From: Corallium rubrum
Taxonomy: Eukaryota > Cnidaria > Anthozoa > Scleralcyonacea > Coralliidae
Length of the DNA stretch: 64,000 nt
Direction of reading: 5' to 3'
Assembly: GCA_964035015.1 (NCBI GenBank)
Contig: OZ036005.1
Location: forward strand, 10,051,012-10,115,011
Under the pieces are notes generated by a model. The model did no database searches. It saw only the letters and a list, made by a program, of their open reading frames with translations, and was not told the DNA's origin. Numbering within the stretch: the first letter of the stretch is position 1; each line of letters opens with the position of its first letter. Positions 1-64,000 of the stretch are shown here, one piece after another. The position numbers and the translations under genes were made by a program.

Positions 1-341
1 ACATGATTTAGGTATCAGAGAGAGTAGAAGTAATTTTTTTACCTCCAAAATTTCACTCGCACCCCCATAAAAGGGGGGAGGGGCGTTCGCACCCCCGACC
101 CCCCTCTCGTTGGGCGCCTGCCTTGATCAAAAGGCAAAGCTGTTGAACTTTTTGTCGAGGGTTCACTCCATCACACGCCCAACAACTCTTCAGTGGAAGC
201 ATGAATAATAGCGGAAGTAAAAAGTGCAAAAACGCAAAATCGTGACACTCAAAAATAAAGGAAAAACCGAGCTGAAACCTAGACTCGGTCTACCATAGCT
301 ATTAGGTAGCCCGAGTAATTATTTTTCCAACTTGTTATATG

Positions 342-857
342 CCAACAACCTCGTCCCCAGGGCATTTTGCCTCCACGTTGGGAGGTCGGCGAAAATGACC
401 CTGGCATCGGCTGGTCACGTGACACCCAGAATTTTGGGGTGTTTTGGCAAGAAAATTTATGCGGTCTTTGTGTTTCGTTTTTGTATAATACGTATACATG
501 AATAATAAATAAGAAATATTTAACGCTCTGCCGAATCACTCATGTGAACCTTTATCATAAATGCAACTGGCTAGCATTATTCATCATGATACTCCCCACG
601 ATTATCCAGGATACATTTAAATGTCGGGAAGAAACATATATCTAATGTTGTTCCTGACTTTAACCAAAGCTATCGTTACAATTCTTTGGATGAGTGGATT
701 TATTGCAATTCATATTTTGATGAATAAACTACACTGTATCTGAATTAATCAAGTTTTTAAACCGGCCAATCCGATTATAGAATCGACCAGCCGATGCCAG
801 GGCCATTTTCGCCGACCTCCCAACGTGGAGGCAAAATGACCTGGGGACGAGGTTGAT
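342..857. repeat. Inverted repeat AACCTCGTCCCCAGGG
   Basis: The arms at 349-413 and 783-853 are complementary over about 65 bases (AACCTCGTCCCCAGGGCATT, GGAGGTCGGCGAAAATG, GGCATCGGCTGGTC). The interior of about 370 bases is AT-rich with no gene. Confidence 0.8.
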
Positions 858-862
858 ATGCC

Positions 863-1346
863 CATAGGCGTAGAGTTTTGTTTTCGTCTAGGGGGGCTGA
901 AGTGCTGAACAGGGCCTTTCTAAGAATTTGCTCGTGGGGGGCGTTTACAAAAGGGACTCTTCTAGGGGAGTCCGGGAGCATGCCCCCCCCGGAAATTTTA
1001 TAAATTTAGAGTCTTGGAAATGCCATTTCCTGCATTCTGAGGGGTGATTTTTAAGAACACTAAAGGTCATGAAATGTCGTAAAAACTAGTTAAAATACAA
1101 CACATTTCAACAATTTTCGATGTTGTGTTTACTGGGTTGACTTATCACTGTATATGGGTGCTTTTGGCTGATAGGAATGAGGCTGTAACAGTTACTTTAG
1201 CCTAACATATAATTTGTGAATGGTGATTGATGAGTCAGTTGCTGCAAAATTTCGGGGGGGGGGGGGCTCAGCCGCCCCCCCATTGAGATTTCTCCGGGGG
1301 CTAAAGCCCCTCACACCACCCCCCCCCCCCATACTCTACGCCTATG
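863..1346. mobile_element. hAT-like MITE (CATAGGCGTAGAG ends)
   Basis: The inverted ends are CATAGGCGTAGAGT and ACTCTACGCCTATG. The flanks GATATGCC and TATATGCG are similar but not identical, so the duplication is decayed or misplaced. The shared core lies at about 960-1050, with poly-G and poly-C runs at 1254-1330. Confidence 0.75.
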
Positions 1347-1724
1347 TATATGCGCCAAACTATATGGAGAATACGAAAATGATGATACAAATTTGAAGTA
1401 AACCGTACTTTTTGTTGATTTATTTACGAAATATTCTAAAACATGAGACGCCTGGTCAGGCGTTCACTTGGGCTACTGCAAACTCGCAGCTGCAATTACA
1501 TCGCATGTTGTGCTAAAATCTATAAGTCTAAACATCATTCGTCACAGAGAAGAGTCAAAACACAATCTAATTCTCCGATAGAAAACACAATTCGCAATAC
1601 ACAAAACACGATTGCCTGTATTTAAACGATTTTAATTGGTTAATATCGGTCACGCGCCAGAAGTTTCACTCCCCTTTTCGGCTGGCCCGCTTCGCCTTCG
1701 GGCATAGATACCATTATCTATGAA

Positions 1725-1985
1725 CTGGATAGGAAATTTACGAAACCGGCAACGATATTTGCACAACTTGCTATGGTAATTATACACTTATTCACCTAGC
1801 ACGGATAGTCCTATGGCTAAATTCAGATACTGCTAAACTTACGTGATATTACACGATTGTTTCGTTTCAGCAATAGCTGATCCTGGCTATGTGAGACCAC
1901 CCTTTAGGTTCATTGGATGCTTATAAGTGTATAATTACCAGAGCAAGTTGTGCAAACATCGTTTCCGATTTCGTAACATCGTTTT
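1725..1985. repeat. Palindromic repeat
   Basis: The arms CGATATTTGCACAACTTGCT and AGCAAGTTGTGCAAACATCG, together with GGTAATTATACACTTAT and its inverse, span about 50 bases each. No gene. Confidence 0.75.
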
Positions 1986-2194
1986 AAGTTTCCTAACCAG
2001 TTCCCCTTCCATTATCTCACGTACCGATGACGGCATTATGTTTAGGACAGCGGAGATTCGTACTAATTTTAGAAGATGGCGATCATGCATGGAGATTCAC
2101 TGCAAATATGCAAATATATAAAGACTACAAAGGTTAAGATCAGGTACGAAACAAGTCAAATAGCATTCTGCTGTGTTCCCTTGAACGGAGCCGA

Positions 2195-2580
2195 AACCTA
2201 GACTAGGTCAACACCGCTGCCAAACGTTTGTGCATGCGTAAATTCGCTAGAATAAACATTGCAAGAGAAGTGGGAACTAGCCGTGGCAACAACAACCAGA
2301 CAGCGAAGCTAGACTAAGTAAGACTCGACTATTCATTTGTGTTTTTAAAAAAGGGTAATCAAATATTGACAAAGAAGCCATGTACAAGTTACCTACCTTA
2401 TCTTTTTGGTAGTATGCTTTACTTATAATTTGAACTTTTATGTCGGACTCTTGGACCAGTCCAAATATTTCAGTGTTTTCTCGCTCTTTTTTGAGCTGCG
2501 AGCTCGGACGTGGCGCATGCGCAAAACGTTTGGCAGCGGTATTGACTCGGTCTACAACAGGTAACCTGAGTAAAAAGCCG
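2195..2580. repeat. Inverted repeat around AT-rich spacer
   Basis: CAACACCGCTGCCAAACGTT and AACGTTTGGCAGCGGTATTG are inverted about 300 bases apart, flanked by GACTAGGTC and GACTCGGTC-type sequence. Probably a MITE. No gene seen in 1350-3078. Confidence 0.65.
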
Positions 2581-3078
2581 TGTTGCATAAAGAGCCTGGA
2601 ACTAGCAGATTTGTGACGTAAACAGTAGAACTTGGACGATTGAAATCATAAGAAAACCTGATTTATGATGAATATCACTTGTGCAAGTTTCTAACAGCAC
2701 ATGTATAAAAGTATTTGACGCTTTTCGAGTGTGCTCACTTTAATGGATGATAAAATCGTTCCTCCGTTTACATCACACACTTGCTAGTGCCAGACTGTTT
2801 ATACAACATGGCTTTTTATAAAAATACTTCAAAATTGGTCGATTCAACTTCCTAAAATCAATGGAAAAAACTCTCAATTAAATTTTTTCCATCGTATTCG
2901 GATTCTACCTGCTTTAATACATATATAAAGCGAAAAATGTAATTTGCCTTGAGTTGATCTTTCATAATTTAAGATACTTTTGTAGTATTCCCCATGTTTT
3001 GTTACAAAAATCTGAGCTTTTGAACTGGAAGTCCATCTGTGTGTCGGCACCTTTGATGTACATATCCTCGCGCATATT

Positions 3079-3262
3079 GGGTCATTCCAGAAAAGATCCA
3101 CACCTCCCCCACGGAGGAAATGTGAAGTTGACCCCCTCCCCCCTTCGGACGTCCTAGTACATTCTACTATTATCAGAAGTAGATTTACCCCTCTCCCCTC
3201 CCCTCCCCGGATGGCACAAATTTCCTCTGTGCGGGAGGTGTGGATCTTTTCTGGAATGACCC
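3079..3262. mobile_element. GGGTCATTCCAG MITE, ATT duplication (copy 1)
   Basis: A 184-bp palindromic element with inverted ends GGGTCATTCCAGAAAAGATC. ATT flanks both sides. The same family is at 9020-9201. Confidence 0.9.
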
Positions 3263-3447
3263 ATTGCCATTTTACGCCATCCTGGTAAGTTCCACCAACA
3301 AATTTAACCGTTAAAAGTGCCGGTGGGACTTACCAGGATGGTGTAATGCTCAATGAGAAAAAAGGGGCAAGTTTTCACCCGGGTCGGACTTCTGGTTGTT
3401 CTTTATTCTGTACCCGGGTCATCTTCAGAGGTATGGCATGTAAAAAC

Positions 3448-3636
3448 ATTACAAGCGGTGGTTTGCGCAATCTCGCATGCACAAATATGTGCAAGTATTT
3501 CAACGGTTCTAATTGTACAAATTTGGTTGTTTTTTTCTTTCTGTTATTTAGAATTTTGTAAATTAGGGCAATTAGAACCGTTGAAATATTTGCACATGCT
3601 TGCGCACGCGAGATTGCGCAAACCACCGTTTGTAAT
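3448..3636. mobile_element. Palindromic MITE (ACATTACAAGCGGTGGTTTG)
   Basis: The arms ACATTACAAGCGGTGGTTTG and CAAACCACCGTTTGTAATGT extend about 80 bases each side, including CAACGGTTCTAATTG and CAATTAGAACCGTTG. Short AT-rich centre. Confidence 0.85.
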
Positions 3637-3666
3637 GTAGACATTGCAAACTTTCACACATTAACA

Positions 3667-4292
3667 CAGGGAGCCCATCTTGGCAGAGCGTGGGCACTCT
3701 GTGGCACACTCGATCGTGGTGTGTTTAGGAAAATAATAAAGGGATGAAACACGAATTCTTCCTTGTTTTGAACATCGTTTTAAGCGCCTATAGTATTAAA
3801 ATTGTAAGACGATTGAGAGAAGTAGTTGTGATTATGATTCATTTATCAAAATATAATCAAAATGAGGCAAAATCTCACCTTTTAGCCGTGATTTTGCAGA
3901 TAAATTACATATCGTATTTTCGAGAGATGTGTTCCGCAAGTAGCTAGGACACTACATCATCGTTGACACTTCGGATAGCTACGAAATCCTACGATAAGCT
4001 TTTCGGATAAAGTGGGAGGTCTCAGGATTATTGATTTATTGCACATTCATCTGACTCTGAGTTTCAGTCGGTTTCAGTATTGAAACGGTGGCTCCCGACG
4101 ATACGAGATGTCCTGGCTACTCGCGGAACACATTCCACGTTGAACGTTTGGTGTTTCATCCCTTATATTTTTTCCTCTCCCTCCCCCCCTTTCCCCCCGT
4201 TTTTTCCGCCTTTTTTCCCGCCTCCGGTAACGGCTTTTCGTTTTTTTAAACCCACTGCCACAGTCCCCACGCGCTGCCAGATGGGCTCCCTG
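3667..4292. mobile_element. MITE with CAGGGAGCCCATCT ends
   Basis: The left end CAGGGAGCCCATCTTGGCAG matches the inverted right end CTGCCAGATGGGCTCCCTG. A second inner inverted pair is AAGGGATGAAACAC and GTGTTTCATCCCTT. No clean duplication was seen. Confidence 0.8.
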
Positions 4293-4677
4293 TGATTACT
4301 AATAGCGATTTTTTTGAAGTCCACTGACTCGAGCAAATTATGCTTATAAAAAATTATGTTTCAAATCGGGTAGAGTACAATAAACTGTTATAATTAAATA
4401 TTCTGTTAGAGCTGATTAACTTATAGAATAATTTAACAAAAAAGATTGTAGAGGCCATTAACTTTTCAACATTTAATGGAGAGCTTAAGGCTTATCTCGT
4501 CTAAATTTTTTAAAATTTCAATTGTGGGCATTTTTTGTAGTGCATATTGTTGTATCAGTATAATACCAGCTTTCCGTAAGTTTAGAAGTTGTCCTTGTTT
4601 TAAATTACAAAGCTTCCAAAACCTATTTTAATTAAAATACTTTATGATGTCACATAATCTGAAAAAGTACGATAATT

Positions 4678-4852
4678 GTAGATCGTTCGCAATCACGTGA
4701 CATTGGACGCCATTTTGGTTGATTTCCAGTTAATTTCCAAAAACTCGTGCCAAAACAAGGATGGTGGTCAGCGGTTTGTCAACAGTGTTTGCCAACCAAA
4801 AAATTAACCAGGATGGCGGACGTGACATCATGTGCAAACGATCTATGGATCG
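4678..4852. repeat. Palindromic MITE-like repeat (GTAGATCGTTCGCAATCACG)
   Basis: The arms TAGATCGTTCGCAATCACG and GTGCAAACGATCTA, with GACGCCATTTTGGTTGATTT and AAATTAACCAGGATGGCG inside. The stretch 4853-5483 after it holds no gene I can support; it contains the presumed 3' UTR of gene A. Confidence 0.7.
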
Positions 4853-5314
4853 TTTTCGCTCATGTGATCGGTGGCCCCGTTGGGGGTGGTGAAACAATAC
4901 GAAATATTTGAATAAGAATAGAGTAAAATTCCCATACTATAAAGGTTGTGCACCAATATGGCCACCATTTTACTGTTTCTTTGCACCAATATGACCGCAG
5001 TGACGTCAGATGAAAACCAAGAGTAATCTGCGTTCGTGATACTTCTGTATTAATTAGTCGCTAGGTTAGTCTTTACTGAGTTTACTGCTTAGCTATCGAC
5101 TCACTAGTAAGTTTACCTTGGCCAAGCTAATTCATTCCCTCAAGTTGTTAGACTAGCAGTTAAATGCAGGAATGGTTTGACTTCATATTGGTCAATATTT
5201 ATATATCTCGGTCATTTCTGGTGTTTTCTAGCTAGGCAGTAAACTCGCCTGTATATAGGTTGGGTTGGCGTATAAACTTGGCAGTAAACTTGTTTTCTCA
5301 CTAGGATATAGGGT

Positions 5315-5320
5315 TTTAAT
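5315..5320 (-). promoter_or_regulatory. Possible poly(A) signal of gene A
   Basis: ATTAAA on the minus strand about 165 bases past the stop of gene A; a known variant hexamer. Weak evidence alone. Confidence 0.3.
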
Positions 5321-5483
5321 TTAGGTTAGGTGACTGACAGTAAAAGATAAGCACACAGGCAGCCATCTTGAATAAGACTTGGTTACATAGGCAAATTTCT
5401 CACTGAAAAGCGAGCCCAAAATATTATTCTGCCTCGCCGCAGCAGTACTGAGTATATATTCGATAGAAAGCTCTCGTGACACT

Positions 5484-8233
5484 TTAGTTTTTGCTTCTCG
5501 CGCGTTTCTTGCTATTCTCTCCACGCGCTGTCTCGTGACGGTGTTTCCCACGGTCCCAGAGTGACATTGTTTCTGCCAGCATTTTGACCCCAGATTGTTT
5601 CTTCCTGGTGTTTGTACTTTCCAAGTTTACGTACTGGTTCTTTCTTTTAAAGTTGGTCTTACCTCCTTTGACCGCTGGGCGGAATGATGTACTAGTCGCA
5701 GACTTTTTACGCAGCTTTTTCTGCAAAGACTTCTTTTTAGAATTTTTCTTATATTTCTTGACCTCTAGGCGAGATATTTTAGTTCCAGACTCCTTTCGAA
5801 GCTTTTTTTCCAAAGACTTCTGTTTTTTAAATTTTTTCTTATATTTCTTGACCGCTAGACGAGATGTTCTAGTCGCAGACTTTTTTCTTAGAAATTTCTT
5901 TGGAATAGAAAATTCAAGGTTTTTCTGTGCATGGTTTTGTTTTCCACCTCGGGCATGATTGGAACTCATTTGGGACTCTTTTTCATTCTCCCCATTCTCC
6001 GCCGCTTCTCTGTCGTGCTGACGCAAACGAATGGACTGTTTCTCGTCAGCTTGTTTTGCTTTTAGGCCACCAAGTAGCGTCGACGGAATGTTAGGTGAGA
6101 AAGCATCGGGATTATTGGAGCTACCAGTGGTTCCAGAGGTTTGAGGAGTGTTATTATTCTCTACACTGTTTGATAGCTGGTTAGAAGCAGTTGAGGCAGA
6201 GCTTTGAGCAGTGTCAGAAACCAGATTACCAGAGTTGGATTCGGGCTGAGTAACCTGATTGGCAGGTTTTGGCCCAAACGGATTAGGGATTTGATTAGCA
6301 GAGTTGGAGGCTGAATTTCCAGAATTAGTTCCCTGATTACCCGAGTTGGGCTCGGGTTGGGAAACCTGATTGGCAGGTTTTGGCCCAAACGGATTAGGGA
6401 TTTGATTAGCAGAGTTGGAGGCTGAATTTCCAGAATTAGTTCCCTGATTACCCGAGTTGGGCTCGGGTTGGGAAACCTGATTGGCAGGTTTTGGCCCAAA
6501 CGGATTAGGGATTTGATTAGCAGAGTTGGAGGCTGAATTTCCAGAATTAGTTCCCTGATTACCCGAGTTGGGCTCGGGTTGGGAAACCTGATTGGCAGGT
6601 TTTGGACCAAACGGATTAGGGATTTGATTAGCAGAGTTGGAGGCTGAATTACCAGAATTAGAATTGGTTGCCTGATTGTTAGGTTTAGTGCCCTGATTAA
6701 AAGGGTTGGGAACTTGATTACCCGCGTTGGGCTCGGGTTGGGAAACCTGATTGTCAGGTTTTGGCCCAAACGGATTAGGGATTTGATTAGCAGAGTTGGA
6801 GGCCAGATTACCAGAATTAGAATTGGTTGCCTGATTGTTAGGTTTAGTGCCCTGATTAGAAGGGTTAGAAACCTGATTACCAGAGTTGGGCTTGGGTTGA
6901 TTAACCTGATTAGTTGGTTTTGGAGCAAAAGGATTAGGGATTTGACCTGCAGTATTGGAGAGTTGATTAACAGGGTCCGGTTCGCCACCCTTTTTAGGAG
7001 GACCGATTCCTTGGAGAATAGAGTTAGGAATTGGATTACCAGAGTTAAAAACTTCAGGATTGGTGACATGATCGGTATTTGGGCTGGGGGTAGTCCCCTG
7101 ATTATTAGAGTTAGTCTCCTGATTATTAGAGTTAGTCCCCTGATTCACAAGGTTAGTCCCCTGATTATTACGACTAGTCCTTTGATTATTAGAAGCAGTC
7201 CCCTGATTATTAGAATTAGTTCCCTGATTATCAGGATTAGTTCCCTGATTATTAGCAGCAGTGCCCTGATTATTAGAATTAGCTCCCTGATTATTGGCAG
7301 CAGTGCCCTGATTATTAGAATTAGCTCCCTGATTATTGGCAGTAGTCCCCTGATTATTATAATTAGTTCCCTGATTATTAGCAGCAGTCCCCTGATTATT
7401 ATAATTAGTTCCCTGATTACTAGCAGCAGTCCCCTGATTATAAAGGTTAGCCCCCTGATTATAATTAGGGTTAGTTCCGCGATTGTAAAGGTTGGTTCCC
7501 TGATTATAAAGGTTAGCCCCCTGATTATAATTAGGATTGGTTCCCTGATTGTAAAGGTTAGCCCCCTGATTATAATAAGGGTTGGTTCCCCGATTATAAA
7601 GGTTAGCCCCCTGATTATAGCTAGGGTTACTCCGTTGATTGTTAAGGTTTGTCCCCTGATTGTAAAGGTTTGTCCCCTGATTATAAAGGTTAGTTCCCTG
7701 ATTACCAGAGGTTTGCACTTGATTGGCCGGGTAGGCAAAGCTAGCAGCTTGATTAGCCATGTTAGTGAGTTCGTTTACAGGTTGACTGGGTACTCTTACA
7801 TAATAAGTTTGACTTGGTGAGACAGCGGTATTCTGAGGAAACGGCTGCTGCCGTGGTGGAGAGAGATGTTGCTCCGCTTGCGATGCGTAACCCGGATGTA
7901 ATCCAAGTTGAGGTTGTGGTTGAGGTTGAGGTTGAGGAAGAGGCTGGTTATAAGGTGGAGCCTGCGGTACAGGATCCTCGGGGACTGGTATCAAGTGAAT
8001 CTTCGTAGCCTCGGTCGGCTTTGGACAGGGACATGGGTCAGAGCATGTGCTACAGCTGTCGTCATCCGGCTCTGTTTCGTCACAAGGACATGATCTAGGT
8101 TCAATCGATCTCTTCTTAATGTGTTTTCTTTTAGACGTGAATGCACGATGAAGAATTTTATGGCTTACTTCTCGTTCTTTAGAATTTTCAGGCATCGATA
8201 ACGAGCTGTTGATACGATCGTCAATACTTGTTC
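5484..8233 (-). CDS. Gene A exon 2: secreted NQGTN-repeat, lysine-tailed protein
   Basis: I do not recognise this gene. The exon encodes 915 residues, and with exon 1 at 10617-10803 it gives a protein of about 978 residues. The acceptor TTTTTAG ends at 8234; joining it to exon 1 (phase 1) keeps one open frame through twelve codons before the first internal Met at 8195. In order: a basic stretch; a small Cys cluster with Asp/Glu (about 111-132); a Pro/Gln-rich stretch; several dozen short NQGTN-type repeats; five 37-residue repeats containing NQIPNPFGPKP; and a Lys-rich tail with three copies of a KKLRKKSAT-like unit. There is no membrane segment after the signal peptide, so it is probably extracellular. 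The low complexity suggests a matrix, mucus or adhesive role, which is inference. A possible ATTAAA poly(A) signal lies at 5315-5320. Long open frames on the opposite strand here are by-products of the repeats. Confidence 0.8.
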
Positions 8234-8239
8234 CTAAAA

Positions 8240-8390
8240 ATTAGCATAAGTAATAGCGTGGTTTCAAGTGCAATTCGGAAAAAAACATGCACGAGTGAGT
8301 TTTTCAAAGACTATCAAAATTGCACGAGTGCGAAGGACAAGTTCTACTTGAGGTCTTTGAAAAACTCACGAGTTATATAATTTTACTTAT
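8240..8390. repeat. Palindrome family TAAGTAATAGC...AAAAACTCACGAG
   Basis: GTGAGTTTTTCAAAGACTAT is inverted as GGTCTTTGAAAAACTCACGA. The same family is complete at 56906-57080 and starts again at about 63985 at the window edge. It lies in the gene A intron. Confidence 0.75.
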
Positions 8391-8817
8391 TAATAATATA
8401 CATGTAAAGGTTAGACAAATGTTCTTCCTGCTACGAAGTTACGTACCACTCATTACAGTCCACTTCTCGAAGCTTCAATGGTTTAAAACTACTTCGCTTT
8501 GTTCACTAAAACGTCAAACGTTTTACTCATAGCATCTAACCTTATTTGGTCTTCTTGTAGGAATTTTAATGACAATATCAGGAACGTAACAGGGGGTGGG
8601 GACGTCCCCCCCCCCCCCTCCCCCAATAATTTGCTCTGACTCAACTGATCAGCGGTCGTAACATAAAATCCTAAGACCTTAACAATTAAAGATCAATCTT
8701 TTATTGGTTTTAACATGCTGGAAATTACTCTCAAAAGTCAGAAAGTGTTATTTCAGAGACCTTATATTTCAAAAATTTCCGGGGGCATGCCTCCGCCCCA
8801 CCCTCCCAGTCAGCTAA

Positions 8818-8930
8818 AACAATTGTTCACCTCAGTGTCGGTGAACAGTGTAGACATTCACCTCGCCGCTTCGCTGCTCAGTGAATATATCCAGCACTAC
8901 TCACCTCCATTTCGGTGAATAATAGTTAAA
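8818..8930. repeat. Palindrome, CACCTCAGTGTCGGTGAA family (copy 1)
   Basis: Hairpin with GCTTCGC near the apex. The closely related near-perfect palindrome is at 33681-33782. Confidence 0.78.
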
Positions 8931-9019
8931 TATACATCTTAATAAGCTTTTTTAGCCTCGTTTGTGTGTCTGAAATTCAAAAGAATCCTTGCTTCACAAC
9001 GAGGTCAGAAAGGCTAATT

Positions 9020-9201
9020 GGGTCACTCCAGAAAACATCCACACCTCCCGCACGGAGGAAATGTGAATTGACCCCTCCCCCCTTCGGACGTCCTAGTACA
9101 TTTTACTATTATCAGAAGTAGATTTACCCCCCTCCCCTCCCCTCCCCGGATGGCACAAATTTTCTCTGTGGGAGAGGTATGGATCTTTTCTGGAATGACC
9201 C
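9020..9201. mobile_element. GGGTCATTCCAG MITE, ATT duplication (copy 2)
   Basis: A 182-bp copy with ATT at 9017-9019 and 9202-9204. The insertion site lies inside a longer palindromic repeat; the reverse-complement copy of that repeat at about 29140-29345 lacks the insertion, which fixes the ATT duplication directly. Confidence 0.93.
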
Positions 9202-9300
9202 ATTTAGATGCACATAAAAGAGCGCAATCATTTAAATTTGTGTCCATTATGAAAGTGGTCTATACTAGGACGTTTTAAGTACTGTTTAATAAACGAGCAG

Positions 9301-9364
9301 GAGTGTTTTATCAGATATAAAGACACGAGGCGAAGCCGAGTGTTTTTATATCTGATAAAACACG
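9301..9364. repeat. Palindrome TTTTATCAGATATAAA with GGCGAAGCC apex
   Basis: Perfect-looking hairpin; the reverse-complement copy is at about 29142-29240. Both belong to a longer repeat (8935-9370 and 29140-29390); the first has been split by the MITE at 9020-9201. Confidence 0.85.
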
Positions 9365-9372
9365 AACTGCGA

Positions 9373-9374
9373 GT

Positions 9375-9405
<31 letters not shown>

Positions 9406-9407
9406 TT

Positions 9408-9442
<35 letters not shown>

Positions 9443-9459
9443 TTTTATTTATTTATTAT
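9373..9459. repeat. (TTTA)n microsatellite
   Basis: About 86 bases of TTTA with two one-base shifts. Confidence 0.97.
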
Positions 9460-9462
9460 GGG

Positions 9463-9660
9463 GAAAAAATCGCAAGTTGCAGGAAGGGTGTTACACGTTC
9501 AGCAACTTGCGAATTTTGTTGTAAACCCATCCACCTTTTCTTGCAACTTGCAACACAGCAAAAATGACAAAATCGCAAGTTGCTACGAGGTGTTACACGG
9601 TGCAATTTTTTATGCAACTTACAACATTCAGTGATATGTTGCAAGTTACAAGAAAAATCG
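9463..9660. repeat. GCAACTTGC word-rich palindromic repeat
   Basis: Repeated ATCGCAAGTTGC, GCAACTTGCGAAT and TTGCAACTTGC in both orientations with GTGTTACAC between them. Resembles the subterminal-word MITEs but the ends are unclear. 9661-10320 shows further diverged repeat only. Confidence 0.6.
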
Positions 9661-10334
9661 TATCAAATAACAGTACCTTTACCGAGGCCCGAAGGGGGTT
9701 GCGGTTACCGCTAACCATAGTTAATAGAACGCATACATGGTTTGGAAAGTCATCCAAAGTCATTGTTCTATGTTTTTGTTTAAGTATATGGAAATTTGTG
9801 CAACTTCACGGTATTGTATTTTCTGTATAATGAAGCAGTCATCCAATAGCAACGATCGGGTTTAATAGTGTGGTCGTTCATCGTCACGTGTTGTAGTGCT
9901 TCGTCGTCACGTGCTCATATAATTTACTTCCATATAGGGAACTCCATTGTCGTTCAACATGACCATTACTTCAAGTTGAGAGACAATAGAGCTTCCAAAG
10001 TGAACCATATGTTTATTAACTATGCGCTAACCTACTACTTAGTTCAAGACCACAGAGGTTGCCTAAGATAACTGAGTTACTGAGTTCTTTATCACAGAGG
10101 TTGTCTAAAAAACACTTCGGTTGCGATGATAAATCCTTTATCACATTCATATAATATATATTAGCCTGGGGCATTAACTTGATTTAATTTTCACATGCCT
10201 CGGTTTCCTTTGGGGAATATATTCGATAGCCTTAGCAAAACAATAGATTAATATTCCCTCTAATATTCCCCTCAATACTTCTTTTCTATTGTGACTCCTG
10301 TCAACCTCGTCATGTGAAAATTAAGTACGTTATT

Positions 10335-10415
10335 TTGAGGCTCCTCCGGGATATGTGTTTATTCACCTCGGGCTTCGCCCTCAGTGAATAAATCACATAT
10401 CCCCTCGTGGCCTAA
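10335..10415. repeat. Palindrome GGGATATGTG...CACATATCCC
   Basis: GGGATATGTGTTTATTCAC is inverted as GTGAATAAATCACATATCCC, with GGGCTTCGCCC at the apex. Confidence 0.8.
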
Positions 10416-10616
10416 AAGTAACCTATACTTATTGTCGTTGGTAGTAATTATTATAAATAAACAACCGCAGTAGATCAAAGAAAACCAAGGTGATCATGAA
10501 CTAATATCAATTAAAGTTTAGTTAAAAATCAAATTACTGCGAAACTTTAGTATAACATCCACTTAACACGATAACTAAATAAAAACAAACACAACTTTAT
10601 TATTTAAATAACTTAC

Positions 10617-10803
10617 TTTCCCCGTGTAAACTTGGCGTTCGAATTGTATTTCTGGCACGTCGCTCTTTAAGCGATAATCTTGACAATTTCCCGCCAGTAT
10701 TATTAAAAGAATTTGGCGGCGTTTGAGACCAAGAAACTACGGCTACCAATCCGATAAGTGAACAAAGTAAAAATACACCAGAGATATATAAACGGGCTTC
10801 CAT
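10617..10803 (-). CDS. Gene A exon 1: signal-peptide exon
   Basis: This exon has 62 codons plus one base, from an ATG at 10803-10801 to the donor GTAAGT at 10616-10611. The first 26 or so residues are a clear signal peptide: MEAR, then a hydrophobic run VFLLCSLIGLVAVV, then small residues. A basic segment with KERRARN follows. The splice (phase 1) joins 8233 in frame. The intron of about 2.4 kb holds MITEs, a (TTTA)n tract and palindromes. Genes B and C have the same layout of signal-peptide exon, phase-1 intron and single large exon, which supports this model. The transcript was not seen, so a 5' non-coding exon is possible. Confidence 0.75.
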
Positions 10804-11109
10804 TCTTTGACTATTTATGAGAATTGTTCGGGTTATATTGGATTTTCAGCTGTAATCGAGTGGATAACAGTTCTATCCATCCCAAACTAATATTAATATA
10901 TTATATCTTGTTTTCATTCATGTTTACTCAATGTCTTTTTGTTGTTTCTTCGAATAAATGAAGTTGTAATGTAATTTATTTCGACTGTCGTAATTCTTTT
11001 AGTTGACACCGACAAGCAAACATGGCGCATCTTATTGGCGAAATTATAGCTTTTTCATGCTGTGTACCTGCCAAGAATGACAGATTGAACAATGTATTTC
11101 ATGGTAGCT

Positions 11110-11250
<141 letters not shown>

Positions 11251-11561
11251 GAAGAGTGCCTGGGCGCCAAGGAGACTGGGAGAATGTACCTTGCTTGCAT
11301 ACTCTGGAAATAGAGAACGTTCAGTTTTGCGTTTCCTGGCCGCCTTGGAACGGCTTTAACGTGATTGATCAGTGAGCTTTTTTAATCAATTGAATTAGTT
11401 TGGTCTTGGCCGTTTCTCTTTGGGATATGACTAGAATGCAATTTGGAATTAAGTTAAGAATGGCTTAGCTTGTAATTGTTTTAGAGAGATCGTTTATAAC
11501 TCATTCCTGTCCGAGGGCTTCCCGAGATGAATACAGAATAAAATACTAAAGACCAATTCGG

Positions 11562-12079
11562 CAGTGGCGTGGTGGCAAGTTTTAGGCTGGGGTGGCCAGA
11601 TTAGCTTTGGCGCCCCCCAAGAAAAAAAAGGGGGGGGGGAAAGAGAGAGAAAAGAAAAAAGAAAGACATTACTGTATTTGATAAGTGGTCATATTTTTTG
11701 TTTTATAATAACTTAAGTAGCAATATATAATATTACAACAAACAACACCAGGCCAATGCGAGCACCAAAGTAGCGCCAAACCTCTAGGGGGGTCCGGGAG
11801 CATGCTCCCTCGGAAAATTTTGAAATCTAGAGTCTCCGATATGCCATTTCCTGCATTTTGGAGTGAGATTTTACAGAATTCTGAAGATTATAAAACTTCA
11901 TAGAAAACACAAAAGATTACAGATTTTAGACCTTTATGTCCCTCATTGAAGACCTAGCTATACAAAGAAATAGGTTTATTTCGTTAAGTTTTGGCGCCCT
12001 TGCTAATTTTGGCGCCGCTTCTGCAACCCCAGCTGGGGTGACCTTGTCCCCCCCCCCCCCCCCTGCCACCACGCCACTG
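11562..12079. mobile_element. hAT-like MITE with 8-bp duplication CAATTCGG
   Basis: The inverted ends are CAGTGGCGTGGTGGCA and TGCCACCACGCCACTG. Exact CAATTCGG lies at 11554-11561 and 12080-12087. The shared core (GGGAGCATGCTCCC, then TCTAGAGTCTC, then GCCATTTCCTGCATTTTG) lies at about 11790-11880, and a poly-C run lies near the right end. Confidence 0.93.
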
Positions 12080-12576
12080 CAATTCGGACAGGAAAGAGTT
12101 AAACATTACGCAAGGCTGACAAAACTGAATCGGGTATATTGTTAATAAAGAGGTTTAGGTTCAGTACAAGTTCGAGTCAGTGGCGGAAATTCACTTTTTC
12201 AGGTTGGGGGGCAAAGCGTCATAAATTTCCGACAAATTTCATAAATATTCGACAAATGTACGAAAAGCGTTGGATTTTGCCTGGGGTTTTCCCCCCTTTC
12301 TTTGTCGAATATCTCAGACAAATTGACTATTTTTGGGAGGGGGCGAAGCTTATCATGCGATCATTGCCGTCAAGGAAAACTTGTTCAACCGCGTACACAC
12401 GAGCAATTATGACTTGTCAAGGAAAATTGTTTGGAAAAAAACTTGTTCATCTTACACATGAGCAATTAGGAAAGCTACCAAGGAAAGCTACTAAGGAACT
12501 TGTCAAGGAAAACTTGATCGTCCGTGCGGGGCTTTAGGTAGATGCCATTCCCGCCAAAATTGTGCAGACTGCTCCT

Positions 12577-12578
12577 CA

Positions 12579-12607
<29 letters not shown>
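12577..12607. repeat. Poly-C tract
   Basis: About 31 C in a row. A CAGTGGCGGAA sequence at 12179 may mark the left end of a decayed hAT MITE that includes it. No gene in 12610-13440. Confidence 0.9.
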
Positions 12608-12611
<4 letters not shown>

Positions 12612-13440
12612 CCTGAAGCGTTATAGCAAACTCGAATTAGCTCAAACACGAATTCGCATATTGCATATCTAATATTAATATTTGTCAAGTTATTTTACAC
12701 TCCAAATTGTGCTTTACTGTGTTGTCGATATGCTTGGCATTGTGGTATAATCGTTACGGAAGATTATATGATTGTTCAGTTTCGTTTAGATCAGTTTTTG
12801 GTTGTTAATTTGCGCTTTAGTTAATTAAATGTGTGTAATACTCATTCGAGAGTTGGAAGTGGAAAGTCAAAACTAAATGCAGTCCCTACAGGCTCTCATG
12901 CATTCTCTCCTGAGAGAACAGGGCCTTAAGCCCGCGTTTTCCATTAGGCGATTTTTTTCGCGCGAAGTTTTTTTCGCCAGTGTTTGCAATGAGCATGCGC
13001 AATGGCGTTAATAGGACAGCCTTTCACCAAAAAATTTCGCTCCGCGGTACGTCGCTGGAAAAACTAGGGTCGAGTTCTGCTTTTTCTTGCTTTCTTCGCT
13101 GGAATTGCGTGGATTACTGAAGCTAAAAACCAAAATAATCAAAATGGAGGACAGTTCCTGTGGAGATTTAGCTACAGAAGCAATTAATATTCAAATGCTG
13201 GGTGCCATTTTATTGAACAAGCAGGAGTACTGAGCATACATAGATGCGTACATGATTGAGCTCTCTTTTCCACTAACGTTCAGCATAAATTTGGCTAACG
13301 AAGAACCTTTCTGTACCTTAATATTTGCCTTCGTTTACAATAACAAAATCTCATTCTTCTTATACCAGTTATATTCCATCTCTTTTTTAAAGCAGTCATT
13401 TTATTTTACTGAATATATTTTCTTGCTTATCCCTATCCAG

Positions 13441-13966
13441 ACTGGGGGGGGGGGGGGGGGCGGAAAGTGCCCGCGCTGAATTTAAAAGTTAATATCTCCT
13501 AAACCATTACAGGTATGGTTCTGAAATTTTATGACTTTTCCTAAATATGTATGGGCTTTATATGTGGAAAATTTGGTGAAAAAATATTACTCCAAAAAAA
13601 GTTACAGCGGAGTCGTGAACACCTACCAACACTAAATTTCAGCCGACAATTTTTATTATGCTTGGTTTTATAATAGTTACAATAAAAGTAAGCACTTTTT
13701 AATAAAGAGAAACTATTTTTTTGATATACTACCTTTTTTATGTTAACAAAACAATAAGAAATTTTTTTTTGGAAATTCTAAAAATCCTGGGTGTTTGCAA
13801 CTAATGACGTCATAATGACGTCATAATTTGTCGCCATGACAACATAAGTGTAACACATACTTGAACAAGGCATACCATCCACCTGTAAAAGTTTCGTCAG
13901 AATACACCAAATGGTTTAGGAGATATTGACCGCGGGCACTTTCCGCCCCCCCCCCCCCCCCCCCAG
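13441..13966. mobile_element. Poly-G/poly-C-ended MITE
   Basis: The inverted ends are CTG followed by about 18 G at the left and a similar run of C followed by AGT at the right. Next to these are GCGGAAAGTGCCCGCG and CGCGGGCACTTTCCGC, then TAATATCTCCTAAACCATT and AATGGTTTAGGAGATATT. No coding sequence is visible. Confidence 0.83.
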
Positions 13967-14048
13967 TCCCAGAAGTCAAAAAAAAAAGCCCAGTCTAAAT
14001 AAAATAAAATATAAATAATATAAATATAATGATAAAATACCCGTTCAT

Positions 14049-14170
14049 GTGACGGTGACGGTGACGGTGACGGTGACGGTGACGGTGACGGTGACGGTGA
14101 CGGTGACGGTGACGGTGACGGTGACGGTGACGGTGACGGTGACGGTGACGGTGACGGTGATAGTGATAGT
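14049..14170. repeat. (GTGACG)n hexamer repeat
   Basis: About 18 perfect hexamers, then GTGATA and (AAT)n variants. Frames reading HRHRHR across it are artefacts. Confidence 0.97.
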
Positions 14171-14279
14171 AATAATAATAATAATAGTAATTATACAATA
14201 AAAATAATAATTCAAATTTTTATACAGACGATCTACATCACCACATGATGCTTTTCAGAATAAATCTACGTTAAAATAA

Positions 14280-15065
14280 TTTAAAACTTTGAAAAACAGC
14301 TTTTCTAAAATGTCCCAAATGTCCTTAGGTAAAATGTTCCACTCTGGCAAACAACTGTTAATTGTTCTTAGGAGACCTTTATTGGTGGCTGATTTAGTTG
14401 ACCTTATATGTTCGTTATTTCGAGTGATGTAATTGTGATTATTATATCGAGAAGATTATTTTACTATCAACTAAAACACTCGTGGAATCCATAATCAGAC
14501 AAGTCAAAGTTATACGCCTTTCGCCGTAAGTTTCGAATCAAGTAAATTTGAGCCAGACGCGGTTGTAGTTTTTGCATTTAACTCAGTTTATCAACATCAC
14601 TTCCATGCATAATTTCATTGTCCATATAATAAATAGAACATTACACGATTGCTCAAAGATATGGATTTTATGTTCTCGTGGCAACAGCGATATCTCACTC
14701 GTTTGCTTCGCTCACGCGCTCACTCGTGAGATATCGTCCTTGCCACTCGAGCATAAAATCCATATTTTCACGCCACCGTGTAGTATCCCCTTTATATCTA
14801 AACCACACGGTCAGTGTCATTCAGTACTTTGAACATATATGTGCAACGCTGGATTTTTCTTCTTGATGTTAAATCCATCCACTGGAGGTTTTTCATTGCA
14901 CCAGTTGCGGAGGAATGAGAGGGTAGGTCTAATACAACTTTAGCGGCTTTGTTTCGGAGTACTTGAAGCACATTCATAAGCATCTTATTATCTTTATCTC
15001 CCCAAACAACACTTGTATATTGAAGTATTGGTGTTACCATTGTTCTGAAATATAATGCCCTTGCG
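14280..15065 (-). pseudogene. Non-LTR retrotransposon C-terminal fragment, interrupted
   Basis: The minus-strand frame at 15065-14800 contains ARALYFRTMVTPILQYTSVV and VLRNKAAKVVLDLPSHSSAT, followed by WMDLTSRRKIQRC, the thumb/C-terminal part of a Jockey/CR1/RTE-like reverse transcriptase. After a palindromic insertion at about 14622-14800 the same ORF type resumes at 14440-14280 with HIRSTKSATNKGLL and LPEWNILPKDIW. Stops and the insertion make it dead. Confidence 0.8.
14622..14800. mobile_element. Palindromic MITE, ACACGGTGGCGTGAA family (copy 1)
   Basis: Arms ATATGGATTTTATGTTCTCG and CGAGCATAAAATCCATAT with GCTTCGC near the apex. Inserted into the non-LTR fragment. Related copies are at about 30250 and 61885. 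Confidence 0.75.
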
Positions 15066-15302
15066 TGTCGTGTGTGTTTTCACTTCATCAGAACTTTTTT
15101 TAACTTTATAGATAGATAGCGAGTGCAGCATTAAGTACCAGGTCCTGCGCAGTCGTGCATTAAATCAACATGACGATCGATAAGTGAAAGCTTTGTTTTA
15201 TCTTGGTTTTCACACAGAAACAATGATTATGCTTCAGTTGTTTTTTGAAATAACCACAAAGAACTAAGGTTTACACAAGTTAGATTCTACTGAAATACTT
15301 AG

Positions 15303-15308
15303 TTTATT
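15303..15308 (-). promoter_or_regulatory. Likely poly(A) signal of gene B
   Basis: Canonical AATAAA on the minus strand, about 130 bases after the gene B stop. Confidence 0.5.
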
Positions 15309-15438
15309 TGCTCTCAATTTCCATGACTTGAGTTCCGCTTTGATAATCTACTCCCTTCTGCAGAAATTTCAAGCTCATAATCTAATCGTTAACTACAGCT
15401 AACCAGCGCACGCGTAGAATATTTTCCGCAGTGCAATC

Positions 15439-16718
15439 TCAATGAACGTTTGTACGTTTACACGTGCAAGACACGTGTCTTTCTGACCCACAAGTGCACT
15501 GATTGTTTTCGAAAGGGACTGTTTCAGGACAAGAACAAGGACAACAGAAGCAATCACAAGTGTCCTCAATTTCATATCCCCCTTCTTGAAAAGTTTGACT
15601 GACTGCTCTGTTGCTTGGAGCTGAAGGATATGACGTAGGGTAAACGTAGCTTGCCGATGATCTCACGACATTGTTGTCACTAGGAAACTGTGAAAATGAC
15701 GAAGCGTCATTAGCGCACGGGCACGGTGTCGCTGATTGGCTTGCGCACCCGCATTGATAGCTGGGATAGGACGCAAATTGTGAGCACGCGCATGGGCAAC
15801 AGGGGCATGAGCATGTTTGATCCGATGACGAACCTCCCGTCCAAGGTGCGACTTGATTACCGCTCGGAATTGCGTTATTTGGTAATGAGTTTGTGGGGCA
15901 TGAACAAGAAGTTGGCGACGAGGCCTGACACTGGCAGTTCGATCCCGAATAAGTAAGTGCTGTGGGCTGGAACCGAGTTTCACTGTTGCTGGTCGCGCTA
16001 CATGGGCAAGGGACTGGTGGTGACTTCTGACAACCGCAGTCATAATTCTCGTGACCAGACTGAGAACAAGAGCATAAACAGCACGGGCAGATGCAACCTG
16101 AATTACCCAGTGGATGACCCGCCTTGGGAAAAATCATCAATGTTTGATGACCCTGCGGGCTATTGTGCTCCGCCTGCTCAGACTGGCAAGAGCATTTAAC
16201 TGGCTTCTCACACGAACACTCGAACTCGTTCAGCGGTCTAGACGACGAACAAGCACAAGAACAACAAGGACAGTCACAAGGTCGAGTTGTCGATTCCACG
16301 GGTTTTGAAAGAGCTTGTCGAAGCTTCTGTCCTGCTCCTTCAAGCTGTTCGCCATAGACTGTAACAAGAAACGTCTTTGAGGGAAGATTGGAAGCGCCCT
16401 GGACAGCAGTGGACGTTTGTTGGAACGTCTGAGCCTGAGTTTGTTGCTGCGTTGGTTTTACTTTAAGATAAACATAATAGTCTTTACCATTTGGTAAACT
16501 GTATACCACAGGTGTTCTGGCCAGGTTGTCGTCGTGGATATCAATGGTGGACTTTCTTTCACCTTTTAGAAAAATTTTATGTTTCAGTGTGGTTTTACCG
16601 GTGAAGTTCTGTTTCACGCTCTTTTTGGGTCCGCTGGCCATTTTTAAAGTTTTAATCTTTGTTGGTAATTTTTGGTTGACTTCTAAGTGCAACTGTTTTC
16701 TGCTTTTGTCCACGGGTA
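15439..16718 (-). CDS. Gene B exon 2: secreted protein with four CxCxCCxCxC modules
   Basis: I do not recognise this gene. The exon adds 425 residues, giving a protein of about 470 with exon 1. The acceptor CCTAATTAAG ends at 16719; the G left by exon 1 plus TA gives Val and the frame stays open. Residues 45-135 are basic, then Gln/Thr-rich. Four modules follow at about 192-222, 253-284, 347-379 and 432-464. Each has ten Cys spaced C-x-C-x-C-C-x-C-x-C, 9-10 residues, C-x-C, 5-7 residues, C-x-C. A half module (CxC ... CxC) lies near 306-318. This is not the minicollagen Cys pattern and not the 8-Cys SCRiP pattern. Metal binding or disulfide cross-linking outside the cell is plausible but inferred. 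An AATAAA lies at 15308-15303, about 130 bases after the stop. Confidence 0.8.
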
Positions 16719-16800
16719 CTTAATTAGGAAAAAGAATAAATCAATTACTCCTTTTCGTGCATTGCTATTGTTTCTTAGTGATTAATGCATATGTCTATTT

Positions 16801-16870
16801 ACCTACCTACCTATCTACCTACCTACCTACCTACCTACCTACCTACCTACCTACCTACCTACCTACCTAT
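16801..16870. repeat. (CTAC)n microsatellite
   Basis: About 70 bases of ACCTACCT tetramers with two TAT interruptions, adjacent to the first satellite units in the gene B intron. Confidence 0.95.
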
Positions 16871-17311
16871 CCTTTGTTCTACAAGTACTCAGCCACTGTT
16901 CTACAATACTCACACTCTAAAAAATAAGGTGTGTTAATCAACACACCTTTCTGTCCAAAAAACAACACACCTTAAGGTGGGTTAAGGAACACACCTAAGG
17001 GTGTGTTAAAAAGAACACAGGTTAAGGTGTGTTACAAAACACACCTTTTGGTGTGTTTTCGGCTTGTCCAAAAATCAACACACCTTAAGGTGTGTTTTGA
17101 GAAAAGGTGTGTTAGCTAACACACCTTGGTGTGTTATCTTACACACCTTGGTGTGTTATCTTACACACCTTAAGGTGTGTGAATACTAACACATCTTAAG
17201 GTGTGCATGAATACTAACACACCTTCATATGGGTTAGCTAACACACCTTTAGGTGTGTTAAACTAAAAATTCTAAAGGTGTGTTCAGGCAGCATTGTACC
17301 GGTGCTCAGGA

Positions 17312-18017
17312 AATAAACAAACAAACAAACAAACAAACAAACAAACAAACAAACAAACAAACGAACGAACGAACGAACGAACGAACGAACGAACGAACGA
17401 ACGAACGAACGAACGAACGAACGAACGAACGAACGAACGAACGAACGAACGAACGAACGAACGAACGAACGAACGAACGAACGAACGAACGAACGAACGA
17501 ACGAACGAACGAACGAACGAACGAACGAACGAACGAACGAACGAACGAACGAACGAACGAACGAACGAACGAACGAACGAACGAACGAACGAACGAACGA
17601 ACGAACGAACGAACGAACGAACGAACGAACGAACGAACGAACGAACGAACGAACGAACGAACGAACGAACGAACGAACGAACGAACGAACGAACGAACGA
17701 ACGAACGAACGAACGAACGAACGAACGAACGAACGAACGAACGAACGAACGAACGAACGAACGAACGAACGAACGAACGAACGAACGAACGAACGAACGA
17801 ACGAACGAACGAACGAACGAACGAACGAACGAACGAACGAACGAACGAACGAACGAACGAACGAACGAACGAACGAACGAACGAACGAACGAACGAACGA
17901 ACGAACGAACGAACGAACGAACGAACGAACGAACGAACGAACGAACGAACGAACGAACGAACGAACGAACGAACGAACGAACAAACAAACAAACAAACAA
18001 ACAAACAAACAAACAAA
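17312..18017. repeat. (AAAC)n-(GAAC)n-(AAAC)n microsatellite
   Basis: About 50 bases of AAAC are followed by an uninterrupted GAAC array from about 17361 to 17982 (roughly 155 units), then about 35 bases of AAAC. All open frames across it on both strands are artefacts of the repeat. Confidence 0.98.
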
Positions 18018-18288
18018 GAGTAAGGATATGGAATATATTATTGTAATAAATCCTAATCTGGTACTTAGATGTAAGAATACATACGTCTTGCAAGGTAGGA
18101 ATAAATACTTGAATAAAATAATTACTGGTAATATTAAAATAATTATAGTGAGTTACGAATAAATACTTCCTGCAACGTAGGAATAAATGTTTGAATAAAA
18201 TGATTAGGTAATATTAAAATATATAATTATATAGTATCTGCTGTAACAAACAGTATAGTCAAAAGTACTTCAGGCCAGCTTGCACACT

Positions 18289-18612
18289 CTATGCCATTCT
18301 GTTTCTAACTTCGGTCATGAAGGCGGCATACTTGGTTCCCTTATAACCATGGTCTGGGCATTCCAAGGCTACTTCTTGCAAGAAATGCAGGATTCCAACC
18401 ATACATGTCGGGTACGACATGTCAAAAACATAGTAACAGGATATAAGGTCTACTAAAGCCTCAGTGAGGTTCAGATTAGGGCATTCTACAAATACCTGGT
18501 CTTCACCAGAAATGAATATCTGTTCGATTTTGTCCACATCAGCACCAACACAAGTAAATATCTTCTCAGGTGCAAAAGCTTCATATATATGCATGCATGT
18601 ACTTTCTGTCAT
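18289..18612 (-). CDS. 107-codon open frame inside a CACTA-like transposon
   Basis: This open frame from ATG to TAG has ordinary amino-acid composition: ECPNLNLTEALVDLISCYYV, then FDMSYPTCMVGILHFLQE and a short basic end. It resembles the C-terminal part of uncharacterised metazoan proteins that have a YYVF-x-x-x-YP stretch followed by a conserved helix, but I cannot name the family. It sits between the two subterminal repeat arrays of the element at 16913-19454, so it may be a captured host exon or the last exon of an element protein. No upstream exon was identified. Confidence 0.45.
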   Translation of the reverse strand: MTESTCMHIYEAFAPEKIFTCVGADVDKIEQIFISGEDQVFVECPNLNLTEALVDLISCYYVFDMSYPTCMVGILHFLQEVALECPDHGYKGTKYAAFMTEVRNRMA

Positions 18613-19454
18613 TTAAGATATTTTGTGGTAAGACACAAAAGAAAACTGATTAGCATTGTCTTAAATGACATCTGGTAACTTAATTTAACAGCGAAGAAGT
18701 CTATAAAGATGAAGTTTTTGTTACATTTCTTCTCAAGATGTTCTGAATATCACAAATACGTATGCACTTTAACATACATTTTCTAGGTTTCTTTAAAGGT
18801 GTGTTTTTGCATAGGCATGTTTTTGATAAGGTGTGTTTTTGCAAAGATGTATTTCTAAAAAGGTGTGTTTTCGACAAGATGTGTTTCTAAAAAGGTGTGT
18901 TTTCGACAAGGTGTGTTTCTAAAAAGGTGTGTTTTCGACAAGGTGTGTTTCTGAAAAGGTGTGTTTTTGTAAAAGGTGTGTTTTTGCAAAGATGTGTTTC
19001 TAAAAAGGTGTGTTTTCGACAAGATGTGTTTCTAAAAAGGTGTGTTTTTGACAAGATGTGTTTCTAAAAAGGTGTGTTTTCGACAAGGTGTGTTTCTGAA
19101 AAGGTGTGTTTTGATTCACAAGGTGTGTTATCGTCAAAGGTGTGTTATTGTAAAAGGTGTGTTTTCTACTCAAGGTGTGTTAACTTACACACCTTTGGTT
19201 TAAAAAGGCGTGTTAACTAAAGGTGTGTAAACCACAAAGGTGTGTTCATGAACACACCATGGTATGTTAACTAACACACCATGGTGAGTTAACTAACACA
19301 CAAAGGTGTGTTAACTAACTCACCTTTGTGTGTTACGGAATGATAAACTCAAAAAGGCGTGTTTGTAAACACATCTTTGTGTGTTTTCTTACACACCTTG
19401 ATGTGTTTTCTTACACACCGTGGTGTGTTTTCTTACACACCTTTATTTAGAGTG

Positions 19455-20886
19455 CAGTTATTGTTCAACAATTATACAATACTCAGCTATTGTTCAACAA
19501 TACTCAGCTATTGTGCAACAATACTCAGACATTGTTCTACAATACTCAGTCATTGTTCTACAAGTACTCAACCATTGTTCTACAATACTCAGCCATTGTT
19601 CTACAATACTCATACATTGTTCTACAAGTACTCAGCCATTGTTCTACAATACTCAGCATTTTTCCACAATACTCAGCCATTGTTCTACAATACTCAGCCA
19701 TTGTTCTACAAGTACTCAGCCATTGTTCTACAATACTCAGTTATTGTTCTACAATACTCAGTCATTGTTCAACAATACTTAGTATTGTGCAACAATATAC
19801 TCAGCCATTGTTCTACAATACTTAGCTATTGTGCAACAATATAGTCAGCCATTGTTCTACAATACTCAGCCATTGTTCTACAAATACTCAGCCACTGTTT
19901 TACAATACTCAGCCATTGTCCTACAAGTACTCATGCAGCCATTGTTCTACAATACTCAGTTGTTGTTCTACAATAATATCAGTTATTGTTCTAAAATACT
20001 CAGCCATTGTTCTAATACTCAGTTGTTGTTCTACAATACTCAGTTATTGTTCTACAATAATCAGCCATTGTTCTACAATACTTAGCCTTTGTTGTACAAT
20101 GCTCAGCCATTGTTCTACAATACTCAGACATTGTTCGACAATACTCAGCTATTGTTCTACAATTCTCAACCATTGTTCTACAAGTACTCAGTCATTGTTT
20201 TACAATACTCCGTCATTGTTCTACAATATTCAACCATGCATTGTTCTAGAATACTCAATTAGTCATTGTTCTACAATACTCAGCCATTGTCCTAAAAGTA
20301 CTCGGCCATTGTTCTACAATACTCAGCCATTGTTCTCAGGGACGTAGCCAGGATTTTGAAAGGGGGGGGGGGCGGGAGCCGAAATCAGAATAAATTTAAG
20401 GGGGGGGTCCAGGGGCATGCTCCCCCGGGACATTTTGAAATCGAGAGTCGCTGAAATGCCATGCATTTCCCGCTTTTGGAGGAAGATTTTACGGACTCTA
20501 AAGGTTAAGACGTCATATAAAATACTCAAAACACGCAAACGTCACATAGATACTCAAAATGCATACACTCAGTAGATTTAATACACTGTTTACAGTTTAT
20601 TTCCTGACACAATGGTATATTGCATCAGTTTTGTAGTTACGTGTCTGTTGTTTTATATCAAAAGAGGGGAGCTGCGGCTCCCACGGCTCTCCCCCCCCCC
20701 CCCTGGCTACGTCCCTGATTGTTCTACAACACTTAGCCATTGTTGTACAATACTCAATCATTGTTCTACAATACTCAGCCTATGTTATACAACACTGAAC
20801 ACTCGGCCATTGTTCTACAATAATCATTGTTCGATTCTACAATACTTAGCCATTGTTCTACAATACTCAGCCATTGTTCTACAATA
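19455..20886. repeat. 21-bp satellite, unit ATTGTTCTACAATACTCAGCC
   Basis: The array covers 19455-20336 and 20718-20886, with about two more units at 16874-16912 on the far side of the CACTA-like element. Units are 20-22 bases and imperfect. The array is interrupted by a hAT MITE at 20337-20717. It lies in the intron of gene B. Confidence 0.93.
20337..20717. mobile_element. hAT-like MITE with 8-bp duplication ATTGTTCT
   Basis: The inverted ends are CAGGGACGTAGCCAGG and CCTGGCTACGTCCCTG. The exact direct duplication ATTGTTCT lies at 20329-20336 and 20718-20725, inside the satellite. Poly-G and poly-C runs lie near the ends. It carries the GGGGGCATGCTCCCCCGG core shared with other copies in the window. 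Confidence 0.93.
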
Positions 20887-20965
20887 CTTCTATAGGTAAC
20901 AAATGGCCAGTCCAAGCCTGCATGTATTGCTGCAACGAATCGTACAGAAACAAAAACAGTCTTAC

Positions 20966-21098
20966 CTTTACTGATTTTAGTAATCATATCTCTCGACTTT
21001 TTCCAATATATCTTGCCTCGATTTGTCTTCGTTAATGTCCATCCTTTTCCACAAACCCACAACGACACAAAAACAACCAAAAACGTCCAAAACTTCAT
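20966..21098 (-). CDS. Gene B exon 1: signal-peptide exon
   Basis: This exon has 44 codons plus one base, from an ATG at 21098-21096 to the donor GTAAGAC starting at 20965. MKFWTFLVVFVSLWVCGKGW is a typical signal peptide; a Lys/Arg-rich segment follows. The phase-1 splice to 16718 gives a continuous frame. TTTTCAG lies 13 bases upstream of the ATG and could be the acceptor of a non-coding first exon. The 4.2-kb intron contains a satellite, a CACTA-like element, a hAT MITE and a very long (GAAC)n tract, so the join rests on frame and on architecture shared with genes A and C. Confidence 0.7.
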
Positions 21099-21339
21099 CG
21101 TTTCGGCTTTCTGAAAACATACAAACTTTAAAACGGCATTTTGATAGTTATCGGACTAGAATTACATCGTAATCGTTACAGTCGATTTACAACCGTTTTT
21201 AAATCTCAAGTGAACTTAATTCTGAGACAAATGAAGTCTTACTTAATTATTTAAAACGTTCAATATAGACAAAAATACTAGCTCTGTGTGTTTTCCTTCT
21301 GGTTGCGTGTTTCACGGTTCAGCGACGGCTTGAGTAATG

Positions 21340-22030
21340 GGCTCTCCACCTGACAAGTAAAATTGTCTGGCGTTAGACAGAGTAAAATACTACAAAAGTC
21401 TGCTTGGTTCGAAACTGACGAACGATACGGTATGCACAGCATTGAAGGGGTTATGAAGTCCTTAACTATTTCACTGTATACCGAGAGCTCTTCACTTGAC
21501 AAGTATAAAATCGTCTGACGTTTAGATAGAGTAAAATATTCTTAAGTCTGCTTCGTTCGAAAACGAACCACACGCGGTAGACAGAGTTAAGGAGATAGTT
21601 CTTAATTAGGGAGCACGGCCGCCATACGACACAGTTCAGACCACGGATCGCAGCTATAAGATGTTAGGTTTTATAGAGGGAGGAAAACCGGAGAACCCGG
21701 CGAAAAAAAACAAAGCACAGGAGAGATCAGCTACAACTCTACTTACATGAGTTCTAAGCTCGACAACGGGGTTATTTCCAAGCGGTCACTCATGCATCCG
21801 GGCTTAACTTTTGGTGAGAGGCAGCGCGCTAACAGCACACGCCAACGGGTGCCTGGAGCGCCTTTGATATACCTCGACAGAATTGCAAAGGACGCAGATC
21901 AACGTGGCCGTCCCGCTGGCTGCAAGTAACGATGATTAGATGACAAGCAGGATTTATCCTGAAACCATTTTTAACTCCTTCACTATTAAAGGCTGTCTAC
22001 TTGATAAGTAAAATTGTCTGACGGTAGGCA
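21340..22030. repeat. Dispersed GAGTAAAATCGTCTGGCGTT motif, three copies
   Basis: Copies at about 21349-21393, 21494-21540 and 21993-22030 share TGACAAGTAAAATTGTCTG then GCGTTAGACAGAGTAAAAT. The first two lie about 145 bases apart as a degenerate tandem. The same motif recurs at 28318 (minus), 60373 and 62798. No gene supported in 21099-22037. Confidence 0.7.
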
Positions 22031-22037
22031 AAGAATA

Positions 22038-22532
22038 AAGCCCTGGTCAAACGAGGATGAGAGTTGATGAGAGTCGATGAGAGTTGCAACTCTCGGTCGC
22101 GTTTTACCACCAACTCTCATCGACGCTCATGCACTCTTATCAACTCTCATCAACTTTGAGCTGGTTCAAATTTTAATGAGAGTTGATGAGAGTTTTTACT
22201 CGTTTGACCGGTCATGAGAGTTGGCATATGAGAGTTGATAAGAGTTTAGCGGCTAGCGGCTTGTGACTTTTCGTGACAAGAAAAGGCAAGAATGCAAAAT
22301 ATATTTGTCTATTTATTTGTCCAGTACGAGATTGTAAAAATAATAACCTCGAAATTCGTTCCTAGTCTCCCTGCTACACGCGGTAAATCCTACAACTCTC
22401 GTCAACTCTCATGGTCAACTCTCATCAACTCTCATCCTCGTTTGACCGGGGCATGAGAGTTGAGAAAACTCTCAGACAAACTCTCGCTTGCGCCAACTCT
22501 CATCAACTCTCATCCTCGTTTGACCGGGGCTT
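22038..22532. mobile_element. TWA-type MITE, GATGAGAGTT subterminal words
   Basis: The ends are AAGCCCTGGTCAAACGAGG and CCTCGTTTGACCGGGGCTT with TA on both flanks. Inside both ends, many direct and inverted copies of GATGAGAGTT or AACTCTCATC form the arms. No coding sequence is visible in the centre. Confidence 0.85.
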
Positions 22533-22702
22533 TACTCACTTGAATTAGCAAGGATTCAATATACTTCAATTTTAGTATCGTTCTATACAGTTTTTCATAC
22601 TTCTACCGTGAATGCTTTAGACTTTGATCTGATCTGATCTAGTTATACTACTAATATGCCTTGCAATATTTTTCTTTTTTTACTTAACCCTTTACAGGGC
22701 GA

Positions 22703-22927
22703 TTGATGCTTTCTGTTGGAAAACGAGAATTTATGATTGCTAAAACGTATAGGCCCACTCAACCATGCAGCTTAAAAATGTGCAATTGCCGAGATACCAC
22801 CAAATGCCCTCTTGAAGGTGCCTGTTTAACGAAGAATCTAGTTTACCAAGCCGTCGTCACAACCAACAACCACAAACATGTCTACATCGGTATGACAGAA
22901 CATGACTTTAAATCACTGACGTTTTAG
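22703..22927 (+). pseudogene. Penelope-like element GIY-YIG endonuclease fragment
   Basis: The frame contains CNCRDTTKCPLEGACLTKNL then VYQAVVTT and VYIGMTE, which is the Cys-rich linker and the start of the GIY-YIG nuclease typical of Penelope-like retroelements. It stops soon after. A 40-base sequence (CTTTCTGTTGGAAAACGAGA...) at 22709-22748 recurs inverted at 22919-22960. Confidence 0.72.
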
Positions 22928-23398
22928 CAATCATAAACTCTCGTTTTCCAACAGAATGTATTAATCCAACACAGCCCTATCCAAACACATTTGGGACTTG
23001 AAAGGATGTTGGTATCGATTTCTAGATTAAGTGGTCCGATCCATCTTGAAAAGAGCAAGCGTTTACAGAAGTGGAAATACCAGATGTATAATCTTTGTCT
23101 TCAAGAGAAGATTTGCATTTTGAATGTTTTTGTCCAAGTTTATGAAAAATTTTTGAACTTTCACAGTTACTGAACATATTGTGTGTTTTTTTGTATAATG
23201 AAGCAGTCATCCAATAGCGACGTTTGGGTTCAATCACTCAACCGTACTGTTTAAATATTGATGAAGCTAAAACAAAATATTTGTGCACCTTCAGGTACCT
23301 TTCAACATAAATCGTATAGTTTGATTGTTAACCGCTTTGAAGTTTGCCGAGTTTCCAAACATGCATGTTTATTTTCTATCAGTAAATAATTATAATTA

Positions 23399-24175
23399 AT
23401 AACATGACTTGAGGGAAATTAGCGATTAAATTTCTCCGCCGCCGAAGATTTGTGAGGCAAAGGGGAAATTTAATCGCTAATTTCCCGAAAAGTCATGTTA
23501 TTAGTTTGTAATATTATGATCGCCGAAGAAAACTTTGAGAATCTTACCGACAGGAAATTTACACGGTTGATCAGAGAAGTTGCATCTAATTTTCTCGTGC
23601 ATGTTGATGAGGGAAAATATATGCAAGCGGGAAATTTAGAAGAAGACAAAGGATTTCTTTGTCTTCTAATTTTCCCTCATCAACATGCACGGGAAAATTA
23701 GAAGACAAAGGATAAATTTCCCTCTTGCATGAACGATGAGGGAAATACGAGGTTTACATTCCCTTGGAGAACAAGAGAATCCGAGGCGATCATGGTATTA
23801 CTATGATAATATCATGTTTGCGGGGATTTCTTTTGTTCTCACAGGTCCATTAACAACTAATATACCTCATTATATTCATTTTTACTAATACTACCTAGTA
23901 CCTCCGTTGATGTCAAACCAGGTCTGATTAGAACTAATCATACCCAGTTTGACGTCAACGGAGGTGACAACAAAAGAAATTCCCGCAAACATGATATTAC
24001 AAAGGTATAGCATAAAAAGATGTGCATTAGCTATTAAACACCCACTCGATTTGGGTCATTTAGTAAACTCCCTCGGGCCTTTGGCCTTCGAAAATTTTGC
24101 TAAATGACCCTTATCGAGCTGGACGTTTAATAGCTAATACACATGCATCTTTTCATGCTATTACTTATAAATATA
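23399..24175. repeat. Run of four short palindromes
   Basis: Separate hairpins at 23400-23500 (GGGAAATTAGCGATTAAATT), 23560-23755 (TAATTTTCCCTCATCAACAT), 23805-24000 (ATCATGTTTGCGGGGATTTC) and 24008-24170 (AGATGTGCATTAGCTATTAA). No gene in 22965-24800. Confidence 0.75.
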
Positions 24176-24827
24176 TACCGTCTGCAATTGTGTACATGTA
24201 CATATTTCAAGGTTTGGTAAAAACATGTTTTACTGCCAAAGGTATATAAAAAGTTTCATAATGAGGTTATCGACTGATTTCATTGGATTTTTACGAGTTT
24301 TGTGATGTAGGCAAGTTTATCGATTACCGAGCAGCGTAAAAAAGCTACGAAATAACACGTTTTACTGCTTAATAATACCAACAAATGCAAAAACTAAGTT
24401 TCTAAAACTTGTACAGTGTTCTTTGTTTGATACCAATAGCAGAAATTTTCTTAATTTGTCTCTTTTCGTGCTACGAAAACGTTTCCGTGGCGGCCATCTT
24501 GGTACTCCCAATTCGTCATTTTCGGTGGCTTTATTTTTGGATCCGGATACATACAGGACTACCCTGCAAGTCAGAGCTCCTTTCCGACCTACGCAGGCTT
24601 CGAGGGGAAGTGGGCTCTGCCAACAAACTCGATCTTCACCCCAAGTTTGGGGCGAGTCAGTTAGGATTTAAACTGGTCAAACAAGTTCTAGTTTAATCAG
24701 CACCTGGGCCCAAAATAGTATCAAATAACGGAATGCAAATAATTTTCTGCTGGAACAATTTGTGGAGCATGCGCACTAGCGATAGCTGCTCAACTTGTTC
24801 TCAAACATGGCGGCTATTTGGAACCAA

Positions 24828-26038
24828 CATGGCGTTATTAGCAGAAGTCCCTCCGGCTTCTGATTGGCCGATAAATTTAGCACTTCCGCATGACGTTAGC
24901 ACAAATATATCGCTCTTTGAGTACGGATTGATTCTAGATTGTGGTTCTATTGCGAATACTCAGCTTTAGTGGCGTTGCAGGGGGGGGGACTGGGGGGGAC
25001 GCGTCCCCCCCCCCCCCCCCCCCAGTTCTCTTGAAGACCAATTTTGAGATTCTTCCTAATCTGGTGAGAAACCGGATTTTTTTATTTTTTTTTGGGGGGG
25101 GGCATGTAATGATTCCAAGTGCTCAGCTCACACCGCTAGCTGGAAAAATAGTTTACAAGTGTGTGAATGTGTTTTTCATATCTTTTCTTGCGTTAGTTCA
25201 TTCAGGGCCGTATCCAGGCGGTTTGAGACGCCGGTACACCGGTTTGGGCGCCCAAACTAGGTGCCCAAAAATATAAACTATGTACTACAATCTGAGAAAA
25301 ACCGTACAAGAATTTAAAAATCACCCCTCAGAATGTTAAAAATCACATCTCAGAATGTAGGAAATGGCATTTCCGAGACTCTAAATTTCCCGGGGGGCAT
25401 GCCCCCGGACCCTCCTAGAGCGTTCCTACCATGTGTTAGGTTCACACTATATAGAATTAACATGAAGTACCAACAATTATAACGTCATACAGATGACGTC
25501 ATATAACGATGACGTCATCATTTTTTCCCCCCACTCTCCCAGGTCTGGCGACGCCACTGCTCAGCTTCGGAAACAAGATTAGTGCACACGAACGCAACTG
25601 CACATGTCAACTCACAGAGATCTGATGTATTAAAAGAGCAGTCTCGGATTTTAAATCGGTATTAACATCAGAACGAAAGATCCGCTCTATTATACGACAA
25701 CGTGTTTGCAACTTAGTTGTACCCGCTCTTAAGCTTTGTTTGGCGACTCATTCTATTGCCAAACGTGCACAGCAATCTCTTCAAATAATTAATCTTTAAT
25801 TTTCATCCACAATACTTCGATTAGATATACTTCGATGTTCGAATAGCATTAACATTAACATCATTTTATTAAAATGTGTTATTCATCGGCTAAACCTCAG
25901 TCAAATACATTTCAATTATTTTTGAATCCCAAAATTAAATATTCTTGTCGACGACAAATCACCTTGCCAACATAAGTGCTAAATATATCGGCCAATCAGA
26001 AGCCGGAGGGATTCCTGCTAATAACGCCATGTTGGAAC
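24828..26038. repeat. Inverted repeat enclosing a hAT MITE
   Basis: AACATGGCGTTATTAGCAG and CTCCGGCTTCTGATTGGCCG at 24828-24905 recur inverted at 25962-26038. The region between holds the hAT MITE and 400 bases of AT-rich sequence without a gene. 26039-26409 is the 3' flank of gene C. Confidence 0.75.
24967..25559. mobile_element. hAT-like MITE with 8-bp duplication CTCAGCTT
   Basis: The ends are TAGTGGCGTTGC and GACGCCACTG. Exact CTCAGCTT lies at 24959-24966 and 25560-25567. The shared core is present on the opposite strand at about 25320-25425. Poly-G and poly-C runs lie near the left end. It is nested between inverted-repeat arms at 24828-24905 and 25962-26038. Confidence 0.92.
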
Positions 26039-26409
26039 TAGACTTGCTCCAAGTCCCTTGTTTATCGGCACACGCGCGCGTGCCCACGCGGGCTCCAGGC
26101 GTGGGAGGAAACAAGGGGGGCGTCACCGGTCACTTTTCTGACAGGAGGAGTGTCCCTGAAAACCGTGCTAATCATTTCAATTTTTTAACTATTTTATGAA
26201 TCATTAAACTATTATTGAGCCCGTTTATCGCAAAATATCATGATTTGTAAGTGTCTCGCTGCCAACCTCGTACTCAGGGTTTTACCTCCACTCCTCCTAA
26301 CCACAACCCTCTGGGATCGAAGAAAGTTTGTCTTCGTTTTTGTTTATCTTCAAACTAAAAACTAGAAAAGAGGGACACTTATTACTAATATTTACATATA
26401 CGGTGTGGT

Positions 26410-27095
26410 CTAGCACCCTATAGGTTTGTATATCAATTGTCCATCAGAGTTTTTGCCAAGATTTATCGTTTGAAAAGGGTTTGTTGCCGAATTGCAAGCT
26501 GTCTGTCCTGGTGCCGCATTTGGTAGTGATAGCCCTGTGTTTGGTGGTGAAAATCCTGTATTTGGTGGTGATAGTCCTGTATTTGGTGGCGACAGTCCAG
26601 TATTTGGTGGTGAAAATCCTGTATTTGGTGGTGAAAATCCTGTATTTGGTGGTGAAAATCCTGTATTTGGTGGTGAAAATCCTGTATTTGGTGGTGATAG
26701 TCCAGTATCTGGTGGTGATAGTCCAGTATTTGGTGGCGATAGTCCAATATTTGGTGGTGATAGCCCTACATTTGGAGGTGATAGTCCTGTATTTGGTGGT
26801 GATAGCCCTAAATTTGGTGGTGATAGGCCCATATTTGGTGGTGATAGGCCCATATTTGGTGGCGCTTGTCCTGGAACGTCTGGTGATGTCCCTTGCCCTG
26901 CAGCATTTCCCTGCGACAACTCTTGTATAAGAGGCTGATTATTTTGTGGTGGTTGCTGATTGGCTTGTGTGTTCGACTGTTGAAGAGTGACGTGAATATT
27001 CTTGTCTGTAGCTGACAGTGCTGCCATGGGTAAGACTTTACCATTCACAATAACAGTTGTCTTCTTTTTCAGTTCTGACTTTTTTCCCATGTTTG
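26410..27095 (-). CDS. Gene C exon 2: secreted PPNTGLS heptad-repeat protein
   Basis: I do not recognise this gene. The exon encodes 227 residues, for a total of about 279 with exon 1. The acceptor TATATTCCAG ends at 27096, and G from exon 1 plus CA gives Ala and an open frame. A basic stretch ([12 protein letters not shown]) is followed by VNGKVLP, a Gln/Asn-rich linker, then about 16 heptads of the form SPPNTGL or SPPNTGF, and a short tail ending in IGC. Only two Cys are present in this exon. The heptads are encoded by near-identical 21-base units, so copy number may vary between alleles. Extended Pro/Gly heptads suggest an elastic or structural extracellular protein (inference). The antisense open frames are shadows of the repeat. 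Confidence 0.78.
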
Positions 27096-27248
27096 CTGGA
27101 ATATATTACAATATTTCAATAGGTTATCTGTTGTGTTGTGTAGTGTATTTTATGATTTGTACCAGATGCAAAACAAAAACAAGAACAGAATAATAATGAT
27201 GATGACAGTGACAGTGACAGTCAACTTTGTACCAAAAGCAATTTTGCG

Positions 27249-27587
27249 TGACAGTGACAGTGATAGTGACAGTAACAGTGACAGTGACAGTGACAGTGAC
27301 AGTGACAGTGACAGTGACAGTGACAGTGACAGTGACAGTGACAGTGACAGTGACAGTGACAGTGACAGTGACAGTGACAGTGACAGTGACAGTGACAGTG
27401 ACGTGACGTGACAGTGACAGTGACAGTGACAGTGACAGTGACAGTGACAGTGACAGTGACAGTGACAGTGACAGTGACAGTGACAGTGACAGTGACAGTG
27501 ACAGTGACAGTGACAGTGACAGTGACAGTGACAGTGACAGTGACAGTGACAGTGACAGTGACAGTGACAGTGATAGTGATAGAGATA
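27249..27587. repeat. (ACAGTG)n hexamer repeat
   Basis: Over 50 hexamers with one shift near 27400. It lies in the intron of gene C, about 150 bases from the large exon. Open frames through it are artefacts. Confidence 0.98.
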
Positions 27588-28080
27588 GACTCGATTGTAA
27601 ATGCTTATGTAGTATAATTATTATGTACATTACTACCATTTGCGATCAATCGTTAGGCACGAGATTTCAAACGCGCTGTTTACGTTTCAAACGTGCAACT
27701 TGAACTGGAAAACGTTTCAACAATAGCCTGATGAATCACACGCCATTTTTTGACAGGTGATTGACTTGGGGTATTGTTGAAACGTCAAATTCTCCAGTTA
27801 AACTTGTACGTTTGAATCGTAAAAGAACGCGTTTGAACTCTCACGCCTAACTGCTGATCGTAAATGGTAGTATGCAGCACTATTATATAATCTTATAGTC
27901 ATACAGTAAATTAGCCTCTCAGGCAACTCTGTGCTTCCCACAAGTAAATTATCACGGACGAACCGACGATTGAACGGTTGGGCAAGATCACCGTTTGCAG
28001 AAAAAAAAACCAGACACTGATACGATGTTGATCTTTACCGCTAACCAAAACACTAATTCTAATCACAACTTTAATCTTAA

Positions 28081-28263
28081 AGCCTGGTTTTCATATGTCG
28101 CCGATCGTCGGCGATTTGTGATTTAGTTGCATGTTAAAACGGGAAGTGCAGCAGCATGTTAAGTAATAAAGAACAATACAGAAAAGCCGTGCTTTTATTC
28201 TTTTACTTAACATGCATCTAAATCATGGGTCGGCGACGATCGGCGACATATGAAAACCAGGCT
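28081..28263. mobile_element. TWA-type MITE (CGATCGTCGGCGAT family)
   Basis: The ends are AGCCTGGTTTTCATATGTCG and CGACATATGAAAACCAGGCT. TAA lies at 28078-28080 and 28264-28266. It is 183 bp, in the intron of gene C. Confidence 0.92.
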
Positions 28264-28502
28264 TAACCCTTTGACTCGCATGCATGCATGTTGACGCACC
28301 TTTAGTATTTTACTATGGCTAACGCCAGACGATTTTACTCGTCATAAGGGAAGACTCCTAGTAGTCACTCAAGGGGTTAAACAAGCAGAACTTACTCATG
28401 AAGTAATGAATACTGATTGACTAATAATTTTGCGCTTCACCTAAACTTGGCCAAATCATATAAATGACAAAATTCTATTAGAACTCCTTCTACAGGACTC
28501 AC

Positions 28503-28656
28503 CGCTGTTAGGGGACTTTATCAACTTTCGTTTGCCCGCATTTGGTCTATTCAAATCTTTTCCATGTTTTGTTGACTTTACTGGGGCAGAGAATACACAA
28601 GTTGTTTGGATTAGCAAAAGTAAGACCCATCCTACAAATGGCACCATTGGCTTCAT
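28503..28656 (-). CDS. Gene C exon 1: signal-peptide exon
   Basis: This exon has 51 codons plus one base, from an ATG at 28656-28654 to the donor GTGAGT starting at 28502. MKPMVPFVGWVLLLLIQTTC is a strong signal peptide, with likely cleavage after VFSA. The mature N terminus is basic and has a GKRK that could be a dibasic processing site. The phase-1 splice to 27095 is in frame. The 1.4-kb intron contains a TAA-flanked MITE and a long (ACAGTG)n tract. Confidence 0.75.
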
Positions 28657-29139
28657 CTTGCCTTTGCACTAAGCAGAACTTTCCTGAACTCTACAAGTCA
28701 CCAAAAATGCTCGTATCTTATGTGGAAAACAAAAAAAAAGAGTCATTTAAAAGGGCTTTTGCAGTGAAATATAAGTTCCGGAGAGAGTCGCTTGTTTACA
28801 AGAACTTTTGAAGTTATAAAGATTGACGTTTGCAGCTTTTCCATATCTCACTTCATTCTTGATATTGAGATTTGCGTGATATGTAAATAACATCACTCAG
28901 ACGTAACACTGTATAATAGACCATTTTCATAATGGCCGACGCTTTAAATATTCTTCAAAAACACATTAATAATTCATGAGGAAAACACAAAAGAAAATCA
29001 TGACCGCATCGTATCTTTATATGTGATAAAGATTTCTCCTGATTTACATAAAGTTTAGCTTTGATTTTCTCGGCTTAGATAAGGTTATTTTTCAAACTAA
29101 CTCCGCCAATCAACTTACCAAGTGGTTCGTTTTTGAAGC

Positions 29140-29390
29140 CGTATAATAAACTCGCAGTTCGTATTTTATCAGATATAAAAACACTCGGCTTCGCCTCGTG
29201 TCTTTATATCTGATAAAACACTCCTGCTCGTTTATTATACAGTACTTTTATGTGCATCTAAATGAGCCTTCTTGGCCTCGTTATCAAGCAAAGATTCTTT
29301 TGAATTGCAGACACACAAACGAGGCCAGAAAGGCTTATTAAAATGCACATAAAATAATATTCAAATTAATCGCTATTTACTATGAAACTG
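29140..29390. repeat. Palindromic repeat without the GGGTC MITE
   Basis: Reverse complement of 8935-9370, including GCCTCGTTTGTGTGTCTG and the GGCGAAGCC hairpin. The pre-insertion site reads GGCTCATTTAGATGCACAT. 28657-29139 contains diverged AAAGTG-family arms only. Confidence 0.83.
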
Positions 29391-30249
29391 GTCTATGACT
29401 TGTTGGAAAATCATGTCTACTCTTGCAATAATTGAAGTAAATCACTTGAAACTTTTCTTGTATAGTGTCCTGCTACACAGAAGCACATGCACAGTTAAAA
29501 GTGATTTCGTTAAATAATCGCAAAATTGATTTTCCAGATTTTCCAACACTGAGTCATTTTGCAGTGTGACGTCTTAGCCGATGTTTTACATATAAAATAA
29601 ATATAGTATATAGTATCGCTGTATATTTTTACGAGTTGGCAAGAGGGCGAGTCAAAATACAAACAACGAGTAAAAATATACAGCGATACTACACGCCAAA
29701 ACATCTTATAAGAGATTTATTATACAACTGCTCTGATCAACAAATTTTTATGGAAAAAGAAAACTCTAAAAAGGCCAGAGAAGTAGCTAGCGTGACTTGC
29801 ACCAGGACAAAATAATAAGCATACATGAAGCAGTCCCCGTGTGATAAATTTGATTGGCTAACAATCCAAAGAACAGTGCAAATAACTAACTATGTAAATA
29901 TCGCTGTATATTTGTACTCATATTTAGCGTTATTTGGACAGTTTTTAAAGCAGTTGTATAATAAATCTCAATATCTCAAGAACGAAGTGAAATAAGGAGA
30001 AATGTAAACGTCCATCTTGATAAATCCAAACGTTTTCTCAAATAAAAGAGTTTCTTTTGAACTTCATTTTTGCTGCATATTCACTTTAAATGTTTATAGC
30101 TCAAACATGAAACTGCGGACAAAATGCGTGAAAATTAGTTACAGTAATACAATACAGTAACAGTCGTTTGCGGGCTGGTTTACTTAAAGTGCCTATATAT
30201 ATATCATGATTGGGAGCCTACATTTTAGGATGTTTGGAATTTTCTGAGA

Positions 30250-30538
30250 AAATTTGTAACATATATAGAGGATATTACACGGCGGCGTGAAGGTATGAAT
30301 TTTATCTTCGAGATATTTTTCGAATGAGCGTAGCGAATGAGTAAAATATTGTTTTTGCTACGAGAAGATAAAATTTATATTTTCAAGCCACCGTGTAATG
30401 GTCTTTTTATTATATAGATTCAATGCAAAAAGCGGTAAAATTCTAAATGACGTCATCGATATCTTCACTAGTGAGGATATGGAAAATACGACACTGTATA
30501 TTTCCTAGTAAAACACTCGCATCTATATAATAAAATTG
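30250..30538. mobile_element. TATTACACGGCGGCGTGAAG element (copy 2)
   Basis: Palindromic part with GCGTAGC apex at 30328, followed by an AT-rich tail containing GACGTCATCGATATCTTCAC. Nearly the same sequence is at 61885-62166. Confidence 0.82.
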
Positions 30539-30836
30539 TATATTTTATCTTCGTGGACTTTTCTCTGTAAAAGTTGACGGAAGTGACGTCTATGCAGGAA
30601 TTAGAGGAACCACTTTACAGATTCATGCTTGACGTCACATCCGTCAACTTTAACAGCAAAAAAAAGGATTTGTAATACATCTTTTGGAAGATGTATCACA
30701 AATCTTCACAGAAGGTTCCAAATATCCTAAATATGTAAAATTCCCAATCATGATATAGGCCAGTTTAAATAAATTCCACATCGTCCAACATTGTTTTAGA
30801 AATAATTATTTAAGAATAATCATACATTATCTTTTA

Positions 30837-32128
30837 GACTGCGTTCACACGAGTCCGGTATAGAAAATAAACGGTAAAATGTGGTTACGGTTCACACGAA
30901 TCCGTCATAATTTAACGACTCTTTGAAGGTGTTCACACGACTCCGGAACCTTCTGCATATACAACCAGTATTCCAATGCTGTAGACAGTTTAAATATAGA
31001 AACGAGGAGCAATTCAAACCGTGGCGCAACTAGACACCCGGGGCCCCGTGGGATTGATTACTTTGGGGGTTCTTTCCGATTTAGTGACCGCATTTCTAGG
31101 GGTTGGGGGTTGGGGGCATGCTCCCCCGCAAAAACTTTGAATCTAGGGTCTCTGAAATGGCATTTCCTGCACTTTGAAGGCACTTTTGTGCAAAATCACA
31201 CTCCAATTCAAAATTCGTTAAAGTGGACAGATTATTTGAATAGATTCATAACTGCATTCATTCCATTCCGCATAGCCTGTGCGCAGACATTTTACCCAAT
31301 CTCCGCGGATTGTGTAAAAAGTCAGTGCACACTGACCATGCTAATAAGGGCACTTCTTGCCAAATTTTTTTGGGGGTAAACACCCCTACCTCCCGGTCGC
31401 GCCACCCCTGCGTATGGGCGCCAAAGCATCCCCTCACCCCCAAGAGAAGATTTTCAGTGTAAGACTCGACTGTCAGACAAAGTGGTGGGCCCTGAAGGTG
31501 CGACAAACCAGTAGAAGTATCCGGGAAAATGCTCCCACAGGAAATTTTTGATTTTCTAATGCTCTGAAACGCTATTTCCTGCATTTTGAGGGCAGTTATA
31601 ACATCAAAAAGGGGGGTTCTATGGAACCTACGGATCTCGTCACAAAATGCTCGGGGCCCCTAATTAATTCCTTTTGCTCGGGGACTGTGGGGTTTACCCA
31701 CCCTTCCCAATAGGTAGTTGCGCCACTAAATTCAAACCAAAGTGTATAATGCATTCTAGGTTTACAATTTTAGTCTTTCTGTTAGGGACTCTCCTTATTG
31801 AATAATCTTCTCCTAGTTGTTGTTACATAATAACAACACAAGTTCTTAGCAGAAGCTTTCCGGAGTGGAGAAAACAAATAAAGTTTTCCATCGCTGAAAA
31901 ATACACCCGCCGTTTGGTTAGGAGCTGAAAATTTATGAACTGGGTACTAAAGTGGAGCGAAAAAGTGTCGGATCTTACGTTCACACGACACTGCCAAGGG
32001 TTCCGTTTTCATCTCCCTCCGTCTGGAATTCGTTTTCAAAACGCTTCAGTCAGCCGAGTGAACGCAACGGCGTTTTGTGACTTTTCAACGCCGTTTTCAA
32101 CTCGCTCCGGACTCGTGTAAAACATGAG
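30837..32128. mobile_element. TWA-type MITE, GTTCACACGAGTCCGG family (copy 1, interrupted)
   Basis: It starts after TTA with GACTGCGTTCACACGAGTCC. The right part has ACGCCGTTTTCAACTCGCTCC and GGACTCGTGT near 32120; the last bases are altered. A hAT MITE is inserted at 31020-31728, and another TAA MITE lies immediately to the right. Confidence 0.82.
31020..31728. mobile_element. hAT-like MITE nested in a TWA MITE
   Basis: The ends are CGTGGCGCAACTA and TAGTTGCGCCACTA. AATTCAAAC lies on both sides (31011-31019 and 31729-31737). Two copies of the GCATGCTCCC/CCATTTCCTGCA core lie at about 31110-31185 and 31525-31595. It interrupts the GTTCACACGAGTCCGG element; the related copy at 54896-55557 has no insertion at the matching AGCAATTCAAA site. 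Confidence 0.88.
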
Positions 32129-32131
32129 TAA

Positions 32132-32587
32132 GGCCAATTACAAAAAATATTTCTGTTTTTCATCACTTTTTTTGAAAAAATTGGGGCGAGCGGGCGGATT
32201 TTTTTTTATTTTTTATTTTTATTAGTAGCGTATTTTCTTACAGAAAACGGGTTAAAAGTTGAGATGTTTTCTATTTCGTACGCTTTGCCTGCATAGCTGA
32301 CGATTACTGTCCAAAGCTAATTTTAACTTTCAAAGCTTTGCACGATTTACCTGCTTGTCCAGTTTCTTCGGAAGGCTACTGTACTTTGCTCACGCGCGAC
32401 GGTACAAACAAAAGCAAAAGCCAAAACATGATTTACCGCTCTTTTCTAACAACAATAGTGCATTGCGGCGCCAAATTTTTGGTTTCTAACAGATAACTGA
32501 CGATAAAAAAAAATCTAAAAAAATCGGGGCGGACGAATTTTTGGGGGCGGGCGGCGATGAAAAACAGAAATATTTTTTTAATTGGCC
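32132..32587. mobile_element. TWA-type MITE (GGCCAATTA ends)
   Basis: The ends are GGCCAATTACAAAAAATATT and the inverted AATATTTTTTTAATTGGCC. TAA lies at 32129-32131 and 32588-32590. It was inserted at the end of the previous element. Confidence 0.88.
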
Positions 32588-32594
32588 TAAACAA

Positions 32595-33390
32595 AAATAA
32601 GAAATCAAAATAAATATTCAGTAAGCTAAAACAGATTAATTCACTTGTAAGTTCTACTTCTATTTATTCATTAAATACATTAAATATCTCAATTAATGTA
32701 ACATTTCAAACAACAAATTTGGAGATAATTATTTGAAACAAATAAAACTCGTCATTTGATGTTAATTGCCATCTGGCAACTTATTACATTTACTCTGGGT
32801 GCTAACGAAGGTTTTGGAGACCTCCTGGTAATCTGCCCGGGTTTAAAGATAAATAAACGCAAACATGAATTCAAAATAAATAGTAAGTAAGGTAGATTAA
32901 TTCTTTGAACGTTTTCATGGCGATAAAGTAATATAAATAAGTTTTGTGGAAACACCACGTCAAATATTTCTTTGCTAAGCTTTCATTGCTCTGATGAAGG
33001 CCTGAGTCAACAGCTTAGCAAAGACATATTTTACGTGGTTTCCACAAAACTTATTTATATTAAGTAAGCTAGAGTTATCCGCAAGTTTACTTGTATTGAC
33101 TCATTGAATATATATCCCCATACAACATATCAAACAACATGCATATTTGGAGATAATTATCTTAAATAAATCTTACTTTCTCATTTAGCGTAAATGCAAA
33201 TAAGAAATCAAAATAAATATTAAGTAATCTATAACATAGTTATCCACAAGTTGTACCTAAATATTTACTTTTTAAATATCCCGATTTCAAACATCAGATT
33301 TGGAAATAATTATTTTAGAAAACTCATACCTTGCCATTTGATGTAAAAATAAATAAACACAAATAAAAAATCCAAACGAATATTAGGCGA
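32595..33390. repeat. Diverged tandem repeat, unit about 170-180 bases
   Basis: Successive units share AAATCAAAATAAATATTAAGTAA, a CACAAGTT..TACT block and TTTGGAGATAATTATTT. A palindrome at 32928-33060 (AAGTTTTGTGGAAACACCAC) interrupts the series. No gene in 32588-33680. Confidence 0.65.
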
Positions 33391-33680
33391 ACTTTGGAAG
33401 TGTTCTTCTCCGTCACGTCTCAGTGACTTCGTAGAGTGCTTTGCAGGTCCGACAAACAGAACAGAGGAAAAACAATTAGTGTACAATATGCCAAGCTGTT
33501 TTTACCTGCTGTTTTTGACAGATTATGCATGTCATTTATCAAAGCATAGAGCAAAGTGACAAGGTAGTAAACTGCCAAGACTAATTTTAGACGGACGGCC
33601 AACCTCGATAAAAGTGTCTCAAAAACATCGTTGATGGCATTTTTTTTGTTACAAGCAGGTAACCATGCCAGATAGTTAAC

Positions 33681-33782
33681 AATTATTCACCTCAGTGTCG
33701 GTGAATAGTGCTGGATATTCACCAAGCCGCTTCGGCGAGGTGAATATCCACACTATTCACCGACACTGAGGTGAATAATTGT
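33681..33782. repeat. Near-perfect palindrome, CACCTCAGTGTCGGTGAA family (copy 2)
   Basis: CAATTATTCACCTCAGTGTC is inverted as GACACTGAGGTGAATAATTG. The apex contains GCCGCTTCGGCG. 33783-34460 shows no gene. Confidence 0.88.
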
Positions 33783-34464
33783 TTTAGCATATACCTCATA
33801 AATGAAATAACAAGTTTAACATTCTTATATCTTTCGGTATTTTTATACAAGACACGGCCGCTAGCAACTTGGGCACTTGGCGTACTCGATATTTGTCGAC
33901 AAAACAGTTTTTACAACTTTTGAATATATTAATGGCTAGAAAATTGTAAAGAAACATACCTGTGGACACTCTTCTACCTAATTTTGTTGACATTTCTCGT
34001 TATTCTACTACATCAGCCTTGTTTATCAACAAAATCTCCTGCTTCGGTAAAGATAAAGCTAAACTGTCCGCCATTTTGTTTTGCCCGCAGGTGAAAGTGC
34101 AGGATATCCCCAGCTAGACGGATATTCAACCAATCAGATTGCGTGAAAAGCACTATATATTCACCTGCGAGGTATATGCTAATATCAGATAGTGTATATT
34201 TTGAAGGTGAGGGGGGTTACCAGCCGTAATTTTAAATTTATATACTAAAATTTGAGGGGTTTAAAGGCACACTGAGATGAATATCATTTCGATGGAGTGA
34301 TGCAAACTATACGTATAGGTGTTCTATTTGAAAGACTCGCTTCAGAGCGTTATCCAATCAGCGTGCCTCCAGTTCTGGTTAACGTAATTCGCATAACTCA
34401 CAATCATAAACAACAATACTAATCCCGAGCCACTTCACGCATCAGCGCGCGGGTCTGGGCTTAA

Positions 34465-34794
34465 AGGCCCTCTGTCAAGAGTGACGAGCATGCGCACAAA
34501 TGTTAATTTTGAAAAAATTCGTGAACAAAATCAAAGGGATTCAATATGGCGTCGAATTGAAGAGGCTAATTCGCGGTTGAATAGTTTACGGCTCTGTTTA
34601 CATATATTCATGATGATAGAAAGTGGAAACTCACATCGTCACTGTCATCAAAGTCGTTTTTCTCTTCTCCTCGTTCCAATATCATTTCGCTGTCCTCGAG
34701 AATGGAACCAAACTCTTCACGTTCCGCCATTTTGTTGCCCCGCGCCCGCGCAAGAGAATCTGATAGCAAGCGGTTATTAGGTGACAGAGAGCCT
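34465..34794 (-). mobile_element. TTAA-flanked piggyBac-like MITE with a possible 5' exon
   Basis: The inverted ends are AGGCCCTCTGTCA and TGACAGAGAGCCT with TTAA at 34461-34464 and 34795-34798. On the minus strand an ATG at 34730 opens 32 acidic codons (MAEREEFGSILEDSEM, then DFDDSDD), ending at a GTGAGT donor at 34634. Acidic N termini are usual in piggyBac transposases, so this may be the retained first exon of the parent element. Confidence 0.65.
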
Positions 34795-35233
34795 TTAACT
34801 TTTGGTGCAAGGCACCCGTGCTCCACTCCATTTATGATTTTTTTCAGGCAAACATTAGGCGCGTTGGTTGGCAAAGGACTGGGTCTAGTACATTTGCCAA
34901 CCAATTGACTGAAATATCATAGGTAATGGCGGCCCCCATGTGGTTACCAAATTTTCCCGCCAATGCCCCCTCTAGTATTTATATGATCTCTATGGCAAGG
35001 CACCCGTGCTCCACTCCATTTATTTTTTTTATAGTATAAGTTTCTATCACAAATTCTTGAATTTCATTGACTATCGCAGGAGTTACTATCCGCTGATAGA
35101 ACCTCTGGCGATAAGCCAATGGCAAGCCTTCTTTTAACTAAACTGACCAATCCAAAAATGCGTAGTATATCACAAGGAATGATCAGTAGAGCCAGCGGTT
35201 GTTCTGTTAAGCAACAATGGCGCCGCAATTATA

Positions 35234-35335
35234 ATGAGTGGGCAAATGAAAGAAGAAATTGAACATTTACGCGAAGAAATAAGTTCACAGAAAACAAAAA
35301 CGGCTACAAAATGGTTAGAATGGAAATTATTAATG
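35234..35335 (+). CDS. Possible first exon of an unknown gene
   Basis: ATG at 35234 opens 34 codons (MSGQMKEEIEHLREEISSQK then TKTATKWLEWKLLM) ending at a consensus donor GTAAGA at 35336. The peptide would form a short coiled coil. The surroundings include CG-rich sequence with ATGGCGCCG just upstream. No second exon was found. It could belong to a transposon; low confidence. Confidence 0.25.
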
Positions 35336-36119
35336 GTAAGATCGTTAAATTGTTTATCTGTGTTTATTTTAAAACGAAATATCTGTAAACAAAACACATT
35401 TCGAATTACGTCACACACACTCAGCAACGAGAAGAGAAAATTTTATTATTTTGTAACCTATTTAATAATTTAGTATACTACATGTAGAATAATAATTCGT
35501 CACTACTGAAGTTCTCACAATTGTCGTTTTAAATTACATATCAAGCTCTAAACATCACCATATAAATAATATTCACACTCTTAAATAAATAGCAGAAATA
35601 AGAGGAAATCACCATTCTTATACTTTATACATAGTTTTTCTAAAATTAAAATTTACGCTTGTAATTCGTAACTCGCGTATAAAAATAAATAAATGTTTAA
35701 TTTATCCATAATTAGTTCAAACTTTACGTGGTTTTCTTTGTTGTTCCATAGTCAATCAAGATATGGTCTGGAAACTCAGCTAAAGTCTTTGGTCTATCTT
35801 TTTGTTCGCCTTTATGCATTATTGTGCACGCTGCACGGTCACTGAACACATTGTATTCTAGTATAATGAACGAATTGTCCAATAGCAACGTTTCAGTTCA
35901 ATCACTCAACCGTGCTATTTAAATATTAATAAACCTAAAACAAAGGATGTGCACGGTGTAAGGTACGGTTCAACATAAAATCACAGCTCATTATAGGCGC
36001 TTTGAAGTTTGCCGAGTTTCCAGACCATATCTCGATTGACTATGGTTGTTCATATGTCTTTATCTCCCATACAAATGGAATTGAATTGCTCATTATAAAT
36101 GCAGTGTTTATCCGTATAA

Positions 36120-36280
36120 GACTACGTTTACACGATGCCGGTACAATTTGAAAACGGAACAAAATCATGCCGGTATTCAAATACAGCATATAACATTTCA
36201 TGTTATCGTGTAAACGCAAGGCCTAAACGGCATGATTTTGTTCCGTTTTCAAGTTGTACCGGCATCGTGTAAACGGGGTC
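36120..36280. mobile_element. TWA-type MITE (GTTTACACGATGCCGG family)
   Basis: A 161-bp near-perfect palindrome with ends GACTACGTTTACACGATGCC and GGCATCGTGTAAACGGGGTC and exact TAA duplications. Confidence 0.92.
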
Positions 36281-36839
36281 TAAAACCCAGAATACAGATA
36301 TAAAAGACAAATCTTGTGAAACTTGAACTTAATTAGTTAATTACCTCGAACCTCACATACATGCACATAAGTATAGGCTTAATACCGGCTTAATGCCTCG
36401 GTTCTCGGTAATTAACTCTTATGTAATCGAGATATAGCCTTGACCAAACATATGAAGAATTTCAAAGCGCCTATAATGAGTTTGTGTTTTTAAGTTAAAA
36501 CGGTCCTCACCGTATACATCAATCTTTGAAGGTGTCTACGACGCGAAAAACCGTTTAGCGGTTTTGAACAGCTAGGAGTCACTTATAAAGGTGGCTTGAT
36601 ATAGGAAAAAGTTATGAAAATCATCAGTATTTTTTCCTATTAAACATTTTGCAGTGTACTACATTTGTGCTTCATTATGGTTCCTTACATAGCTCTAGTG
36701 TCAGTGATGATAATCGAAAAGTTTTACACATTTGTTTATCTGGACATTTATTGTAATAGGACTTTCTGAACTTCATAGAACAAAGATTTAAAAATTTAAA
36801 ATTTTCAATTTATGAGGTTCTGATTAATAAACATGGTTA

Positions 36840-37430
36840 CTAAGGTAAATTTTTAATAAATTTACATTCCTAATTCTAGCAAAACACAATCGTCTCATCC
36901 AGCATCTTGTTTCAATACTGTGCCTAACTTGGAAATTAGTGACATCACAAGCTGGGTAAATATTATAAAATTACACTTTGCTGATAGCCGAGTGCTTTCC
37001 ATGCTTTTAAAAGTGTTGTAGTGCAATGATGTGAAAACGACATTTACTAAAGGTGAACTTCAAACATGCATACGTGCCGGTATAGCCAAGTGAAGATTTT
37101 TCTTTACCCAGCTTGCGACGTGAGATGTAATATATCATACACGAGGAGGAGTGTTTCATCAGGATATCCAAACACTGAGACGTTTGTTGAAAACCGAGGT
37201 TTTTGAACAAACTTCGAAGTGCTTGGATATCCTGATGAAACACTCCTCCAAGTGTACGATATAGCATCTCAAACAAATCAGTATTTTAAGAGAAAATCGG
37301 GGTAAAAGTTTGCTTAATTTATGTGATTTCTTCCTCTGATATCCAAACCACCGACACGATACTGATTTCCTTTGTGTTTTCCTCATGGATTATTAATGAG
37401 TTTGAGATGCATATAAAAACATTGCCCAAG
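36840..37430. repeat. Repeat copy related to 43060-43770 (inverted)
   Basis: Shared blocks in opposite orientation: CACTTTGCTGATA, GTGTTGTAGT, AGCTGGGTAAATATT-type and AATCGT. It includes the palindrome 37140-37255 (GTGTTTCATCAGGATATCCA). No gene in 35336-38890 beyond MITEs and palindromes (for example 37751-37958). Confidence 0.6.
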
Positions 37431-38891
37431 GTGGCGGATGACAAGATTATTTTTGGTCAAAATTAGTGATGTTGTTGTTGTTGTTGACAAAAATTGTCCA
37501 TATTACGTTAGTATGTTTATTAATCAGAACGTCATAAATTGAAATTTTGATTTTTGTTGCCATTGCTTAACTGGATTTTGGACTGGATTGGACCATGGCC
37601 TAGAATTAAATTGTCTGGAACGCGGTGAACATGAAAGCAGATAACAATAAGCGCAATTTAAGTTGACGTTGGCCTGAAAGTGCACAAATATTTTGTTTTT
37701 ACGACCTTAAGATGCTAGGACGACGACGGCGGCTAAATTGACCCCCAATTTTTTTTTCATTAAAACATTCCTTGAAGTACATGAGTAATAAATAGGCCGA
37801 TTTTAAAAAAATTCTGTAGAACGAAATTTTTTAAAAATTAACAAACATGATCCCCCCCCCCCAAAAAAAAAAAATTATTCGTTCTACAGAATTTTTTTAA
37901 AATCGGCCTATTGATTACTCATACTTCAAGAAAAGTTTTAATGAAAAAAAAATTAGGGATCACCAAAGTTTTCCTCGAATTAAATTAGTTTGAATGTTAA
38001 TTGGTAGCCATTTTGAAACGCCATTGTTGCCATAGCAACAATTGTTGGTATTTATTTGGTAACAGTTTTTGATTGTCAGACTGTTTAATTATGCATAACA
38101 TTCTTTTATTTTATTGTTTTATTCTTTTTCCGAATTGTTTATGTCGTGTTTTGGACTCACAAACTTGTATTTTCCATTTTTCAAGAAACTGTATGGAGCC
38201 ACCTTAACTGACTACTATATTTGATATTTGAAGCTAGTTTAATGACTTCCAAAACGCCCCAGCATTGGTAAAATGATTGTAATGTTAGTATTGAAGTCAA
38301 TCTTAAGCAACAGTTCTCATCTTTTGACCGTTGACGTCGTCCTGAAGACGTGAAAATGCTCTAAGTGGCGTTGTATAAAGAACGAGGACAGTGTTGGCAT
38401 TACTCTAGGGAGTAAACATTCATTCTTGTTGTTTTTCAAGAATAATTCCTTTGTTTAAAGGACATCGTCGTTGAGGTTGCCGTCCAAGATCTTAAGGTCC
38501 CTAATATTTATACGGCATGGTGATCACTTCATTATACCAAAAATACAATGTGCTCAGCAAGCGTGAAAGTGCACAAACGTGAACAAAAAAATAAAACGGT
38601 CGTCCCTAAAAGAAATGACTCAAAGGAACCCTCTCAGTCATTCCGCGGCTTTTCCAAAATATATGATAAGTTGCACGTAAACATGTAGTCCGTGTGGTAA
38701 AATATTTTCCCAAAAAGCTAGGTGGTAAACCAGATTTATGACTAGGGTTAGGGTTTTTGTTGTGGTTAGGTTATCCAGAAGATTGCTAAAATCTTAAGAC
38801 TCGCTGAAGCTTGACGACACATTTGGAAAACCAAATTTGATGACGTAAAGCCGCGGGAAGACTGCACGGGCCCTCTTGAGTCATCCCTTTT

Positions 38892-39493
38892 GGGCTCTGT
38901 TTACATGAAGCAGATTGAGTGTTCAAGTCAAATCTCCCATGTTGTTTCTCCTTGTTGTGTTTACATGAAGAGGATTGAGTGTTCAAGTCAAATCTCAAAT
39001 CTCCCATGTTGTTTCTCCATGTTGTGTTTACATGAAGAGGATTGAGTGTTCAAGTCAAACCTCCCATGTTGTTTCTCCATGTTGTTTTTACATGAAGAGG
39101 ATTGAGTGTTCAAGTCAAACCTCCCATGTTGTTTCTCCTTGTTGTGTTTACATGAAGAACATTGAAAGTTTTCGATCTGATCGAAACGAATGGCTGAAGT
39201 CAATCCACGCAGTGGAGTGGATTGACTTGAAATTCAAGCAAGGATCGACTTGAATGTCTCCAATCTGATCCATGTAAACACGGTTTGACTTGAAAATGAC
39301 TTGACACGCATGAGTGAAGTTGGCGCGTGTCGTGCTAAATGGCAGACATTGAGGGAAGCACAGAAAATAGTGTTCCAAAACCGAAAACAATGTTCCAAGC
39401 AGATCGGATTCTCCATGTAAACATGTGCCCGGATTGACTTCACTCGCGTTTTTTGATCCGATTGGACTGTCAACCGCTTCATGTAAACAGGGT
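38892..39493. mobile_element. Palindromic MITE with 60-66-bp subterminal tandem repeat
   Basis: The ends are CTCTGTTTACATGAAGC and GCTTCATGTAAACAGGG. Next to the left end, four tandem copies of a unit containing CTCCCATGTTGTTTCTCC and GATTGAGTGTTCAAGTCAAA fill 38893-39160. I see no clear target duplication. Confidence 0.75.
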
Positions 39494-39547
39494 AGTGACG
39501 ATCACATAGAACAAATACTTTGGCCGCGTTTCCAGACAATTTATTTC

Positions 39548-39836
39548 TAGAGATTATGATGGAACTTTGGACTAGAGTGTTGACTTTGGACTGAAGTTTG
39601 GACATTGGATTGAAGTTTGGACTTTGGACTAGAGTTTGGACTTTAGACTGGAATTTGGACTTTGGACTGGATCGGAACTTGGACTTTGGACTAAAGTTTG
39701 AACTTTAGACTGGAACTTGGACTTTGGACTGGAGTTTGAACTTCAGACTGAAGCTTGAACTTTGGACCAGAGTGTGGACTTTAGACTAAAGTTTGGACTT
39801 TGAACTGGAGTTTGGACTACAGTTTGGACTAGACTA
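39548..39836. repeat. Minisatellite GACTTTGGACTGGAGTTTG
   Basis: About fifteen imperfect units of 18-20 bases, directly next to the palindromic MITE ending at 39493. 39837-40208 has no gene. Confidence 0.9.
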
Positions 39837-40208
39837 TATTTAGGGAATAATAGTTTTTACAACAGATGAATGGTGTCGCCTTTCTCTGTTTGAGAAATCC
39901 GGATTTTCTTCCGTCACTTGACACAATGTTATTTCGTACGGGATCGCTGTATCCATTTTGACGACACAATGCTGAGTTCGAGATCGTCTAAAAATGCATT
40001 GGTATGGTTAGGAACAGACGTTTGGTATATGGACGTTCGTTAAACTCAAATACTCATTACGCAGAAAATACTTCTGAGCCACAAACAAGATCGACATTGC
40101 ACATTGTTACTACATTGCTACATTGCACATGGTAACGTTTCCGAGCGTTTTTGTATTGTTTACAGTTCTCAAGGGAATCGAGAGCAATCAGCTCAGACAT
40201 AGTTTCAA

Positions 40209-40608
40209 GGCCTGGCCAAACGCTTTCAACATTTCATTCAACATCGTTCAACATTGTTGAATTCAACATGTTGAAAGCGCTTAGCCACCCCTGTTTAATG
40301 ATGTTGAACGTTGTTGAATGGTGTTGAATGATGTTGAACGAAATTTGAACATTTCTATTGTTCTCAAAATGTTGAAAGGTGTTGAACGCATTTGGCCACA
40401 TTTCATTCAACTTTGTTGAACAGAGACATGCGTCATGCGGGATATTGTCGGTTCCAGCTTTTGTGGTAGCCTGCGTTCAATTAATTGTCATTCATGAATG
40501 TTGAACGATGTTGAATTCATTTGGCCACTCGTGCTTTCAACATTATTCAACATCGTTCAACAATGTTGAATGATGTTGAATGCGATGTCGAAAGCCTTTG
40601 GCCAGGCC
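40209..40608. mobile_element. Palindromic MITE, TTCAACATTGTTGAA words
   Basis: The ends are GGCCTGGCCAAACGCTTTC and GAAAGCCTTTGGCCAGGCC. The arms are filled with repeated TTCAACATCGTTCAACA-type words. No clean duplication was found. Confidence 0.8.
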
Positions 40609-41056
40609 ATAACGCTACTCCGGCTTAAAAGTTCTTTTGAACGTAGCTTAAAAAGTTACTGTTCATGACCCAACGTTTCGACACTCTGATCTAATGTCTT
40701 CATCAGGGTTAATCGTTGTGAAGACAGATCCCATATTTATACTCTCATACAACCATTGGTGACGTTATCTATCAACAAGATGCGAATAGGCTTCCGGCAG
40801 TAGACCGCCGTCATCACGATTTAATGGAGCTGGGCGCTATTGATGTGCCAAGCTTTCAAACAACGTCTTCGGTGGTACGGTGGATTGGTAGTGATAATTT
40901 TTGAATTATCCCACGCAATCTCATGGTTGGTTTTGCACGCGTGCTCCGACAAAGCAGAATTCTCCTTTTTTGAAAAAAACCCCGCTTTTTGGTGCTCTCT
41001 TAAACGCGTGCCAAACTGACGTCTGTCACGGTGGTACGTTTGTGAGTTTGGTGTAA

Positions 41057-41280
41057 AGCCCTAATCAAACGCGAACGCAAGTCATCGCAAGTCGGAAGTC
41101 ACGCTATCTCAGCCAGCCGCTCTGAAGGATTTCTCGAAAATATTATGTACCGTGACAAAGTTAAAACTTGTTTAAAACACTCATGAAACCTTTATTTTGT
41201 TAATTTGGTGTTCGAACGACCGCCACAGAAATTCGTGACTGCCAACTTGCGATGACTTGCGTTCTCGTTTGATTAGGGCT
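41057..41280. mobile_element. TWA-type MITE at the 3' end of the SLC12A8-like gene
   Basis: The ends are AGCCCTAATCAAACGCGAAC and the inverted GTTCTCGTTTGATTAGGGCT. Exact TAA duplications lie at 41054-41056 and 41281-41283. The words GCAAGTCATCGCAAGTC lie inside the end. It contains AATAAA on the minus strand at 41196-41191, a possible poly(A) signal of the gene. Confidence 0.92.
41191..41196 (-). promoter_or_regulatory. Possible poly(A) signal of the SLC12A8-like gene
   Basis: AATAAA on the minus strand about 207 bases past the TAA at 41403, inside the TWA MITE at 41057-41280. It is used only if the 41403 stop is the true end. Confidence 0.4.
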
Positions 41281-41402
41281 TAAAGCCAAGCTCAATGAAT
41301 TTGCAACCTTGGCCCCCATTGAGTCACTGAGGCTTTACGATTTGCGCTCGTCCTATATGAGAAGCGCCAAAGGAAATAAAATTAAAAGAAATTGTCGATA
41401 AA

Positions 41403-41467
41403 TTACCTTGTCAGCTTTTCCCACAAAGACTGCACCCATCTTGCAAAATTGAAGTCATGAGCAATAC
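41403..41467 (-). CDS. SLC12A8: SLC12A8-like last recognised exon
   Basis: After acceptor CGTTTCAG, the exon completes a Gly codon and encodes [20 protein letters not shown], then TAA at 41405-41403. It aligns with the FSFFRWMRSL stretch of vertebrates. The end is ambiguous: AG/GTAATT at 41407/41406 would be a good donor to a further exon that I could not find. Read as terminal, an AATAAA lies at 41196-41191. Confidence 0.7.
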
Positions 41468-44400
41468 CTGAAACGACATGAAAATTTTTCATTAAGGTCT
41501 TCGTTAAAGTTTGCAGGGTCATTTCGGTAAAGCGCTTTCAATTCGTCAGAATTTATGGCACAAAAATAAAATAGCTATCGTTAGAAAGCTTTTATATAAT
41601 TTGTAGAATACAATGTTGTGTTTGTTCTTGCGATAAACACAAGCCAATAATAGTTGCAAATTTTTCAAGTAAAACCAGAGGGCTTCGCTCGGGGTGACTT
41701 AAGAACAAAGCGTTTCATTTTGTTCAAAAATATTTTTGCGCAGTTCGATTCCGAGATAAATTTCCAGCAAAACGGTGTCAGCGGTTTCGATTTTATGACT
41801 TATTTTGTCTGAATGTTGGTCGAAAAACAGCATTTTCAACTTTGGTCGTCAATAAAATCAGCAAAACTTGACATATCAAAAAACGCCGATACTGTTTTGC
41901 TGGAAATTTATTCCGGAATTAAACTGCTAATAATATAGAGGGAAAAATTACTCCAATATGATTGGCTAATGAAGAGGCATTTTTTTGTAATTCAGGGCAA
42001 AATTACTTGCACTTGATTGGTTCCTTCATCAGCAGTTCTTGCATGTGATTGGTTGCTTGGTTACTTAGCAACAGTGAACCTCAGAGGACTGACCTTTTTT
42101 CAACAAATCTGCAAGGTGTTTTCGTCTGAAAATGCTTTTTTGTTTATTTTGAACTAATTTAAACTATTGAAGGAGTGAAAACTATTAATGAAAATGAATA
42201 CAGTAGAAAATTTACGAACTTTTGCCTGTGTTTAGTATAGGTAATCGCATAGGGCCGAGGAAAATTAAGGTTTAATTTCACGAGTGTTTTCAAAATTTTA
42301 CAAAATTGCCCGAGTCGCGAAGCGACGAGGGTAATTTGTAAGATTTTGAAAACACGAGTGAAAGTAAACCTTAATTTTACGAGAACTCATGCGATTATGT
42401 GTTAATAATATTGCGGGCAAAATTATTTAAGAGCTACATTATGTCCAGAAAATGTCAAAGTACATGTACCTTATCACGGTCGGTACTCAGCAACATTCCA
42501 AATTTCCCTCGCTCTATCGCTGTGCATGTAGGTTTCTTCTTGTAAACACAGGCAAAAGTTCGTAAATTTTCTACTGTATTCATTTTCACTAATAGTTTAC
42601 ACTCCTTCAATAGTTCAAATTAGTTCAAAGTAAACAAAAAAGCATTTTCAGACCGAAAAACCTTGCAGATTTGTTGAAAACATTGTCAGTCCTCTGAGGT
42701 TCACTGTTGTTAAGTAACCAAGCGACCAATCACATGGAAGTACTGCTGATCAAGGAACCAATCAAGTGCAAGTAATTTTTCCCTGAATTACAAAAAAATG
42801 CCCTCTTCATTAGCCAATAATATTCGAGAAATTTTGCCCTCTATATTATTACAAAAAGAAAGCAACAGACACAGCGATAGAGGGAGGAAAATTGGATGTT
42901 GCCGAGCACCGACCGTGATAAGGTACATATAATTCGACATTTTCTGGACATAACATAGCTCTCGTCGCTTTGCGACTCGGGCAATTTTGTAAAATTTTGA
43001 AAACACTCGTGAAATTAAACCTTAATTTTCCTAGGCCCCATGCGATTACCTAAACAAAATTTTGTCATCCGCCGTCTTGAAGAAAATCTTTAAAGTTATG
43101 TCTGAAGTTCGCTTCTAGTGAACGTCGTTTTCACATCTTCATACTACAACACTTTCAAAGGCACGGAGAGCACTCGGTTATCAGCAAAGTGTAATTTCCT
43201 TAAAGAAATACCAAATGGTTTTCCGTGCTTGGATACTCTGATCCAAACACGCGGGAAATTGCGAGGCTGGAGAAAAGCGTAACAAAACACGAGCCATAGG
43301 CGAGTGTTTTTAGCTTTTCGAAAGTCGAGCAATTTCCCAAGTGTTTGGATAAGAGTCTCCAAACACGGAAAAAACCATTTGGTATTTCTTTTATAAAATA
43401 ATCACAAGTGAATATGATATACTGTCCGTCATTGTCAAAAAATCATTTTGGCGGGAATTTTCCGTGTTTGGATACTCTGATCCAAACACGGCAATTGACC
43501 AATCAGGGCGCGCGTAGTATACATGTTATTTTATAAAATATTTACCCAGCTTGCGACGTACTGCAACTAAGTTCCAAGTTAGGCACGGTATTGCATCAAG
43601 ATGACGAATGATACGATTGCGTTTTGCCGTAATTAGGAATGTTCTTATAAAGAAAATTGCTCTATATAACTTGGATTACTTTAGTAAGTATGCTTCCGAA
43701 TCATAACGTCATAAAGAAATAAAAATTGCTTTTTGTTGCCATTACCCTTTAAACACTCCTCTTGTGTACACAAATCTTGGAGCAACAGCGAAACCAAGCC
43801 TATGTAGTTTGAAGGCCGCTCGTATTAAAAAGAATAGAATATATTATTCTCACAACGGCTACAAAACCAGGTGTAATTTTGATTTGTTTTATTACTTGTT
43901 CCAACCCAAGAAGAACCTGTTGACCTCGATATGTGATTAAATTGATATTTATACCACTTGACCTGTATTTGAGTATTAATGACGCTGTGTCTTAAATCGA
44001 TCATTCGTGTTTGCAGAATGGTGTGATTTTGTCGCATTTTGTAATGTCGTGTGTATTTAAAATTGAATCGTTAACATTGGTAAGTTATTACAACCAATAT
44101 TTTTACGAAGTAAAGAAGATATTGAAGGTGATGAACTCATTAAACTTTAGGTGAACTACTGGACTTCGAAGACGAAATTTATCGGCCGGTTAATTAAGGC
44201 CTTTATTTTAGAATTTCTTAGTTATTAAAAGTTACATATGGTGTACCATTTCTTTCCTATTGCAGGTATGTCAAGCGTAAACAATTTGTGTTTTAACCTT
44301 GTCAAATGTATAAAAATGCTGCCATCTTGAAAATACTGAAATCTGCTGGGCGTTGTAGAGCACCTTGAGCGGTGACGTCAAACCTAGGTACCAGTCTCAT

Positions 44401-47400
44401 CAAATACGCGCGCGCTTTAGAACGGTGGAACTAGGCTGGAACACAGGCAACGTACGCTAATTAATTAAGCGGTGACCCCATTTCCCCATAAACGTTAATT
44501 TGGGAGAGATACCCACATTAGATGGCGACCCCATTCTTCTATATTTTTAATTTTAAGGTATTTTTAAGGTAATTCCTCAGTTTTGCACTACGCAGCTTTT
44601 CTGCGCATAATTCTGCAATACTAATTCAAGAGGTATCCAAGTGTTAGTGACGAAAACACATAAAAGTGTCACTAAAGCCTGGTTTGCATATAGTTATAAT
44701 TGTTGTAATTCAGTCGCTGACTGTCGCCGATCAAGTCTTACAACAATTACGATTTAATGGAAACGCGAGTTGTAATTGTTGTAACAATCGGCGATCGATC
44801 GCCGACTGTTGTAGAAGTTGAACCGAGTTCAACTTCTACAACAATTACAACAGTCGCCGATGCAACAACAGTTAATGGAAGCATCAATCGCCGACAGTCG
44901 GCGATTTTCGCTAAGGTTTTGCAACCTAAAAGACCAAATTCATTACAAAAACCGGCCAAATCCTTTCAAAAATATCTCGATTTTTTTAAAGAAGTCTACC
45001 AAATGACTAAGTGGAAGACTTGAGCGCCAAACTCCAAACTCATCGTTCGCAAATGTCCTTAAACGTTCACGAAACATGAGACCCAAAGCGGCAAAGTTAC
45101 TGCACTTGTAAATACTGCATGCTGTATTGTTATATATCCTGTAAGAGTGATTACAAACTTTTAGTCTTCCAATTTCTTTTTGAATACCATATTTAACTCA
45201 TTTAAGCATTTTAAAAACTGAGAAGTCCTGAGTTCGAGCGAATCGTCAATTTGAATTACAACAATTACAACTATATGGAGACACGACTGTTGTGAAATAT
45301 CGCAAGCAATCGCCGATCAATCGTCGACTGAATTACAACAATTACAACTATATGGAAACAAAGCTTAAGGAAGTTAAATTCATTGAACTCTAAATAAACT
45401 GGAACGCTAATTCCATAAGACAGGCCCTATGATTGGGTGAAGTCAAACCTCCGGCCGCTGGGGGTCGCCATTGCACGTCTGACGTCAACAGAACCTATGA
45501 GGGGCACAATGAAAAACTGAAAACTCGCTGCAAAAAACAACCATTTTTTAGACCTAAAGTTTTTCTATAGATGATAACGAAGAAGATAGTATGTATTGGG
45601 CTTATCGGCCTTGTACCTGAACAATTTCTACAGACGAAAATGGACTGAATGACGAAATATCTGACGAACAAAAGCAAAATTCGAGTCCGATTCTCGTACG
45701 GAAAATGCAGGTTTCTCTTATTTTTCTTTGTTATCTCAAACGTTTGAAGGTTGTCTTGCCAAGAATTAGTAATAAGATAATGCTAAATTATAGCTTTAAC
45801 TCAAGTTTCAGTTGTGGAACAACCCAGTTCACCAAATTCAGTTTCATTTTCTCTCGGTTATACAGTAAAAGGGACTGGGGTTGACGTGCACGGCGGCCCC
45901 CATGTTGGCTTCAAAACGTGCAAGCGAGTTAGCGTTCCAGTTTATTTAGAGTTCAATGGTTAAATCAGCCACTAATGACTTTGACAAGAAGATACTAACT
46001 TAATTTTTGGTTATTGAAAAAATTAAAATGTTGTTGCGTGGTTTCGTATATAGATGAAAATTGAAATGATAAGGAAACGCTCCATGTTCAAGCTTTAACC
46101 TTCTGTAGCTCACGAAGACACTCGGTGGCCGCACTTTTTTTCAAAATAACAAGACGAAATCAGAAGTTAGCCAAAATAGCTACAAATTGGGAAAACATTA
46201 TGATTTAATGGCAGCTGTATTTTCTAAACGAGTTCGGTGACCCCAACTTTTTCTTTGTTATTTTACCATAAACATATCATAAACTTTAATACTGCCGCGT
46301 TTCAGCAACTTTTCATTTCTGGAAGAATTACAGAGAAATTACCTCAAGAGATATCCACAGTGTGTTGCATGTAGCAACCTTAGATTATAATAGAAAACTT
46401 GTCTGGTTTTTAAATAACCACCAACCAACCTTTTGATACTCCAGGATTGGTTTGTCCAATATAAATATATATAATTAATCCCGCTGAAATATTGGCTAAA
46501 GCATATCCCCAATGAATTAAAAACATCATAAAAACACTTGCGAACGCCTAAAACAAGAAAGACAAGAAGATGACAATTAAGTTAGAAAAGAACATGGTTC
46601 AAAGTTTCAGTTGATTTTTTTTACTGAACAATTAAACAGCCGTAAGTTGTTCAACTCAAAACTCAAAAATTGCTTGCTCCAGCGTGCGCCGAGTGAAGAG
46701 CCTGGGTACGAACTTGGCCTTTTAGCCTGGTACCCTGGCCCAATTTCAAAAGAAATACGGGCCAAGTAACCACTAATTTCATTCTCGCGTCATCAGGGCT
46801 AAATCCCCTGGGGCAAGTTGTTCAAAAGGCGATTAGCTTAGACCCCGTTCAGACGAGTCCGGAGCGAGTTGAAAACGGCGCTAAATATAAAGTCACAAAA
46901 CGCCGTTGCGTTCACACGGCACCGGATCGAAATTGTGTGAAAATGGCGCTCTAACCGGAGCGTTTTGAAAACGATTTCTAGACGGAGCGAGATGAAAACG
47001 GAACCCTTGTCACATAAGATCCGGCACTTTTTCGCTCTGGTGTATTTTTCAGTATTGGAAAACTTTATTTGTCTTCTCAATTTCGGAAAAGCTTCTGCTA
47101 AGAACTTGTGCTGCTGTTGGAACAATTATTATAACAATGACTATAGGAGAAGATTAATTCAATAAGGAGAGTTCCCAACAGAAAGACTAAAATTGTAAAC
47201 TTATGCACTATACACTTTGGTGGGATAATATTCTTCGAATTGGTCGTTTCCTTTACACCAGAAGGTTCCGGAGTCGTGTGAACACCTTCAAAGCGTCGTT
47301 AAATTATGACGGATTCGTGTGAACGTAACCACATTTTATCGTTTATTTTCTATACCGGACTCGTGCGAACGCAGTATTAATCCTGGTTTAGTGTAAATTT

Positions 47401-50400
47401 GTGGACCGAATTTGTGGACCAAATTATGAAGATAGTGCCAAAGGAATTTATAGGGTTCTTTTACAAACAGCGTGCAAACGCATTTGGCTTCTGTCCTGGG
47501 AAATTTGAACTAAAGTAGCCAAAGGAACATACTGTAATAAAACAGTGGATTAGATTCTAATCCAGGGTTAGTGCTATAATCGGCTTTTGAACAACCAGGC
47601 CCTGATGACGATTGCAGTTTTACTCATAGCCAATAAAAACGCGCAAAAATTTTAACCAATAGGAAAGCAGAAGTCTTTAGTGATTATCTGGCCCATATTC
47701 TTTGATTGGGCCAGGCTACCAGGCTAGTTGCCTCCCAGTGAGGAATTTGATTCCAACAATCTGTACTTACTCCCGCCAGTGAAATCCAACGATTCGCCAA
47801 CTGTGAGAATTCCGTCCATCGTTTTTGTTCTATTTCTACTTTAAAATGTGATTCAGGATAACAGGGTTTCTTCCTGTGATTGTCTGTTGTAAGAAAAACA
47901 TAAACATTCAGCAGTTAAAGAAAGCACTGTCAACAAGCGGGAGGATTGTCTTGGTTGGAGTGTTCAAAATATCAACTTTCTTAAAGTGGTTCTCTGATGA
48001 GAATTTTGTTGGTAATGTTCCTGCATAATCCTAAAGATATATATGTTATTTACCGGCTGGGAGGTCCGTATAGAGAAATATTTCCCGAGGTCTCAAAAAC
48101 TTTTTGAGACCGAGGGAAATATTTCTCTATACAAACCGACCAAAACGGTAAATAACACATTTATTTTTTTTATTAATCGTACGATTTATAATTTACATAA
48201 TTAAGTAAATTAACATAATTAAATTGCGTAATCGAGATGACATTCACGTGATATTCAAAAGTCCAAAGTTTATCGTTCGACAGTAAACAACTGCCGACAT
48301 GCAGTCTGACCGGGAAGCTTCATTTAGTGATTCAAAATACTGTGTTCACAAGTTTATGTATGTTTTGCCTATTGTTTTAAACTGTTTTTCATACGTTGTT
48401 GAGCAATAGTACTTTATAAATGTCGCTCGCTGAAATTTTGCTTTTTCACAGCATTCGCGCTTCTTTTAAAATTCGCTGTTTTCACACGAAGTTGTCAAAG
48501 CCATTTGGATAATAAAACTCATTTGCATCCCTCTCTGTTGAATATATTTTTTCTGTGGCAAGCGAAATAGTTATGAAAACCAATCAGAAAGCAGGACTTG
48601 GTAGGATACGGACCGAAAAAAAAAAATTATGTTACTTAATAATTGTACAAAGTTTCATTTTGAAATTCTCAAAAACAAAGTTGTATTTTACGTGCGAAAT
48701 TTGTATTTTGGAGCGCCGCCATTAAATTGGCCGTGTTTGAGGAGAATGAGTTGAGGAGAACTTATGACGTCATAGGCTCAACAAAAACAAAAGATCATTG
48801 TTGTTGCCAACAAAAGGGTCATTGTTGTTATTGAATCTATGACGTCATAAGCTTCCTCGACTCATTCTTTTCAAGTATGGCCACTTTAATAGCGCCGTTC
48901 CAAAATACAACTTCACACGTAAAATATCAGTTTTTCTTCAACGAATTTTGAAATGAAACTTTGCACGATTACTAACTAAAATAACAGGTTTAGGATTATG
49001 CAAAAACATTGCTAACAATATTTTCATCACAGAACCACTTTAAATTTACCCATAGTTAATAGAAAATTAACATGGTTTGGAAACCCGGCAAATTCCGAAG
49101 CGGTTAACAATCGAAGTACGATTCATGTTGAAAGGGTACATAAAGGTGCGCAAATCCTTTGTTTTAGCTTTATTTTGCTATTGGATGATTGCTTCACTAT
49201 ACAGAAAACACACTGTGTTCAGTAACCGTGAAAGTGCAAAAATTTCCATAAACCTGAACAAAAACATAAAACAATAACTTTTGTTGAGATTCCAAACCAT
49301 GTTTATTTTCTATGTTTATTTTCTATTTATTTTTCATTTACCCGAGCGTTAGAATATTTGCTTGGAAATCCTTCAGTATTCACGTAATGGTTTAACTGCA
49401 AGTTAAGGTGGCTTGCTACGGTTTCTACATAATGTCTAAAAGTATGCTGGACTATGCTGGACCTAAAAGTATTTGGTATAATGAAGCAGTCATATAATAG
49501 CAGCGTTTGATGTTACTCAACCATGTTATTTAAATATCATTTTTATATGCACAGGTTACTTCGGGTAAAATTACGTGGCCTGATTGGCTGATAAGTGTCA
49601 CGTGTCGGTAGATTATTTTCCGTAATGGACTGGTCCGGATTACGGATTCGTCAGCCATTTTGTTTACAAAAGAATAACGAAAAAAATTCCAAAGAAATCT
49701 TGAAAAATCCGAAAATCCCTACTGTAAGACCTCGGTCTGATATTTCCCCCTATTAAATGACCACACTCTCGGTTAAAGTGCCTATGAAGCGAAAATTAAG
49801 TTTGTCTTATTTGAAAGAACACTTAAAATGATAGAGTAACAGCTTTTGCAGTTGTTTGTTTCCTTGCTTCGTTCTTGAGATATTTCAGTTTGTTTGATAT
49901 GCAAATAGACGAGTTTCAGGGTGTTGCGCGCGCATCGTTTTGGAAAGGAATTGGCGGGCTCATGGCGGGCTCTCCACAAAGTAAGCAATGGCAAACAGAC
50001 CTAATAGCGAGCCAACAACAGCAGAATAACAGTGTTAAACATCCAGAAACTGAGTCTATACTTTGATGATTTTAAACAGTATGGTTACTTTGAGTGGAGC
50101 TTGCCAGGTTTTTTGAAAAATGATGCGCGCGCAACACCCTGAAACTCGCCTATTAAACATTTTGACGTCGCACGTTCATAATAAGTTATCAGTCAAAAAA
50201 AGTTATATATCTTTGCTATTATCAAATATAATAACCACATGAAGATCTACATGTTTAGTGTTCTGGGCGAAACACGCACATGCTTTCTTCGAATTATTTT
50301 GGTTTGATAATAGCAAAGATATATAACGTTTTTATGCGCATGTGACGTCAAAATATTTAATTTGTATATCAAACAAACTGAAATATCTCAAGAACGAAGC

Positions 50401-53226
50401 AAGGAAACGAAAAACTGCAAAATATGTTACTCTATCATTTTAAGTGTTCTTTCAAATAAGACAAACTTAATTTTCGTTTCCTACATATGCACGGGAATCT
50501 CACAGGCTACAAAACATCGAAAGATACAATAATCATACCTATTTTTTTCTCATTTAATTCTTCCTCGTTATTATTTTCGATATGATCGGATATTCCTTCG
50601 TCCACGCCAGACTCTAACACATCAACTACAGTGTTCCGGACATCGGTATTCCCATCACCATCCCTAACTACACTACCATTCCTCGTCGTTTCTTTTCCAT
50701 CCTCCAGAAGATCTTTCTCCGGATTTTCCTTTTCAGACCCATCCGACTTTTCATCTACAAACGTGACGCCATCAACAACTACATCGCTTTGCCCATTTGT
50801 CCCATAATCCTTTTCGACAAGATTGTTCATCATTTCCGCTTTTGAGACGAGCTTGGTATACTCGCTTCCAGGCTCCTTGGCCGCGGGGTCAACAAGCACT
50901 CCTTCTTCGATGAGTTTTCGTCGCTTTTGTAAGTCCATACACATGACTAGTTTAAAGTAAGCGTAATTGATGGCCGCGTAGGTCATTAGAAAGGGCATGG
51001 TGACGACTGGGGCTAGTGAGTTGACATTTCCAATCAGGATAAGCGTGACGGCGATTAATCCAACAAAAACTGATGATACATAAGGCTCCTGGTTTGGTCC
51101 GCGCTGTGAACGGAAGAAAAAACGCAAAAAAAGGAAAATGAGATGTTTGTAAGTAATATATATAATATAAGCGGTTGAGTTGTAACTATTTATTACCAAA
51201 ACCGATGATCCACGGCACGGCCCAAAATAAACATGTTGTGTTTTCCACCGCGAAACATTAACGAATCCGTCTGTATTCCTTTGCCCTTGAAATTGACACC
51301 GTGAGATCACTGCAATAGGATTGGTCCATTTGCCACTTTTGAATTCTCCAGCCAAAAAGGTTTAGGAATGCAGACGGATTCGTCAATGTTTTGGGCGGAA
51401 ATCATCTGACTCGTACCCAGTCGTCTTTGTATTGCCTGCCTAAATTAATAGGGGGGAAGTTGCAGGTGCAACGGGAAATATGAGGTTAGTAAATTTCGTC
51501 ACGGTGCATTATGATTCCGCAAACCCTCAAATCTCCAGAGACGACTGGGTACGAGTCAGGGAAATCATGACGTGTTTTTTGGAGGCCATCGCGCGCATCA
51601 TCGGTTTTGGTAATAGTTACTAAGCTAACGAGCTAGTAGTGTCCGCCACTGCTTAGAGCTACTTAGACGAACTTGAACCAACTTAGACTTACTTGGGCCT
51701 ATACTTAGACCAACATGGACCTACTTAGACCAACCTGGACCAATTTGACTAGCTTGAACCTACTTAGACCAACTCGAACCTACTTGGACCTATTTTGATC
51801 TAGTTAGACCTACTCAAACTTACTTAGGCCTACTTGGACCTGCTTAAGTCTACCCAGGTCTATTTAGATTAGAGCTGCGCCCGATTAATCGATTAATCGA
51901 TTATTTTCCCGGTTTTTTCGACAATCGATATTTTTAACAATAATCGGATCATCGAAAACAACAGCACACAGGATGAGACCGGAATGAGTTTCTTTCCGGA
52001 ATAAAAAAGTTGTGGAGCGATGACTTTGTCGTTGTGGCATTCGCGGCGTTAAAAGACATGTAAGAGACATGCCATCGACATCGTCACCTGCAAGCAGCGA
52101 CGCTGCTGTTACAACAGCACTGGAGATCGCCCCACCGCCGAAGAAAAAATCCAGGTCCGAATTAGCCATGGAAGAGTTGCTTGGTAAAGGAACCTCTCAG
52201 TCTCAGGAAGCCACCAGTGAAGAAGTGGAATCTCGCGAGGAAAAGATAGAGAAGGAGGTCAAGCAACTGCGCGATGAGGCACCGATACAATTGACGGAAG
52301 ATCCGTTAGAGTGGTGGATGGAAAACGAGAAACGTTACCCTCTGGTCCGCCGACGTCTGTGCCAAGCGAGCAGATTTTCAGTAAATCCAGTCCGGTCGTC
52401 TCCAAGAAGCGTGCAGCGCTTAAGCCAACCATTGTGGATGCACTTTTATTTTTAAAGAAAAATAAAATGTAGACGGGACGGTCATATCATATTTCACCGT
52501 ATTTATATATTATATGTCGCTTTCTTTGGACGTTTGGTTTCGCACTTTTTTATTGTGTAATTTTATTTCAAGGGGAAAATTTAATAATTTTTTTTTAAAA
52601 ACATCCCTTTCCTGCGAAGGGACAACCCACTGTATACGCGTCGTGATTTATTCAATACGATTAATCGATTATTAATCGATTGTTGGCAACGATTAATCGA
52701 TTACGCGTATTAACCGATGGGTGCAGCTCTAATTTAGATCTACTCATATCAACTTAGACCCACTTATAGATTCAGTTAAATCTACTCAGACCTACTCAAA
52801 CCTACTTCAACCTATTTATACTAGCTAAAGCCTACTCATAGCACCTACACCTATTTAGAGCAACATATACCTACTTAAACCTACGTAGGACTACTTAGAC
52901 CTACGGTTCTTATAGCCTACTGTTCTTCTTAATCTACTTTACCCTATACATAAAGCCTTAATTAAAGAGCTCTATTTAGTTTCAACATGATCTAATAACG
53001 GTCAACCGACTTACTCCTTTGCCAAGAGATTTAATAAGAGGTATGACATTATCTCGACTAATACATTGAATAATCCTGGGTGCTGCGTACTGCGCTCCAA
53101 GACACGACGACAGAGAAGAGATATAGAGACCAAATAAAAAGAGCACACCGACCAAGGCAACCTACAAAAACAATTCGGCAAGAATATATTTTAAACGAGA
53201 GTTCGCTTGTTGTATAGTGCTGTGTC

Positions 53227-53260
<34 letters not shown>

Positions 53261-56200
53261 GCTTTATTTCAACAGGGTAACACTATCAGTTAAAAACTGT
53301 TCTCCCTAGTGGCCCTGTCATGTTGTGTTAGTGTACTGCGCGGTTGTGTCTTGGTGCGGTTGCACCGTTCCGTTGTGTTGTCGTGTCGTGTCGTGTCCTG
53401 TCGTGTCCTGTCGTGTCGTGTCGTGTCGTGTCGTGTCGTGTCGTGTCGTGTTGTGTTGTGTTGTGTTGTGTTGTGTTGTGTTGTGTTGTGTTGTGTTGTG
53501 TTGTGTTGTTGTGTTGTTGTGTTGTTGTGTTGTTGTGTTGTTGTGTTGTTGCGTTGTTGCGTTGTTGTGTTGTTGTGTTGTTGTGTTGTTGTGTTGTTGT
53601 GTTGTTGTGTTGTTGTGTTGTTGTGTTGTTGTGTTGTTGTGTTGTCGTGTTGTTATGCTGTTGTGTTGTCGTGTTGTTGCATGTGCTGTTGTGTTACAGT
53701 GCTGTGCTGTTGTGTTGTGTTGTTGTGCTGTGTTGTTGTACTTCTGTGTTGCTGTGTTGTTGTACTGTATTGTGTTGTGTTGTGTTGCTGGGCTGTCGTG
53801 TTGCTGTGTTGCTGTGCTGTTGTGTTGTTGTGTTGTCGTGTTGTTGTGTTGTGTTGTTGTGTTGTTGTGTTGTTGTGTTGTTGTGTTGTTGTGTTGTTGT
53901 GTTGTTGTGTTGTTGTGTTGTTGTGTCGTTGTGTTGCTGTGCTGTTGTGTTGCTATGTTGTGTTATGCTGTTGTGTTGTGTTATGTTGTTGTGCTCTTGT
54001 GTTGTTGTGTTGTGTTGCGTTGCGTTGCGTTGCGTTGCGTTGTGTTGTGCTGTGCTGTGTTATGCTGTTGTGTTGCTGTGTTGCGTTGTTGACTGTTGTG
54101 TTGTTACGCTGTTGTGTTGTTACGCTGTTGTGTTGTGTTGTGTTGTGTTGTGTTGTGTTGTGTTGTGTTGTGTTGTGTTGTGTTGTGTTGTGTTGTGTTG
54201 TGTTGTGTTATGCTGTTGTGTTGCTGTGTTACGTTATGCTGTTGTGTTGTGTTGTGTTGTGTTGTGTTGTGTTGTGTTGTGTTGTGTTGTGTTGTGTTGT
54301 GTTGTGTTGTGTTGTGTTGTGTTGTTATGTTGTGCTGTTGACTTGGTGTTGAATGCCGTGTGCTCTGCATCAAGTTTTACTATATACTGTGATTTTTCAT
54401 GTGTTCGTTTTGTAATTGTTGCGCGTTTCGTGTTTTGTGAATTTAATGGGGGTATTGCATGTCTTGCGTTGTGTACTTGCTTGCTAATTTAAAGGTGATA
54501 GAACAGTATAATACATAGACCCAGAATAGTCATTTAAATATCTGCCAGGCAAGAAAAAACAAACAAAACAAGCTCTGTTCTTACCTTAGACGCCACCATG
54601 TAGTCAGAGAGCAGAGCTTCCCTTGTACAAACAGCACCAAGTAACAAAGCAAACAACATGTATAAAATACCACTAAACAAAAAAATGAACGTTAACAATT
54701 ATTTATAAGTAATACCATGATTGACTCGGTTTCTTTTGTTCTCATGCACCGGGTAATTTAAACTCTAATTTCCCCCAAACAGGGAAAATTTCTAATTTTC
54801 AGGGAAAATTGCTAATTTTCCCCTCTGGAATGCATTATTATAAGAATAATCATGGTATTACTAATACCATGACATGTCGGTAAATTAGTGATTAAGACCC
54901 CGTTCACACGAGTCCGGAGCGAGTTGAAAACGGCGCTAAAAAGTCACAAAATGCCGTTGCGTTCACACGGCACCGGATCGAAATTGTGTGAAAACGGCGC
55001 TCTAACCGGAGCGTTTTGAAAACGATTTCTAGACGGAGCGAAATCGGAAAACGGAACCCTTGGCGGTGTCGTCTGAACACAAGATCCGGCACTTTTTCGC
55101 TCCGCTTTAGTACCCAGTTCCTAAATTTTCGGCTCCTAACCAAACGGCTGGCATATTTTCCAGCGATGGAAAACTTTATTTGTCTTCTCGACTTCGGAAA
55201 GCTTCTGCTAAGAACTTGTGCTGTTGTTTGAACAATTATAACATTATTACAACAATGACTGGGCAGTGTAAATAGGATAAGATGAAGTCAATAAGGCAAA
55301 CGGAAAGACAAATTGTAAACCTAGAATGTACTATACACCTTTGGGGATAATATTATTTGAATTGCTCCTCGTTTCCATTTACTTTTGACGAAATATGGCT
55401 ATTTAAACAGTGCACAGCATTGAAATACTGGATGTACACCAGAATGTTCCGAAGTCGTGTGAACGCCTTCAAAGCGTCGTTAAATTATGACGGATTCGTG
55501 TGAACGTAACCACATTTTACCGTTTATCTTCTACACCGGACTCGTGTGAACGCTGTCTAAATGTCCCCTCAAGCCTCGGGAGAAGTAGCATCTAATAACA
55601 TCATTTGGGATTTGTTTTATAAAATAATGACGGGCATAAAAAAGTTATTCTATAACGTCCAATCACGACCCATATCTTAAGGCACGAAAAGTTCACGATG
55701 GGAAATGAATCAACAGCAATTCGCCATATCAAAAAAAGATGGCGGCACATACGTTTTACCATGATCCTTTGCGTCCAACAGAAACTATATCTCGCGAAAA
55801 AATTATAAGATAGAGCTACAAGAATACTAAAATTGGTCAGAAGAAAGCTGTTCTAAGTGTCCCTAACCTCGACAATTTTTATTATCTTATTTAGAAGAAC
55901 TTTTAAAATGATAATTAAATAAACTTCTTTGGAAGATTTTTGCTTTTTCGCTTTGTTTTTGAGATATTTCATTTTGTTTGATATCCAAATGTCCGGAATT
56001 TACGTCAGCCATCCATAATGACTTATCAGAGAATGCTATAGATCTTTGCGTTCATCAAATAAAAACACTAAAGTATGAATAACGTGTGTGCGTGTTTCTC
56101 CCACAACGCCAAACTTCTCGATTTCAAAGGATTTCGTTCGAGAATGAAAGAGATACACAAACTTCTCCAATAAGTCATTATGCCATGTGTGACGTAAATT

Positions 56201-57538
56201 CCGGACATATGCATATCAAACAAAATGAAATATCTCAAAAACAAAGCGAAAAGGCGAAAATCTTCCAAAGAAGTTAGTTTATCATTTTAAAAGTTCTTCC
56301 AAATCAGACAATAAAAATTGTCGAGGTTAGGGGCACTTTAAAGTCACGTCGACATGTCAAGCAATGTTTCACTCTTGTCAGACGGTACGTACCTTACTCC
56401 AAGGGCAGCCAACGTTCCAGCAGGAATATTTACGCCAGGGTTTCTCAAATCCCCGCTCATGTTGATTCCTGCCATAATGCCAGTTGCCGTTGAGAAAAAC
56501 ACCCCAAATACAGTAAAGAAAGATTCGCCATCTGAGAAATCTGGATTTATATTATTGACCATATTCTCTTCTTTATAACCATTAAATCCATTAGCTGTAA
56601 ACAATGCAATAGATATATTTATTTCGTAATTATATATTTCGTAAGTATATGTGTTTTCAACTTCAATAATATACATGAAAAAATTTCTCAATTCTGATTG
56701 GCCGAGAGGAGTGCAATTTCAGTGTAATTCTGTGCAGAAAAATGAAATAGTGCAAATTTTGTAATTTTTTAAATTTGCAGAAAAATCATTTTTTACTAGA
56801 AAAAAAGCTCTTCCTGTTTTTGTTTTTTTTCATGTATGTTATTTGAACAAAGCATTTTGGTGAGAAGATTCTCTTTATGATAAATTTTTTTATGTATATT
56901 ATTAATAAGTAATAGCATGATTTCTCATGCAATTTGAAAAAAACAAAACATACTCGTGAGTTTTTCAAAGACCTCAAATAGCACTCGTCCTTCGGACTCG
57001 CGCAATTTTAATAGTCTTTGAAAAACTCACTCGTGCATGTTTTTTCCAAATTGCACTCGAAACCATGCTATTACTTATACGAAGTTGTTAATTAGTTTCG
57101 TTTGTCGTTACAGCAAAAACAACTAATTAAAAGCTTTAATGTCATAAAGATTATTACAAAAGCTTGATGTTGCTTATTTTCTTTTTTGTAGTTTTTCGGT
57201 TCCAGCCTTCGTTTCCGAGATATTAAACAATTATTGAAAGAAGCTGAGCATGATATCAAAAATTATCCGGACGGAGCTCAATGTTATCGGCCGAGGAAGA
57301 GGTCTGGATAATTATTGATGATCATGCGTAAGTCGAAATCAATAATTGTTTTATTATACATTCAAAATAGTCATACTAAGATGCAAGAAAACCTGGCAGT
57401 AAAAAGACTCGTGCGATTAATCTTGCAAAATGGATTTTTTTGAAGAGCTTGGTATCTTGTAATTTTCGCGCGCTTTGTTGTAGTGACGTCACCTCTAAAA
57501 CACCTGATAAAGCCCTCCTGCGCGGTTTTTATTATTTT

Positions 57539-57573
<35 letters not shown>

Positions 57574-60500
57574 GTATATATCTGTACCTAAATCTGTATG
57601 AGCAAATGTTCCAATTACAAAATCCAAAACAGAAATAACGAGTACACCAAGAAGCAACAGTTGTAGTTTGATAACCCACTTTACACCAGCTAAAATTATT
57701 CCTAAAATTATCAATGCAGCAATGAGAGCTATTGTTCTAGCTGCCCAGTGATTATCCCAGCTAGTTGTTTCAGCCAAAGATTCACCAAAACCTGACGAAA
57801 ACAGCGAAATACTTGCTGCCTAGAATAGAGAGAAGAAAAATATATATTTATAAGTTGTAACATCAAGTGTTGATTGAGAATTCTGTATATGTTCAACAAA
57901 TAAATTCCCAACAAAGCCAGGTGAAGAATCAGACATAGTTTAACGCTCCTGGGGTGTTGCGTGCGCATCATTTTTCAAAAAATCTGGCAAGCTCCACTCA
58001 AAGTAAACATACTATTTGAAATAAAGAAAGTATAGATACAGTTTCTGGATATTTAACACTGTTATTCTGCTGTTGTTGGCTCACTAGCAAGTCTGTTTGC
58101 CATTGCTTACTTTGTGGAGAGCCCGCCAAGAGCCCGCCAATTTCTTTGCAAATCGATGCGCGCGCAACACCCTGAAACTCGCCTATAGCCTGCGTATAGG
58201 TGGCGGTTTGGGGACTTTAAAGCCCCGTTCACACTAGCGGCCTAGACCTGGCCTGGACCTGGCCTTGGCCCAGATTTTTGATGGCGTGAACGGGTTTTAC
58301 CTGGCCTGGACCTGGCCTCAGAAAACTAGGCCGACGAAAGTAGCTGGCCTGAGCCTGGCCTGGGCCTCGTTTATGCTGATGTGAACGGGTTTTACCTGGG
58401 TCCGGCCTAGGCCAGGCCATATTGCCATGGTAATAAGCGCCTACGATAAAAATTGGTCAGACGCATGATTCAAGAATTGGAGGAAAAACGACTATAGTAA
58501 GTTGCGGCTCGTGCGTTTCAAGACATTTTTATTCTAATCGTTTTCATTCGTATTCATGGCAAACACTAGGTCGGATTTCGAAACCAAGCTTCTTGTTACG
58601 CTTTAATTTGGAGTGATGCAAACGTGCAAGGACAACTAGAAAACCACAGCAAACGGAACAATGCGGTATTCGAGAAGCTTGCCGAAGACATGGCGGATAG
58701 TGGATTTAAGCGAAACGCTATAAACAATGCCAGTCAAAAATCAAACATCTCAGAGAAAAATATTGCAATTGTAAAGATAAGGATGCTAGATCTGGTGCTG
58801 GGAGTGCAAGGCCGCCAAAAATTGTATAGACATGCATACGAGCCTGTTTACTTTGGCCGCCAAACCTTGACCATGTAAGTGTGAACCGGTCACACTTGGC
58901 CCAGGCCAGGTCCAGGCCAGGCCTAGGCCGCTAGTGTAAACGCGGCTTAAGATCCACGACGGGGCAAGCTCGACGACGCGCCTTGAAAACAAAAGAATTC
59001 TTAATGAAAACAATGTGAATTGTAATCCCAAGAGTATAATATCAATACCGTCCTCGCTCTGTGAACAACGCCACTCCCAGCATTTTTACGTCTTCAGAAC
59101 AACGCGAACACGCTGAGAAGTAAGAGTTGTTCCTAACGTTGACCTCAGCTCACACACTGCAGCCGTTTTAGCAAGAAGTGGAGCGTCTTCAAAGTCATTA
59201 AACAATCTTAAACATGAAATACGGCAGTCAATTTACCGTGTCTTCTTTTAAAGTGTCTATGAAATGAAAAATTCGTTGGCATTTTGGTTGTTTTATTGTA
59301 CAGAGGAGCATGGCAGGAGCACTCACTGAAAATTTCAAGAGAATCTGATGCGTAGTTTTCGCGCTATTAACTCTCAAAGTTTGCCATGGCGAGTCGGAGA
59401 AGTTGGAGAAAAATTGGGTTTTCGGTAACAATGCTTATGACGTACGCAGATGGACAACTATGCATAAGAACAATAGATTTCACTATTAATGATCCATCTG
59501 CGTACGTCATAAGGCATTGTTACCAAGAAGCCCAAATTTCGCCAAAACAAACTATCCACGGCAAATTTTGAGAGTTGATAGCGCGAAAACTACGCATCAG
59601 ATTATCTTGAAATTTTCAGTGAGTGCTCCTGTCATGCTCCTCTGTACAATAAAACAACAAAAATGCCAACGAATTTTTCACTTCATATAGACACTTTAAA
59701 TGCATTGCTTTTTAACCTTTTTAAAGCCGCGTCGTCGAACATACCCGTGGTTGGCTGAAATTAAGATAGGATTCCCCCTCTAGTATCCCCCGCATAGTAT
59801 CCCCCCGCGTCGTAGATCTTAAATTACTATGTTTTAGAATTCCGCCCACCGAATATGTTTGTATAAGAGAACCAATCAGAACGTGAGACAATAATAGCGA
59901 TGTCAATGTTTTGACAACTTTCGGAATGTGATTTATGAAACCCGTGAAGCGTGGAAGAATAGACAAGGACGCGGAAGACCCAACACTAATTTGCCGTCAA
60001 TCAAAATCAATATTCTGACCAATCAGAATTCTCCGTCACCCAGCGGACGGACAATTCAAAAACACATGATTTTGGGGCCGGTGGTATTCACGATCGGAAA
60101 TTGTGGCTGTCGTGGTTCGCGAAATACGGGCTGACCTGTATTAGCTACGCATGCGCAGAACGAATACCTTGCGTGTAAACGTCATCAATACACGGCCGAC
60201 AACTCATTTGAGCCAGCACGCACGTGGCCTGCAAACTGCCCATGAGAGTGGCCGATTTCCTATGCGATTTCAGATCGTGTCCCGTTGCCCGCCTACAGCC
60301 CCGCGCCCGAACCCCCTAATACCGCCAGCTCCGCAGGCTAGTGGCAAATAACCCCTTGGCGCTCGAGAACTCTCCCTTGACGAGTAAAATCGTTTGGCGT
60401 TAGCCAGAGTAAAATACCAAAGGACGCATCGTACCAAAAGAAGCGATACAGTCGAGAAAGGATTAAACAAAATAATTAATATACCTGTATAAGATCTAGA

Positions 60501-63500
60501 ATTTAGCTACAAAATGAATGTAAGATTTTCACAAAATTCTTATAGTACTGGTGTAATTCATATTTGGTATTTGGAATTAAAAGTTTATGTTGTGTACAGG
60601 TATTTGATTAATATTTAAAAACGAAAACAAGCTTGGTACGTTGCAAAATGGATTTTGCACAAGGGTACTTTGCAAAATAGTACTTTGTGAAGTGGTACGT
60701 TGTGAAATTGTACTTTGCTAATGGTACTTTGCGAAATGGTACTTTGCAAAATGGTACTTTGCAAAATGGTACTTTGCAAAATGGTACTTTGCAAAATGGT
60801 ACTTTGCAAAATGGTACTTTGCAAAATGCTACTTTGCGAAATAGCACTTTGTGAAATGCTTCTTTGCGAAATGGTACTTACGTAATGGTACTTTGCGAAA
60901 TGTTACTTTGTGAAGTGGTACTTTGCAAAATGGGACTTTGCGAAATGCGGGTACTTTGCGAAATGCGGGTACTTTGCGAAATGCGGGGACTTTGCGAAAT
61001 GCGGGTACTTTGCGAAATGCGGGGACTTTGCGAAATGCGGGGACTTTGCGAAATGCGGGTACTTTGCGAAATGCGGGTACTTTGCGAAATGCGGGTACTT
61101 TGCGAAATGCGGGTACTTTGCGAAATGCGGGTACTTTGCGAAATGCGGGGACTTTGCGAAATGCGGGTACTTTGCGAAATGCGGGTACTTTGCGAAATTC
61201 GGGTACTTTGCGAAATGCGGGAACTTTGCGAAATGCGGGTACTTTGCGAAATGCGGGTACTTTGCGAAATGCGGGGACTTTGCGAAATGCGGGTACTTTG
61301 CGAAATGGTACTTTGTGAAAAGGTACTTTGTGAAAAGGTACTTTACGTAATGGTATGAAACGGTACACACAAACAAACAAACAAACAAACACACAAACAA
61401 ACAAACAAACAAACAAACAAACAAACAAACAAACAAACAAACAAACAAACAAACAAACAAACAAACAAACAAACAAACAAACAAACAAACAAACAAACAA
61501 ACAAACAAACAAACAAACAAACAAACAAACAAACAAACAAACAAACAAACAAACAAACAAACAAACAAACAAAGCAAGGCCAAAACAAGCTAGGAAGGTA
61601 TTGTAGCAAGCAAACATGCAACCAGCTAAGTACTTAACACGTATATACTATTCTTAACTTTCTGCATGACTTACTTGACCAAAACAATATAAGATTCCCA
61701 CAGTAGCCCCAATTCGTGCACCAAGAATATGAGTCAGAACAAAGTATATGCCTCCACTCTCGATGTGATCAATATGATCAATAATCCCAATGGCAGAGAG
61801 TACAGGAACCAATGAGATCAGTAGTGTAATGAGGATTAAAAATAAAGCCAAGCCAATTCCTGCATTACCCTGAAAACACAATAAATAGAGGATATTACAC
61901 GGTGGTGCGAAGATATGGATTTTATATTCGACTGGTGAAAACAATATTTTACGAATGAGCGTAGCGAATGAGTAAAATATCGTTTTTACCACGAGAAGAT
62001 AAAATTCATATCTTCAAGCCAGCGTGTAATTTTCTTTTTATTATATAGATTCAATGCAAAAAGAGGTAAAATTCTTAATGACGTCATCGATATCTTCACT
62101 AGTGAGGATATGGAAAATACGACACTGTATATTTTCTAATAAAACATTCGCATCTATATAATAAAGGATCTTATTATATGGCTGGGTTTGATTTCCGGTC
62201 CGTACGCAAAACGACGCACACTGATTGCTTCCTGAGAGGTCGGGATTTTACGATATTGACCGACCGGTCAATACGCTTTTTTCTCGGCACTGTAAGTTTT
62301 GGCGGGTACATTTCTGAGTTGATTTGAATACAAATAAAAGAGTAATAGGTATCTTTATTCAAATATTCTGAACAATAAAATGTGTTGGAACATCACTGCT
62401 GGTTTTCTTTAAAGCTGTTTATCTAAAAACACGACAAATAAAAGCCGAACTGGTGTAAATAAGGCCAAGAAAACGACATGAAAAGGTCAACAGGTAAGGT
62501 AAACAGCATACTCCGAAGACGAAAACAATGCTCGAAGCTTAAAAATAAAATGAACCATGCAATAGCCATATAATAAATTCCTTGTTAACCTCGTTTGCTC
62601 GGTCTGTACGGGAAACTATTTGCCCTCGGTTTTATTGTACAAACCTCGCTCCTTCGTGGCTTCGTCGCTCGGTCTGTACGAAAACCTCAGGCAAATACTT
62701 TCCCGTACAGACCTCGCACTCGGTTAATAACTTCTTAATATCACTAGTACATACGCGTGGCCAGTTGGAAAGGCAGATACAAACTACAAGAGGTTCTAAC
62801 TTGACGAGTGAAATCGTCTAGTGTTACTGTAGACAGAGTAAAACAAGACGCCTGAGTCAGACGCATGTCAGGCGTTCACTCGGCCTACGTATATACTAAA
62901 GACGTATTAACCGAGTGCGAGGTCTGTACGGGAAAGTATTTGCCTGAGGTTTTCGTACAGACCGAGCGACGAAGGAGCGAGGTTTGTACGATAAAACCGA
63001 GGGCAAATACTTTCCAGTACAGACCGAGCAAACGAGGTTAATAAGGAATTTATTATATGGCTATTGGTTCATTTTATTTTTAAGCTTCTAGCGTTGTTTT
63101 CGTCTTCGGAGAATGCTGTTTACCTTATTACATGTTGACTTTTTCGTGTCGCTTCTTTGCATTCTTATTTACACCAGTTCGGCTTTTATTTGTCGTGTTT
63201 TTAGATAAACAACTTTAAAGAAAACCAGCAGTGATGTTCCAACACATTTTATTGTTCAGAATACTTGAATAAAGATACCTATTTCTCTTTTATTTGCATT
63301 CAAATCAACTCAGAAATGTTCCGCCAAAACTTACAGGGCCGAGAAAAAAGCGTATTGACCGGTCGGTCAATATCGTAAAATCCCGACCTCTCAGGAACCA
63401 ATCAGCGTGCGTCATTTTGCGTACGGACCGGAAATCAAACCCAGCCATATAATAATAATACGTACTGGCAAGTCATGTTCACCCGTGTGAACATGACTTA

Positions 63501-63602
63501 GCCCGAGTAATGACAAAAACTTTAGAAAACTTACAACAGTCCAGCCAGTACGCAGAAATATAACAACTCCAAAAATATTTAACATACATGATGTGAACAC
63601 AC
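41403..63602 (-). CDS. SLC12A8: SLC12A8-like cation-chloride cotransporter family gene (5' end outside window)
   Basis: Ten exons with matching phases (63602-63535, 61869-61675, 57819-57588, 56594-56393, 54672-54585, 53161-53015, 51103-50539, 47883-47771, 46547-46430, 41467-41403) encode about 596 residues. They align in order with vertebrate SLC12A8: [20 protein letters not shown] in the first helix, [22 protein letters not shown] then [42 protein letters not shown]. The fold is the APC-type transporter of the SLC12 family and the product is an integral membrane protein. The substrate is uncertain: vertebrate SLC12A8 has been linked to polyamines and amino acids and, disputedly, to NMN. The first coding exon(s) lie beyond 64000. 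Introns are loaded with palindromes, MITEs and tandem arrays. The C terminus is shorter than in vertebrates unless a further exon exists. Confidence 0.9.
41932..43060. repeat. Large foldback repeat
   Basis: The segment at about 41932-42243 is repeated inverted at about 42541-42846 (AAATTACTTGCACTTGATTG and CAATCAAGTGCAAGTAATTT). A smaller palindrome at 42254-42378 is centred on GTCGCGAAGCGAC. The following block at 42400-42540 recurs inverted at 42847-42960. It lies in the SLC12A8-like intron. Confidence 0.83.
43060..43770. repeat. Repeat copy related to 36840-37430, with inner palindrome
   Basis: The inner palindrome at 43195-43395 has AAATACCAAATGGTTTTCCG and CCATTTGGTATTT. In the SLC12A8-like intron. 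Confidence 0.62.
44676..45365. mobile_element. TWA-type MITE, TTGTTGTAATTC words
   Basis: The ends are AGCCTGGTTTGCATATAG and CTATATGGAAACAAAGCT with TAA at 44673-44675 and 45366-45368. Repeated TTGTAATTGTTGTA and CGGCGATC words fill the arms. It lies in an intron of the SLC12A8-like gene. Confidence 0.88.
45375..45960. repeat. Inverted repeat AACTCTAAATAAACTGGAAC
   Basis: The arms AACTCTAAATAAACTGGAAC and GTTCCAGTTTATTTAGAGTT are about 500 bases apart. Likely a MITE; no coding sequence. In the SLC12A8-like intron. Confidence 0.75.
46430..46547 (-). CDS. SLC12A8: SLC12A8-like exon (C-terminal helices)
   Basis: The exon has 39 codons plus one base, from acceptor TTGTTTTAG to an unusual donor GTTGGT. 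It encodes [20 protein letters not shown], then [19 protein letters not shown], closely matching the last hydrophobic segments of vertebrate SLC12A8. The weak donor is accepted because the next exon continues both frame and homology. Confidence 0.83.
46841..47376. mobile_element. TWA-type MITE, GTTCACACGAGTCCGG family (copy 2)
   Basis: It starts GACCCCGTTCAGACGAGTCC and ends GGACTCGTGCGAACGCAGTA, with TTA on both sides. It matches the copies at 30837 and 54896 along its length and lies in an intron of the SLC12A8-like gene. Confidence 0.9.
47771..47883 (-). CDS. SLC12A8: SLC12A8-like exon (tail linker)
   Basis: The exon is entered in phase 1 (acceptor TTACAACAG) and left in phase 0 at GTAAGT. 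It encodes [11 protein letters not shown], then [20 protein letters not shown]. The last part corresponds to the WRRSTSF...NPWVSLLG region of vertebrate SLC12A8, just before the C-terminal helices. Confidence 0.82.
48049..48152. repeat. Palindrome TAGAGAAATATTTCCCGAGG
   Basis: Near-perfect hairpin with a TTTTTGAGAC apex. In the intron 47884-50538; the rest of that intron is repeats, including 49035-49340, related to 9711-9890, 22940-23385 and 35843-36060. Confidence 0.83.
49777..50485. mobile_element. AAAGTGCCTATGA foldback MITE (copy next to SLC12A8 exon)
   Basis: Inverted arms at about 49777-49905 and 50355-50485 contain TTGAAAGAACACTTAAAATG, TAGAGTAAC and CTTCGTTCTTGAGATATTTC. The same family is at 55850-56342, 59249-59698 and, diverged, about 28680-30085. 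A different MITE is nested at 49908-50153. The right arm ends about 50 bases from the exon ending at 50539. Confidence 0.8.
49908..50153. mobile_element. GAGTTTCAGGGTGTTGCGCG MITE (copy 1)
   Basis: The inverted ends are GAGTTTCAGGGTGTTGCGCG and CGCGCAACACCCTGAAACTC. The centre has a plus-strand frame starting [16 protein letters not shown] second copy is at 57946-58188 in opposite orientation. Confidence 0.85.
50539..51103 (-). CDS. SLC12A8: SLC12A8-like exon (TM9-TM10 and acidic cytoplasmic tail)
   Basis: The exon has 188 codons plus one base. The acceptor GTTCACAG ends at 51104 and the donor GTATGA starts at 50538. It begins [11 protein letters not shown], followed by two helices ([20 protein letters not shown] and the [16 protein letters not shown] region), then a long hydrophilic tail rich in Glu, Asp and Asn. 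In-frame codons upstream of 51103 are intron sequence, because the join to the previous exon is at RGPN. Confidence 0.88.
51870..52731 (+). mobile_element. hAT element remnant with transposase C terminus
   Basis: The ends are TAGAGCTGCGCCCGATTAAT and its inverted counterpart ending at 52731. The exact 8-bp duplication ATTTAGAT lies at 51862-51869 and 52732-52739. A plus-strand frame from 52069 contains [20 protein letters not shown], a charged linker and [14 protein letters not shown], the C-terminal dimerisation region of hAT (ZBED-like) transposases. A frameshift follows, and the next frame ends the domain with [20 protein letters not shown]. The N-terminal two thirds are deleted, so it is not functional. 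Confidence 0.9.
52069..52455 (+). pseudogene. hAT (ZBED-like) transposase C-terminal fragment
   Basis: The frame holds a truncated, frame-shifted transposase end with the WW-containing dimerisation segment. The conserved final block ([10 protein letters not shown]) is in a different frame from the upstream part. It lies between hAT ends with an 8-bp duplication. No zinc-finger or RNase-H-like core remains. Confidence 0.85.
53015..53161 (-). CDS. SLC12A8: SLC12A8-like exon (TM8)
   Basis: The exon has 49 codons, phase 0 to 0, from acceptor TTTTTGTAG to donor GTAAGT. It encodes [20 protein letters not shown], then [14 protein letters not shown] and [11 protein letters not shown], all conserved positions of the family. 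Confidence 0.9.
53227..53261. repeat. (AAT)n microsatellite
   Basis: About twelve units in the SLC12A8-like intron. Confidence 0.95.
53372..54346. repeat. TGTTG/TGTCG tandem array
   Basis: About 970 bases, starting as (TGTCG)n, then (TGTTG)n, then TGTTGTTG octamers with interruptions, then pure (TGTTG)n. Cys/Val-rich frames across it are artefacts. In the intron between exons 54585 and 53161. Confidence 0.97.
54585..54672 (-). CDS. SLC12A8: SLC12A8-like exon (TM7)
   Basis: The exon has one base plus 29 codons. The acceptor TTTGTTTAG ends at 54673 and the donor GTAAGA starts at 54584. The joined Ser codon is followed by [20 protein letters not shown] and then LSDYMVASK, matching the TM7 exon of vertebrate SLC12A8. 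Confidence 0.88.
54896..55557. mobile_element. TWA-type MITE, GTTCACACGAGTCCGG family (copy 3)
   Basis: It starts GACCCCGTTCACACGAGTCC and ends GGACTCGTGTGAACGCTGTC, with TAA at 54893-54895 and 55558-55560. It is the least damaged of the three copies. Confidence 0.93.
55850..56342. mobile_element. AAAGTG-family foldback MITE
   Basis: The arms at about 55856-55994 and 56200-56338 are near-complementary: CCTAACCTCGACAATTTTTA, then GAACTTTTAAAATGATA, then TTTTTGAGATATTTCATTTT. It lies in the SLC12A8-like intron, right beside the exon at 56393-56594. Confidence 0.82.
56393..56594 (-). CDS. SLC12A8: SLC12A8-like exon (TM6 region)
   Basis: The exon is entered in phase 1 (ACAG acceptor ending at 56595) and left in phase 2 at donor GTACGT. 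An upstream GTAAGG would break the frame of the next exon, so GTACGT was chosen. It encodes the acidic extracellular loop [20 protein letters not shown] and the TM6 signature [15 protein letters not shown], then [15 protein letters not shown]. Confidence 0.88.
56906..57080. repeat. Palindrome, TAAGTAATAGCATG family
   Basis: AATAAGTAATAGCATG is inverted as CATGCTATTACTTAT, with GTGAGTTTTTCAAAGAC arms and CTCGTCCTTCGGACTCG at the apex. In the intron 56595-57587. Confidence 0.85.
57542..57571. repeat. (TA)n microsatellite near a splice donor
   Basis: About 15 TA units, 11 bases past the donor hexamer of the exon ending at 57588. Confidence 0.95.
57588..57819 (-). CDS. SLC12A8: SLC12A8-like exon (TM4-TM5)
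   Basis: The exon has 77 codons plus one base. The acceptor CTATTCTAG ends at 57820 and the donor GTACAG starts at 57587. Motifs are [25 protein letters not shown] and [13 protein letters not shown] (TA)n microsatellite at 57542-57571 begins about 15 bases inside the following intron, close to the donor. Confidence 0.88.
57946..58188. mobile_element. GAGTTTCAGGGTGTTGCGCG MITE (copy 2)
   Basis: Inverted copy of the element at 49908-50153. The left end is CTGGGGTGTTGCGTGCGCAT and the right end CGCGCAACACCCTGAAACTC. The internal frame is present on the minus strand, with its ATG lost. Confidence 0.83.
58221..58947 (+). mobile_element. PIF/Harbinger-like MITE carrying a decayed Myb/SANT gene
   Basis: The ends are AGCCCCGTTCACACTAGCGG and the inverted CCGCTAGTGTAAACGCGGCT. 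TAA lies at 58218-58220 and 58948-58950. The arms are arrays of GGCCTGGACCTGGCC. The plus-strand centre contains a Myb/SANT-like trihelix domain in pieces. Confidence 0.92.
58558..58818 (+). pseudogene. Myb/SANT-like DNA-binding protein fragment
   Basis: ATG GCA AAC ACT starts a frame ([13 protein letters not shown]) that stops just before the conserved W. The next frame continues with [17 protein letters not shown] and [18 protein letters not shown] further frame change is needed for the final block, [10 protein letters not shown] and a stop. The order fits the Myb/SANT-like accessory protein encoded by Harbinger transposons. At least two frame breaks make it a pseudogene. Confidence 0.8.
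59249..59698. mobile_element. AAAGTG-family palindromic MITE
   Basis: A 450-bp palindrome with arms of about 210 bases: AAAGTGTCTATGAAATGAAA, GGAGCATG and GAGTGCTCCTG-type blocks, then CGCTATTAACTCTCAAA. The loop is short. It lies in the SLC12A8-like intron. Confidence 0.85.
60640..61345. repeat. Minisatellite, 15-bp and 18-bp units of TACTTTGCGAAATG
   Basis: Units change from 15 bases (TGGTACTTTGCAAAA) at about 60640-60900 to 18 bases (CGGGTACTTTGCGAAATG) at 60940-61310. Frames in all phases stay open because both lengths are multiples of three; they are not genes. Confidence 0.95.
61367..61575. repeat. (ACAA)n microsatellite
   Basis: About 50 tetramers right after the minisatellite. In the SLC12A8-like intron, about 100 bases from the exon ending at 61675. 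Confidence 0.97.
61675..61869 (-). CDS. SLC12A8: SLC12A8-like exon (TM2-TM3)
   Basis: The exon has 65 codons, phase 0 to 0, between acceptor TTTTCAG and donor GTAAGT. It starts with [10 protein letters not shown], contains a long hydrophobic helix, then VLSAIGI, SGGIYF and [18 protein letters not shown]. Each block has its counterpart in the same order in vertebrate SLC12A8. Confidence 0.9.
61885..62166. mobile_element. TATTACACGGTGG element (copy 3)
   Basis: Same order as the copy at 30250: GAGGATATTACACGGTGG, GAATGAGCGTAGCGAATGAG, then GACGTCATCGATATCTTCAC and CATCTATATAATAAA. In an intron of the SLC12A8-like gene, ending where the 1.28-kb foldback begins. Confidence 0.82.
62171..63455. 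repeat. 1.28-kb foldback with about 400-base arms
   Basis: The left arm 62171-62578 begins TTATTATATGGCTGGGTTTG; the right arm 63047-63455 ends CCAGCCATATAATAATA. Inside are further inverted blocks, CTCGGTCTGTACGGGAAA and GGGAAAGTATTTGCC. It lies in the SLC12A8-like intron, about 80 bases from the exon at 63535. Confidence 0.88.
63535..63602 (-). CDS. SLC12A8: SLC12A8-like, first exon in window (TM1)
   Basis: The acceptor TTTGTCTGCAG ends at 63603 and the donor GTAAGT starts at 63534. The exon has two bases completing a Gly codon plus 22 codons. It encodes the first transmembrane helix with the family motif [13 protein letters not shown]. Entry is phase 1 and exit is phase 0. The upstream coding exon is outside the window. 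Confidence 0.9.
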
Positions 63603-64000
63603 CTGCAGACAAAGAAAACAACAAACATGATTGAATGTACCACTTACCCAGGTATTTACATTCTTTATAATATACATGACAAAATTACTGCATCCTGATT
63701 GGTCGAGAGGATTGCAATTTTAATGCAATACAGTGCAGAAAAGGTGTAATACAGTCGATGAAATACAGAAGGAATTTTGCTTTAATATTGTCATTAAAAT
63801 TCCTGCAAGAAGACTAGAAGAAGTTAGATGCTATGAGCAAAACATTTGACGTTTTAGTGAACGAAGCGAAGCAGTTTTAAACCATTGAAGCTTCGAAACG
63901 ACGAAAAGTGGAGCAAACGAGTGGTATGTATAAACTTCGTAGCTGTCTAACATTTTCATGTAGCAATTCTGAAAAAAAACACGCACTCGTGAGTTTTTTA

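Follow-up and report, generated by a model that had tools for sequence, protein, structure and literature searches.

Three neighbouring genes of Corallium rubrum that probably encode secreted structural repeat proteins

Within a 64,000-nucleotide stretch of the Corallium rubrum genome (the window; positions 10,051,012–10,115,011 of contig OZ036005.1, assembly GCA_964035015.1), three repeat-rich reading frames, A, B and C, lie head to tail on the minus strand between positions 5484 and 28656, and raise the question whether they are genes for secreted proteins and whether they stem from one ancestor. We think it rather probable that they are three real, apparently single-copy and lineage-restricted genes for secreted structural proteins. 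Translated through candidate GT-AG joins at 10617/8233 (A), 20966/16718 (B) and 28503/27095 (C), all three in phase 1, the products are 978, 470 and 279 residues long with 62, 44 and 51 full codons in the first exon, and one frame stays open across each join. The order and strand, the first exons of 44–62 codons, the phase and the three junctions given in a preliminary description of the locus were reproduced exactly, as were the open frames, the repeats (NQGTN-type in A, Cys modules in B and a 21-bp PPNTGLS-type array in C) and the basic stretch after the signal peptide, where 7 of 36 residues in A, 8 of 25 in B and 8 of 28 in C are K or R. With cleavage points set by eye the introns lie 36, 25 and 28 codons past the cleavage site, indicating that their position is similar but not identical. 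The splice sites had been called strong, which overstates them: the acceptor of B, reading ...CCTAATTAAG, is weaker than those of A and C.

Exon 1 of A (10617–10803, minus strand) is open and encodes the putative signal peptide, with a hydrophobic core of 2.81, and a 36-residue basic segment, and by predicted splicing ends at a phase-1 donor, AAA/GTAAGT. Exon 2 (5484–8233, minus strand) encodes in order a basic segment ending with KKR at residues 102–104, six Cys, a P/Q stretch, NQGT repeats, NPFGPKP repeats and a Lys/Arg-rich repeat tail. The NQGTNxx array (7091–7704, minus strand) consists of units of 7–8 residues, 28.7 copies according to TRF and 29 units in the translated frame, where each of the 28 spacings is 7 or 8 codons. 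It is followed by an array of a 37-residue NPFGPKP unit (6224–6661, minus strand; 111 bp, 3.9 copies with 97% matches by TRF) and by a basic repeat of about 30 residues in the tail (5692–5881, minus strand; 90 bp, 2.1 copies by TRF). These three unlike arrays make expansion visible within A, and to this extent the proposed turnover of repeats in exon 2 stands, whereas the single ancestral gene that went with it is unsupported. A has three N-glycosylation sequons against 25.7 in shuffled sequences; counted at unique sites, which within repeats are not fully independent, there are 3 in 70 against 12.4 expected (P 0.0008), and the mirror motif of the sequon occupies 14 of 65 unique sites. Such avoidance is expected if the chain passes through the ER and must stay unglycosylated. 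By charge and hydropathy A falls on the disordered side, and it is best read as a disordered, N-rich repeat protein that strongly avoids sequons.

In B, exon 1 (20966–21098, minus strand) encodes the putative signal peptide and a 25-residue basic segment up to a predicted phase-1 donor AAAG/GTAAGA, and exon 2 (15439–16718, minus strand) a basic N-terminal part followed by four modules of ten Cys and a half module, in which four Cys can be read, giving 44 Cys in all. The unit follows the pattern CxCxCCxCxC...CxC...CxC with one CC per module, and the four CC pairs have about 60 to 95 residues between them. Depletion of sequons is not significant here (1 of 22 unique sites against 3.0 expected, P 0.18). 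B is classed as ordered by charge and hydropathy, and an AlphaFold model of exon 2 alone from the single sequence was uninformative (mean pLDDT 36.7, pTM 0.20). The best reading of B is a disulphide-rich secreted protein.

Exon 1 of C (28503–28656, minus strand) encodes the putative signal peptide and a 28-residue basic segment, with a predicted phase-1 donor AGCG/GTGAGT. Exon 2 (26410–27095, minus strand) encodes a short N-terminal part, the PPNTGLS repeats and a tail with two Cys, of which the second is the final residue. The array of PPN[TMLIV]G[LF]S (26518–26873, minus strand) has 17 units of 21 bp according to TRF, the last being degenerate. C sits on the charge-hydropathy boundary, and its lack of sequons (0 of 17 unique sites against 1.7 expected, P 0.16) is not significant.

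Many other frames of the region are open solely through simple repeats, and the large exons might likewise be non-coding satellite DNA or remains of mobile elements, open by appearance alone. The repeat units argue against this. Between all pairs of the 16 units of C the differences fall 99/55/252 on the three codon positions, with 249 synonymous to 157 non-synonymous where 29% synonymous would be expected; the 29 NQGT units of A give 193/110/436, with 428 synonymous to 311 non-synonymous (22% synonymous expected). The tendency by codon position is the same among distinct units alone (35/24/107 for ten in C, 41/42/99 for twelve in A), and nine of the ten Cys columns of the B module mix TGT and TGC. 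The third-position excess in C and A and the codon mixing in B show that the large exons are coding. With no second copy of A, B or C found in the genome either, a satellite or mobile-element origin is largely refuted and has hardly any probability left.

The first exons need other evidence. A mechanical scan of joins over 344 kb (the window, the 100 kb on either side and a further 40 kb beyond each of these) found as many joins, 22, in one wrong phase as in the true one, and 19 in the other wrong phase, so open joins alone are little proof. Candidate signal exons were not above chance (31 against 21–39 in ten shuffles; strong ones 8 against 4–11). One further phase-1 candidate was seen at window coordinate 127782 on the plus strand. 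Position favours the signal-peptide exons of the three genes, which are plausible: with the exons of A, B and C left out, 3.6% of sampled points have a strong candidate upstream on their own strand at a distance of up to 6 kb, where the cut-off for strong, 2.8, was chosen after A, B and C had been seen, and 21% have a candidate of any strength, whereas strong ones precede all three large exons. The chance frequency of signal-exon candidates would also suit cytosolic proteins encoded without introns from an internal Met onward, with the upstream signal-like frames arising by chance, and near the start of exon 2 both B (AAAAATGGCC) and C (AAACATGGGA) have a Met in what by eye is a good context. 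However, the first Met in exon 2 of A is in a poor context, also judged by eye, each of the three open frames reaches upstream past its acceptor by no more than 1 to 10 bases, and A avoids sequons; together with the strong signal-exon candidates in front of all three genes this makes an internal start quite improbable.

The search for copies outside the window that the preliminary description had proposed revealed no second copy in the species' own 474-Mb genome, and for C, among the matches listed, look-alikes of the repeat. The first 192 residues encoded by exon 2 of A had no match but itself below E 4, the next ones (E 4.9 and 6.8) covering a Lys/Arg-rich stretch, and B matched only itself at E 0.001. 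The C query, from which some repeat units in the middle were left out, gave at least 154 matches with 150 of 266 candidates scored, and three of those listed are the home locus. The best of the matches listed elsewhere (E 2.1e-6) falls, like the others, within query residues 24–138, nearly all over the repeat and with 23–52% identity; among the matches listed, the first 23 and last 19 query residues were reached at the home locus only. Among frames of at least 180 residues in the 100 kb to each side, inspection by eye showed no fourth such gene. No named family had been recognised, and in Pfam no model passed the curated cut-off: A and B had no match up to E 1, and C a single one, Clr2, which with 12.5 bits (E 0.25) fell short of the 25 required. 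Among PDB sequences, searched with B alone, nothing was significant (best E 1.1), and a text search of the literature, which cannot be searched by sequence, yielded no paper recognisably on these genes. All three are apparently single-copy and lineage-restricted.

It had also been suggested that the three descend from one two-exon gene, duplicated in tandem, with exon 2 later replaced through repeat turnover. Such a history has been argued for the Sgs glue genes of Drosophila and the mammalian REST genes, which are semen coagulum genes. Strand, order, intron phase, exon plan and the basic segment after the signal peptide are common to A, B and C and would fit, and clustered genes have been judged kin despite unlike products (PMC3209443 and PMC7556508, in excerpts). 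The sequences, on the other hand, lend the suggestion no support. Nine DNA comparisons among the genes (1 kb upstream, exon 1 and 600 bp of 3' DNA) gave none clearly above shuffles, and the lowest P values, 0.045 (A–C upstream) and 0.05 (B–C exon 1), are not significant for nine tests. Exon-1 proteins are no more alike than shuffled ones (P 0.38–0.86), nor clearly are the N-terminal parts of exon 2, which on realignment (B–C with six gap settings, A–B and A–C with one) gave P 0.10–0.34, and 184 of 500 shuffled copies scored as well as the A segment against a profile of the B Cys modules. REST relatives can keep the promoter region and first exon alike (excerpt of PMC7556508), which these three do not clearly do, and by the cleavage points set by eye their introns differ by up to 11 codons. 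Phase-1 introns are in general over-abundant near signal-peptide cleavage sites (PMC1626468, excerpt), and the shared phase, even at comparable positions, is therefore weak evidence of ancestry. Descent from one gene thus seems rather unlikely.

A secreted or extracellular structural role, as first supposed, is still the best reading of the three genes. For splicing, secretion, cleavage, cross-linking and site of use we infer the following course. The signal peptide would carry each protein into the ER; the basic, pro-like segment comes next and in A may be cut at the KKR where it ends. Cys, six in mature A, 44 in B and two in C including the last residue, would cross-link the chains, while the disordered repeats of A and C might serve as unglycosylated spacers or extensible filler, and the product would be a matrix of extracellular or cnidocyst type. 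Orphan secreted repeat proteins are an already familiar class. Lineage-specific secreted proteins of anthozoans are poorly described, and A, B and C, if confirmed, would bring three orphan structural proteins into this group, including one with a regular Cys module that Pfam does not match and one N-rich repeat protein in which sequons are strongly avoided. They would also offer a testable case of common ancestry for neighbours with one exon plan and unlike products.

Among known systems, the Sgs genes (PMC6352337, excerpts) are likewise secreted repeat genes, some of them clustered, with unlike products and an intron in phase 1 near the signal peptide. Their intron splits the signal peptide, whereas in A, B and C it lies 25–36 codons past the likely cleavage site, and Sgs3, 7 and 8 keep about 47–51% identity outside the repeats where none is detectable here. 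REST and semenogelin genes (PMC7556508 and PMC3209443, excerpts) share with our three the signal-peptide exon, the one major repeat-rich coding exon and the clustering.

B resembles the galaxins and galaxin-like proteins of corals, which are of secreted type with di-cysteines and repeats, and a coral genome has galaxin-like genes grouped as pairs or triplets (excerpts of PMC12419799). B differs by its CxCxCCxCxC...CxC...CxC module, with CC once per module and no Pfam match; A and C have no CC. That A, B and C belong to the skeletal organic matrix or mucus of a calcifying anthozoan would agree with this clustering, with their secreted-type, low-complexity sequences lacking a named family, and with a GFP-family exon, which fits an anthozoan; it is unlikely, since the proteins are not acidic (D+E 5.4, 6.6 and 2.5% in A, B and C), have few N-glycosylation sites, and in B have CC pairs spaced as given above.

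Minicollagen Cys-rich domains have the form (CXXX)4-CC (PMC2687796, excerpt), and nematocyst wall proteins of minicollagen or Cnidoin type were rejected as a match, the strict and relaxed Cys patterns being absent from all three, as are runs of five Gly-X-Y and PPPP, which would mark the collagen stretch and flanking polyproline of minicollagens. Proteins of this type carry a signal peptide and a propeptide with a basic dipeptide at its end; dibasic sites also occur in B and C, without a clear pro-boundary of the kind that the KKR of A may mark. A speculative and very unlikely extension would make the three a small cluster of cnidocyst or extracellular-fibre proteins, all from one signal-exon gene with the coding exon replaced beyond recognition: A would be an N/Q elastomer resembling Cnidoin, free of glycans and of minicollagen domains, B would cross-link through a new repeated 10-Cys module, and C would be a Pro-rich linker with a terminal Cys cap. 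Unlike Cnidoin, the nematocyst elastomer of Hydra, A has neither the minicollagen Cys pattern nor a Cys domain at its C-terminus; its repeat is made of N/Q/G/T where that of Cnidoin is Gly/Gln-rich, and A ends in a Lys/Arg-rich tail. The two are alike in having a signal peptide and a long pro-segment with a basic end, both putative in A, and a short Cys-rich part before a long disordered repeat, and Cnidoin has no N-glycosylation sites and A almost none (PMC4321713, as far as its excerpts go).

The three minus-strand genes A, B and C lie head to tail, each with a signal-peptide exon and a large repeat-rich second exon: A at 10803–10617 joined to 8233–5484 (978 aa), B at 21098–20966 joined to 16718–15439 (470 aa), and C at 28656–28503 joined to 27095–26410 (279 aa). 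When rebuilt, all three joins were in phase 1 and kept the frame open to a single terminal stop, as the preliminary description had it. The donors are AAA/GTAAGT (A), AAAG/GTAAGA (B) and AGCG/GTGAGT (C). Upstream, the open frames extend to 8240, 16719 and 27105, which places the respective acceptors TTTTTAG, CTAATTAAG and ATTCCAG 7, 1 and 10 bases within them. The introns of B and C carry very long microsatellites, AACG x175 (17316–18014) and GTGACA x56 (27248–27579). The 4.2-kb intron of B also holds a 107-aa ATG-to-stop frame (18292–18612, minus strand) among AACACACC-type palindromic repeats, which had no match in a Pfam search and is possibly a mobile-element fragment.

The large exons are coding. 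Open frames across the repeats carry little weight, since these arrays are open in other frames as well. Over all pairs of the 16 units of the Pro-rich PPNTGLS-type repeat in C, differences at codon positions 1/2/3 number 99/55/252, with 249 synonymous and 157 non-synonymous changes where the site count predicts 29% synonymous. The 29 units of the NQGT repeat in A give 193/110/436 and 428 against 311, with 22% predicted, and distinct units alone give 35/24/107 (C, 10 units) and 41/42/99 (A, 12 units). In B, 10 Cys columns are kept at the protein level across four full modules, and TGT and TGC are mixed in 9 of them.

The first exons are plausibly real. A mechanical scan of 344 kb, requiring a signal-like exon, donor, acceptor and frame, yielded 22 joins when the true phase was imposed, as against 22 and 19 for two false phases; the 31 signal-exon candidates (8 of the strong class) fall within the 21–39 (4–11) of ten shuffles. 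The positions of the three exons are less random than these counts. With the three genes' exons left out, the share of sampled points with a same-strand candidate in the 6 kb upstream is 3.6% for strong candidates and 21% for any candidate; cubing gives a chance for all three genes of about 5 in 100,000 for the strong class, whose cut-off was set after the genes had been seen, and about 1 in 100 for any candidate. A further signal-exon candidate, at window coordinate 127782 on the plus strand and thus some 64 kb beyond the right end of the window, has a phase-1 donor and precedes a Q/P-rich frame (MFLFFISLFLQNTAYS...).

Asn makes up 16% of the residues of A, and N-x-S/T glycosylation sites (sequons) number 3 against 25.7 in shuffles (B 1 against 4.4, C 0 against 4.6). 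Allowing for repeats by taking each local context once, sequons occupy 3 of the 70 unique Asn sites in A where 12.4 would be expected (P 0.0008, repeat-internal sites not being fully independent), compared with 14 of 65 for the mirror motif; B (1/22 against 3.0) and C (0/17 against 1.7) point in the same direction without significance. The simplest explanation of such avoidance would be that the chain encounters the glycosylation machinery of the ER, and the depletion thus gives independent support for secretion. A literature search found no paper plainly on this principle.

In agreement with the preliminary description, no named family was recognized: A, B and C have no Pfam model above its cut-off, and a PDB sequence search with B found no relative. 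In the 474-Mb assembly (312 contigs) B matched only itself at E 0.001, as did the first 192 aa of A exon 2 below E 4, and C matched itself and many short look-alikes over the Pro-rich repeat (E down to 2.1e-6 among the matches listed). No second copy of any of the three was found there, for C among the matches listed. A GFP-family exon occurs once in this genome (E 1.7e-8) and in none of 14 control genomes, which is consistent with an anthozoan cnidarian, though not proof of one.

Upstream of the cluster, 50510–63684 (minus strand) is probably one transporter gene, presumably SLC12-like. Four of the five frames tried show amino-acid-permease similarity, the best above cut-off (PF00324, E 8.5e-8) and the other three below; none was found in frame 63415–63684. 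A 60-bp minisatellite of 4.3 copies occupies 38898–39165. To the left of the window, at a distance of about 6.6 to 40 kb, two neighbouring stretches each contain an ATPase-like, a nucleoside-kinase-like and a ~1200-aa frame, which we take to resemble two copies of a Polinton/adintovirus-like element.

Descent from one ancestral two-exon gene, as earlier proposed, is unsupported. In nine DNA comparisons among A, B and C, any excess over shuffles was no greater than nine tests would produce by chance, protein comparisons did not exceed shuffles, and A shows no detectable counterpart of the B Cys module. The shared intron phase is weak evidence, since introns in phase 1 are over-represented close to the cleavage sites of signal peptides (PMC1626468). 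There are genuine precedents in the Drosophila Sgs glue genes, whose common origin is argued from a shared phase-1 intron position (PMC6352337), and in the mammalian REST locus (PMC7556508, PMC3209443); some genes in these systems retain further sequence similarity and others are judged by location and expression, whereas in A, B and C architecture and adjacency alone remain.

That A, B and C are real genes stands, and secreted structural proteins are a reasonable guess. B, in which 44 Cys follow the signal peptide, would serve as a cross-linker, and C, which combines a C-terminal Cys with a flexible Pro-rich repeat, would serve as a linker. For the large exon of B, a predicted fold had a mean pLDDT of 36.7 and was not informative. 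A consists of a signal peptide, a basic segment to KKR104, six Cys, a P/Q stretch, NQGT and NPFGPKP arrays and a Lys/Arg-rich repeat tail. The layout resembles that of Cnidoin, the Hydra nematocyst elastomer, which has a signal peptide, a putative propeptide (22–111) ending in Lys-Arg and Cys domains flanking a Gly/Gln-rich repetitive region, and which lacks N-glycosylation sites (PMC4321713). A has neither the minicollagen Cys pattern nor Gly-X-Y runs nor polyproline and so is not itself a Cnidoin, though it may function in a similar way.
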